A DNA stretch of 64,000 nucleotides from Bryum argenteum (Eukaryota; Streptophyta; Bryopsida; Bryales; Bryaceae). The notes beneath the pieces were generated by a model, which made no database searches, had not been told where the DNA came from, and was given only the letters and a program-made list of their open reading frames with translations. Location: NCBI GenBank assembly GCA_037043015.1, contig CM073328.1, positions 12,931,495 through 12,995,494 of the forward strand, in the 5' to 3' direction. The position numbers and the translations under genes were made by a program. Below, in pieces: positions 1 to 64,000 of the stretch (position 1 is its first letter; each line of letters starts with the position of its first letter).

Positions 1-31
1 TGGCCGTGGTCGTTGGATCTATGTATTTCAA

Positions 32-266
32 TGCTACGAGCGTTTCTCGGAGCCCCCTCAGCCAATGGGAATTTTTCTTCAAAATCCCTTGAATTTTCCA
101 TTTGGATCTCCGATGGCCATTTTTGATAATTTTGAATTCAAATTTGAGGTCTGCGACCCCAAATTACCCTTGGAAGCCTCCTCCTTGGCATTTACAGCCT
201 ATACACCAAAAAATCAGGGGGCTCTTTACCCATCCCCTCCGTGGCTTCCGAGAAACGCTCGTAGCA
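32..266. mobile_element. MITE-like element with 24-bp terminal inverted repeats
   Basis: The left end begins TGCTACGAGCGTTTCTCGG and the right end (243-266) is its reverse complement with one extra base, giving terminal inverted repeats of about 24 bp around a 190-bp interior. There is no coding capacity. The interior is similar, in opposite orientation, to the interior of the neighbouring element at 309-522. I could not define a clean target duplication. Confidence 0.55.
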
Positions 267-308
267 CTAAAAAACAGTGATCCGTGGTCGTTTAGGGGTT
301 AATATATT

Positions 309-522
309 GGCTAAGCGTTCGTGGCAGCTACTAAGGAGGATGGGGGAGGGATAAAGGAGCCCCCTATTTTTTAGTGTATTGGTTCAAATTGCCAAGGAGT
401 ATGCATCAAGGGTAATTTAGGGCCGCAAACCCCATTTTTGAATTCAAAACATCAAAAATGGCCTTGGGGGGTCTCCATGGATTCTAGGGTGCCTCCTTGG
501 TAGCTGCCACGAACCATTGCCC
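309..522. mobile_element. Mutator-like MITE, 214 bp, 9-bp target duplication
   Basis: The element is flanked on both sides by TAATATATT (300-308 and 523-531), a 9-bp direct repeat typical of Mutator-like target duplications. Its ends share an inverted repeat containing GTTCGTGGCAGCTAC (about 317-333 and 497-513). The interior matches the element at 32-266 in inverted orientation, so two related elements lie head to head. It is non-coding and non-autonomous. Superfamily assignment rests only on the duplication length. Confidence 0.6.
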
Positions 523-531
523 TAATATATT

Positions 532-2019
532 GGTATCGTAAAACGAGTGAGAATGTGAAAGCGGAGGAGTGGAATTGAAGGGTGAGGACCACATGAGATG
601 AGATTGTGGACCATGTTCTAAGATTCGTCCTCAAGTGACTTGCATGCAAGCCCTGGAAATGCTCTCATGCTTTGATCACCATTTAACCCTTAAACGCCCG
701 AGCACTGCGGGGACCACATGGTGTCATTTGCAAGTCAATTCTCTTGCAAGCCTGGCTGCTGTAAATCCCTCTTTTTTGCAAGGCTTGTAAAGAGGGCTAC
801 ATTTTGAACTTTTGTTCCAGTTTGAATTTTTTTTTTTTTTTTTTTGATACAATTGACGTCTTTATATATCGTTTATTAATTTTTTTGATACAATTGACGT
901 CTTTATATATCGTTTATTGAGCAACACCTATTTCATACAATGAAAGTTTTCTTGTTATACGGAAACAACTATCACAAAGTAGGAGGCACTTTTTCTATAA
1001 GAACAAAAGGTTAGTTTGAAAAGTAGGTCAAAAGTCTTGGCATAAGAAGGTGTGAAAGTAAATTGAGAAGTAACATAAAGAAAAAAAGTGTGTACTTGAG
1101 TTTATACACTTGGGGACACTTTACATTAGGAGTCAAGCCATACATGGGGCTGAAGGAGGGAAAAAATTCCTCCCCTGTGATTGTTTCATTTTTCGGACTT
1201 TGAGGTTATATATATTGACCACGTGACATATTAATTTTCATATTATGTAAATTTACCACGTGAGAACATTTAGTGAACGGTTATGTTGTAGTATTTCTAG
1301 ATATTTCCATGTTATAACCCAGACTAAGAGGTGTGTACATGTTAGTGCATTTCGGAAGTTTGAAGGAGGCAATCATGTGAGAATTCGCTTTCTTTGTTAG
1401 ACTAATGGTGTTAAATCTTAGGTTCGTGTAATATTGTGAGTGGATACATGTAGCATTGACAAATGATCATTGAAAATTATAGTTTTATTGTTGTGCCTAC
1501 ATTACAACTAGTACCTTACTAGTTTAACTTATTGTGTAGTGTATACATATGAAGGCTTGAATCCTAGCTTGATCTTAAAAAGTTTGGTTTCTCCTTTACA
1601 GAAACTAGAGGAAGGACATAGTTTGTAATTACTATTTGCACAATTGTTAATTTATCATGAGAAAGATATGTGGAAGAAGAATTCTAATATTACCTTCCTT
1701 TATTAAGAATGATGTTTGTAAACCTTTGTAACTATAAAGCATCAATTTGCAAAGAATCTTGGATAGTTTGTATTTGGTTGGATTTGGGATTAGACATGTT
1801 AATTGCTAATTCAAGAAATACAAGCTGTGGACCACCTAAGCCTAAGATTGATAGAATCTCATGTATTACATAAGAAAAACGTTCATCAAACCGAATTCAA
1901 GAATTTTCAAGCTTAAACTCTATCAAAATTCAATGTGAAAATCAGGCACTATTGAGCAAGGAGGAGCTTCTAACTTTGAATTGTAGGTAATATCTTGCTC
2001 ATAAGGGGTATTTTCATTT
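532..2019. other. AT-rich intergenic DNA with a 38-bp tandem duplication
   Basis: No gene is recognisable. At about 826-918 a poly-T tract is followed by two head-to-tail copies of a 38-bp unit containing GATACAATTGACGTCTTT. At 684-699 there is a TTAA followed by CCCTTAAACGCCC, which matches the ends of the small piggyBac-like elements elsewhere in the window (for example 43867), so this may be one end of a decayed copy. Confidence 0.4.
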
Positions 2020-3989
2020 GCAGTGCTTCAAAATAGCTTGTACGGGGATTCCATGAGGTAAAAGTTTCTAATATGATGAATTTTGTTACTTTACCTATCT
2101 TCTCATATGATAGTCCACATATTCTTAATGATAGATGCAACATTTGTTCAATGTACTAAAGAATGTGAGGATGGAAAATTGTTTACAAAAGTCCTATTGA
2201 AATTCTCATTTACGGTAATAACATATCTTTCATTACTATCAAGTATTGGAAAGTTTATGTTTGTTTGAGATTTTCAATTACTACACGGCTAGTCACGAGT
2301 TTCGGTAGTTAGATGCATTAGGTGTGGCTTGTACCAACTTTATATTGATTTTCAAGGAGACAAAATTATCTTTTATTAACCCTTGCCTCAAATATGTGAC
2401 ATTTGGAATCTCACTTTTTGTGATAGTGATTGTTCTACGTTGTAATTTGAAGAAAACATATAAAGCAATGTTAGGTGACATTGTGTACCTTGTTTACATC
2501 AAGATTCAATGATAGAAATTCGGTAGGAGATTTTCACATGTTTAAATGTTTTAAGATATAACTAAGGTCATATTAGGTAGTAATTTTTCTTGCCGATTTG
2601 TTTGTAGAATGATATGAAAAATATGTCATCGTATAAAAAATTTCACCTTATGGTGATCGAGTGCAATTTTAAAGGTAAATCACGTAAGATTTAGACTTTT
2701 TGACTTTAGTGCTTAAGAGAGCTCAAGGGTCACAAGAATTAAGGGAGAGAGAACACCAAAATACTAGACTACTTACTTATTTGTTTTCAATACACATGAT
2801 TAGTTTTATTTTGTTTTGGTTAGTTTTGGTTTGGATTTAATTTAGGTTGGGGTTGGGTTTGGGGGGTTGGGGATGGGGTTGGGTTTGGGTTCAATTGAGA
2901 GTCAAGCCGTTCAAGGGAGAGGAGGGAGAAAAATGCGTCATTATGAATGGTTTATCTCTTTAGAAAATGTTCAGGACTCTTGGAAAGTCCTTGTACATTG
3001 TAAGAAAGAATGTGTCAATCAATGGATGTATGCGAAAGTTATTAGAAAACATTTTGAGATTTTCATTTGCAATAGTAATACATGTTTTCATTTACTATGG
3101 TTTACTTGTAGGTAGTAATACATGTTTCCATTTACTCTGCTTTACTTGTAAATCTATGCTGGTTAATACTGAACTAATAGCAATTTAGGTGCACACTAAA
3201 AGCAATTTAGGTGTAGGTAGTTAATACGTGTGCCTTGGGCCAACTTACAATGATTTTCAAAAAGATGCATTATTGTTAGGCCTTGCTTTAAAAATGAAGA
3301 AAAAAAATGAAGATTTATCCAAATTCAAAATATTTATCTAGATTCTTGTTTCATGTGACATTAGAAATTTAGAATCCTCACTTTTTGTGAAAGTAATTGT
3401 CTCTTCTTTATAGTTCAAGAGAATAGATAAGGCAATTTTATTTGGTGATATGTTATAGATGTAAGGTTTGAATATGTTGTAGATCCTCTCATTACGATCT
3501 TGGAACTTAATTCATGAAATGTTTGTAAAATTGAGATTCTTTACAATCTGTTAAACGAGGGAGATTTTAAAGGTAAACAATTAGAAGTTTACACTTTTTG
3601 ACAATAAGAGAAAAATGGGACCTCAAGGGTCAAAGAAATAAGGAAACAAAAGACTAAATCACTAAACTATAATTGTACACAACTTCTTTAATTCTTAAGT
3701 GCCCATAAGATCACTTTTTATTGATGTACAATTTGAGGCCTCAAAACAATGTCATCTGAACGGCTTTTCATCCTTAAAAATTGTAGAAAATTTAACATCA
3801 TTGAGTGTACTACCATATGCAACAATAATAAAGTCCATTCAAATCATGTGTCACAGAAGCTAGATTCAAATTATAAGTTGCATGTGATATACTTTAAATT
3901 TAGCTTAAATTTATTCTAAAAAATCATACACAACTAAACCTCACTAAGTGTACTTGTCTACCATATGCAACACTCGTAATCTCTTTCTA
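2020..3989. repeat. Relics of the BTB-gene 3' flank and A-gene 3' flank
   Basis: Segments at about 2020-2270, 2950-3200 and 3690-3980 are similar to DNA following the BTB2 gene (about 27490-27730, 27600-27900 and 27970-28280), in the same orientation. Shared landmarks include TTGATGTACAATTTGAGGCC and GAGTGTACTACCATATGCAA. No BTB coding sequence remains on the left, so this looks like the leftover flank of a further module copy. A G-rich tract with GGGG and GGG runs lies at about 2845-2888. Small open frames here (for example 2867-3115) look non-coding. Confidence 0.5.
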
Positions 3990-4389
3990 TTTTCAAACAT
4001 ATTCAATGGAAACTCACAAGACCAAGGAAAGATGACACATCTTCATTCAAAAATCTACAATCCCACAGACGAAAAGTGTTCTCAATGACGAAAAGTGTTC
4101 TCAATGACGAAAAGTGTTCTCAATGCAGAAATGAAAACTTTGAAAATGCAAGAGTAGAAATTATAGCTATCATGAAACTCTTCATCTCTTCATGGACTGC
4201 TTAAATGATCACTCCTCCCAGTCCATACTATCTGGACTCATACTAACTGGAGTCGGACTTCCACCCCTCATCGAAGTTCTCCATGCCCATACTGCAATCA
4301 CCCGCATGACCCCAATCATGCCCACATACGAAACGAAGGTGTGGTTGCCACGGCCTTGCCATCAAGGCAACAAGATCACATCTGTGAAA

Positions 4390-5883
4390 TTAGCGCGTAA
4401 TGAGGCGGTGGATATTATCGATCTTCATATTTGAAGCCTGCACAATACACGGTCGATTGTAAACTCTGATAGGAAGTTAGGTGCTGAATTCAAAGCATAT
4501 GTTCTACTTGGTCAACATTGAGTGTGGGAAATGTAGGTAAGTCACCAGCACATCTCTGATTTGCTCGGATGTACCATGCCGAAGGAGATATCTTTTCTGC
4601 TTTAACTCCTTGAGAAGTCCCTTCAGCTCGCTTCTCCGCTGGCACCCGGCGGCAATTGCACGGTGCAAAATTGTGATGTTATCTTTCAAGCACCTCACCT
4701 AGAAAAAATGCAAGTAAAATCGTGAGCATGGACTGCAATGCCTCGGACATGTCGCAATATACATATAGTTACAAAAATACCTGTCTCCCTGGCCACCGTC
4801 CGATCCCAAGGTATTTACATGCCGCTTGCAGATCTTTATAAGGAATATTAAGCTTGTCCGCGGCTACGAGTCCCTTCCGGTGGAAGTGGGGCCGAAGATC
4901 CGTCAGCCTCAGCTGTACGTTGTTTCGTTGATTCTGGGAAACATGGGTAAACAAACAACCATTACATCACGTAACACAATCAGAAAAGAAGAAATACAAA
5001 TGGATGGTGCCAAATTCTTTGACAATTACAGATGCCAAATTCTTACCGTGTACACTTCATACACATACTCGGAAGCCTCAGAGTCCTCTTCGGCTGGACT
5101 GCTCTCAGTAATATGCATACACGACCCCGACTCTGATCTGCACGCGCCATCAGGAGGTACTGCCTCATTTGATTCCATCGGCTCAGACTCCGACTCCATC
5201 TTAATGGGGCTCTCCTGAATGATCCTTTCGACGATATCGTCAGTAGCCAGGTTCTCCACATCCTCAGCCGGCATGCCTACGGAGGTCCGATGCGTCCCCT
5301 CTCCACCAACTTGGACGATGGTATTGACAGCCCTGTGCACACGCGGTGAGGCGAGGGCTATGGCCGGTGGTAATTCTCGTTGTGGGTTAGATGTCACCTT
5401 GGCCACGAGCTGGACAACTTCCGTGAGAATGGAGTGCAGTTCACCGAGGTTGCAGTCCAAATTGAAAAAACCCCGTTTCCCGTCTCTCCAAATCGTACTA
5501 AACGATGAAATAACATCGTTTTTTCCAATGTATCCAATACTGCGTGCATGTTCCTTCACATGCCACACACAGACAAGATATATAACTATGGCATAGTCAC
5601 CCAGGCAGAACTTGTTGCCGATATTGTTAATGTGTACTTTTAGGTTGAAGTTTAGGGTTATTTCATTCCTTTCAAAAGCATCTCATTCCTGCTACGGTTC
5701 TTTTATGCAATCAACTTGGATAGAACCGCTACGTACCTCAACAATGACAAGGAACTCTAGGGCCGTTGTCTTGATGTTTGCGGCGATGCTCAAGTACTTC
5801 TCTCCAACCAAAACCTTGAATCCTTTCTTCGGATTGTTTCCGCGAGGCTGAACATGGTATGGACAATCGCAAATGTGTGCCAT
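4390..5883 (-). CDS. RWP-RK domain protein, copy A (335 aa, 5 coding exons)
   Basis: Probable nuclear transcription factor. My model: exons 5883-5737, 5553-5047, 4933-4781, 4698-4546 and 4437-4390, all phase 0 with GT-AG introns. Exons 1-2 encode a conserved region of about 90 residues starting MAHICDCPYH, which I do not recognise, then an acidic Ser/Glu-rich linker (EEDSEASEY). Exon 3 carries the RWP-RK motif (LTDLRPHFH, AADKL, LGIGRWPGRQ; canonical form RWPxRK). Exon 4 is basic and probably helical. Exon 5 adds 15 residues (ASNMKIDNIHRLITR) and a stop. Sequence downstream of the stop resembles a decayed longer C-terminus as in C and F. A likely 5'UTR intron runs 6226-5901. It pairs divergently with BTB1 across 2.8 kb. 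The open frame is intact; expression is unknown. Confidence 0.75.
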
Positions 5884-8688
5884 GATTGCGCTTGCGATCA
5901 CTGTAAGCACACAAGATAGAAAAACTTTCAGTACACACGTAATATAGTACAAATGCAACAAAAGCACCTTGAAAGAGAGCAAGAAAACAAGACATTTGAC
6001 CTCCTCACTTCGATTAGGTCAACTGTATGAATCAAACGACAATATAGTTGTGCAACTACAGGAAACCTCACTGCGATTAGGTCAACTGTATGAATCAAAT
6101 GAAAATATAGTTGTGCACCACATGAACCAGAGCAAGAGAGCGCAATAGATCAAGAGAGCGCATGAGAGCACTGAAAGCGCAACAGAGCGCTGAGAGATGA
6201 CGCTACACTGCTCTTTGCCAACTCACCGAGCTCTCTGCGGACGGCGGGTGCTAGAATCTTCTTGTGCAAGCAGCGCCACCTTAACCAAGAGCCTCCTCAG
6301 TAGGAGAAACACTCATATATCCGTCGTATTTAAAGTAGTAACTTAGTGAAAAGGAATTTACTACACATTAAAAATTAATAGTGGTATTCTTAAGTAGTTT
6401 GTGGCCTTTTTCTAATTGACTATCTAACAATTGATCTTAGCCAATTATATTTAATCTCAAATATTAATACTTTATGACATTGCTATGAATAATTTTACTT
6501 TTTACTCAAATTTTAGAAAACTAGTCAATTGTATGTTTATTCAATGTTTATTTTATCCTAGATATGATTACGGGCAATGAGGAAGATAAATCAAAATAGT
6601 TGCGAATGCAGTAATGGCAAGTAGGCAGTAAATTGGCCTTTGAAAATACTTTTTAGTTCACCAACACCCCGACTAGCGGGCACTGGGGGCAACAAAGAGC
6701 CGCAGTTGCTGCACCACACAATCGCGAGATCCCAACTATTTTGAGGTGGCTTTGGCCAAGCGGTGGCAAGGCAGGTGCTCTCTGTTCATGTGCAAGGCCC
6801 TTGAGCGTCTAGAGGTTAACTTTGTAGAGGTTTTTTATCTTATCATTTTTTATGAAGACGACAATTCTTTATACGTAAATTTTTTTGTTCAATAAAATGT
6901 TCTTTCAATTATTAGGGCTTCAATTAAAGCTTTGTGATTGTACTAAAGAAAATAATTTTTTCTTAAATTCGAGGTAAAGGTGGAACTAATACTTTCAAGT
7001 TTACAAATTAGAGGTCACACTTAGAAGAAAACACTAAAATACTCCCAAGGCAAGGAGTTGCTTGGGAACGTTGAGACATTGGTGTCTATTAACATGTCAT
7101 AAACTTCAATCATATAAAGGGATAACAAGCTCTAAGCTCCTCTTCCTTTCATGCTTTTTATGGTCTTCTCGGTGTTGATCTTCTTTTCTCAAGGTAACAA
7201 ATTTTTTCTTTTGGTTAAGTATAGTATTTTCACTTTTTTCTTTCTTGCACGATTACGATGCCTTCAAATGAGAAAGAGCAAAGTTAGCTTTTCACTTGCT
7301 TTTGAGATATTGTATTAATCTTTGTTTCTCTTTTTACGAATGGTGTAGAAAGCGAATGTTCATGTAAGAAAGAAAGTCATGTCATGTAACAAATCTTCTA
7401 TTTTGGTTTAATATAGTATTTGCACTTTTGTCTTTCTTCACAATTACGGCGTTTTTAAATGAGAGGGAGCAATGTCAGCATTTTACTTGCGTTTGAGATG
7501 ATGTATCGATCATTGTTTCTCTTTTTACGGATCCGTAAACATGTTCAACATTTTACTGATCCGTAAACATGTTTGGCATTTTACAGATCCGTAATCGTTT
7601 ACGGACCTTTTACGGATCCGTTAACATGTAAGCCCACGATCAATACATTATCTCTTTCTTTTTTCTCTTTCTACGGATTCATGTTTTTACACATCTTGGG
7701 CTTAACATGTTAGGCTACGATGTGTAAGCCGAAGCATATTTGGCATTTCTAATACAAGAGAGTCTTTACTAGAGGGTTTCAAAGTGGGACTTGAAAATTT
7801 GTTGCGTAACTAGGCAATATTTCGTTGAGAAGGCTTCTTCTCACCCCTTATCGCACAAGTCATCCTAATGGCAAGGCCATATTAGCAAAAAGGCACACTA
7901 GGGTAATTATATGCAATTAGACTCTCCTTCTTCTTGCATTTTGTCCAAATTCAACCCTATTTAATTACTAGTGCTTTTCTCTTTTTCTCATGACCTCGGT
8001 AATTTATTCACATTGTTGTAAGATGACGATGATTGATGAATTACACCTTTTGTTTATTTATCCTATGCATTAGAAAATCTCCTTACTGTCTTGTTTATAC
8101 AGTCTACATTATCATAAGATAAGAATGCTACTATGCTTATTAAATTTGCTTTCTTAAAAGTTCAAAAAAGCGCATTCTCACTTGTCTCTTATTTGTTCAC
8201 CTTATATTTTTACAAGGAAAGGATGTCAATATGATTACAATTTTGATCTCCTTACTCTTCACTCTCTCCTTTTTAATTTCTTTTTCTTGGAGCACTAAAG
8301 AGCTCTCTTTTATAGAGATAAATCTCTTCTTTTGTCATCTTGATACTCTCACACGTTTAAGTTGTAGCAAAATATTCAATCTATGAATTCACTAACTCTA
8401 TATACCAAGATTTATAGATGTAGGTCAAAATGTCAATCTTACCTATTTCAAAAATTTTAATACTTGAGAAATATTAACTTTGGTTTTCAATCAAACTATG
8501 AAAAATAACATCCATTGATATTAAGATAATAAACATGTACATAGTCCAAATGTCCCCAAATGACATTAGAATCATTCATGTTCATTACCTAGTTGGTGCT
8601 CTTGCTAGGACTTCTGCTATCAATAAAAACCTACACTCTTCACTCCGATTAGTTCGTACAGTTACATTTCATTCATAGATGTTCATGC
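5884..8688. other. Shared intergenic region between RWP-RK A and BTB1
   Basis: This region is similar throughout to 24031-26757 between D and BTB2. It holds the A 5'UTR intron (6226-5901), a local direct duplication at about 5999-6120 (shared core GATTAGGTCAACTGTATGAA), a candidate TTTAAATAC box upstream of A near 6330, a roughly 190-bp unit repeated twice (about 7190-7340 and 7380-7530), and an array of palindromic TACGGATCCGTA-type sites at about 7530-7625. No convincing extra gene was found. Confidence 0.6.
7530..7625. repeat. Array of palindromic ACGGATCCGT sites
   Basis: About four degenerate copies of a unit like TTTTACGGATCCGTAAACAT occur in under 100 bp. The core TACGGATCCGTA is a perfect 12-bp palindrome, the shape of a homodimer binding site. 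The equivalent place in the second module (25575-25725) has about five copies, so the array is conserved but has changed in number. Confidence 0.6.
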
Positions 8689-8724
8689 TTGTGGAGAGGA
8701 AATATAACCTCAATAATTGCTAAG

Positions 8725-9351
8725 ATGGAGTCCGAGAGTCCATCCTTGGACCTCAATATTGCACAGTTCCTACGAGAAGTGAAGATTAAGCACTTAGCAA
8801 GGGTCAAGCAAGCGAGGAGCATGTTAGCCTCCACGACAGACGTGCACAAGCTCGTTAACAGCGTCAACACCGACATCACACTCAAAGCTTTGGATGGCAA
8901 TGTACAAGCACATCGACACATGCTAGTATCCTACTCTGCAGTTTTCAAAGCCATGGTTGAGAATCACACGGGCAAGCCCGAGGAGCCTCTAGAGTTGGCC
9001 ATGACCGTAGCTGCATTGAAGGTCCTGTTGGTGTTCTTTACGGCGCCAATAATCAATTAGCGACATGGCAAGTGTTTCATCCGGTCGTGAACGCACACTT
9101 CCACGAGATTTTGGATGCTTGTCACAAGTTCGAGATCATCCATCTCATGCCCACTTAGCATACGGCTCTTCTTGGGCGCCTGACTCATGCAAATTACGGG
9201 GAGTTTTACATCAAGGCCTTCGAGCTCAACAAGATCTGTGAAGAGCGGATGGGTATCTACGGATATTGTTGCCTTCATGAGCAATGTTGCAAATTTCTCA
9301 AGGAAAATCCTATTCCATTGAGTGATGCCGAGCGTCTGATGTATAGCTGCA
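8725..9351 (+). pseudogene. BTB/POZ-like gene, copy BTB1, frameshifted
   Basis: An open frame from ATG 8725 (MESESPSLDLNIAQ) runs into a BTB/POZ-type fold: NTDITLKALDGNV, AHRHMLVSYSAVFKAMVENH, then LELAMTVAALKVLLV. BTB domains mediate dimerisation and often recruit substrates to CUL3 ubiquitin ligases. Compared with BTB2 it lacks one base near 9036 (VLLYGANN in BTB2 becomes VFFTAPIIN and a stop at 9058). Further on, the BTB2-like frame contains a TAG near 9157. The copy therefore looks broken after the BTB core. Its N-terminal frame, however, runs straight into the BTB domain, unlike BTB2. It lies divergent to A and upstream of B. Confidence 0.7.
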
Positions 9352-9360
9352 GTCAATATG

Positions 9361-10085
9361 TTATTCTTAGATTGAAGATACGAAAATTTGTTATTGTGAC
9401 TTCAGCATTGGAATAGCTTGTAAGGAATATCTAAAGTGGGGACTTCTGTTATTGTACCTATCTTTAGTGAATTTTGAGATATTCTTGAACACCTGTGGAA
9501 GCTTTATTGTATCAAGCGTACGTTTGAATGTTAATGGCCACTAAGCAATTCTATTGTCGATCAGGCTAAGGGCATGGACAAGAAGAATCTCCTTGCAACC
9601 TTAAGTTTGTTCATTCACTCAATTCCAATTGTGTATCTAAAAACAACGTGTATATACAAACCAACAACAACATGACTGTTCATGTCTCATTTAAAACTTA
9701 AATATGCACTTCCAAGTTCAAACATATCAAAACGAAACTCACAAGACTAAGGAAAGATGACTCATCTTCATTCAAAAACCTACAATCCCACATACGAAAA
9801 TGATCTCAATGCAAAAATCAAAACTTTGCAAAAGCAAGAGTAGAAATAGCTATCATGAAACTCTTCATCTCTGCTTGGACTGATTAAATGATCACTCCTC
9901 CCAGTACATACTACCTGGACTCATTCTAAGTTTCTATCCGGAGTCGGACTTCCACCCCTCATCGAAGTTCTCCATGCCCATGCTGCAATCACCCGCGTGA
10001 CCCCAATCATGCCCACATACGAAACAGAACGGAGGTACGGTTGCCACGACCTTGCCATGGAGGCAACACGACCAGACCTGTGAAA
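9361..10085. other. BTB1 3' flank and 3' flank of RWP-RK B
   Basis: From about 9530 the DNA matches the 3' flanks of D (about 21985-22330) and E (about 30915-31270), sharing for example GTCGATCAGGC and TTCATTCACTCAA. It holds decayed C-terminal coding similarity on the minus strand (about 9920-10085), ending in a GAGGGGTGGAAGTCCGACTC-like stretch. This corresponds to the longer C-terminus seen in C and F. No intact gene is present. Confidence 0.5.
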
Positions 10086-11580
10086 TTAGTGCCTAATGAG
10101 GCGGTGGATATTATCGATCTTCACATTTGAAGCCTGCACAATACACGGTCGATTGTAAACTCTGATAGGAAGTTAGGTGCTGAATTCAAAGCATATGTTC
10201 TACTTGCTCAACATTGAGTGTGGGAAGTGGAGGTAAATCACCAGCACGTCTCTGATTTGCTTGGATGTACCATGCCGAAGGAGATATCTTTTCTGCTTTA
10301 ACTCCTTAAGAACCTTCTTCAGCTCGCTCCTCCGCTGGCACCCGGAGGCAATTGCACTTTTCAAAATTGAGATGTTGTCCATCAAGCATCTCACCTGCAA
10401 AAAAATGCAACTAAGATCGTGAGCATGGATTACAATGCCTCTGACATGTCGCAATATACATATAGTTACAAAAGTACCTTCGTGCCTTGCCAACGTCGGA
10501 TTCCAAGGGCTTTACATGCCGCTACCAGATCTGCATGAGGAACATTAAGTTTGTCCGCGGCTACAGGTCCCTTCCGGTGGAAATGAGGCCGAAGATCCGT
10601 CAGCCTCAGCTGTACGTTGTTTCGTTGATTCTGGGCAACATGGATATTAAACAAACAACCATTACATCAAACAAACACAGCTAGTAAAAAAGAAATACAA
10701 ATGAATGGTGCCAAATTTCTTGACAAAAATAGGTGCCAAATTCTTACCGTGTACACTTCATACACATACTCGGAAGCCTCGGAGTCCTCTTCGGCTGGGC
10801 TGCTCTCGCTATTATGCATAGACGACCCCGACTCTGATTTGCACGCGCCGTCAAGAGGTACTGCCTCATTTGATGCCATCGCCTCCGACTCCGACTCCAT
10901 CTCATCGGGGCTCTGGTGAATGATCCTTTCAAGGCTATTGTCAGTAGCCAGGTTCTCCACATCTTGGGCTGCCATGCCTACGGATGTCCGATGCGTCCCC
11001 TCCCCACCAGCTTGGCCGATGGTGTTGACAACCCTCTGTGCAGTTGGTGAGGCGAGGGCTATGGCCGGTGGTAATTCTCCTTGTGGGTTAGATGTCACCT
11101 TGGCCACGAGCTGGGCACCTTCCCTGAGAATGGAGTGCAGTTCACCGAGGTTGCAGTCCAAATTGAAAAAACCCCGTTTCCCGTCTCTCCAAATCGTACT
11201 AAACGATGAAATAACATCGTTCTTCCCAATGTATCCAATACTACGTGCATGTTCCTTCACATGCCACACACAAACAAGATATATAACTGTAGCATATTCA
11301 CCCACAACTTGTTGCCGATATTGTTATTGTGTACTTTTAGGTTGAAGTTTAGGGTTATTTCATTCCTTTCAAAAGCATCTCATTCCTGCTACGGTTCTTT
11401 TATGCAATCAACTTGGATAGAACCGCTACGTACCTCAACAATGACAAGGAACTCTAGGGCCGTTGTCTTGATGTTTGCGGCGATGCTCAAGTACTTCTCT
11501 CCAACCAAAACCTTGAATCCTTTCTTCGGATTGTTTCCGCGAGGCTGAACATGGTATGGACAATCGCAAATGTGTGCCAT
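10086..11580 (-). CDS. RWP-RK domain protein, copy B (335 aa, degenerate motif)
   Basis: Same five-exon architecture as A: 11580-11434, 11254-10748, 10630-10478, 10394-10242 and 10133-10086, every boundary phase 0. Exon 1 encodes MAHICDCPYHVQPRGNNPKK. Exon 2 carries the conserved N-terminal region and an acidic linker. The RWP-RK signature in exon 3 is altered to RRWQGTK, so the Pro of RWPxRK is Gln and the basic pair is changed; DNA binding may be weakened. Exon 4 (QRRSELKKVLKELKQKRYLL) is basic and helical. A 5'UTR intron is likely at 11823-11598. Its promoter, exon 1 and the first part of exon 2 lie in the inverted-repeat arm and are almost identical to C. Frame intact; expression unknown. 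Confidence 0.72.
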
Positions 11581-12438
11581 GATTGCGCTTGCGATCACTG
11601 TAAGCACACAAGATAAAAATACAAATGCAAGATAATTTAATACAAATGCAACAAAAGCACCTTGAAAGAGAGCAAGAAAACAAGACATTTGACCTCCTCA
11701 CTTCGATTAGGTCAACTGTATGAATCAAACGACAATATAGTTGTGCAAACACAGAACAGAGCAAGAGAGCGCAAGCAACAGAGCGCTGAGAGACGTCCGC
11801 AACATTGCTCTTTGCCAACTCACCAAGCTCTCCGCGGTGCCTTTGGAATTCTCTTATGCAAGCACGCGCCACCTTAGCCAAGAGCGTCCTCGCTAGCAGA
11901 AAGACGATATAAAAGGCGCGGCACCGGTCGCAACAACTTTACGGCCTCTTGCATGCGCCTTCTATTTTTAGCAAGAAGGCAAAAAGGGGTGCCCTAACGT
12001 TGGCGTTGGTCAAGATTGCATGTGCAAAGACCAAGAGCTTTTCAAAAGTGTCCAATTGTATAAGGACACAAATGTTCCAAAAGTATTTACATACTTTAAA
12101 TACCTAACTCTCAGAGCGTCAAGAGACAAGAGTTGTTGGATATTTTTATTTTATTTTTTAAACTTATCAAAAGCAAATCATAATTTGTAATTATGATAGA
12201 CTAAAACTTTATTGAATATTACAAAATAAAGGATGGTGAAGATTTTACTTGCAATTTCCTTTAGAATAAAACAAAAATTAAAGATGGGGTGATACATTTG
12301 CGTACTAAAAATGATTTCAGTACTTCAATTTATAGCAAAGAGAGGCATTATATGAGGAGTCAAGTCATTCATAACCAAGGCCTTATGGGGGCAAACATTG
12401 TCTCATACATGGGATTGCTCCATTTAAGAGATCTAAGT
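11047..12438. repeat. Inverted repeat, arm 1 (1.39 kb)
   Basis: This arm is nearly identical to the reverse complement of 15221-16613, with only scattered substitutions and a few short indels, concentrated near the 5'UTR and promoter. It contains the 5' part of exon 2, exon 1, the 5'UTR intron and the promoter of RWP-RK B, plus about 0.5 kb beyond. A 93-aa open frame at 12289-12570 starts in the arm and runs out of it; I judge it non-coding. The arm ends at about 11047 inside exon 2 (after codons PPAIALASP) and near 12438. Confidence 0.85.
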
Positions 12439-15220
12439 TACGCAAATGAAGCTAATGTTATCGGATGGTCTATGTCTCTTGGATGTTTGTATATATCTAA
12501 AAAAAGATTAATGACTTTTGAGGAGCTTGATGTCTTTTATCTAACATTGGATTTCAGTTCTCTTTGTTGAATTTATTAAATTCTGATTTTTGTGGTAGAT
12601 CTATCTTAAGTGTGAGGAATACACTCCATGGAATTTTGTGCAAGGGGTTTATTTATAGACTGACCTTCTTTCTTCTTTGAAATTAAGGACTATTTTAACT
12701 ATTTTAAAACCATTCTTGGTGCTAAGAAATTTTTTTCATGGTTTTTTTAGTTCAAAGAGGTGATTGAGATAAAGGAATTGAGATAAAGGAAAACAACTTT
12801 CTAGTTGGTAATTTTTTGATTGCAATATGTCTTCTAGTAGCATTTTCAATTCAAAATGAAAATGATGAAATTTTGTGATGAGTTTGAGTACTAATATATG
12901 ACTATCTTGCATCTATGAGACCTCATGACTAAAAATGTATCTCACATGATGTTAGATATGTCTACCACATGATTGTACGGCTGAGAGTGTGAAATCTGAG
13001 TTATTTGAGATTATGTTCTTTTTGCTACAAATGAGTAAAACCATTGAGGAGTTAAGAGCATACCCTTGCATTCTAAAAAACTACATTTGTTCTTAACCCC
13101 TAATTTTTTTGGTTTGTTTTAAGAGCTGAAATTTCAAAACCATAATTATTCTACCTCCAAAAGTGTGGCCACCAAAAATAAAATCTTCTCGCCTTTTCCA
13201 AACTTCCAACTCTAAGTTCTTGTAGTAATCCTATTATTAGACATTGATCCACGGTTTTCCTGAAGAATTTTTAAAACTTTGAAACTTGCTCCTATAAATT
13301 TTGAAGGCTACCCTTGCACTTGTGAAAGTTTTGACCTGGGGTCACTTGAAAATATGGGTGGAAATGTGTATATGAACATCTTAGGAAAAAAAAAGAAAAA
13401 ATCTTAAAATTAAAAAGTTTATTTCTCGCCGCCGAGAGTGTGAAAACTAAAATTTTCATTTAAAAACTCTTAAAGCGGAATTTGACATTGAACTATTTTT
13501 TATGCACACCTTGGAGTATGAACAGTATTCTATAAAAATCTTAGGAATTTTATTTATATTTTAACACCTCCATGTAGCCTATCCAACACAACAAGAAGCT
13601 TGTTGGGCCTTTAAGGATATATACAAGTTAGGAGTTAATTATGATAGATAGTCTTTTTAGATTTTTTATATTCAGTCTTGATGGAGGACATGGTTTGCAT
13701 ATAAGAATATTCATCAATGAGTGAAATTATGGCTGTGAGAAATTCCTAACTAAGTTTTATCTTTGCCTAAATATCATTAAATTTTTAAGAGTGGACTAGT
13801 TGTAAAGGCTGGACTTATAATGAAATATTGCTTCTTGTTTACAATACACATTCAAGGGTGTTGATAGATAATTAATTAAATATGGATAACGCTCTAGCTT
13901 ATAATACACATTTGAGTTAGATAAGATATAAGATATAATTTACCTATCAATTCTCAATCAAAAATACTATTGAAGATTTATAATTTGAAAGGTTTTGGTA
14001 GGTTACATATAGCATGTTTTTTGAAAAGACAAATTTTAATACAGATGTATTGTAAGTCTAATTGCAAATGGAATATAAAATTGGCCTTTTATTTTTCATT
14101 TTTCTTTTTGTTCTTAACCTCCAAAGTCCAAACAAACAAGAAAAGATTCTTTCTTAAGCAATTTGTATCAACCGATTGGATTAGTCCTTTGGACCTTTGA
14201 CGTTGCCCAACTCCTTGTAATCAATTTCTCTTTTATTCTGTGGTAACCATTTTTTGATTTTCTTCAAGAATTGCAAGCCACACCAATGTTTGAGCTTGAT
14301 TACATTGCTAAGTAAGATGAGAGAAAAATCAATTGAATAAAACCACCAATATTTAAGATCAATATACTACTCTATTCCAATATAAGGGACAAAAAAGTTG
14401 CTAAAATAATAAGACTGATTAGTCATAGTTTAATGAACAAATGTTATTAAAATTGATGATATACATAACGTAGTTCTCATTCTTAGAACCTTGTTAACAC
14501 AATCTTGGATTTTGATTCTTAGACATTTCTAATAGACTAGCAACAAGTCGGCTTAATGTAGCCAAAGAAGAGGGGTCCCTAATGTAGCACCTCTTTGAAC
14601 ACAAACCCTTTTATTGTTAAATGTACCTTTTATTTTCTCCATTTCTTAACCATGCCAAAAGTTCAAAAGTAATTGATGTCGAAGAATTCAAAAGTTTTTT
14701 ATGCTTCTCTAAGAGGCGAGTTGAAGCTTTCAAAAGTCAAGTGAACAAAATAAGAGTTTGGTAGGTAATGTAATGAGTACCTCAACTTTTGAGGGTCCTT
14801 CTATTGGAGACTTCGAGGCCTCTAGAAGGCGAGCCGCAAAAGGTGGCGGGTCATGTATCGAGTCCATTGAGAAAAGGAAAAGAGCTTATCTTGCTAAATA
14901 TAGTCACTCTGGTTCATTTGATATGCTCTAATTAATTTTGTAACCCTTTACGTTTATATTCATTTCTTTATACCATTGAAATAATTATAAGCTTAAGCAT
15001 TAGCTTTTGATTAAAGCAATGATTTTGGGTTTCTACAATGACAAGAGTGGTTGTATGTGTTTCTACTAACTAAGAATCTAATCTTATTACAAACACATAC
15101 AAACATTCTAATTTTCAAGAAACTTGTATATCAAAGAAATGTAAATGCTTCACGTTAGAATTCAAACCAATCATGGGATAAGCATAGCGAACCTTCCTCA
15201 TGTGACTTCAGACTTGTTCG
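12439..15220. other. Spacer of the inverted repeat, with piggyBac-like relics
   Basis: About 2.8 kb separate the arms. The part at about 12440-13010 resembles the 44260-44770 interior of the TTAA element at 43867 (shared TTTCTAGTTGGTAATTTTTT-like and CCTCATGACT segments). The part at about 13095-13600 is a diverged relative of the 29036-29722 element. From 13600 to 15220 I see no gene or named element; the DNA is AT-rich with short open frames only. Confidence 0.45.
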
Positions 15221-16613
15221 GTACCTTAAATCTCTTAAATGGAGCAATCCCATGTATGAGACAATGTTTGCCCCCATAAGGCCTTGGTTATGAATGACTT
15301 GACTCCTCATATAATGCCTCTCTTTGCTATAAATTGAAGTACTGAAATCATTTTTAGTACGCAAATGTATCACCCCATCTTTAATTTTTGTTTTATTCTA
15401 AAGGAAATTGCAAGTAAAATCTTCACCATCCTTTATTTTGTAATATTCAATAAAGTTTTAGTCTATCATAATTACAAATTATGATTTGCTTTTGATAAGT
15501 TTAAAAAATAAAATAAAAATATCCAACAACTCTTGTCTCTTGACGCTCTGAGAGTTAGGTATTTAAAGTATGTAAATACTTTTGGAACATTTGTGTCCTT
15601 ATACAATTGGACACTTTTGAAAAGCTCTTGGTCTTTGCACATGCAATCTTGACCAACGCCAACGTTAGGGCACCCCTTTTTGCCTTCTTGCTAAAAATAG
15701 AAGGCGCATGCAAGAGGCCGTAAAGTTGCGACCGGGCTGCCGCCCTTTTATATCGTCTTTCTGCTAGCGAGGACGCTCTTGGCTAAGGTGGCGCTGCTTG
15801 CATAAGAGAATTCCAGCACCCGCGGAGAGCTTGGTGAGTTGGCAAAGAGCAATGTTGCGACGTCTCTCAGCGCTCTGTTGCTTGCGCTCTCTTGCTCTGT
15901 TCCTGTGTTTGCACAACTATATTGTCGTTTGATTCATACAGTTGACCTAATCGAAGTGAGGAGGTCAAATGTCTTGTTTTCTTGCTCTCTTTCAAGGTGC
16001 TTTTGTTGCATTTGTATTAAATTATCTTGCATTTGTATTTTTATCTTGTGTGCTTACAGTGATCGCAAGCGCAATCATGGCACACATTTGCGATTGTCCA
16101 TACCATGTTCAGCCTCGCGGAAACAATCCGAAGAAAGGATTCAAGGTTTTGGTTGGAGAGAAGTACTTGAGCATCGCCGCAAACATCAAGACAATGGCCC
16201 TAGAGTTCCTTGTCATTGTTGAGGTACGTAGCGGTTCTATCCAAGTTGATTGCATAAAAGAACCGTAGCAGGAATGAGATGCTTTTGAAAGGAATGAAAT
16301 AACCCTAAACTTCAACCTAAAAGTACACAATAACAATATCGGCAACAAGTTGTGGGTGAATATGCTACAGTTATATATCTTGTTTGTGTGTGGCATGTGA
16401 AGGAACATGCACGTAGTATTGGATACATTGGGAAGAACGATGTTATTTCATCGTTTAGTATGATTTGGAGAGACGGGAGACGGGGTTTTTTTAATTTGGA
16501 CTGCAACCTCGGTGAACTGCACTCCATTCTCTCGGAAGGTGCCCAACTCGTGGCCAAGGTGACATCTAACCCACAAGGAGAATTACCACCGGCCATAGCC
16601 CTCGCCTCACCAC
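15221..16613. repeat. Inverted repeat, arm 2 (1.39 kb)
   Basis: This is the partner of arm 1. It carries the promoter, the 5'UTR intron (15834-16059), exon 1 and the first 70 or so codons of exon 2 of RWP-RK C. Similarity to B stops within exon 2 at about 16613, exactly where C begins to match the F type (PPVHGI). The high identity implies a recent inverted duplication or continuing gene conversion. Confidence 0.85.
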
Positions 16614-17894
16614 CTGTGCACGGGATCAATCGTCCAGGTGAGCTTGCTCCTGATGTGGAGGAGGGATTTCAAAGGGCGCCTACGGTTGCCGTGCCCGTGC
16701 ACAACAATGAGTGGAGCGACAGGGACATGCGAGCAATGGAAAGGATGGCCCAAGTTACACAGCTTGACACCAACCGGATGGAGAAAGAGTCGAGTATGCA
16801 CACTAATGCCGCTGTCCAAGAGCCTGCCCCCGACTTGATGGGGTCGGACTTGAACTTTTCCATGGATGCGGATGTTGCTGAGGATGCGGCTGATGAGACA
16901 GGGGCGGAGTCATCTAACGCCAGTAGTGCCGATGAGGTGCCGGAGGAGGCTAATGTGCCTGTAGAGGATGAGTATATTGTAAGAGCTTTGATGTAATCTT
17001 TGTCTCTTGAAGATGATGCATTTTTATTTCATCTTTCATGTGCCTAATCTACTTCTGATTTGTTTCTCCTTGTAATCCAGGTTCCACGGAAGAGGGACTT
17101 GCACCTTCCGCATAAGAGTGTGAGGTTAACAGATATGCAGCCCCACTGGCACCGGATGGGAGACATAGCTGCCGATAAGATGCAAATTTCTTATACGTCT
17201 CTTAAGAGAGCATGCAGACACCTCGGAATCAGAAAGTGGCCAGGCAGGCGGGTAAAACTTCTTGTAACTCTCTTTAGATCCAAACAACTCATATCTCAAT
17301 GAAGATGGTTGGTCTCATGAATCATAATCAGCCGCCGCATTGTGTGTTAGATGAAGAGCTCAAACTTCTATTGATCTAGATTCGATATTTTATATTGGAG
17401 TTATAATGTTGACAGGATTTGTTGTGCATTTGATTCCTAGGTGAGGGGTTTGGATAACGCTGTCGAAGTTATGGACATGGCCATCGGTAGGAATGAGATA
17501 CCGTATATAAGGAAGAGGTTGAAGAGGTTGGAGAAGAAAGTCAAGGTGCTTAAGAAGAAACAAGACGCACTTCGGAATGGTACACCGGCTCAAATCAGAG
17601 AAGTATTGGTAATCTATATATACACTTGCATTTCTATGTTGAGCAAGTAAATTTCTTTGAAATTTTAGAAAAAACCGTACTTTCATACAATTTATGATTG
17701 ATTGTGTCATGCAGGCATCTACTTTAGTGTCCAACCAAACATCGGACCTCGTCTACAGGGTGGCCAAAAGGATAGGTGTGGTCTATGAACCTCCACGGCG
17801 GGGTTATGGGAATGTTACCTCCTATGTGCGGGGCAAGCGGGCACACGGCCGTAACAACGTTGCCATGGAGGACTCTGACTATGAAGGATCCTAG
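16077..17894 (+). CDS. RWP-RK domain protein, copy C, chimeric (413 aa)
   Basis: Exons 16077-16223, 16403-16978, 17081-17251, 17441-17608 and 17715-17894, all phase 0 and GT-AG. A 5'UTR intron is likely at 15834-16059. Residues 1 to about 120 are nearly identical to B (inverted-repeat arm). From there the sequence follows F: EEGFQRAPTVAVPVHNNEWSD, an acidic stretch (DEVPEEANVPVEDEY), the RWP-RK motif in exon 3 (LTDMQPHWH, AADKM, LGIRKWPGRR), and a Lys-rich probable coiled-coil in exon 4 (KRLEKKVKVLKKKQDALRNG). The full C-terminus in exon 5 reads VYRVAKRIGVVYEPPRRG, then TSYVRG and MEDSDYEGS. It is the longest intact copy and the best family reference. It is likely a nuclear DNA-binding regulator; targets are unknown. 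Confidence 0.8.
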
Positions 17895-19332
17895 TTCAAG
17901 CATGACGAGTTAGAGTAGCATGTGAATCAAGAGTCATAAAGGGAACTAATGGTGCTCAAACTCCTACCCTTTGAAGAGTTTTGAGGTTACTATTTTAGTT
18001 GTTGTGGTGGTGATCCTTGATATGTTGGATTGCAAAGGCAGTTTGTTCTACATTTGCCTTCAATTTAAAATGATGATGAGTACATCTATCATTTTGTTTT
18101 GTTTATGTAGGTGTGTATAGAAGGTTTTGAGTTCAAACATATGCATTGTACAATCTCTTATATTGGTTTTGAGATTGGTTTGTGATAATGCAAATTCTAT
18201 TATCTTGTAAATTTTGTACAAAGTTACTTTGGTTGGTATGGTACACCTTTCATTTACTTTTGCAGATACAGTCTAGCATATTTAGAATACTCTTGTCAAA
18301 TGGGAGACTTATGGTTATTGTTTGTTTGAGTCCAAATTAGATGCATTTAAATTAAAAAATATATAATTTCAAGATTATAGCACAATATGTGAGATTTTGC
18401 AATCTTACTATAAGAGAACCTTACTTTAGTTTAAATGATCGATTGTATAGTTATTTTTTGTGAAAGGTTTTGTGTAGAATAGTTTAGACTCTAGTTTATC
18501 AATGGCGTTCACATATTTCATTTTGGATGGTATTTAACTTCTATGCTTGTACGTCAAATTGCATAAAGGGGTCTTGAAATAGCATCATTTATGGTACTAG
18601 TAAACCAACACTTGCAAAGTGTCATTTGCAAAGTGGGGCTTCTTTGAATCTAGAGTGGTATTTGTTTGAATGGTCATGTTAAAGAATGTGACAAATTTTA
18701 TACTTTTGAGGCTTCTAACATAAACTTACGGTGTGTTTGGCAATCCAATATAATATAAATATTGTGACTATTAGAGGACCTCCTATGAACCCAAAAACCT
18801 TCACCATTTAAGGAGACTTTTTGACAATAACTTCAATCAACAATGTCTTGGTTTCTTGAAGTTTAGTGGTTGAACAAACACTTTATTAGAGCCGATCCCA
18901 AACGGGCTTTAGTTCTCTTGAGTGGATCTTCAATTTGGAGATTTTAGGTGCCAAATATCAATGAGATCCAATGTCTTACAAAATCCAAGTGCCAAAGAAC
19001 ACATCTCAAAGAATTTATTAATAAGAGATGAGGACGCCAAGGAGAGGGTCTCAAGACACTGTCAAGGCTGCCCAACAAAGAAAGAGCAGCAATTACTTTG
19101 CTAGCGGTCATGCAGCAAGAGGAGCTATGAGTGATAGTTTCTCCGTAGGGGGATGATCAAGCGAGGATGTTGTAGGATCCAATGGAGTTGATCGAAGACC
19201 AGATAACCGTGAATTGGGATTGGACAACACTAGAACTGTCCGCTTTTGGCTTCGCACAAGCTCCACCAACGACTCTCACGGACGGGAACGTACGTGCCAT
19301 GTAGAAGAAAGTGACCGTGAACGAAGGCGCCC
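17895..19332. other. Intergenic DNA between C and the piggyBac element
   Basis: The 3' flank of C, AT-rich to about 18880. From about 18880 to 19330 composition is more balanced and one plus-strand stretch near 19180-19290 reads like coding sequence (MELIEDQITVNWDWTTLELS), but stops interrupt it on both sides and I recognise no family. It could be a decayed exon. Confidence 0.3.
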
Positions 19333-19891
19333 TTAACCCCTAAAGATCTAGGACCTCTAAATTGGCGTTTTGCTATTTTGGGCAGCCTAGATGAATAGGT
19401 TAAAAGTAATATTTTTGCCTAAATTTTTTAATGGGTGCTCCCTATACCGCAAAGTGTATGTGGTAAAATTTGCAGAGCCAAATTCCAATTTTTGAGTCTT
19501 CTACAACAATTCTTGGTTTGCGAGCCGAACTAGGGCAGTTTAAATTTAGTATTTTTTTGAGATTTTTTTTTGGAAATATGTTCATGACCAAATCACTACT
19601 TCAATACTACCTCTATCTATAGGATAAACGTCGAGTATCCACAGTCAGCCTTGCTACTACAGTATTGGGAAAGCCCTCTCTTAGAGGGTGGAATGTGGAT
19701 ATGCCGGTTGCATCTTCATGGTTGAGATGTTGTCAGATCTTTGTGTGTCATGCGTCGTATATCCATGATTGGATCTTCCCGTCATATGTCATCCGATATT
19801 GACAAGTTGCATAATGACTCCTTACAGGATCTCAAAGGAATCAAATTTGACTAATTTGATTACTAATTAATACTATGAAGTATTAATTACT

Positions 19892-21133
19892 ATGACTAAT
19901 TTGTATGCGGCATCTAATTTAAGTGAAGGTAGGACACGTGGGGGAAGTAAGTGGGTTAAATTGACTGTAAAGGAATTATTGAAGTTCTTTGGAGTTTTAA
20001 TGTTTATGGGCATAAAAAAATTGCCATGTGTTAGGTTACATTGGACAAAAAAATTCATAGACTTATTTAGAACCGACGCTATTAGGAAACATATGACTAG
20101 AAAACGTTTTGAGGATATTCTAAGATGTATACACTTAGTAGATAACAAAGATGTAAGTGTTGATAAAAATAGCCCACAATATAATAAATTGGCAAAAACC
20201 GAATGGTTAGTAGTGGAACATAACAAATTATGTAGTGATTATTATTTTCCTAAGCCAAATCTATGTATTGATGAGATGATGATTAAGTATACGGGAAAAT
20301 ATGCTCCAATTAAACAATATATGAAGGCTAAGCCCACGAAATATGGTGTGAAAATTTGGTGTCTTGCAAATTGTGATTCTAAGTATGTGCAGAAAATAGA
20401 GATTTATTGTGGAGCATGTGACTCTCAAGAAGAAGGGAATGTTGGTGGGAGAACGGTTTTGAATCTCATGAAAAGTTTAGAAGGTAAGGGTCACATTGTC
20501 ACTTGTGACAATTTTTTTACTTCTCCCACATTGTTTTGGCAATTGTTGGAGCAAGGTATATTTGCTACGGGAACTTGCAGGACGAATCGCATTGGTTGGC
20601 CTCAAGCCCTCACCAATACACCGACATCGGGAACCCGAGGACAATTGTGGTATCGGGTGCATGCTAGTGACAAAATGTGCGCTGTCACATGGTTTGATAA
20701 TAAACAGGTATGTTTACTTTCAACTGCTTGTAGTCCTATTGATTCCACAAAGTCTTTGTTTATTAGCCGTTGGCATGTAGGGGGTCACATCCAAATTCCC
20801 GCTTCTCCCGTTTTATTGCACTACCAACAACATATGCGTGGAGTAGATGTCCATGATCAATTGCGTGGTTATTATAGTTTGCAAAGACGTGATCATAAAT
20901 GGTGGCACAAAATTTTTTTTCACATCCTAGATCAATCGTTTTTGAATGCATTTATTTTGTATAAAATGGCTATGGTGCTTAGGGGAATAAAACCAATATC
21001 ACATTTAGAGTTTTATGTTCAAGTTGCTAAGGCCATGACTTACGAGCCAGAAAAGATGCTAACATGTATGCCAGGGGCCTCGGTGCCAAATCCAGGCAAG
21101 TTACAGAAGATGAAGATAGAAGATAGAAGATAG
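19892..21133 (+). CDS. piggyBac-family transposase (413 aa frame)
   Basis: DDE transposase of the DDE_Tnp_1_7 family, which cuts and pastes DNA at TTAA. Catalytic landmarks: CIDEMM (Asp 127), CDNFFTSP (Asp 206), and MRGVDVHDQLRGYYS (Asp 319 and Asp 322), with spacing close to known piggyBac enzymes. Start ATG 19892 is the first Met after an in-frame stop. Only about 126 residues precede the first Asp, fewer than the roughly 267 in the moth enzyme, so an N-terminal part is missing or lies in another exon. The frame ends at 21131-21133 in a GAAGATA-rich short repeat. The Cys-rich C-terminal domain follows in another frame (21144-21395). Confidence 0.88.
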   Translation: MTNLYAASNLSEGRTRGGSKWVKLTVKELLKFFGVLMFMGIKKLPCVRLHWTKKFIDLFRTDAIRKHMTRKRFEDILRCIHLVDNKDVSVDKNSPQYNKLAKTEWLVVEHNKLCSDYYFPKPNLCIDEMMIKYTGKYAPIKQYMKAKPTKYGVKIWCLANCDSKYVQKIEIYCGACDSQEEGNVGGRTVLNLMKSLEGKGHIVTCDNFFTSPTLFWQLLEQGIFATGTCRTNRIGWPQALTNTPTSGTRGQLWYRVHASDKMCAVTWFDNKQVCLLSTACSPIDSTKSLFISRWHVGGHIQIPASPVLLHYQQHMRGVDVHDQLRGYYSLQRRDHKWWHKIFFHILDQSFLNAFILYKMAMVLRGIKPISHLEFYVQVAKAMTYEPEKMLTCMPGASVPNPGKLQKMKIEDRR

Positions 21134-21143
21134 ATGAAGATAG

Positions 21144-21395
21144 AAACTCCGGTCCCTTTCTAAGGGGGCCGGCGTGAATGAAGTGTCTGTTCGTAATGCT
21201 AATATCCCGATAGCCACCGGACAAGGGGAAATTGGAAAAGGCAAGTTACACTATACCATGGCATGGTCCGGACATGAAACCCGTCGCCGACGTCATTGCG
21301 TTGTATGTAGGAAAGTTCAACAATTTTATTGTCCCACTTGCAATGTGGCAATTTGTATGGGAAATTGTTTCGTTATTCATCATTCAAAATATTGA
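21144..21395 (+). pseudogene. piggyBac C-terminal Cys-rich domain, out of frame
   Basis: This frame reads RRRRHCVVCRKVQQFYC, then CNVAICMGNCFVIHH, the pattern of the cysteine-rich zinc-binding C-terminal domain of piggyBac transposases. It lies directly downstream of the 413-aa frame but in a different frame. Slippage in the intervening GAAGATA repeat (21108-21142) is a simple explanation. Alternatively the two parts could be joined by splicing. As it stands the main frame lacks this end-binding domain. Confidence 0.7.
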
Positions 21396-22539
21396 GAACA
21401 ACTAGTTTGATTTTTATTTTTTTTGTATATGTAAATCTTTGAGATTTCATGAATAAAATAAACTACAAAATCTTTTATGGTGCTATTGTATTTTTTAGAT
21501 TATGATTTATGAGACTATATATCATTGGGCACTCATCCCACTCTCTCTCCCCCCCCATTAGTGAAAATTTTAGTCCTCATCTCAGGCCCATTCAGTCCTT
21601 CGCCCATTCAGTCCTTCGCCCATTCGGTCCTCCGTGAGTCATACTGCAAGAGAAAAAATAAAAAAGGAAAAAACAAAGGCAAGACAAGGCAAAAAAACAG
21701 AGGGGCTTGGAAAAAAATAGAGGGGCTTGGAAGGGGCTTGGAAGTTGCAGGTCCCATGCCCATGCCCGACCTCGCAGGTCCCAGCCCGCGCCCGTGTCTG
21801 GCTGCTCAATTCAACTCCAGGTTTGAAGCACGCCTTCTGCATCGAAGTCGCAGGCTGCCCCTGCTCCATAAAGTTCTCTTTTTTATTCCGGGTTGCCCGC
21901 CCAAGACTGTAAGGACCTTTAAGGGTTAAAACCAGGTGAGCATAAAACGGTGACGAGCAGGGTGAGGACCTGCGCATACACGTTTGAATGTTCATGGCCT
22001 TTGAGCAATCTTATTGTCGATCAGGCGAAGGGCATGGGTAAGAAGAATTCTATTGCCACCTCTGTTCATTCACTCAAATTCAATCGTGTAACTAAGTACA
22101 ATTAACTTACAAACGTACAACAACAACATGACTTGTTCATGTCTCATCTAAAACTTAAATGTGAAATCTTATGTGCGCTTCCAATTTCAAACATATTCAA
22201 TGGCACCTCACAAGACCAAGGAAAGATAACCCATCTTCATTCAAAAATCTACAATCCCACATACGAAAAATGTTCTCAATGCAGAAATTTAAACTTTGCC
22301 TTCCGCAAGAGTATAATTAGCTATCATGAAATTGTTCATCTCTTCTTGGACTGATTAGATGATCACTCCTCCCAGTACCTGCTATTTGGACTCATTCTAA
22401 CCGGAGTCGGACTTCCACCCCTCATCGAAGTCCTCCATGTCCACGCCACAGGCACCCGCGTAACCCCATGCCCACAATTGGAACGGAGGTAAGGTTGCCA
22501 CGGGCTTGCCATGCAGGCAACAAGATCACATGTGTGAAA

Positions 22540-24030
22540 TTAGCGCGTAATGAGGCAGTGGATATTATCGATCTTCATATTTGAAGCCTGCACAATACAC
22601 GGTCGATTGTAAACTCTGATAGGAAGTTGAGTGCTGAATTCGAAGCATATGTTCTACTTGCTCAACATTGAGTGTGGAAAGTGTAGGTAAGTCACCAGCA
22701 CATCTCTGATTTGCTCGGATGTACCATGCCGAAGGAGATATCTTTTCTGCTTTAGCTCCTTGAGAAGTCCCTTCAGCTCGCTTCTCCGCTGGCACCCGGC
22801 GGCAATTGCACGGTGCAAAATTGTGATGTTATCTTTCAAGCACCTCACCTGGAAAAATTGCAACTAAAATCGTGAGCATGGACTGCAATGCCTCGGACGT
22901 GTCGCAATATACAAATAGTTACAAAATTACCTGTCTGCCTGGCCACCGTCCGATCCCAAGGTATTTACATGCCGCTGCCAGATCTTTATAAGGAACATTA
23001 AGCTTGTCCGCGGCTACGAGTCCCTTCCGGTGGAAGTGGGGCCGAAGATCCGTAAGCCTGAGCTGTACGTTGTTTCGTTGATTCTGGCCATCATGGAAAT
23101 ACAAATAACCATCACATCATGCCAGCACAATCAGAAAACAAGAAATACAAATGGATGGTGCCAAATTCTTTGACAATTACAGGTGCCAAAACTCTTACCC
23201 GATACACTTCATTATCATACTCGGAAGCCTCGGAGTCCTCTTCGGCTGGGCTGCTCTTGCTATTATGCATAGACGACCCCGACTCTGATCTGCACGCGCC
23301 ATCAGGAGGTACTGCGTCATTTGATTCCATCGGCTCCGACTCCGACTCCATCTCATTGGGGCTCTCGTGAATGATCCTTTCGAGGCTATTGTCAGTAGCC
23401 AGGTTCTCCACATCCTCAGCCGGCATGCCTACGGATGTCCGATGAGTCCCCTCTCCACCAGCTTGGCCGATGGTGTTGACAACCCTCTGTACAGGTGGTG
23501 ACGCAATGGCTATGGCCGGTGGTAATTCTCCTTGTGCGTTAGATGTGACCTTGCCCACGAGCTGGACATCTTTCGAGAGAATAGAGTGCAATTCACCGAG
23601 GTTGCAGTCCAAATTAAAAAATCCCCGTTTCCCGTCTCTCCAAATTGTACTAAATGATGAAATAACATCGTTCTTCCCAATGTATGCAATACTGCGTGCA
23701 TGTTCCTTCACATGCGACACACAATCAAGATATTCAACTGTAGCATATTCACCCAGGCAGAACTTGTTGCCGATATTATTATCGTTTTAGGTTGAAGTTT
23801 AGGGTTATTTTATTTCTTGCAAAAGCATTTGATTCCTACTAGGGTCCTTTTACACAACCAGCTTGGATAGAACCGCTACATACCTCAACAATGCCAAGGA
23901 ACTCTAGGGCTGTTGTGTTGACGTTTGCAGCGATGCTCAAGTACTTCTCTCCAACCAAAACCTTGAATCCTTTCTTCGGATTGTTTCCGCGAGGCTGAAC
24001 ATGGTATGGACAATCGCAAATGTGTGCCAT
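22540..24030 (-). CDS. RWP-RK domain protein, copy D (335 aa, 5 exons)
   Basis: Exons 24030-23884, 23705-23199, 23083-22931, 22848-22696 and 22587-22540, the same boundaries and lengths as A and B. A 5'UTR intron is likely at 24260-24048. Residues begin MAHICDCPYH. The acidic linker includes SPAEEDSEASEYDNEVY. The RWP-RK motif is LGIGRWPGRQ with AADKLNVPYKDL before it. Exon 4 has the basic QRRSELKGLLKELKQKRYLL helix. The C-terminus is the short type (ASNMKIDNIHRLITR). Downstream on the minus strand is a decayed MEDFDEGWKSDSG-like tail, a relic of the longer C-terminus. It is divergent with BTB2, as A is with BTB1. Frame intact. Confidence 0.77.
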
Positions 24031-26757
24031 GATTGCGCTTGGGATCACTGTAAGCACAGAAGATGAAAAAACTTTCAGTAGACACATAATCTAATACAAA
24101 AGCAACAAAAACACCTTTACAGTAGAGGAAGAAAACAAGAGAATTAACCTGCTCTCCTATCAACGGTAAGACGACAACGAAGTTGTCCAAACACGGGAAA
24201 CACAGCAAGTGAGCGCAATAGAGCATTGAGACGAGTCTACGCTACTCTTTGCCAACTCACCGAGCTCTCCACACGTGCTAGAATTTTCTTATGCAAGCAG
24301 GGCCACCTTAAGCAAGAGCCTGCTCAGTAGGAGAAACATTCATGTATCCGTGGTATTTAATGTAGTAACTTAGTGAAGAGGAACTTACTACTTTTAAAAA
24401 TCAATAGTAGTATTCTTAAGTAATTAGTGGCCTTTTACTAATTTACCATATAACAATTGATTTTTGCCAATTATATAAAATCTCAAATACTAATACTTTA
24501 AGACATTGTTATGAAGTATTTTACTTTTAACTCAAATTTGAGAAAAATACTCAATTCTATGTTTATTCAATGTTTATTGTGTCCTATATTGATTATATTG
24601 GCAATCAGGAAGATAAGTTAAGATAGTTGCGAATTCGGTAATAGCAAGTAGGCAATAAATCGGCCTTTGAAAATACTTTTAAGTTCACCAAAAGCGCGAC
24701 TGGCGGGCATTGGGGGCTGCAGTTCACCAATAGGCGACTGGCAGGCACTAGGTCTGCAAAGAGCCGCAATTGCTGCACCACACAATCCTGAGATTCCAAC
24801 TATTTTGGGGTGGCCCTGGCGAAGCCTTGGCAAGGCAGGTGCTCTGTGTTCATGTGCGAGGCCCATGAGCCTCTAGAAGTTAACTTTATAGAGGTTTTTT
24901 ATCCTATCATTTTTTAAGAAGACAAAAATTCTATACATGTAAATATTTTTGTTAAATAAAATGTTCTTTCAATTATTAGGGCTTCATTTAGAGCTTTGTG
25001 ATTGTCCTACAGAAAATATTCTTTTCTTAAATTTGAGGTAAAAGTGGAACAAATACTTTCAAGTTTACAAATTAGAAGTCACATTTAGAAGAAAACACCA
25101 AAATACTCCCAAGGCAAGGAGTTGCTTGGGAACGTTGAGACATTGGTATCTATCAACAACATGTCATAAACTTCAATCATATAAAGGGATAACAAGCTCT
25201 AAGCTCCTCTTCCTTTCATGCTTTTTATGGTCTTCTCGGTGTTGATCTTCTTTTCTCAAGGTAACAAATTATCTGTTTTGGTTTAGTATATTATTTGCAC
25301 TTTTTTTCTTTCTCGCACGATAACGACGCCTTCAAATGAGAGAGAGCAAAGTTAGCTTTTCACTTGCGTTTGAGATAATGTATTAATCTTTGTTTCTCTT
25401 TATACGGATGGTGTAAAAAGCAAATGTTCATGTAAGAAAGCAAGTCATGTCATGTAACAAATCTTCTCGTTTGGTCAAGTACAGTATTTGCACTTTTGTC
25501 TTTCTCTGCGGCTTCAAATGAGAGGGAGCAATGTCAGCTTTACTTCCATTTGAGATGATGTATTGACCATTGTTTCTCTTTTTACGGATCTGTAAACATG
25601 TTTAGCATTTTACGGATCCGTAAACATCTTTTACAAATCTTTTACGGATCCGTAAACATCCTTTACGAATCTTTTACGAATTCGTAAACATCTTTCACAA
25701 ATCTTTTACGGATCCGTAAACATGTAAGCTCACGATCAATACATTATCTCTTTTTTTCTCTTTTTACAAATCCATGTTTTTACACGTCTTGGGCTAAACA
25801 TGTTAGTTCAAGATGTCTAAGCCTAAGTCGTATTGGCATTGCTAGTCCGAGAGAATCTCTACTACAGGGTTCCAAAGTGGAACTTAACAATTCCATTTGT
25901 TGCGTAACTAGACAATATTTTTTTGTTAGGCTTTTTCTCACCTCTTTTTGCACAAGTCATCCTAGTTGCAAGGCCACGTTAGCAAAAAGGCACACTAAGG
26001 TAATTATTTGCAATTCTCTACTTCTTGAGTTTTGTCCAATTTCAACCCTATTTGATTACTAGTGCTTCACTTTTTTCCTCACAACTTCTGTTATTTATTC
26101 ACATTGTTGTAAGATTAAGCTGATGAATTACACCTCTAGATTATTTATCCTATGCATTGGAAATCTCCTTACTGTCTTATTTATACAGTCTACATTATTA
26201 TAAGATAAGAATGTTGATAAGCTTATTAGATTTTCTCTCGAAGAAGATTAAAAAGCTCATTTTCACTAGTTTTTTATCACTTCACCTTATATTGTCTCTA
26301 GAAAAGGATGTAAAGATGATTACTATTCTGTTCTCCTTACTCTTCACTCTCTCTTTTTTCATTTTCTTGAAGAACAAAGAGCTCTCTTTAACAAATATAA
26401 ATCATTTCTATTCTCATCTTGATACTCTCAGATTTTTATGTTGTAGCAAGATGTTCAATCTATGAATTAGAGACTCCATATAGCAAGATATATAGATGTA
26501 TGTCAAAATGTTAATCTTACCTATTTCAAAATTTTAAATAAATGAGAAATAGTAACTCTGGTTTTCAATCAAATTATGAAAAATAACATCCATTGATATT
26601 AAGATAATAAGCATGTTCATAGTCCAAATGTCCCCAAATGACATTAGAGTCATACATGTTCATTACCTAGTTGGTGCTCTTGCTAGGACTTCTGCTACCA
26701 ATAAAAACCTACACTCTTCACTCCGATTAGTTCACAGAGTTACATTTCCACTCACAA
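24031..26757. other. Shared intergenic region between RWP-RK D and BTB2
   Basis: This is the counterpart of 5884-8688 and similar along its length. It contains the D 5'UTR intron, the twice-repeated unit of about 190 bp (about 25255-25400 and 25450-25590) and the palindromic site array at 25575-25725. Near 24690-24760 it has an extra local duplication (GCGACTGGCGGGCATTGGGG and GCGACTGGCAGGCACTAGG) absent from the first module. I see no additional gene. Confidence 0.6.
25575..25725. repeat. Array of palindromic ACGGATCCGT sites, second module
   Basis: About five units of the form TTTTACGGATCCGTAAACAT, one with ACGAATTCGT in place of ACGGATCCGT. The array is at the same relative position as 7530-7625, about 1.05 kb upstream of the BTB start. 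Confidence 0.65.
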
Positions 26758-27441
26758 ATGGTCATGTTTGTGCAGAGGAAACCAAGGACATATAACCTCG
26801 ATTGCCAAGATGGAGTCCGAGAGTCCATCCTTAGACCTCAACATTGCACAGTTCCTACGAGGAGTGAAGATCAAGCACTTAGCAAGGGTCAAGCAAGCCA
26901 GGAGAATGTTAGCATCCACGACGCGGACGTGCACAAGCTCGTGAACGGCGTCAACACCGACATCACACTCAATGCTCTGGATGGCAATGTGCGAGCACAT
27001 CAACACATGCTAGTATCCTACTCTTCAGTTTTCAAAGCCATGATTGAGAATCACACGAGCAAGCCCGAGGAGCCTCTGGAGTTGGCCATGACCGTAGCGG
27101 CGTTGAAGGTCCTGTTGGTGTTGCTTTACGGCGCCAATAATCAATTAGCGACATGGCAAGTGTTTCATCCGGTCGTGAACGCACACTTCCACGAGATTTT
27201 TGATGCTTGTCGCAAGTTCGAGATCATCCAACTAGTGCCCACTTTGCATACGGCTCTTCCTGGGCGCCTGACTCATGCAAATTACGGGGAGTTTTACATC
27301 AAGGCCTTCGAGCTCAACGAGATCTGTGAAGAGCGGATGGGTGTCTACGGATATTGTCGCCTTCATGAGCAATGTTGCAAATTTCTCGAAGAAAATCCTA
27401 TTCCATCGAGTGATGCGGAGCGTCTGATGTATAGCACTTAG
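26758..27441 (+). CDS. BTB/POZ-domain protein, copy BTB2 (227 aa)
   Basis: Open from ATG 26758 to the stop at 27439-27441. Residues about 67-165 fit a BTB/POZ domain: NTDITLNALDGNVRAHQHML, SSVFKAMIENH, LELAMTVAALKVLLVLLYG, then a helical segment (HFHEIFDACRKFEIIQL). The C-terminal half (EFYIKAFELNEICEERMG and CRLHEQCCKFLEEN) may be a BACK-like helical region. Such proteins commonly act as CUL3 adaptors, but the partner is unknown here. Residues 1-57 are read in a different frame from BTB1: relative to BTB1, two bases differ in number near 26920, so the MESESPSLDL frame (ATG 26810) no longer joins the BTB domain. The true N-terminus is therefore uncertain. Confidence 0.72.
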   Translation: MVMFVQRKPRTYNLDCQDGVRESILRPQHCTVPTRSEDQALSKGQASQENVSIHDADVHKLVNGVNTDITLNALDGNVRAHQHMLVSYSSVFKAMIENHTSKPEEPLELAMTVAALKVLLVLLYGANNQLATWQVFHPVVNAHFHEIFDACRKFEIIQLVPTLHTALPGRLTHANYGEFYIKAFELNEICEERMGVYGYCRLHEQCCKFLEENPIPSSDAERLMYST

Positions 27442-29035
27442 TATGTTATTCTCAGATTGAGGATACAAAAATTTGCTGTTGTGATTTCAGCATTGGAAAA
27501 GCTTGTAGGGGATATCTAAAGTGGGGACTTTTGTTATTGTACCTATCTTCTGTAAATTTTGAAATATTCTTGAACACCTGTGGAAGCTTCATTGTTTTGA
27601 ACATACAAAAGAAGAATGCGTGTCTTGAAGATTGGACGCAAAAGTAACTAGATAATCTCTTGAGATTCTCATTTATGTTCTTAATACATGTTTCAATACT
27701 ATTATTTATTGGTAAATCTATGTTTGTCAATGCTATCATCGCCTATATGACTTACGACCAATTTGGGTGCATGCAAGTCTGCTTTGCGTATATACATATT
27801 CAAACGGACATAAAAATTTGTAAGGAACGCTTTACATGGGGAGTCAAGCCGTACATGGAGCCAAAAGAGGAAAATATTCTCTCAACCTGATTGATGTATT
27901 TTTGTAGTTACAAAAATGGATCAATCTGGTTGAGAGGATTTTTGCCCTCATTCAGTCCGCTAAACTATAATTGTACACAACTTATTTGATCCTGAAATGC
28001 CCATAAGGTTATATTTTCATTGATGTACAATTTGAGGCCTCACAACAATGGCATCTGAAGTTCTGAACGACTTTTTATCGTAAACATTTGTAGACAAGTT
28101 AACCTCATTGAGTGTACTACCATATGCAACAATAATAAAGTCCAGTCAAACCATGATTGTGCTACATATGCTATTCAAATTATGTGTTGCATGTGATATA
28201 CTTTAAACTTAGCTTATATTTATTCTAAAAATCATACTCGACCAAACGTCTTTAAGTGCACTACCATATGCAACAGTAATAACTTCTATATATAAAAGAA
28301 TACGATTCTTGTGCTATCCTTGGTGATCCATACATGCATGGTCATGGTCATGGTTATTACCATAATTTGGTCATGTATAGACATCATAAAGAGTTTTAAA
28401 GATTTTCATGCGTTTCCATAAGTGGTATTTGATTGCTATTCAGAGTTTATTAGATCACCATCATATAACAAGGAGTAAAAGGGGCAAGGAACATAGAATA
28501 TGAAAGAGCGAACAAGAGATCAAGGGGACATCAAAGGGGGACTAGGAACCGGGAACAAATGATAGGAATTGAAAATAGAGGATAGAACTAGGAACAAATA
28601 ATGAAAATCAGGAATGACTAATGAAGATTAGGAACGAATGATGAAAACTGGGAACAAATGATAGAAACCAAGAAGGGGAGTTTGGGATGGTGAACCAGAA
28701 ACAAAGGATGGGAACCGGGAACGGGAGTTTGGAGATAGGGAACTAGTCATTAACAAGAAAACGGAGAATGAAGAACGATAAGAGAGGACATGGAACTGGG
28801 AATAAGGGACTTAGTAAACGGAGGACATGCTACAAATTTTAAAATGCAGGGAGACTATGAACAAGGGAACCGGGGATAGGGGTAGTTTTTGAAGAGCACC
28901 AAATAAAAAGCTCACCTATCGGGACGAGAGGGACCTTATTCACAAAATAATTATATATATAATTTTATTATTATTATTAATCTATTATTTATATGATTAT
29001 TTTTTAAAAATTGTGTCTGTAGAACACAGGTATAT
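27442..29035. other. BTB2 3' flank and purine-rich tandem repeats
   Basis: About 27490-28290 matches the relics at 2020-3980. About 28480-28880 is a purine-rich array of degenerate units such as GGGAACAAATGATAGGAA and GGAACGAATGATGAAAAC, with no coding sense. No gene is recognisable. Confidence 0.5.
28480..28880. repeat. Degenerate purine-rich tandem array
   Basis: Repeated units of about 20-25 bp built on GGAACnAATGATnnnAA, plus longer GGGAACCGGGAACGGGAG-like steps, give a strand with almost no pyrimidine runs. It is a minisatellite of unknown role. Confidence 0.6.
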
Positions 29036-29722
29036 TCCCTAACCGTCCATGGGTGGTTTTGGGAGCTCAAAACCTCAAAACTGCTATTTCCTATGCACTC
29101 CCACAGATGTGAACCAACTCTTTTATGCCTTTTAGAACTTCCAACCGTAAGATCTTGTACCTAAGACTATTTTTAGTTGTTGTTCCAAAAATCAAAACTG
29201 CTATTTCCTATGCACTCCCACAAATGTGAACCGATTCTTTTATGCCTTTTAGAACTTCCAACCGTAAGATCTTGTACCTAAGACTATTTTTCATTGTTGT
29301 TCCAAAAATTGACCGTTGGATGCTTACCACTTGAGAAATCGTAACATTCAAAGTTTGTCTCCCAAGTTTTTTGGGCAGTATCAAAAATTGTTTTAGGAAT
29401 TTTTGGAGGCTGCCCTTGTAAAATTGATAAATGTTTCGACTTGTGTCACTTTGGAACTCAAGTAGTGATTTGTTTATGAACATATTTCCAAAAAAAATTC
29501 AAAAAAAGACTAAATTTAAACTACCCTTTTTGGACTTCAAACCTAAACTTTCTAGATGAAGGTTTTTGAATTGGAATTTGGCTTTGCAAATTTTACCACA
29601 TACTTTTTGGAGTATAAGGAACACCCAATACAAACTTTAGGCAAAAATATTACTTTTAACACCTTCATCTAGGTTGCCCGAAATTGCAAAAACCCGTTCC
29701 GGGTTTCAAGGAAGGTTAGGGG
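29036..29722. mobile_element. Non-autonomous piggyBac-like element, about 0.69 kb
   Basis: The ends read TCCCTAACCGTCC (left) and, reverse-complemented, CCCCTAACCTTCC (right), diverged piggyBac-type ends; the TTAA duplications are no longer clear. The right 260 bp match, inverted, the 5' non-coding part of the piggyBac element at 19337-19600, including the stretches TTTACCACATACTTTTTGGA and AACATATTTCCAAAAAAAA. It contains a direct duplication of about 100 bp (about 29070-29185 and 29190-29300). No transposase. Confidence 0.6.
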
Positions 29723-31461
29723 ATATACTAGTGTCCATTCAAGCAATAATAATACTCATTCAAATCATGCGATACATATTTAATTTTTGTGTTGTATATG
29801 ATAACCTTAAATTCAGGATGGTTTCATGAACCGAAAGAGATTATATTCACTAAAATCTTTGTAGCTTTGTTGATGATCTTTTCAATTTTGTACGATTAGG
29901 TTATAAGAGGCCCTTGATTGACTTCGCAAGGCATTGATATTAAAGGGTTGAACAATCTCTGGATTTTAGAGGTATATTGAACAACATAGCAAACACGGCA
30001 AATTATAATATTTCTTACTAGTATGTTTCCGGTTGTCCCAAAGGGGAAGGTCTTTACATGGTACTTTTAAAAAGTATCCCGTGTCTACCATTTCCTCAAA
30101 CGATTTTTTTTCTCCCTTTTTCTCTCTCTTTATTCATATTTTGTAATACATAAAAGAAGGTAGGAAGGTTGGTAAGTTTGTAGGTTGGTAGGTTGGTACA
30201 TTGGTGGGTAGGAATGATCGGAAGATCATAGTTTACTGAGCAAATGGAATTAAACAGGTTTAATGTCCGTGCTAAAATATGAAGAGGAAGTTTTCCATGC
30301 CATGTCTGATCTTACTGAGCAAATAGACCTCGGTTTTGCGAGTGACAACCTCGTGAGTGCACGCACAAAGCTTCAGAATCGGACAGCAACTGGGTTCCTC
30401 TGGCACTTTATCAAATCCAAGAGGGCATACAACAGTCGACTAGCGGAGTGAGCAGCAGCACAGTCAAGGTAGGACATAGCTCCTGCTTTTCAATGGTGTT
30501 CTCTCCACCTGCATGGACTGGTCAGCAATGGAAGTCGGGGCCGTGGGTCTAAAGCCTGCGCAGTTAGAGTAGGAAGTTAAAGAGGAATAATTAGTATGAC
30601 TAATGAGACAGACTTGTTGATAGTTACTCCAATTTAGAACAAAGTAAGGATGAGGAATCAACTTGATCGGCTTGTTAGAACCATATGCAAATTGTTAAAT
30701 GTTCATTTTGAAGAACTGGTGGATTTATCAAATGGGATTGAAATAGGCAATATTGGGACTGAAGGAATGCAAAGCAATTCTTGTAAATTAGCCAAAAAAA
30801 TAATCAAATCTGTTTGTTCCTGGTGGAGGTGCATCACAAACTATGGAGGTGGTGCTTCATCAAACCGAGGTGAGCATAAAACGCTGACGAGCAAGGTGAG
30901 GACCTGCGCATTCAAGTTTGAACGATCATTGCCACTGAGCAATTCTACTCTCGATCAGGCGAAGGGTATCATGGACAAGGAGAATCCCGTTGCAACCTCT
31001 GTTCATTCACTCAATTCCAATCAAGTAACTAAGAACAGCCTCTAAATACAAACTTACAGCAACATAGCTGTTCATGTCTCATTTAAAACTCAAATATGCA
31101 CTTCCAAGTTCAAACATATTCAATTGAAACTCACATGACTAAGGAAAGATGACCCATCCTCATTCAAAAACCTTTAATCCCACAAACAAAAGAATGTTCT
31201 CAATGCAAAAATTTAAACTTTGCCTATGCAAGAGTAGAAATAGCTATCATGAAACTTTTCATGTCCTCTTGGACTGATTAAATGATCACTCCTCTCAGTA
31301 CCTGATATTTGGACGCATTCTAACCGGAGTCGGACTTCCATCCCTCATCGAAGTCCTCCATGTCCATGCCACAGTCACCCGCGTGACCCCATGCCACATA
31401 CGAAAAGGAGGTACGGTTGCCACGGCCGTGCCATGGACGCAACAAGATCACATCTGTGAAA
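29723..31461. other. Intergenic DNA with two unrecognised frames and E 3' flank
   Basis: A 62-codon frame at 30263-30451 (MSVLKYEEEVFHAMSDLTEQ) follows an AAACAG acceptor-like site and could be an exon remnant, but I recognise no family. A 131-codon frame at 30650-31045 runs into the repeated RWP-RK 3' flank from about 30865 and is probably not a gene. From 30868 to 31461 the DNA matches the 3' flanks of B and D. Confidence 0.35.
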
Positions 31462-31768
31462 TTAGCGCGTAATGAGGCGGTGGATATTATCGATCTTCAC
31501 ATTTGAAACCTGCACATTACACGCCCGGTTGAAAACTCTGGAAAGAATTTGAGTGTTGAATCAAAGCATATGTTCTACTTGCTCAACATTGAGTGTGGGA
31601 AGTGTATGTAAATCACCAGCACGTCTCTGATTTGCTCGGATGTACCATGCCGAAGGAGATATCTTTTCTGCTTTAGCTCCTTGAGAAGCCTCTTCAGCTC
31701 GCTCCTCCGCTGGCACCCGGCGGCAATTGCACATTCCAAAATTGTGATGCTGTTTATCAAGCATCTCA
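31462..31768 (-). pseudogene. RWP-RK gene fragment E (exons 4-5 only)
   Basis: Contains exon 5 (31509-31462, stop included) and exon 4 (about 31768-31617, MRCLINSITILECAIAAGCQ, then RRSELKRLLKELKQKRYLL), with the normal intron between them. Exons 1-3, including the RWP-RK motif, are absent. The break falls at the first bases of exon 4, where a dispersed repeat (31766-32335) begins. The 3' flank matches B, so E corresponds to B in the second module. Confidence 0.8.
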
Positions 31769-32335
31769 ATGATAGGTCAAAGAAACACTTTATTCAAGTC
31801 TACCTCCAATTCGATTTGGAGTTCATTTCAAATCTTTAACTGCAAGCAATTTCTTGTACATAAATGCCTTTTTGTTTTTGTGTATATGAAATCACCAATG
31901 ATGGCATCCAACACATTCTTTGCCGTAGCACTCTTGGTTGTGGGATAGGATAAGAGACCCTATATACAAACGACCCCCACAATCGGATTGTCCAGAATGA
32001 AATGTTTATTTGGATCGGAATGAAGGTGGCCCTTCTTAATTGGAGAGTGCAAAATGAAGATTTTCTTGGAATGAAATGAAGATTTCCTTGGGATGGATGA
32101 ATATTTCATCGAATAGCATGTTGCTGATATGTACATGCACTATGTCGAACGTCAATAGGTGTACCTATATTAATTATTTCTGCAAATTTTAGTTAAATAA
32201 ACAACCGCTTATGATACAAATAAGTAAACCGTGTATTTTTTCTACCTGAGAAAAGTAGTAAACTCACACGTATCATAGCTCCAAGTATAGTGAATGGCTT
32301 AAGTGTTCAAAAATAGGTGACTTACACTAGTGTAC
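31766..32335 (+). repeat. Dispersed repeat R1, copy 1
   Basis: Direct repeat of 39245-39835. It starts AGGTCAAAGAAACACTTTAT and includes TTGTGGGATAGGATAAGAGA and AGTGTTCAAAAATAGGTGAC. Its beginning also resembles a segment of the repeats at 41572-42120 and 57285-57855 (ATAGGTCGAACGAACACTCT). It truncates RWP-RK fragment E. No coding capacity was seen. Confidence 0.7.
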
Positions 32336-32756
32336 TATGGTGTTTGCTCTACATTTCATACTCCAATTATACAGTGTTTAAGGAAACCTAGGACCCCATA
32401 CAAACATCATAGCAGGTGATGTGGGTACAATTTTACAATTAATTATGTAGTTGCACCAAGCACTTATACCTACAATTTTCACCATAGAATATCTACAAAG
32501 ACTATTGTTGTGTCCTCCATAGCCGAGGGGGCTACCATAGGTAGTTGTATTGAATGCCATGGGTAGTCATATTGAATGCCGATATCATACGAGGGCTCAT
32601 GGCATTTATTTAAGTGAAGGAAATGCAAAGCTACAAAGTACACAATTAACCAATGTGGCGCAATGGGAGTTGACACTTCACTGAAACACCTTCCTACATA
32701 GGCTCACCGCTTCTCGGAAAGCTCTTGAGCAACTTCCAACTTGGAAAATTGATGGA

Positions 32757-33162
32757 AACCTCAATTCCGTTAACATGGCACTACTCCATGTGCCATTTTA
32801 GCCGAGGTAATAAAAGTGCCATATTGTGCAAACGTGTCATTTTACAAGCATATTTTTGAATTCAAGTTCAGAAGTGTTTATGCCTACAAAATGACATAAT
32901 TATTTATACCACCATGTACTCCGTAATATCACCAAAATTTCCATAATATGACACATTTTTATGGTTTTTGACCTTTGGACACAATAGAAGGGCAATATTT
33001 TTGAACCGCCATTAAGAAAAATTTACCCTATCATGTCAAAACTCGACAAAAACTCGACAAAAACCAGCATCATTTTTTTCATTTTATGCACCCCAAAAAG
33101 CATCATTTTAGCCGAATAAGTGAGGAATAAGTGAATAACGCTATTTTAACGGAATTGAGGTT
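32757..33162. mobile_element. MITE with AACCTCAATTCCG ends, copy 1 (406 bp)
   Basis: Terminal inverted repeats begin AACCTCAATTCCGTTA. It is flanked by a 4-bp direct repeat TGGA (32753-32756 and 33163-33166). The interior matches 40767-41208. A 4-bp duplication is used by Sola, Ginger and some Academ elements; superfamily not settled. Confidence 0.8.
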
Positions 33163-36091
33163 TGGAGGCTTTGTTGGAAAAGAGTGTAGAAAAAGAACCT
33201 TACGCCATATAATTTTGCGCTTGAGCTCTAGGATTCGTGACCATTTACTTGCATATCTTCTCCACAATAGGTTTGTATCCAGCAACCGATGTTTCAATCG
33301 TGCCTTCTATGTTTCAATGGCTTAGTTAGTTGAAGCTTCATAAGGAATCTTAATCGTTGATGGAATTGGGCATGGTAAATAAGCTATATATTGTATTGTA
33401 TTCTATGTTTCATAGTTGATTTTACATTACATTATGATTGTGTAGGTAGGAACTAGCAAAGTGATCATTCACTTTAGAAGATATTGTAGTTAAATTATTA
33501 GGTTTGGAGTGCATTGATATCTTTATCTGCAAGCAATTTCTCATACGTGAATTGCTTCATATGCAGAACAGTATAAAATGATTCCCCGGGCAAGTTTCGT
33601 GAGACGCTCCAGGAGCTAGCAGACAAGATGAAAGTTCATGCCGAATACAAAAAGCAAGCTCTTGACCTCATACTTGAGTTGGGTGGACAGTCTATCACTC
33701 TATCTTTGTCCGTGTTCAGAGAGATGACCCGTCGGGAGATGGCCACAGAGAGCTCAGGAATCGGATTCATCAGCTGTGGAACCAGTTTGTGGTGAATAGA
33801 CTCGTGGACATGAGGCTGGCCGTACGTGAGCACACTTAATCGACTCGAAGTGAAAAAAATTGTCGACGAGCGGAGAGAGCAATGGACATGGCTGCAGCTT
33901 TGCAGTGATGGTCAAGCTACCGTGGGCATGGGCCGGCAAGGTGGAAAGGTGGATCCGAAATCTCGGGAGGTACATTGGGTGCCTGAGTAGGAGGGCAGGA
34001 ACTCCAACTGAAGAAGCTTGCGTTGGACGAGACTACTACTCATCATCGACTTGTTGGCTTGCCTCGAGCAACCACAGACTGGCCGGGAGCGAGGCTTTGT
34101 CGAGGGATGCCAAGCTCCAGAGGCTTCACCGCACTGCAGTAAAATGTCCTGATCGATCTCGCACGCACTGCAGTAAAATGTCCTGGTCGATCTCACATGT
34201 CCTTGCGTGCTCATTTGCATACTTTGCGCACTTTGTGATCGACATACCCAAGAATTCTCAGCCTTCTCATGGTCTCCTTTGTAGACTCGATCATGCATAT
34301 GCCACTCCCACGACACATTCGGTTTCCGGCCGATCTTCGTTCCCAGGCGGTTTTTTGGACCTCCTAGCTGTAATATATATTTGTTTAGAGTGGTACTTGA
34401 TTCAAACCTGCAATGCTCCCTCTGCCCTCTGTAGCTTGTGCGTGGGAGGCTTGTATTCACCTTTTATCTAATGCTCATGCCCGAAAAGGGATCTAAATGA
34501 TCATGCGTGATCATGCATATGCCACGTACTTTTCGGAGATTCAAGATTTTCCAAACGGGTGAAGGATAATTCTCTATAGGAATGATCAACGACTCACATT
34601 CATTTATTATATATATATATGTTGGTATTGCAAATAAAGCTTTGACTAGCCACTAGGGCTTGCTCGGTCACCACGTTGGTGGGAGGAAGGGTAGTGGAAG
34701 TTCAAAGAATCAAACCACCCGCAAACACACTTACCATTTGCACCAAACAACTTAGGGTTGGATTTGATCTCAATTACATGTACCATTTCCGTGTACTTTA
34801 TATGAAAACTTGTGCCTCATACCATTATCACTTAGTTGATTATCAAACCCTATAAATAACCAAAAATCTCATAAAATATGGAACTTTGAAGTATAACGAA
34901 TTTCCATAAAAAAAATCAACTCTAAGTTCATGATGGAAACAGAACTACTCAATGACAACCACCCATTAAGTGGCAAAGGAGCAACACTCCACTCACACGA
35001 GCATCTTCCACACCACGTACCTATAACCTATTCAACAATTCAACCACGGAGAAGTTGAGCTCAACTTCATCTCTTGGTAACTTCTACAAACTCAACTGAG
35101 TTCTCATGCGAGAAAAGAGATTTGAGACTTGATTTGCACGTCAAAGTGCGACATCTGATACTACATGCATGGCCAGTTTTCTTCGCAATGATTTTATTTG
35201 CAATATTGTGAAAAAAAAGAGTTAGAACCAAGGTAGTTGGAGACATCGCTTAAGTAGAATATCACCATGTCTAAGGGGACAGGGCTTTGATGTTTCTACT
35301 TCTTTAGATGTAACATCTAAATTTTTATCAATCTTGAATTGTAGTTAAGTTGTTGTTATATTCTTATGAGGTTCCAGTTATCTCACTTATGTCTTGTTCT
35401 TACTTACTCATGAACCTCTTTTGACTAGGCATGTTTCATTCTTACTGTAAATAAATAATAAATAAAGAGTATGTAAGACGTATTTTCTACAGTTTACTCT
35501 TATTAAATGCAAAACTTGGTGTAGATAGTACTTGTTTGCCTTAAGTAAATACTAGATTGTTCCCTCTCACATTAGTCCTTCATAATAAGTTTGTGGACTC
35601 TAATACTCTCTAAAATGTGTAGTACTTATCTTTGATTATTCAAATTCAACTTTGATCATGTTTTTGAGATATTCTAGAACTTGGGATTTACGGTGAATCA
35701 AAAAAATTATCACAATCATCTTCTTACTTTGTATAAGTGGTTTATTATCTTTACTTATGTTACTACTTTTAGTTATGGCAGATAGGTAATGTGCATTTAA
35801 TCTATTGCTATATGCAGTAATATGTATTAATTGGTTCATTTGCCTCTACTAAATATCTACATTTCCAATTTGGCATACACTTTTGCGTGTGACATGTGGA
35901 TCAAGGTCTTGATTTTATGACATGTTTCAACAACTTTCAACAACTAAGAAGTAAAGAAGGCATGATTAAGTGGATTTCAAAATCCCAAAATATACTTTTG
36001 TCTCGAAATAACAGATACCCCTTTTAAGGAATAGCACTAATTATCTCCATAACTCTTGATTTACATGCTACTCCGACTCCTCAAGCTCCAA
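33163..36091. other. Intergenic DNA with an unidentified coding-like patch
   Basis: At about 33580-34450 the DNA is GC-richer. A plus frame near 33590-33795 reads KFRETLQELADKMKVHAEYK then KQALDLILELGG, which looks like real protein sequence, but it ends at a stop. Similar-quality sequence continues in another frame (LRNRIHQLWNQFVVNRLVDM). I recognise no family; a decayed exon is the best guess. A duplicated unit with GCACTGCAGTAAAATGTCCT lies at about 34131-34200. From 34500 to 36090 I see nothing beyond a short TA repeat near 34605. Confidence 0.35.
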
Positions 36092-37926
36092 CTAGGATCC
36101 CTCATCGTCAGAGTCCTCCACTGTAACATTTAGAGGGCCGTCTGCCTGATTGCCCCGCACATAGGAGGTAACATTCCCGCGGCCACGCCGTTCAGGTTCA
36201 TAAACCACACCTATCTTTTTGCCCACCCTGTAGACAAACTGATTCATTTGTAGAGGCACTAAATCAAAAGCCTGCATGTACACACCCAATCATGTAAATA
36301 AATGCATTAAAATACTATTCCTTATGAAAATTTTAAACAGAATCTACTTACTCAACATTGCAAATGTATATGTAAAATATGTGCATTACCAATACTTCTC
36401 TGATTTGAGACGGTGTACCATTCCGAAGTGCATCTTGTTTCTCCTTGAGCACCTTCACATATTCCTCCAACCTCCTGAGTATCAACCGTGTGAGATTCAT
36501 TGGTCTCATACCAATGGCCATGTCCATGACTTCAACTGCGTTATCCAAACCCCTCACCTGGGAATCATATGCACAAGAAATCTTGTATATTGTAAATGCA
36601 ACATGAACGACTAAATCCCGATCCGTTATACAAGTTTGAGCTCCACATGTAACACACAATGTGGCTAACTATGATTCATGAGCCCAACCCTCTTCATCGA
36701 GATACAAATTAAATGATTTGAAAAGAGTTACCTGCCTGCCTGGCCACTTTCTGATTCCTAGGTGCTTGCATGCTTTCTTGAGAGATGTGTAAGAAATCTC
36801 CATTTTATCGGCAGCTATGTCCCCTATCAGGTGCCAGTGGGGCTGCATATCTGTTAACCTCACTCTCTTGTCTGGGAGGTGCAAGTTCCTCTTCCGTGGA
36901 ACCTGGATTATAAGAAGAAACAAATGAGAAGTAGATCGTGCACAAGAAAGATGAATTGAAAATGCGTCATCTCCCAAAGACAAAGGTTGCCTCAAGGCTC
37001 TTACAATATACTCGTCGTTTACAGGCACATTAGCCTCCTCGGGCACCTCATTGGCACTGTTGGCGTTAGGTGACTCCGACCTTGTCTCATCGACCATGAC
37101 CGCATCCTCCTCGACGGCATCCGCATCCTCCTCGACGGCATCCATGGAGGAGTCTGAGGAGTCTGAGTCTGACCCCATTAAGTGAGGTGCAGGCAGCCGA
37201 ATTGGTGTGCATGCTCGACTCTAATTCCATCGGACCGTTGGTGCCAAGTTGTGTAGGGGCCATCCTTCCTATTGCTCGCATGTCCGTGTCGCTCCATTCA
37301 TGGTTATTGACATGCACGGCAACCATAGGCGCCCTCTCAATTCCCTCCTCCACACCACGAGCTACCACACGAGCACGTTTGATCCCGTGCACAGGTGGTG
37401 AGGCGATGGCTATGGCCGGTTGTAGTTCTCCATGTGGCTTTGATTTCACCATGGCAACAAGCTCCTTGTCTACCGTGAGAATGGAGTGCAATTCACCAAG
37501 GTTGCAATCCAGATTAAAAGAACCGCGCTTTCCATCTTTCCATATCGTGAAAAATGATGGAATAACATCGTTCTCCCCAATATATCCAAGACTGCGAGCA
37601 TGTCCCTACAAATGTCACACACCGCACACAATCAACATCTATAAGTCTGTGTGACATATTCATGCACAACTTGATTTGTTGCAGACATTGTTAACACATA
37701 GCTTTAGGGTTATTTCAATCTTGCAAAAAGCTTCTTATCAAGACTAGGGTTCCTTCATGCAATGAGGTTGGATTAAACCGCTACGTACCTCAACAATGAC
37801 AAGGAACTCTGCCGCCGTTGTGTGAATGTTTGCGGCCATGCTTAAATGCTTTTCTCCAACCAATACCGTGAATCCTCTCTTCTCATTGTGTCCGCTATGG
37901 TAAGGACAATCACAGATCCCTGCCAT
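36092..37926 (-). pseudogene. RWP-RK domain gene, copy F, one frame break in exon 2
   Basis: Exons by comparison with C: 37926-37789, 37605-37005, 36902-36732, 36557-36390 and 36271-36092, with conserved GT-AG sites. Exon 1 begins MAGICDCPYHSG. Exon 2 begins GHARSLGYIGENDV and includes NNHEWSDTDMRAIG. Exon 2 is 601 nt, not a multiple of three: the frame before about 37185 (SSMHTNSA) and after it (MGSDSDSSDSSMDA) differ, where C reads through. Exons 3-5 are clean: LTDMQPHWH, LGIRKWPGRQ, and a full C-terminus (FVYRVGKKIGVVYEPERRG, VEDSDDEGS). It could be a young pseudogene, or the exon may be spliced differently. It is the purest representative of the second subfamily. Confidence 0.75.
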
Positions 37927-38082
37927 GATTGTACTTGCGACCACTGTAAGCGCACACAATAAAACTTTCTGCACACACAACATATGAAGTAAGATGGAAT
38001 ACATAATTTAATTATAAAGTCTCTCATCGGTAGAGTAGAGTGAAAGAATACAAACAGATTATGCCGACTTGATCCAAGTCAT
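37927..38082 (-). promoter_or_regulatory. Upstream sequence of F with conserved splice acceptor
   Basis: On the minus strand a CTTACAG acceptor (ending at 37944) precedes the F start codon, at the same position as the 5'UTR acceptors of A-D. The matching donor was not found because upstream sequence is replaced by the minisatellite. Confidence 0.5.
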
Positions 38083-38640
38083 CCAATTGAAGGGAAAGGA
38101 GCAACATGGAAGGGGAAGAAAGAACAAGGAAGGGGAACGCTCTCCACCTAGCCGCACAAGAGAAAAGAGCAACATGGAAGGGGGAGGAAGAAAAGGGAAG
38201 GAGAACGCGGTCCACCTAGCCGCAGCCGCACAAGAGAAAGGAGCAACATGGAAGGGGAAGGAGGAAAAGGGAAGGGGAATGCGGTCCACCTAGCCGCGCA
38301 GCTCGACAAGACCAAATAAAGCACAAGCAAAAGAAGGAAACGCAAGGGGAAGGAGGAAAAGGGAAGGGGAACGCGGTCCACCTAGCCGCGCAGCTCGACA
38401 AGACCAAATAAAGCACAAGCACCGCGCAGCTCGACAAGACCAAATAAAGCACAAGCACCGCGCAGCTCGACAAGACCAAATAAAGCACAAGCAAAAGAAG
38501 GAAACGCAAGGGGAAGGAGGAAAAGGGAAGGGGAACGCGGTCCACCTAGCCGCGCGCAGCTCGACAAGACCAAATAAAGCACAAGCGGAAGTAAGAAACG
38601 CAAAGCCAAAGGGGTAGGGAAAATAGGAAGAGGGAAGGGG
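38083..38640. repeat. Minisatellite upstream of F
   Basis: Two interleaved unit types. One is an AG-rich block (GAAGGGGAAGGAGGAAAAGG) followed by AACGCGGTCCACCTAGCCGC. The other is a shorter unit of about 37 bp (GCTCGACAAGACCAAATAAA plus GCACAAGCACCGC) present three times in a row near 38388-38495. Higher-order repetition of the combination occurs about three times. The long minus-strand open frames here (Leu/Ser/Pro-rich) are a by-product of the repeat. Confidence 0.85.
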
Positions 38641-39244
38641 AACGCAGTCGACCTAGATCTAGCCGCACAGCTTTTCAAGAACTCGTGAAGGAGAAGCGGA
38701 AGGAGAAAGCACGAAGTCAAATCATGAGTCAAAACATGAGTCTATATCATGATAATAAAGAGTCTATATCATGAATATAAGGGGTTATATCGCAACCAAA
38801 CAATTATAAGGAATCCTTTGGCAAAGGGCAAAGAAGTCTTGACCATCATTGTAATGATGATGATGTGCTCCCAAACAAGGGGTCACTTCTAAATGTTGTG
38901 ATTCCGCAAACATCTTCATTTTTTACGGCATAGGATGGCCTTGCACCTCGTATTTTGCACCCAAGCTCTAAGGTACATTATTTACTTGACTTTTATATAT
39001 GTTTGTACTAGTAGTCCGTGTTGTTAAACAAACTTAAGGTTTATAAGGTAGCGTCTAAGTTTTGATGTAACTTGATTTGTGATCTTAATGATTGCTACAG
39101 TTGATTATGGTCAATTGTGTTGTTTTCTTCATAATGTGGTGTAAGGTGCTATTTTGTTGATTTCGCATTAAATTATGCGAAAGCAAGAAGCACCAATGTA
39201 GTTGAACCATGGGCTTAATTACCTCAATGTATCACCATATATTG
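38641..39244. other. AT-rich intergenic DNA
   Basis: No gene or known element seen. A short TATATCATGA-type repetition lies at about 38725-38790. Confidence 0.3.
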
Positions 39245-39835
39245 AGTCAATGAGAGGTCAAAGAAACACTTTATTCAAGTCTACCTCCAATTTATTCGAT
39301 TTGGAGTTCATTTCAAATATTCAAGTGCAAGCAATTTCTTGTATTTATATAAATGCCTTTTTGTTTTTGTGTATATGAAATCATCAATGATGGCATCGAA
39401 CACATTCTTTGCCATAGCACTCTTGGTTGTGGGATAGGATAAGAGACCCAAAATCCGAACAGCCCCCCACAATTAGATTGTCCAAAAGGAAGATTTTATT
39501 TGAATCGGAATGAAGACGGCCTTTCTCAATTGAGGAGTCCAAAATAAAGATTTTATTGGGGTGGATGAATATTTCATTGATTAGCATGTTGCTCACATGT
39601 ACATGCGTTACTAGGGCAAACGACTATAGGTGTACCTATATTAATTATTTTAAACATTGTATTTAAATAAATAACCGCTCAATAGTATCACACAAATATG
39701 GAAACTATGTCTTTTCTATCTATTAATAATTAATAACTAAAAAAATAGTAAAGTAACATGTGTCATCACTACAAGTATGGTTGATAGCTAAAGTGTTCAA
39801 AAATAGGTGACTTACAGACTTACACTAATGTACAC
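39245..39835 (+). repeat. Dispersed repeat R1, copy 2
   Basis: Direct repeat of 31766-32335, most similar over the first 240 bp (AGGTCAAAGAAACACTTTAT to GGGATAGGATAAGAGACCC) and again around AGTGTTCAAAAATAGGTGAC. As with copy 1, an AACCTCAATTCCG element lies downstream (40767-41208). Confidence 0.7.
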
Positions 39836-40219
39836 AAATATAATAATTTTTGTGATGTATTTAAAAGCACAATCAAAATATGCATTATGTGTCATTACAG
39901 TCAAGTCATCATGGCCATCACTTTTAGTGCCATTTTCTACTAGTGATTGCAAAGTCAATGAATCTAATCACTTGTATGCTCACAATTATTTAGATCAGAA
40001 TTATTTGAAAGCATAATCTAACAACTTATGTGTACACAACTATTTGAATAGGGCTTTTTTTTAAATACTCCAACTTATCTACTTCTATATACACATTTTT
40101 TCAAATAAAATTATACTTTCTTTTACTTCACCCCTAAATGATGTGACTCATTTGTACAAAGATGAACACATTCTCAGAAAAAAGTGTGACAAATGAAAAC
40201 GACGATAAGTTGTCCAAAT

Positions 40220-40720
40220 CTCAATCGTACAATCTTCTAGTAGACATGTTGTATAGTATGTGGCTCAAACTTTAAGCCAGGAGACCTCATGTTTGCAAGA
40301 GCTTAACAAATAAGTACTCATAAAATATCACAAAATCTCATCATTTTTCAGCTTGAAGTAAAAATGCTATCACTAGACTTATAGCAATGAAAAAACCACC
40401 AACTACAAAGATTTTTACCTTTAGCTCAATAACACCCTTGAATAGTAAAAACTCATGAGAATTTTTTGGGCAAATAATGGCTTTGCAATCTTGAAGACTA
40501 CCAATACACAAAGAAATAGTAGTCCAAAACTCAACTCTTTGCACTCAAATCTATGCCTTATCTTCGATACATCTCTCATTTTGTCAAGTTTCTATACTTA
40601 AAAGTAGACTCTAGTTGGAATTCATCATAAAAAGAAAGTCAAAATTCAACACTAGATGAAGGAGATATTGCTCCCCAAAAATCATCCATATTTTCTTTGT
40701 TTTCATTGTAGAAACATCAT
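40220..40720 (-). repeat. Relic of the 43867-type TTAA element
   Basis: Read on the minus strand, this resembles 44260-44700: GTAGTTGGTGGTTTTTTCAT, TGATGAGATTTTG and GGAGATATTGCTCC-like landmarks occur in the same order. The ends are lost. A second, shorter relic on the same strand lies at about 41300-41540. Confidence 0.5.
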
Positions 40721-40766
40721 TGCAAATTCAATAAAAGGGTTGTCTGATCAAAAATCTCCTAACTAG

Positions 40767-41208
40767 AACCTCAATTCCGTTAAAATGGCACTATTCCATG
40801 TGCCATTTTAGCATAGCTAAAGTGCCATATTGTGCAAACGTGCCATTTTACAAGCATATTTTGAAGTGAAGTTCAGAAGTATTTATGCTTACAAAATGGC
40901 ATGTTTATTAATATCACACATGTACTCCGTAATATCACCAAATTTTCTGTAATATCACCAAATTTTCCATAATATCACACATTTTCTGTGGTTTTTGACC
41001 TTTGGACACAGTAATATTTTTGAACGGCAATATTTCTGAACGGCTGTTCAGAAACATTGTTGTTTTTGAACGGCCGTTCAGAAATATTTACCCTATCATG
41101 CATATGAGAGTTCGAAACTCAACGAAAACCAATATCATTTTTTTCATTTTAAGCACCCCAAAAAGCGCCACTTTAGCAGAATAACGCCATTTTAACGGAA
41201 TTGAGGTT
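40767..41208. mobile_element. MITE with AACCTCAATTCCG ends, copy 2 (442 bp)
   Basis: A perfect 23-bp terminal inverted repeat beginning AACCTCAATTCCGTTAAAAT, flanked by CTAG on both sides (40763-40766 and 41209-41212). The interior has nested short inverted repeats (GAACGGCCGTTC palindrome near 41071). The interior matches 32757-33162. It is non-coding and non-autonomous, and looks recent because the ends are perfect. Confidence 0.87.
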
Positions 41209-41571
41209 CTAGAAAGTTGTTAGCCTTCATCTTCGCCCTTACTCGCTCAAGGGGGGTCTAGAGCCTACAAATATATTTTTTTGCAAAGTATCACGAATAA
41301 AAATAAAGGCAAGGCTATACAAATTACAACCGTAAAATCTTGTAGTATAATTGTTGTAGGTCATGTCAATCAAATTTGGAGTCATGAGGCCGCACAGATC
41401 AAAAAACCATAACATATCGATACTCAAAAAAGACCAGAGAATTTCAGCATCCTCACTTTGAAGTGAAAATGTTATCAACGAAGATATTGCAATTAAGAAT
41501 TCACCAACTACAATGTTGTCCAACCTCATCTGAACAACACATCCTACGCTTCTTTTGCGAATGCCGCTCAC

Positions 41572-42120
41572 AGTGAGACTCACCACAAGCAAATTAGCAA
41601 GATCCTAGTCTTTAGCAAGATCTTCTCAAATTGCGTTGCCTCCGTTACACGTTGATCACGTAATGTCACATTGCCTCGAAGCATAGCCCCCATTGAAAAG
41701 GTCGTCGGTTCTATTTCCCATGCCAACGTGGTGCTCACCACCATAATCCTATGAAGGGGATTCACAAACCTTATTGTATGTGTACCTCAAAGCCCTTCCA
41801 AGGGATACCATGTTGTGTATTTCTAAAACACTAGTTAGTGACTAGGTAAAAATCAGCATCGACAGTGTTCATCCCGAGAGGGGTTAGTAGTCCTCCCATT
41901 GGTGTGATGACCTCCAGGCATACATCCAAAGATAGGTCGAACGAACACTCTATTCACACCAGCCTCAAAATAGGTTGGAGTTTCTCTTCTTTTTCACATT
42001 CCCTGGCATGCTCGTAAATAAATGCACCTAGAACTTCCAAGCAAATACCTATCTTCAGAGTGACCCCAATACCCAACCCTCCTTTACGTCTTCATCTCAC
42101 ACCCAACCTCCCTTTCGCAA
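41572..42120 (+). repeat. Dispersed repeat R2, plus-strand copy
   Basis: Matches 57285-57855 in inverted orientation, with landmarks TGATCACGTAATGTCACATT, ATTGGTGTGATGAC, ATAGGTCGAACGAACACTCT and CTTCATCTCACACCCAACC. Near 41690-41715 it contains GGTCGTCGGTTCTATTTCCC, which resembles the B box and T arm of a tRNA, so the family may be a tRNA-derived SINE or contain one. Part of it is also related to repeat R1. Confidence 0.65.
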
Positions 42121-42464
42121 CAAACATTCCGCCTTCGTTGAAGAAAATCTACCGACACAGGGCCTGATCTCCATCCACAGAAAAGGCGGAAAGAGACATC
42201 TTTGATAAGGCTTGGGTATGAAATGAAGACTGAATGAGTACGATGAGCTGGGTTCCCATACTGAGCTCTCACTATTATTGTCCACCCACTTGTGGGTCCT
42301 CCGTCCTACAAACTTATTTCATCAACAAATCTCATCTCCAGGTGTGAAGGACGACCATCATGGAATGGAATGGAAGAGTGTCCAATATTGTATTGCATGT
42401 CACTTCTTTTGAGAACCAGATTGCGCTTTACGTTTAGAAGAAGTGAGGGTGAATGGAGGATCTT

Positions 42465-42484
42465 GAGTGAGTGAGTGAGTGAGT

Positions 42485-42537
<53 letters not shown>
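42465..42537. repeat. GAGT microsatellite and 50-bp poly-T
   Basis: Six GAGT units are followed by an uninterrupted run of 50 T (42488-42537). Confidence 0.95.
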
Positions 42538-42539
<2 letters not shown>

Positions 42540-42888
42540 CCGTTTTATGGAACATGAAGATTGACCACGGCCTTCTAAAATCTATGATTGGAGAGTATAG
42601 TACTATTGGTCCTATTTGGCTGTACACTATTTTGAAAAAGGTGAGTGACCATTAACTTGGAGGTTTCCAAAGTGTGCTAAATGTTCCATAGTGGATAATG
42701 TTTTCATGGTCTCCTTGATTATTGTTGAGTCGAAGCAAATGCCTCGACTCAACTACAATTGAGGAGACCATGAGGCTCAAGAATCATTCATTGGCTAGTT
42801 GGCTAGTGTTCAAATATTTCAAAAGAAAGAAGGAAAAGGGGGAGGTGAAAAAGAGAGAATGATGAGGACTTGAATTAGAAGACTGAGC
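42538..42888. other. Intergenic DNA with a short inverted repeat
   Basis: ATGGTCTCCTTGATTATTGT near 42707 is echoed in inverted form by AATTGAGGAGACCATGAGG near 42756, forming an imperfect hairpin. No gene seen. Confidence 0.35.
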
Positions 42889-43155
42889 TTACCCCCTAAA
42901 GATCCTTGATACAAAATTGTCTAAATTATCACAAAGGACCCTCTTCTACTTCAGGCCCAAAAAAACTCAATCTAAGCATTAATTAGAAGATCCAACCGTA
43001 GGATCTTGAAGTGAACTTGACCCTGTACTCATATGTCAAATTTGTACCGTTAATTTTTTTCGATTTTGAGATTATAATGGTCAAAGTTGGCTGACTTTTT
43101 TTCCTGCGGAAACCCCAAAAAGCCGTTTCGGCTTTCTTGGATCTTTAGGGGTTAA
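42889..43155. mobile_element. Short piggyBac-like MITE, 267 bp
   Basis: Ends read TTACCCCCTAAAGATCC on the left and, reverse-complemented, TTAACCCCTAAAGATCC on the right, matching the full piggyBac element at 19333. The interior shares AGAAGATCCAACCGTAGGAT-type sequence with the element at 59011. No coding sequence. Confidence 0.75.
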
Positions 43156-43773
43156 ACTTGTCTCATTCTAAATCCACTTTACACTACAAGAGTGACCAAG
43201 CCAATCAAAAATTCATTTTTGATTTATCATGGTCACGGTTCTTGGCCAAGAGCCATGATTATGAAAATGATCTTAATTTTCTTAGTCATGGCTCTTGGTC
43301 CATAGTGTAAAGGGGACTTTTAGTGATGACATAGAATAACTTGAGAAACTGCTACCCTACAAGTTTATTTGTATGTAAAGTTGCTGAGAAATAGATAGTT
43401 TTTTACTAGTATATCAATCTTAGTTTCTTCATTCTTTGGAAAGTGGGGTGCCAAGAGTTGCCTACGTTGTGAAACCGACATCAACCTATGAAGGTACATT
43501 TTAGATCTCCCATGTAAATTCATCATATCCGTAACATGTAAAGGTTGATGGTTTAAGATGTCCTTACTTGAAAAAAGTCTCATAAATAATGAGTCCATTT
43601 TTTATAAAATTCCGATTGAGCTAGGTCTTGAGAGCCTTTGAACAAATGTTCAAAGCATGTGTGGCTCATATAGGACTTTAAGGAGGCAAATTGAGATCGT
43701 AGAATGTGCATGCTACTAACTAAAATATACCTCACATTTAGGTGTCCCATCTTAGGTATTCATATTAATCATA

Positions 43774-43853
43774 TTAATCCTTAAACGTCCAGCCACTCTG
43801 AAAATACACTATAAAGCAAGCCCGAGGGGCATGCTTGGGCGTTTAAGGGTTAA
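43774..43853. mobile_element. Miniature TTAA element, 80 bp
   Basis: TTAA with TCCTTAAACGTCC at the left and GGGCGTTTAAGGG with TTAA at the right: near-perfect inverted ends around about 50 bp. It is 13 bp away from the larger element with the same ends at 43867. Confidence 0.7.
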
Positions 43854-43866
43854 TATATCAATCATA

Positions 43867-44853
43867 TTAACCCTTAAACGCCCACGATGTCGAAAAACGA
43901 CATTTTGGATGTACATCAGAAACTTTTAAGAGCCATATCTTCCTCTTCTGAGGTCCGTTTTGGATGAAGTCAGTTTAATTAGGTTCCAAATCAAGTCTAG
44001 GTTGTGTTGTAAAATTTTCAAGCCCACACAATAAAGTATGAATTAATGGTATGCACTTTAGTGAAGACAACTCTTGTTTTTGGGTTTCCAAGCATGGGGC
44101 ATGTATTACCATTGCAAGCCAATTATGTGAAATGCCAATTAAATATAGTTTTTCATTGATTTTTTTTTCATGGTCATGATCTTAAAGTGATTCTTAACAA
44201 CTTTGTAGTGAGAAGTTTTTTGAACCAAATGATTTTGCTATTAGATTTGCAATGATGTTTTGTCAAGAGAAAAAGTGAGAAAATGGATGATATTTGAGGA
44301 GCTATATCTCCCTCATCCACCGTTGGATTTCAACTTAATTTTTTGGGATGGCCTCCAATTAGAGTCTAGTCTAAGTGGTAGAAACCTTAACAAGATCAAA
44401 GATGTTTTGAAGATAAGGCATGAAATTGAATGCAAAGAGTCTAGTTTTGGACTATTTTTCCCTTGTAAAATGTTCGGTAGTTTTTACCACTGCATGGCTT
44501 TTATTTGAGCCAAGAAATTTTTTTGATGGATTTTTGTTGGGTAAAGGACTTATTGAGATGAAGGTGAACATCTTTCTAGTTGGTGATTTTTTCATTGCAA
44601 TAGGTATATTGGTAGCATTTCCACCTCAAAGTGAAAATGATGAAATTTTGCAGTTTGTTTTTGATATTAATATGTTATGATCTCTCGATCTATAAGGCCT
44701 CATGACTCAAATTTTGGTCCACATGATCTTCAATAAGTCTATTACAAGTTTGTACGGTTGAGATCTTAATAGCTTCTCTTGATTTTCATCTATGATGATT
44801 TCTATGGAAATGTGCTTTTCTGCTAAAAATAGGCTCGGGCGTTTAGGGGTTAA
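43867..44853. mobile_element. TTAA element with CCCTTAAACGCCC ends, 987 bp
   Basis: Left end TTAACCCTTAAACGCCC, right end GGGCGTTTAGGGGTTAA. TTAA duplications and CCC-rich ends indicate a piggyBac-type non-autonomous element. The interior is related to 12440-13010, 40220-40720 and about 41300-41540. The open frames inside (for example 44260-44508) resemble no protein I know. The original function of the interior is unknown. Confidence 0.72.
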
Positions 44854-46004
44854 TATATTAATCGTATTAATCATATTTGATGAATGTCACAAAAATATGG
44901 ATACTTCCTCTTTTCTTCTGCCGAAAATAGTAAGACCTACATTCCATCATTCCAATTATACCGATTGCCTTAAATGCCCACAAATAGATGCTCCTGCCCT
45001 ACCCATAATTAGTCCTTCCCTTCGAGCTAGTGCTAAGGAATTCAAGTATTAACAATAAGCTTATTAGAAAATAGTGAACAGCGAATCTATCTTATTCATT
45101 AAATTTGAAATTGTTCCTGCATACGTTGGATATTTCAAATACAATGCAAATGATAATCATCACTAATTTGAGTTAAACTCCCACTTTTCATCCAATCATG
45201 GTCCACTTCATCATCCAATCTGTCTTCATCCATCCATCCGTCGCTGTACAGTAAAAGCGTTTGCACTGAGTCTCCTGACAACAGGGGAGGCAGGTCACAA
45301 GTCCCCGCTGGCACGGTCGTCGGCCTCCGAGTCTTCATCATTGTACAGCGGTTTCTCACGGTCATAGAGTCTCATCTAAAGAACCGACAGAGGTCATCGA
45401 AGCTTCACCATGGGACGATGAAGATCATCCAACAGTCTCGGATGTATTCATTCATCCACTTGACAGAAGAAGCGTTGGCTATGTCCTTGCAAGGCCCCGA
45501 AAGGGGCGACGGCAGAGCTTGCTGGCGATGGTGTGTCGGTCCCATTGTCGCACTTGCTTTGATCAGCGGGAGCACTTTTCGGGAACTGTGAGAGAGCAAT
45601 CGGATGAGGTGATCGAGGGAAAAAGAAACGGGGAGAAAAACGAGAGAGTGTAGCGTTAGTTCGGCAAATATTGATTTTCTTTACTGTTCTTTCAAGCCAT
45701 TTCATCATCAGATTGCAATCTTCTACAGCACGTTTGTCAGTGGCTTAGTTGTTCTTATCATTGCCTGCTGTCGAGTATTGGCATTGTTGAGCTCGTGGTG
45801 GCTCTGGCAGTGTCAGATTCATTCCTTCCTTCGGTTGGCGCCTGTGAAAGGAAAGGAAAGAGAGATTGAGGCATGGTGACGAGCAGGAGTTTGGAGCTGT
45901 TTTCTCCAAGAATAGGGAAAGAGTGTTGTCGATGGATGTTTGGATTGAATTGCTGTGTGGACAAATGAGTGTTAGTGGTTTGAGGTTTAGGAGAAGTGGT
46001 CAAA
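44854..46004. other. CLASP upstream region and 5' leader
   Basis: From about 45130 the DNA is GC-richer. Minus-strand frames at 45135-45365 and 45448-45708 (QFPKSAPADQSKCDNGTD) are short, unlike any family I know, and may belong to a divergent transcript or to nothing. The likely CLASP 5'UTR lies in the last few hundred bases. Confidence 0.4.
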
Positions 46005-49000
46005 ATGGAGGAGGCGTTGGTGCAGTTGCAAGCGAAGGACACCAAGGAGCGAATGGCAGGTGTAGAGAGACTGCAAACATTGCTGGAGCAAAGTCGCAAG
46101 AGCTTGACTGCTTCCGAAGTGTCCAGTCTTGTCGACGCATCGATTTCTTTGTTGAAGGATAACAACTTTAAGGTGGCGCAAGGAGCACTGCAGGCATTGG
46201 AATCTGCAGCTGCTTTGGCTGGAGAGCATCTTAAGTTGCACTTCAATGCTTTGTTGCCGGCCACTGTTGAGCGCTTGGGCGATAGCAAACAACCTGTTCG
46301 CGATGCCGGCCGTCGCTTTCTTCTGGCACTCATGGAGGTGATTTTCTTGAATCTTTGGCGGGCATTGGACAACGATCGATTGTGAAAGTAATGTCAAATC
46401 AAGGCAATTCATAGAGCTCTAGTCTCCTTGAGAACACTCGTTCATCGGTTTCCGAGATCGCCTCCAGCTTAGTGAGGCTTCTAAATGTCGTAGAAATTAC
46501 TGAAAGCGGAACGCTAAATTTGAAAGTTTAGGGTTTTTGACCGGGCTCTGATTAGGTATCACCGGAATTTCTGGTGCGTAATAGAATGTTGTGCGATCGT
46601 ATGCTATCGAAAATACTGTAATTCCAAGCTCATTTCGTCTTTGCCAGATTTCATCACCGACCACTATTGTGGAGAGAGCTGGTGCGTACGCTTGGAGTCA
46701 TAAAAATTGGAGAGTTCGGGAGGAATTCGCTCGGACAGCGGCTTCAGCTTTGAATCTATTCACTGCAGCGGAGCTTCCATTTCAGCGGCTTATACTCCCT
46801 TCGGTACGATCATGGGATTTTTAACCTCTTTTTATTATGATACAAGATCACCTTTGTAATTATCCTGCTTTTATCGTTTGTTCAGTGGAAGGAGTAGCAG
46901 CCCTCTGCAACAATTAAATGTTGCATGGTCTGCACGGTGATTCTTTTTGTTGTAGACCTAAACCGGAGACTGGACTGTATGCACAAACAGTTAGGTTAAC
47001 TTGAATCATTAGTAGGAAGCACCTTAATGTTTAGTGTTATTCACACCACCGTACATTTACGATTCGATCATTGTAAATAGCACAACTTCAATGAGCGACC
47101 CGGTGCTTGAGATATATGCTCGAAGTTCTTGTCCCTCTATCTGCACCTTGGCACTCAAAGGTTTCATCTCGAGTCTTTCCGCACCTGTGTTAGTGCAATT
47201 TGTCTTTAAGTGGAGTTGTGCTCGTTGATTGCAGGTGCTTCATCTGTTGGAGGATTCGAATAGCAGCGTCAGGGAAGCAGCTATGCTTTGTCTCGAAGTA
47301 AGTTTTCATCGCGACACGATCGTCGAGCTCGATTGGCTTGCACTAGAGAAAATCTTTAGCTGAGCATTTTCTAGTCCTACTGTCGAGTGTCGTGGTCGAT
47401 CTATACCTATGCTGTGCTCGAACTCTCTTGAGCCCCACCGACACTGATGTCTTTTCGTCATCTTCAGTTGGGCTCATTCATCATGCAGCACTTACATTGT
47501 TATGTATCTGGCCCTCCAGGAGATGTATCGGCAGGGTGGCCAACAGTTTGGTGATGAACTTCAACGGCATCAATTAAGGGCTTCTCAGGTACTACCCGTA
47601 TCCACTCTTTGTAATTGCTCGCGATGGTTTCAAAATTTAATTTGGGGACGAGAAAGGATACCAGGCGACTTTGCAGGCATGGAATGCGATGGAACCTTCA
47701 AGCATCCTTTAACCATTCAGATTATGTAGAGCTTTATATCTAGAGTATATAAACCGTATAGAGCTTAAACGCGCTGGAAAGGTTTGCAACTTCGAGCTGG
47801 TCAGAGCTTTCGGACAAGCGGAGGGGACTTCCGGAAAGTTAGCCATGTCGAGACTTGGATTTATCTGGCTACACCGGGTTGGCCGGGACTCAGAATTTTG
47901 GCGATACTATACAGTCTAACCCTGAAATTACTCGTTGCTTGCAGTTTAAAGAAATAAACGCCAGATTTGAGAAAATTGAACCTATGAGGAACATGTTTGA
48001 GAAGCAACACTCTGCATCCGCTCAGGGCATCACTCCTGCAAATCGATTCTCTCCTCCTGTCAACCAGAATAAAAGCATTTCTCATCAAGCTGTAACTAAT
48101 CAGCCTGTATCCGAGCTGAAACCAACACTCTCGGGAGGAAGTACTAGGGGTAATAGTCCAAAGTCGAAGCTGGGTTCGGAAGGTACTATCTTCCTCATAT
48201 TATCGATGTCTTAGGAAATGATGAAACAAGTGTAGTTGGAGTGATTCTTTACATTCAAGTATCAGAGCATAAATATCACAGTAAAAGTATTGAGATTCTG
48301 TACTATTTCGGTCTTCTCTGCAGGTGATAGTGCAATGGTTGAGAAGCCAGCCGATCCAATAAGGGTCTTCTCTGAGAAGGATTTAGCAAAGGAATTTGAG
48401 AAAGCCGCAAGCATGCTTGCTCCGGCGCAAGATTGGTCAATAAGGATGTCGGCCTTACAAAGAATTGAAGGAATAGTTGCAGGAGGTTCGTGCTGATGAA
48501 TTTTTGAGTGCCCATTTCCTATTTTGACAGCGACTTTATCCTTCAATCGTATCATGGAGGGACCCGAACATTGTTATATGATGTCTTCACTATTTCTGAC
48601 AGGTGCATCAAAGTACAGCGGTTTTCTGCCTTTGTTGAAGCAACTCATAAATCCTCTTTGTGATCAGCTCGCTGATCGTCGATCTAGCATTGTAAAACAG
48701 GTAATACTCCGAGAAGTCCTTGAATATAGTAAGCAATGATTTCTCAATTGGGTACACTGTTGATATTTAGGCGCCATCGTTGTGTTCACGGGTTTCTACA
48801 TCTGTACAGGCATGTCAACTTCTGAAGGTGCTTACCAAAGAGCTCAAACAAGACTTTGAGCCCTTTGCAGAATCTTTTCTACCAGTAAGTCTTCCGCTAT
48901 AAGAAGCTTGTAATTTTCGTATTGGATGACGCGGATCGTTTGGAATCGAACTAAAGTCACCGAGTGTTTCTTTCTTGTGATTATATGCCGTATTACAATT

Positions 49001-52000
49001 TGAATCACATCAATGTAATAAATTTCGAATGCATGAAATACTCGTCTCTCATTGCTCAGATGCTTTTCAAGCTGGTGGTCATAACAGTACTCGTTATTGC
49101 CGAGTCAGCGGACGCCTGCATCAAATCGGTGAGCTTTTAAACAAGCCTTCGTTGCTGGTTATCTTCATTAGTTCCCTTTTGTGGTTTGCTCCCTAGAAGC
49201 GAGACCTTGTACAGTTACGTCGCATCTTTACGCAACCATTTTTTTTTCTCTCTTTTGTTTTACTTCGTCATCGTGATGTATCGGATATGTAAGGATATTG
49301 GTTCGTGAATGGAGATGGCACTTGGGTATAAGTAAACAAGATTTATGTTGGGGGTACTTGAATGACCCTCGCATTTGTATCTAGGTCCGCTAGGTTCTAT
49401 GGTTCAGATGCATGTCGGCTTAGTATAACGTTGTATTGAGAGAACGAATCAGAGGCTTACGGTCTAGATTGCGAAGGAAGTGATCTCAATACAATTCTTG
49501 ATTGTTTGTTTGCTTTAACAGATGTTGCAACATTGTAAAGTCGCTCGAGTTCTTCCCAAGATGGTTGAATTAGCTAAACATGACCGGAATGCAGTGCTGC
49601 GGGCAAGGTATTCCGCTACTTCCACTAATTCGGGAAGGGAGCAAAATCGTGGTACAGCTTGATTGATACTGTTCTCTGCTACCTAACTGTGTACATACTT
49701 GATTACCCTGAAGGTGCTGTGAGTACTTGCTGTTGGTGTTGGAGCAATGGTTTGATTCACCAGAAATGCAGCGCTCTGCCGAGCTTTATGAGGATCTAAT
49801 TAAATGCTGCTGCGGCGATGCAATGAGTGAGGTACTGTTGGTCTTGCTCTCTTGATGGGTTACAGCTGTTGTCAGACACTCCTACTGCATTAATAGGTGG
49901 TGTAGTTATGCTTCTCACGTGATAGATCAAACATCTACTGAACCGTACCTGCTTCGGACATTGAAACCATTAAGTCATTGCTTTGAGTATGTTGAAATCA
50001 TAATTGCGTGGAGCCCTCTAGTCTTAATCGAACAGTGTGGATCTTGACTATGTTGCAGGTGCGCTCTCTAGCTCGGCAATGTTATCGAGTTTTCGCTCGG
50101 TGCTGGCCAGATCGGGCACGCCGTCTTTACCAAGCATTTGATCCTGTTACTCAGAGGGTGAGTTACAAAGCATGAACTATTCAACAATCTCCTTAGTTAA
50201 ACGCTGTAATTGTTTCCTTGCAATTGCGTATTGTGATGTGTTCCCTTCGTTACAGGTGATAAATGATGAGGATGGAGGGATCCTCAAGAAGTATGGTCAC
50301 TCTACCGTCCACGACTCTCACCAATTTCGAAACTCCACTGGCGTACCAACTCTTGCCGCTTCCCACAGTTCGTTACCATCTGGGCTATCGAACTCGTCAA
50401 ATGGGACGCAAACCGCCACTATGAACGGCTACAATAACCCTTTGAGGCCAACAAGTACATTGCAGAGGAAGACGTCAGAGGGTGCTCCTGAAAGAAGTTT
50501 GCAAAGTGTTCTACAAGCTAGTCAACAGCAAGTAAATGCCATAGAGAGTATGCTGAAAGGAGTGTCTATTGATGATCAAGGGTCATATCATTCGCAAGCA
50601 ACTGGTAAAGCTATAATCAGCAAGAGAATTTTACTATTTTAGTGCTTGCCGTTGGAATTTCTTAGCAGAAAGATCTTCATATTTGCACAAGCACCAATTT
50701 ACATGATTTTGTTTGGTGCAGTGGAGAACAGTTATTCCAAGATTCATTCCACTGGTGGAAGCTGGCCTGTACGTGGGGGGGTTGATCCCCCTTCCTCGAG
50801 GGATCCTCCGCATTTGGCATCGGGTACTGCACCACATCATCAACCCAATTTGTCAGCCTTTCGACCTGCAAGCGCTGGAAGAACCTTAAGTGGTCCTTCC
50901 GCATATGGTGACATGGACGCTGGACGATTCGTAGACTACACTACGATGAGTAGAGAACCTGAGTTTATGGACCAGGATTATGCACGAGGTTCAGGGAAAG
51001 CACAATCAGCAAAGAGAGTACCTATGAGTTTTCAAAAGTACAACAACACCCGTAGCGCAAATGGTGAATACGATGAGCCCAAACAAGCTAAGCGCATTCC
51101 AAAACCAGAAGGCCATATGGACCGAACCCTTTCCGATAGCAATATGCATGCAGTACCTGCGTATCAGAGGCCCCTTCTCCGACAAACAGTATCAGGGAGG
51201 TCGCCAGGAAGTGCTCGGAGTAGCCTGGAGGAAACCCTACCAACTGTCGTCATGAATTCTTCTGGGGAGGTATTCACTTACATGGATGGCTTGATGTCAT
51301 TGAACGACGCTTTGACCGAGGGCTTGACTCCAGGCTCAGACTGGTCAGCTCGGGTTGCTGCGTTTACATTCCTCAAGAAACTCCTCCAACAAGGAAGTAA
51401 GGGACTTCAAGAAGTGGGTCAGAGCTTTGAAAGGGTGATGCGGCTATTCTCTGAGCATCTAGATGACCCCCATCACAAAGTAGCACAAGCTGCTCTTTCC
51501 ACTCTCGTGGAGCTTGTGCCAGCATGCCGAAAGCTATTCGAAACCTACTTGGAGCGTATCTTGCCACACGTATTCGCCCGACTTGTGGATGCTAAGGAGG
51601 TTATTAGGCAGCTAAGCACATCTGCGCTGGAGACGGTGGGGAACACTTACAGCATTGACGCACTTCTGCCTGCGTTACTTCGGTCGTTGGATGAGCAACG
51701 TTCTCCAAAGGCAAAGATGGCAGTCATTGAATTTGCTATAGCTGCGTTTGCGAAACTGGCTTTGAATGGAGAAGCATCAGGCGGGAGTGGACTACTGAAG
51801 CTTTGGCTTGCCAAGCTAGCCCCTCTCGTTCACGACAAGAACGCGAAATTGAAGGAGACAGCTGTGACAGGCCTCATATCTGTGTATTCTCATTTTGACT
51901 CGAGCATAGTTCTGAACTTCATCCTTGGATTATCTATCGAGGAACAGAGTACTCTGCGACGAGCGCTGAAGCACTACACTCCCCGAATCGAGGTTGATCT

Positions 52001-54766
52001 CATGGTCTACATGCAAAACCGAAGTCAAAGGAATAAGTCAAAACCTGGTCATGAACGACCTCCCACCTCATCAATTCTGGAAGAGAAAGACGAGGATTAT
52101 AATGAGCAGGTGTCTCCAACTGGAGAGAGGAACAAGATTGCATCTGCTTACTCGCCTGGTGCTTTGAGTAGTTTGGGTCGAAAGTGGGCTTCCACTGCTC
52201 AACCTGACTCAATGAACACGGCACATCAGGAAGGTGCAATGCCATCAATATCTGACCAGTCTAGACATTTATACCCGCCTTATAATACTTATGGTGGAGA
52301 CTCAAGTACTGCACATAACAAGGCCAATGACTCAAGTAATAACGCAACATTAACTACCTCATGGTTCAACCAAACCCAAGATCAACAGTCCCTGGGTTTG
52401 GATGCTAGGCATAATGCTCCGCCATTGGTAACTCCAGAGGGTGCTAATAACTTGGATTCAGGGCTTGGCATAGTGACCAATTCTGGTCACTTACACTACA
52501 ACTTATCGGCCAACACGAATGACAAAGACGAAGGCAACTATTATTCGAAGTCTTCAAGTCAAGTATCATCGGATTCCCCTAGCGGTGTTCTCCAGGTGAG
52601 CTTATGTCTCAAGTACTTGTATGTTTGACCTTTTAGGCAAGTGTCCTTGTTGTATAAACATCTCCTACATCATTTTTGAATTCGATGCTTTTCAAGTATC
52701 TGACTATCACGCTCATCCTTGGATCGTTTCTCAGATGTCAAGCTGGGATGGCGGAAAATTAACGGCATTGAAAGAAAGCGCGCTTCAGCAACTACTGGAG
52801 CTTTCTCATCGCAATGATTATACTACCTGGTCAAAGGTGGTTCTTCCCTTTATCCTCGAAGGAGATGATATGGTGTACTGTACTGTAGGTCTGATGAGCA
52901 TTTTTTTGTTGATGGGGAATTATCTACTTTCGACTCGTTGTACTGAAGATATTGTGCGAATTGGTTGCTAGTGATACGAACGTTTCCTTTCGGATGGCAT
53001 CTTTTGATAGTTGTCCGATATGCCTGAAAGTCACTTCTATCTTCTTAATCAGCGATGAGTAAGATGCTTCCAAGTGATGAAGCCGTGTGCATCTCCAACT
53101 GACGGGGTTTGGGTTTGTGGGACAGTCTTATAACCAGATCATAACACTGGTGTTGGAGGCTCTGGATGATCCAGAAGCAACGATTAGAGAGCTTGCTGCA
53201 TCTGTCATGCTTGAGATGCTCAAGAATCAGGTCCAACTTTTTGACATCTTTTTGATATCTCAATCGTTCACTTCATACTTCATCTCAATATGTAACATCT
53301 CATTAACCAGACTTTGAATGTTGTATCTTTACCTACAGAAGGTGCTTGACTCCTGATTCAATCATGCTCTACATAGAGTTAGTGTAAGGAAACTAATAAA
53401 GAATGGTTAGACAATTGCAGATTGAAAATCTCATCTTACGCTACACCACTTCGTTTATGCAGAAAGACAAACTAGAAAAGGATACTGAAGTTTTGCTAGA
53501 GAAACTTTTACAGTCAGCCAGAGACACTGACCCGAAGGTAAATAATCATGTGATTCTCAATAGCCAATCGTAGCTCATTATTTGTGTCACACATGCATGC
53601 AATTTTTCTGTCTGTGCATGCAATCGTTCAGATCTGTCAGTCTGTGATGAGGAACACACAAATCAAAGGCTTTTGATTAAAGTATACATTTCCTTACTAG
53701 AGTTTCAATAAGCAACGTGCATGTCTCTTTTATTGGGAAACCTATGAATACTCACGGTAGTATACTTGAACTTCAGGTCAGTGCCGCAGCTGATCTTTGC
53801 TTGAATACCATTTTGACTGAGTTGGACACCTATCGATGCCTTTCGGTAAGTTACATATGCATTTGATCCTGAAAATTTTGTGCACTTTACAGGACATGTT
53901 GTGCTATGTTTCCACCAGACTGTTTTGATCATTGAAGAATCCTCGATGTGTGGCAGGTCGTCGTACCGCTTTTGGTGTCTGAAAATGAGAAGACATTAGT
54001 GACTTGCATCAGCTGCTTGACGAAAGTGAGTGCCTCTTCAAAAATTGCATGCCTTCCTAGGGACTTTCAAGCTTTGGGTTTTTTATGCACGTATGGTCAC
54101 TCACTGTATTGCAAGTTCAAGCTGGGTCGCCACAAAAGGAGTCTTTGTTCCTACAGTATCTGAAATCTCTGCATCATATCTCTAGCGCCTCACTAAGCTT
54201 GTTTGTACTTCCGCTATTGTTTTTCCTCTGCAGCTTGTAAGCAGACTTCCACCGGATGAACTCACCTCCAAGCTGAATTCTTTCTTGCCAATGCTCTTTG
54301 ATGCCTTCGGGAATCAGGATGCGGATGTTCGAAAGGTTCGAAACGCATCCCATTAATGCATTTGAATTTATACCGTACATCATACTTGGTAGTATGATAG
54401 ACTGCATGAACCTCGAAAGTTTCCTTTCAGAGGGAAATTTATAGCAGCGAGTATACCTAGATACTGGCGTTTCATGCAGACTCTAGTCCTAACATGAACA
54501 CTTGATGTTGCGCAGACCGTGGTTTTCTGTTTGGTGGAGATATATATCGTGCTGGACAATGCATTTGTTCCATATCTTGGAAGTCTTAGCAGCACACAAT
54601 TACGACTGGTCACTATTTACAAGAATCGCATTTCGGCGGTACGTACTTTTTTCCTTTAACATTGAAATTCTCTTGAAATGATACGAGACGATTCTGCATA
54701 CTGAATTTGTGTATTCGGTACCAGGCAAGAAGGGGATTAGCCTCACCACCATCACAGCCGGCCTAA
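46005..54766 (+). CDS. CLASP: CLASP microtubule-associated protein (1491 aa, 22 exons)
   Basis: Plant CLIP-associated protein that binds and stabilises cortical microtubules through TOG/HEAT arrays. Exons: 46005-46337, 46648-46803, 47235-47297, 47520-47588, 47945-48182, 48324-48485, 48603-48700, 48810-48884, 49060-49128, 49522-49607, 49714-49831, 50059-50157, 50256-50604, 50722-52595, 52735-52836, 53126-53230, 53463-53537, 53777-53845, 53957-54025, 54234-54335, 54516-54638 and 54725-54766. All phases agree. The start MEEALVQLQAKDTKERMAGV matches plant CLASP. The first TOG is at about 1-220, a second helical array at 360-540 (CKVARVLPKMVELAKHDRNA), CLASP_N-type TOG at about 820-1075, a Ser-rich linker, and the C-terminal CLIP-binding array at 1264-1491. 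Arabidopsis CLASP is 1439 aa. Intact. Confidence 0.93.
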
Positions 54767-55429
54767 GACTTTGGAGGTATTACTTTACATGGCACTGAGA
54801 GCCTCTACCCATCGTAGATAGTTTTGAGCTTGGCATGGGTGTAAGCATCTTTGACCTGATAGAATACCCGTGCCTGCACTTATTTTTCTTTTAATGTTTA
54901 CGTGAATTTATTGATTTGCACCTGAACGTGAAGCGTGCTTACTCAAGCACAGGGCTTTGACTTCATTTCAGCGTCTCATTTTCTACAGCTAGCGGCAGAA
55001 AGAGTAGAGTAGTAGTAGCCTGACAAGAGTTTTTGTATGCCTCCACATGAATGGAAATGGGTCTGTTACCTGAATTAACCTGTGTTAATATGGTTAGTTC
55101 CGATATTCCCTTTAATTTGTTTTGCTCGGGTTATTGTGTGAAAGAGGTTCGTATAACCCGGTTTGGACGATTGATGCTGAATAGTCTTTTGTCTTTGTAG
55201 AGTGACTTTTGGGCATTCTGAACAGCGTGTCCCAGCACTAGTCTTTCTGACTTCAATTCTTCAGTACATTTTCACTTGAAATCATGGGGAAGGGGTGGGT
55301 CTTGTAGGATGCTCATCATTCTTGTCAGTGTTATCTATGCTTTGGTGTTATCGCTTATCATTCTTTCATAAGCGTTCGTCTTTTGCTGGATAATAAACCG
55401 CTTACACTTTATATTCTTGACGAACGCTT

Positions 55430-55573
55430 GTATGCACCATCTGCCATTGAGTATCTGAGGTACTACACAACTAGTTATAGTTATTGTATGCACCATCTGC
55501 CATTGAGTATCTGAAGTATTACACAACTAGTTATAGTTATTGTATGCACCATCTGCCATTGAGTATCTGAAGT
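55430..55573. repeat. 56-bp tandem repeat, 2.6 copies
   Basis: Units at 55430-55485, 55486-55541 and partial 55542-55573 begin GTATGCACCATCTGCCATTG. The copies differ by only a few bases. Confidence 0.93.
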
Positions 55574-56203
55574 TGTTCTTCAGATACTTGAGCTCATACT
55601 TGTTGTCATTGATGATCTTATGTTATTATGTTATTATGCAATCTTATGTTATTGAGTTATCGAGTAATTGATTTCTTAATAGTTCCTATGATGAGTATTC
55701 TATCATTATATGTGGAAGCATCACAAACTCTCTCAATACTCATGCGACTCTCAGGGCGAAAATTTACGCAGTAGTAGATGTGCACATTTAACCATTGTTG
55801 GTTGTCACAAGCGGTAACCTCATTAGGGCTTAAAGGGAGCCGATGATTACAAACCTTACAAGCCATAGAATGGGCAAACTCCCACCCAAGAGGCTGACTC
55901 TAATGCTTCTTGGGCATTTGTGGAAGATTCACAGTTGATAGAAGACCCTCCATGGCTAATAGTCACACGTCGACCGCCCTTGCTTCATGATGTTGAACAA
56001 GCACTTGAGCTGCACTATTTTCAACTTTTGCTCCTTCGAAACGCCAAGATGTAGTTGTTATACAATTGTAATACCACCCTTGACAAAATAAATCCGCTCG
56101 TTTTTCACATGTTGGCAAGTGCCCAAGTAGTAGTGCTCTCCACGCAGAATCTTGCCCATGTCTCTTTCCGCCTACTAGCATGCCTCAAGAGTGAGATGAT
56201 TTT

Positions 56204-56267
56204 GGGAACAAGCAATTTCTCTCTCCCCTCTACCTGGGAACAAGCAATTTCTCTCTCCCCTCTACAT
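56204..56267. repeat. 32-bp tandem duplication
   Basis: Two identical head-to-tail units beginning GGGAACAAGCAATTTCTCTC. Confidence 0.93.
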
Positions 56268-56709
56268 GGGAACAAACTTACACCGAACTTGAGTAACTCT
56301 ACCGTCACTTCCAATTATAGCTTGAGCCCATGGAAGTTTGGTTGCCTATGAATCTTCGAAGTGACGATTGAGTTTATAATGATTTTTTTCCTTTTCTTGC
56401 TACCCAATGAGAAGAAGAAGCAATCTTGGAATCTAAAACGTCTACATCGGAACTCCTAGACTTCAGACCATCACCTTTAACAATGACACATTTAATTACA
56501 ACATTGTCTTGAGACTCATTCACCACGGGCAACAGATGAGATGATGACGGCAATACTCTCCCATTGTAAAGAAATCTACGTAGAGGAGCTTGGATTTTTT
56601 GAGATCCTCCAACCTTTATAAACTACAGCAAAGCAAAACAAAATCATGCAACAACTCACTCAAACTTGCATGGAATGATGGAAAACCTACATGTTTTATT
56701 GAACGGCTA

Positions 56710-56915
56710 GCGCTGACGTCAAGCTTGCTCCGCCACTCAAGCAGGCTTGCGCTCTTCGAGCTTGCTTGCACCGCCACCCTCAAAACCCTAAAACGACCAG
56801 ATCGCGTCGCGAGCTTGCTCCGCCGCCCTCAAAACCCTGAAACGGCTAGATCGCGCCGCTACCTCGCTCCGCCGACCTCCGTTAGCTTGCTTCGCCGTCC
56901 TCAAAGTTTGAGGAT
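56710..56915. repeat. GC-rich degenerate tandem repeat
   Basis: Three to four copies of a unit of about 55 bp containing GCTTGCTCCGCCGCCCTCAA and AACGGCTAGATCGCG. The 109-codon frame across it (56590-56919) is likely a repeat artefact. Confidence 0.7.
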
Positions 56916-57284
56916 CTAAAATAGGAAGTTGGATGGCCATAATAGAGGAGAGACGGGGCGATGCGTGGCTCTATTTATCGTGCTTCGAATAGAGAGTGCG
57001 TTGGCTCCCTAACTTTGTTCATAGAAAACACTAACAAAGTTCAAATAAAAGTGCGGAGAAGGCGGCAATGGAAGGGAAATCAACAGACATAAGTCGGCTC
57101 ACTGTCTCCATGACTTGGAGGATGTTAATGCAAAAGCATCAGGTGCACAGTCGCTTCATAGGCTAGTGAGGCAAAGCATAAGGTCTAGAATTGGCAAAAG
57201 TCCCTCTCTAGCCAGTTAATTTTGCCCATATCCGTTCGCCAGGGTATTGGGGAGGTAAGGATTTGGTGAAAAGTTTCCAAAAAT

Positions 57285-57855
57285 TTAAAGTTTGGTTGGG
57301 TGTGAGATGAAGACACAAAATGAAGGTTGTGTTGGTTGGTAATGGGGTCACTCTGGAGATGGTATTTGCTTGGAAGTTTTAGGTGCATTTTTTTGTGGGT
57401 AGTATGAACATACGAGGCAATGTAAAAAAGAAGAGAAACTCCAACATTTTTAGAGGCAAATAGAGTGTTCGTTCGACCTATCCTTGGATGTATGCTCGCA
57501 CGTCATCACACCAATGGTTGGACTACCTCTCGGGGTAAACACCATGCTAGTTCCTACCTAGCCACTAGTGCCTTTGAGATACCCCACATGGTATCCCCCA
57601 AAGGGCTTTGAGGTACCTATACAATAAGGTCTAAGAACCCCCCACCATAGTTGGTTGGACTATGGTGGTAAGCACTATGCCGGCATGGGGAATAGAACCA
57701 ACGACCTCCTCATTGGAGGCCATGAGCCAAGACAAGGCTTGTGGTGCCTACAGGCAATGTGACATTACGTGATCAACATGTAACTCCAACAACACAGTTT
57801 GAGAAGATCTTGCTTAAGTCCAGGGTCTTGTTAATTTGCTCCTGGTCTCACCAAA
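57285..57855 (-). repeat. Dispersed repeat R2, minus-strand copy
   Basis: Inverted partner of 41572-42120. On the minus strand, TTGGCTCATGGCCTCCAATG followed by GGAGGTCGTTGGTTCTATTC looks like the A-box and B-box region of a tRNA-derived SINE head (about 57680-57730). Confidence 0.65.
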
Positions 57856-58895
57856 GGGTGCATTTGCAAGGAGGTAATATACTCACAGTGGCAACAAGGT
57901 GGGTGATTAGGTGATTAGGTTGTAGAACTTTAGTTCCCTTTTTTCCACCTTTATCAAGATTAGCTTTGAAGTACAGACTGAAGTAGGATAGCACTAAAGC
58001 AAATGCCTCGTAACCTCCCCCACCACTAGCCACCTCTCCCTAAGCCACTAAAGCAAACGCCTTGTAAACTCTCCCACTACTAGCCATCTCTCCCTTGGGT
58101 CCCATCGTCATCCCATTTAGCATGCCTAAATGTTTGCTAGCTCTAAGTGATGGCAACATTGAATATATAATACCATACTGGTGAACTACTTAAACTTGGT
58201 TGGCAAATCAACACTATTTGGGTCTTCCACCATTAAAGGGTTTAGCTTTTTCCAAATAAGATGGGCCACAAATTATGTACCTCAATCCCATAAGTAGAGC
58301 AAATAAAACTCATGGAAATATGCTAAGATATCTTTACTATTTGACATTAGCACATATTGATGAATTGCAAAAAATATACTTAACGCCTTTTAGGTAAAGT
58401 GTCCAAAAAAATTTAACGAAAATAAGTCAACAAAACTAGATGTCTTGATGATAGTATCTTATGTTGCTAGAGGAAAATATTTTCATGATGTTCTTTACAC
58501 TTATAGCATATAGATGCAGGCTTGAGCAAATTTCAAGAAATTGAAATCACAATATGTAAAATTTGTGAAGGGTTTCTTTGTTGAAAACTACGTAAAGGAG
58601 ATGTATGTAATGAACTTGTAAAGACCCACAACTATTGAGGCACTTGAGTAGGGTATTCCTCGGAAACAATGGAATGGAACACACTTGTAGATTACTTCCA
58701 ATTTAAGTTTACCTTAAATCAATGACATATTGAGAGATCTTTCAATTAAAATAAACTACTAATATCTTGCATATTTGAACTTGGTGCAAAATATAATAAA
58801 GTGGTTAGAGTGAATTATTGTTGAAAATACAAGAAATCTGACATCTAGCTTTCGTAGGAATGGTGGCTTTCAAGTCTCACAATATGTACTTTTTG

Positions 58896-58944
<49 letters not shown>

Positions 58945-59010
58945 AAACATCAAGTCATCTTTGGTCACTATTGACTACAAGTTCTGAAGAAATAATACAC
59001 AACAATTTAA
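57856..59010. other. AT-rich intergenic DNA with poly-A tract
   Basis: No gene seen. A duplicated CTAAGCAAAYGCC-type segment lies near 57997-58055 and an uninterrupted run of 42 A lies at 58902-58943. Confidence 0.4.
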
Positions 59011-59249
59011 TTAACTCCTTAAGATCCTAGGTGTAAAATTGCCTAAAGTAAAAAAATAACCTCCTAATCCAAGACCAAAATAGCTCAATCCAAGTATTAT
59101 TTAAAAGATCCAACTGCAAGATCATAAAGTAAACTTGGCATACTGCTTGCATGCCAAATTGAACCATTGATTCTTTGCATTTGCTCCTGCGGTAACCCTC
59201 AGAACCCAATCCGATCGGGTTTTAAGTTTTGAGGATCTTTACGAGTTAA
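59011..59249. mobile_element. Short piggyBac-like MITE, 239 bp
   Basis: TTAA at both ends (59011-59014 and 59246-59249), left end CTCCTTAAGATCCTAGG and right end, reverse-complemented, CTCGTAAAGATCCTC. The interior is homologous to 42889-43155 (AAAAGATCCAACTGCAAGAT). Non-coding. Confidence 0.78.
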
Positions 59250-59912
59250 GCACCATTCAATCACAGCAATACACAATACATGAGGAAGGAGACCTACTCC
59301 AGTTTTGCAACTTGCATTGCATTTGTATTCCTCTACTTCCAGATCTTTGATAATATGTTCTGGTGTTCTACAGACTACCAGAACTTAAAATTATCATTCA
59401 ATACCCATCAACAATTGTTATGAATATTGCAATGTATGAATCCTCATAGTCCACATCTCCCTCATCTTATGATTAACAAATCTTGACTTCTGTTCTGAAA
59501 TTCTATTGGGAACATAAACCAGTGTTCTTGTTTCTCTAAGGCTCACAATTCTATCTGTTTTTGTGGTTATCTGTTTTTACCACAAAAGAGACTCAGATGA
59601 CACAGGGCAGGAATAGAAGATAAGAGAAAGAAGTGAAAGAATCATACTTAATAGATAGATAGCACAGATGGCTCAACTATGCACAATTAAATGAACGACC
59701 AGCTCACTTACAAGACTGGTCTACTACCCACCTACAAGGAGATCGATCAACAACCTTGCCTACATCTACAACCTTCGTGGTCTCTCTGTGAGCTCTAGCC
59801 AGTGTCAAAAGAGCGAGCGCAATACAAGTACAGCCCATGCATGATGATTCCATGCAATAGTAAGCCCGGGTGTGGACTTTGTGATCATATATAATACAGC
59901 GGGGGTTAGGAA
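59250..59912. other. PSY 3' flank
   Basis: Downstream of the phytoene synthase stop. It probably holds the 3'UTR. No further gene seen. Confidence 0.4.
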
Positions 59913-62900
59913 TCAACGCGATAACCTGGGAAGTGCATCTGGTGGGGGAAGCAATGCTCGGCCGTAAGCTATTGGGAGCGATGCAAGCTTCTTCCATTTG
60001 CCTACGTATGCTCTCTTCGTGAAGTTGTCGTAGTCGTTGGCTTCGATGGCATCAAGAATTTGTTGGTACAAGATGAGAGCGGACCAAACCTGTCATTGAG
60101 AAAGTTAAAGCTTCAGAACATCTGGTAGAAGGATGAGAATAAATGAAAGAAATGATTCAGTAATCAGGAAAAACTGATTGTCAAGAATAGAAGCAAATGA
60201 TGCATAGTGCCTTGATACCCAAAGCACTCATCTGTAGAAGCAAAGATGAGAGGGATATTACTTACCGGCCAGCGGCTGTCCTTATCGAGTTCACGCACAC
60301 CCTTCTCTGCTTCGACAAAAAATACTCTGGCCCTCATGATCTGATCTTTCATAAAGGCTCTCCACTTGTCCGTCACCTTGCCAGCAAAAATGTCGGCATC
60401 TGATAAACCGAAGCGTGCCAGCTCGTCTTGTGGAAGATAGATTCTCCCCCGTCGTGCACTGCAAATAGAATCGCATTCCAACGTAAGCGACAAGTAGATA
60501 AAAATTTGCATCAATATGCTGGAGTGAGGAATTATCAACTCATACAAACTTAACTACAGTGTTTCCAGTGACTGCTCGACTTCCAATCCTGTGCCAAAAC
60601 TTGACCAATTAATATTGATACTCCCTCTGTCTCATTATGATTGTCCAGTAGGTTCTCTCATATCTATCTTGAGACGTAGATTTGAGGGAACAGCAATGGG
60701 GTAGAGGGAGTACGAAGAAGAACTAGAAGCACGTAAGCAGGTAGGGTACACTTACTCTTCTCCAACATCCCGCAGAATGTTTGTGAGCTGATTAGCAATT
60801 CCCAACGCCAAAGCAGCGTTGTAAATATTTTGGGTGGTGTCTTTAGACTCAGGCGCAATGCCCATGACGGGTACACTCATCAGACCCACTGTGCCAGCCA
60901 CGTTGTAACAATACAGATAGAGTTCGTCAAAGTTTGCATATCGTGATTTCACCAGATCCATCCTCATCCCGTCAATCATATCTCTGAAGGGCTGCAGGGA
61001 AGCAAAAACATCGACTGTCTGAGCAAAAAGGCACAATTCATAGACACCACAGAAACGACGGGGTTATTATAACTTGACAAGACTGTTGGTTGCTAGTCAT
61101 TGACATTCTAGAGGGTCAGACCATGGGTGTCAGCAACGAAAGAACAAATTTGGACTAACTTTCTGCAGAGTACTTTGGAGAAAAATTAGAGATAAAAGTT
61201 GCAACAGAAAATAATCCACGATAGAAGATACCTGGATATCGACAGGAAATTTGGTGACGGTATCGGCAAGAGCAGCATCTAGCATATCATAAGGCTGGCC
61301 ACGAAAAAGATCCTCCAGTCTATCTTCCCATCTATCAAGAGCGGTGGGTGTAATGCGAGAAGCATTGGGCCCATCTACAAGTTCGTCTGTCCTCCTGCAC
61401 CATACTGCACCAATAAAAGAGAACTTTTAACTCCCTTGCAACATAATCATATTCATTGGATAACTACCGAACGCCAAATGATTCTCTCGCGATGTGCGGG
61501 GGCCAGAATCGGTCTCCCCAAAAGAAGGATAAGCAAAAAACTGCTACTGGTGAACAGCAGATAGCAGATACTCTGATCAGATTAGTGTCCTAGAACTCAA
61601 ATGGCCCGATAAAATTACTTGAATCTGTCGAGAAAAAGATAAAAGGGTATACCGTAAATGGCCCAAATAGCACGTTGCCTCTCCGGAGTCATGAGCTTTG
61701 TCCCTGCAACAGAACAACCGCTGCGGTTAATTGTGTCACTGATGAGGTGGTAATGTGATTGCCAACACTCAGACCTCCCTCGTGACATGGCGCCAGGGGC
61801 AATCTTAGAACTTGACAGTTGAATGGGCACACACTTTCACACCGCATTATGTTCATAGCTTGATACACGATTGACCATATATGTTCATACCTCGAAATGT
61901 GCAGACCTTCTACCAAATGTTCAGAGAAGTACAGAACTCAAAGAAAAACCACAGCATTCCCAATTACAGAAGTGCGTTCGCTAGGGTTATTGAATATATT
62001 AATGACGGCCGCCATCAGTCGGTCCACTTCCAGGATCGAAAGAATCTCACCGGAAGAAAAAAAACAAGGTCGCCTGACTCGGCCAGGACGATATCGAAGT
62101 GCGCATCCAAGATTTAAAAAGAAACAAATAGTGGTCTCAATTTCAGAAATTGCTAGAACTAAACTGCCTTCACAAGAACCATTAAGAGGAGTGAAGCAAT
62201 TCTAACAAAGTAAACAATCCAAGAGTATATAAGAGATAGTACCGCCTACAAATTGGCAGAGTTCGAGGTACTAATAGAAGAGTGAGCAAGACTGGAAGAC
62301 TAGAACGCCTGCGCTAACTTCTAGCTCTCTCATACACGTTCAGATCTAATCATATGGATATTATAAAAGCCAGATTGCAGAACGAGACAGGGGTTTCACA
62401 AAAAATGTGCGCATCATTGGAGAAAGTTGCAATGGATGTCAATATGATCCAGAACTACAGTGAAGAATCCTCGCCCAGAAGAAAGGTGAAAAGCATGTGA
62501 GATGAAAGAAACAGAGAAACAAGATCTAAATTGAAACAATTAGGCGTTGAAAGAATTAGCGAGGGACGAAACTGTCCAAGAAACATCTCTAAATTATTGC
62601 AGGCAGCTCTACCTTAACGCAAACTGCACATATACTCGGAACATGTCCTGTTGTATGATGCGAACACAAATTTCGTTGATGAAGAGGACTAATGCCACAC
62701 AAATCAAAAACATGATTCACCGAAAAAGACGTTCGAGGTCAATTTCAGGCATCCAAGAAACTAAGAAACAACAACAACAACATTATCAATGGACAAGATT
62801 TTAGTACCTAAGTAGAAAGTCTTGGCGTACTCCGCGCAAACCTCCCCGCACCGCACATACGCCTCATCAAGCAACTCCGCGGCGCTTCCCGCCGCCAAAT

Positions 62901-63174
62901 CAGGGCGGACGTCTTGCGGGATGATGCCAGTCCGCCGCTGCTGCTCATCGACCATAGCCGCTTGTTTCGCCACCACTTCGAACACCTTCTGCTCGGCCGA
63001 CAAAAAGCTCCGCCCCGTCAGCTCCGTAGTAACACCCGTGGACTGAACCCGGAACTGCTCCTTCAACACCGCCCTGCAGCAACTCCTGCTCTTGGCAATC
63101 TTCGATAGCCTGCCATTGCTGCTTCCATGCAAGCGCGCGGTCTCCCCGAAGGAGAGACTCTTGAGAGCCTGCAT
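59913..63174 (-). CDS. PSY: Phytoene synthase, plastid (398 aa, 6 exons)
   Basis: Condenses two geranylgeranyl diphosphates to phytoene, the first committed step of carotenoid synthesis, in plastids. Exons: 63174-62808, 61703-61653, 61404-61232, 60991-60756, 60458-60266 and 60089-59913, all GT-AG with agreeing phases. Residues 1 to about 60 look like a transit peptide (Ser/Arg-rich, few acidic residues). Core landmarks: [20 protein letters not shown], the first Asp-rich motif DELVD (146-150), [33 protein letters not shown] with the second Asp motif (272-276), [12 protein letters not shown], and C-terminal [12 protein letters not shown]. Length and motifs fit plant PSY; no breaks. The intron inside the first Asp-motif region (after AIWAIY) is typical. 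Confidence 0.95.
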
Positions 63175-64000
63175 TGCGAGCTCTGTCTCTGCTGATTAGT
63201 GCGTTTTCGATTGCGAGGTTTTCATGAAAGGAATTTTCGAGATACTAAGTTAGAGATTGACGGGGAGAATGGGGATTGTTGGATATCTAGAGGAAATCTA
63301 GAGCGAGTGAAGGTTACGGCGGAAAAGCTGCGGGTGCGAGTTCGCTAGCCAACCAGTTAGATCAATGTGGTGCTTTACTAGATAAGAATATGCTATGCTT
63401 GGGTTTGAGTTTCTTTCTAAGCTTACTTCATTCCTCTTTGTCTTTGGATGTGGGTGTAAGGGAGAGTGCTAAAAAATGGCTCAAGTTTCTGAAGGGAAGA
63501 TAATAATGAAAGTAATTTTCATGCGTGGGGAAAGTAAGTGAAATGACAGTTATGGTGGATTCATGATTTTTGGACTCTTTTACAATTTAGTATGAATTTT
63601 TGAAAGGGATCTCATAGGTCTTTCTAAATTGGTGTCCTAGTTTTGCACCCTATAATGTTTTTCGTGAGGTGTTGAGTGAAAAAGCTATTATGTATCTGTG
63701 GGACAAGAAGCCCTGTGCTCCATTATTGGTATTGTTCTAGTTTTGAGCACTCTCCCTTGATTTGTTGTTGGTTCGGAGTAATGTATGAGCACCTAAAGGT
63801 AAGCACCCCCACAAGCGTGCATGTCAACATCTTGTTTGGATGAAGATTTGATCACCCTACAATTATCCTTAATGTATCCCATGTGTAGATATAATAAGGT
63901 GTCTGATTGTAGGTTTATCTATATTGATTACTTCTAAAATATGTACTCAACTTGTGTCATAATGTGTGATCAATATTGCAAACCCCTTGGGAGTGAGCTC
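63175..64000. other. PSY 5' leader and upstream DNA
   Basis: The first 200 bases upstream of the start are probably 5'UTR and promoter. No motif could be assigned with confidence, and no further gene is seen to the window end. Confidence 0.4.

Follow-up and report, generated by a model that had tools for sequence, protein, structure and literature searches.

A block-duplicated cluster of RWP-RK genes with mosaic 5′ halves and damaged BTB neighbors

Six copies of an RWP-RK gene (A–F), with two damaged BTB genes (BTB1 and BTB2) among them, are found in the window, the 64,000-nucleotide stretch of DNA analyzed here. They probably represent a birth-and-death cluster of short, single-domain (RKD-like) RWP-RK factors that has been subject to ectopic exchange and in which the BTB genes are passengers. 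The neighbor genes indicate a streptophyte nuclear origin for the window: the cluster is accompanied by a gene for a CLASP-like TOG/HEAT protein (~46–52.6 kb), which we take from its motifs to be plant CLASP, and by a phytoene synthase gene (60.2–61.4 kb). As expected of plant DNA, BTB2, exon 2 of A, and the transposase of a piggyBac element have no relatives among viral contigs, and the CLASP-like protein has none among bacterial and archaeal genome contigs. Rfam and tRNA scans of the window gave no matches; the Pfam scan of the spacers covered selected ORFs only.

Models of the RWP-RK genes were built from sequence alone. Five exons with GT-AG introns can be modeled in A, B, C, D, and F; four of these copies (A–D) keep an open reading frame over their whole length. 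In the predicted protein, an approximately 220-residue N-terminal region with no Pfam match precedes the RWP-RK domain, which exon 3 encodes, and exon 4 is charged and helical-looking; the modeled C protein and the A N-terminus match no Pfam family besides RWP-RK. Copy A (3985–6061, minus strand) has coding exons at 5883–5737, 5553–5047, 4933–4781, and 4698–4546, with the last starting at 4437, and GT-AG boundaries at all introns. B (9522–11754) and D (22179–24154) also lie on the minus strand and C (16077–17899) on the plus strand, while F (36087–37926, minus strand) is frameshifted by an 8-nt deletion in exon 2. With the RWP-RK profile (Pfam PF02042, curated cut-off 29.3 bits) the copies score 38.6 (A), 32.4 (B), 50.2 (C), 37.3 (D), and 48.3 bits (F); the RWP-RK exon of F, downstream of its frameshift, is still well conserved. 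Close variants of RWPxRK are present in A and D (RWPGRQ), C (KWPGRR), and F (KWPGRQ). In B this motif reads RWQGTK, with loss of the P of RWP and of one R; the profile match stops after 41 of its 49 positions, and weakened DNA binding is predicted. The predicted genes that combine an open frame with a close variant of the motif, and that appear intact by sequence, are A, C, and D. E (30862–31769, minus strand) retains only exons 4–5 and the 3′ flank; it has no RWP-RK domain by Pfam and, lacking the RWP-RK exon, was rejected as an RWP-RK gene. An earlier, sequence-only reading of this DNA had missed the intact C and the frameshifted F and had counted the fragment E as an RWP-RK gene.

Alignments of B with D (84.8% identity) and of A with B (88.9%) place A, B, D, and E in one family, type 1; C and F constitute type 2. 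Pairwise dN/dS values of the open A, B, and D frames are 0.34–0.46, with bootstrap intervals below 1. Between A, B, or D and C, dS is 1.3–1.5 in the 3′ halves and 0.03–0.15 in the 5′ halves. NLP proteins have a conserved N-terminal region. The RWP-RK family is divided into two subfamilies, RKD and NLP (PMC11712027). Because no second Pfam domain, such as a C-terminal PB1, was found in the modeled C protein or the A N-terminus, NLP was rejected, and the copies are assigned as RKD-like by exclusion only.

Self-comparison of the window confirmed that A–BTB1–B (4.0–11.9 kb) recurs in the same orientation as D–BTB2–E (21.9–31.8 kb), as had been noticed previously. The two blocks are collinear at 85–92% identity across genes, introns, and intergenic DNA, including 2.2 kb upstream of BTB. 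A and D are 88.5% identical over the spans given above, the BTB1 and BTB2 regions (6176–9510 and 24212–27595) 85.6%, and B and E (9522–10393 and 30916–31768) 85.5%. Kilobase matches at 85–99% identity exclude chance as the source of this similarity. The earlier description as a three-gene module holds for the collinear A/D, BTB1/BTB2, and B/E pairs, but not for the third gene, since E has no RWP-RK exon and is 3.3 kb from BTB2. The right ends of the blocks are accordingly unlike: B directly follows BTB1, whereas the extra 3.3 kb between BTB2 and E is absent from BTB1–B.

Divergence is alike throughout the block. A/D dS amounts to 0.139 with all codons included and to 0.108 for the 3′ half alone, BTB1/BTB2 dS is 0.115, and divergence is 0.124 in the spacer upstream of the BTB genes, 0.127 in the BTB 3′ flank, 0.126 for B/E, and 0.122 for D/E. 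Similar values (~0.11–0.14) in coding, intron, and intergenic DNA fit one segmental duplication of the whole block, by which the RWP–BTB order was inherited. Passive segmental duplication, one of two explanations offered by the sequence-only reading, is supported by the even divergence and by lesions in both BTB genes; the comparison of synonymous divergence that it proposed (A/D, 0.108–0.139; BTB1/BTB2, 0.115) likewise fits a single event. Sites in exon 4 and the 3′ flank divide A, B, D, and E in two ways, 17 as AB|DE and 15 as AD|BE; a plain A=D, B=E pairing is blurred here, either through exchange or because the copies arose at almost the same time. Left of A are traces of the BTB2 3′ flank (27638–28293), as smaller pieces and as a copy (3662–3990, immediately left of A) of the unstranded segment 27960–28293, which suggests the boundary of a further BTB–RWP unit. 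The unit therefore probably stood in a tandem array earlier.

An apparently complete piggyBac element (19333–21929, plus strand) adjoins the D module on its left side and lies outside the module itself. It has TTAA at both ends (19333 and 21926), terminal inverted repeats, the ends reading CCCCTAAAG / CCCTTAAAGG, and a long transposase frame (DDE_Tnp_1_7, E = 1.8e-72). On the left, the D/E homology begins where the element stops (21929 vs 30862); the sequence left of the element is not similar to that left of E. An inverted fragment at 29460–29691 (minus strand) is 82% like 19368–19601 inside the element. E is cut at ~31768, at the start of a repeat shared with 39247–39816; 31766–33162 and 39247–41208 form a diverged repeat pair (72–79%), one copy of which starts at this truncation point. 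Nested tandem repeats with units of ~20, 36, 74, and 92 nt occupy 38060–38650, just upstream of F, and ACGGATCCGT is the palindromic core of short tandem arrays upstream of BTB1 (7523–7629) and BTB2 (25580–25723).

Neither BTB gene is clearly intact by its reading frame: BTB1 is a pseudogene, and BTB2 is damaged or at best remodeled. The BTB domain (Pfam PF00651, cut-off 20.5 bits) scores above cut-off in BTB2 (30 bits) and in the N-terminal part of BTB1 (26.7 bits); the domain (E = 6e-7) is followed by a short C-terminal part. The BTB1 coding exon (8725–9349, plus strand) keeps a MESESP N-terminus and contains a 1-nt deletion near 9036 and a TAG at 9156–9158, two separate lesions that mark it as a pseudogene. 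Sequencing error was rejected as their source, because the lesions are separate and neither lies in a long homopolymer. BTB2 (26758–27441, plus strand) is open across the BTB domain, but two extra bases immediately after MESESPSLDL leave the domain frame at +2 nt relative to the N-terminal frame starting at 26810 and not joined to it; an ATG farther upstream, at 26758, could serve as the start of the domain frame. Changes between BTB1 and BTB2 in the MESESPSLDL frame number 0, 1, and 6 at codon positions 1, 2, and 3 (dN/dS 0.10), a bias that supports this as the frame of the N-terminus. The earlier notion of an intact RWP-RK/BTB pair is doubtful and was rejected. The single-sequence AlphaFold model of BTB2 is poor (mean pLDDT 46.6), and no sequence relative of the BTB protein was found among solved structures. 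BTB coding sequence differs at 35/620 positions (5.6%) and the upstream DNA at 249/2184 (11.4%; Fisher p = 1e-5), which suggests that BTB was constrained for part of its history or that the copies exchanged sequence. The passenger reading does not cover this whole history.

The 5′ halves of the RWP-RK genes are mosaic. The B 5′ half with ~0.5 kb upstream (11041–12441) and the C upstream region with its 5′ half (15221–16616) form the near-identical left and right arms, both unstranded features, of a 1.4 kb inverted repeat, with 10 differences in 1392 aligned bases and 0 in the 179 sites of intron 1. Within exon 2 (alignment column ~1014), B/C identity drops abruptly from 97–100% to ~53%. C consists of a B-like 5′ half (to ~16612) and an F-like, type-2 3′ half that carries the RWP-RK domain, the helical exon 4, and the C-terminal tail; by its open frame it is an intact recombinant (chimeric) gene. 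Sites at which A matches B but not D number 56 in the 5′ half and 58 in the 3′ half, and those at which A matches D but not B number 11 and 87, respectively (Fisher p = 1.5e-9). A=B sites occur in a run of up to 22, a length reached in 0 of 20000 shuffles. With so few copies, the only split that trees resolved was that between types 1 and 2 in the 3′ half, and site patterns and distances were therefore used.

The likeness of the B and C 5′ halves may be due either to gene conversion between the arms or to inverted duplication in recent times. If the B 5′ end had been duplicated in inverted form just once, recently, and fused to an old type-2 gene, the arms would run ~0.5 kb past the gene at near-identity, as is observed, but we regard this as rather unlikely to be the whole event. 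A also has a homogenized 5′ half, being 100% identical to B in alignment columns 501–700 (exon 1 and intron 1), and F is far nearer to type 1 in intron 1 (JC 0.31) than in introns 2–4 (JC 0.69–0.73), which suggests an older exchange and points to repeated 5′ exchange. C/F dS is alike in the two halves (0.54 and 0.43), so the C 5′ half may be native and the type-1 5′ half borrowed, although the direction of exchange is uncertain.

The sequence-only reading had also offered a co-selected pair, for example a regulator and its degradation adaptor. On this view, BTB could be a CUL3-type adaptor controlling turnover of the adjacent RWP-RK factor, and selection would keep the two adjacent. The pair is indeed present twice, with a third unit suggested by the flank traces left of A; BTB has diverged less in its coding sequence than in its flanks (BTB1/BTB2 dN/dS 0.36), and BTB2 keeps an open BTB domain. 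However, divergence is equal across the whole block, BTB1 has two lesions, and BTB2 has an N-terminal frame change. The window holds no BTB sequence beyond BTB1 and BTB2, so C and F are without a BTB of their own, and no title or abstract found for RWP-RK and BTB as sex-linked, tandem-duplicated, or clustered genes reports such a neighbor pair. Adjacency thus repeats by block copying, next to one pseudogene and one BTB gene remodeled at best; co-selected pairing is not supported, and we give it very little credence. It is also very improbable that the locus belongs to a sex-determining or mating-type region, with copy-number change and arm conversion reflecting U/V or mating-type evolution. 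RWP-RK genes are known from such regions, on the Ceratodon U chromosome (PMC8000587) and as Chlamydomonas MID and Ulva RWP1 (PMC5601483), and palindromes with gene conversion occur on sex chromosomes (PMC8000587), but no feature in the window is tied to sex, and the CLASP-like and phytoene synthase neighbors are ordinary housekeeping genes.

In the birth-and-death cluster that we favor, a unit of RWP-RK (minus strand) and BTB (plus strand) was copied as a block, consistent with the equal divergence throughout, followed by decay of BTB1, E, and F and by motif erosion in B. The 5′ halves would have been exchanged by ectopic gene conversion or by recombination between inverted arms. A, C, and D may still encode working DNA-binding proteins, and the shared N-terminal ~115 residues may be a swappable module, combined with either of two diverged DNA-binding halves. 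The BTB genes would be linked passengers, once functional and now failing. It is possible, if doubtful, that recurrent 5′ exchange keeps the N-terminal module alike while the two DNA-binding halves diverge. Recombination would then produce new regulators that retain an old partner-binding end but address new DNA targets, and the region might be sex- or mating-linked. Given expression of C and its relatives, regulators would be remade here by front-half swaps between diverged paralogues, a route to quick change of RWP-RK targets or partners. More generally, repeated gene adjacency is weak evidence of functional pairing unless duplication ages are checked.

The BTB genes resemble plant BTB/POZ proteins, putative CUL3 adaptors, in having a BTB domain followed by a short C-terminal part, and differ in that both copies are damaged or remodeled and contain no second Pfam domain such as TAZ, MATH, NPH3, or ankyrin. 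The RWP-RK copies share with short, single-domain RKD/MID-like factors an RWP-RK domain above the Pfam cut-off, and the charged, helical-looking exon after the domain recalls a leucine-zipper-like motif reported for MID (PMC5601483). In contrast to these factors, they have an approximately 220-residue N-terminus with no Pfam match, WPGR[QR] instead of WPxRK, and a mosaic cluster of two types. Near-identical inverted arms against a background of ~12% divergence, together with partial-length homogenization, recall clusters undergoing palindrome-linked or ectopic conversion, including those on sex chromosomes. Unlike in such clusters, the arms here are only 1.4 kb long, with the homogenized tract ending inside an exon and leaving diverged DNA-binding halves. 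Clusters of this type, in which a transcription-factor family undergoes tandem birth and death with partial homogenization, are already known; the intact chimera C is a moderately interesting feature of this one.
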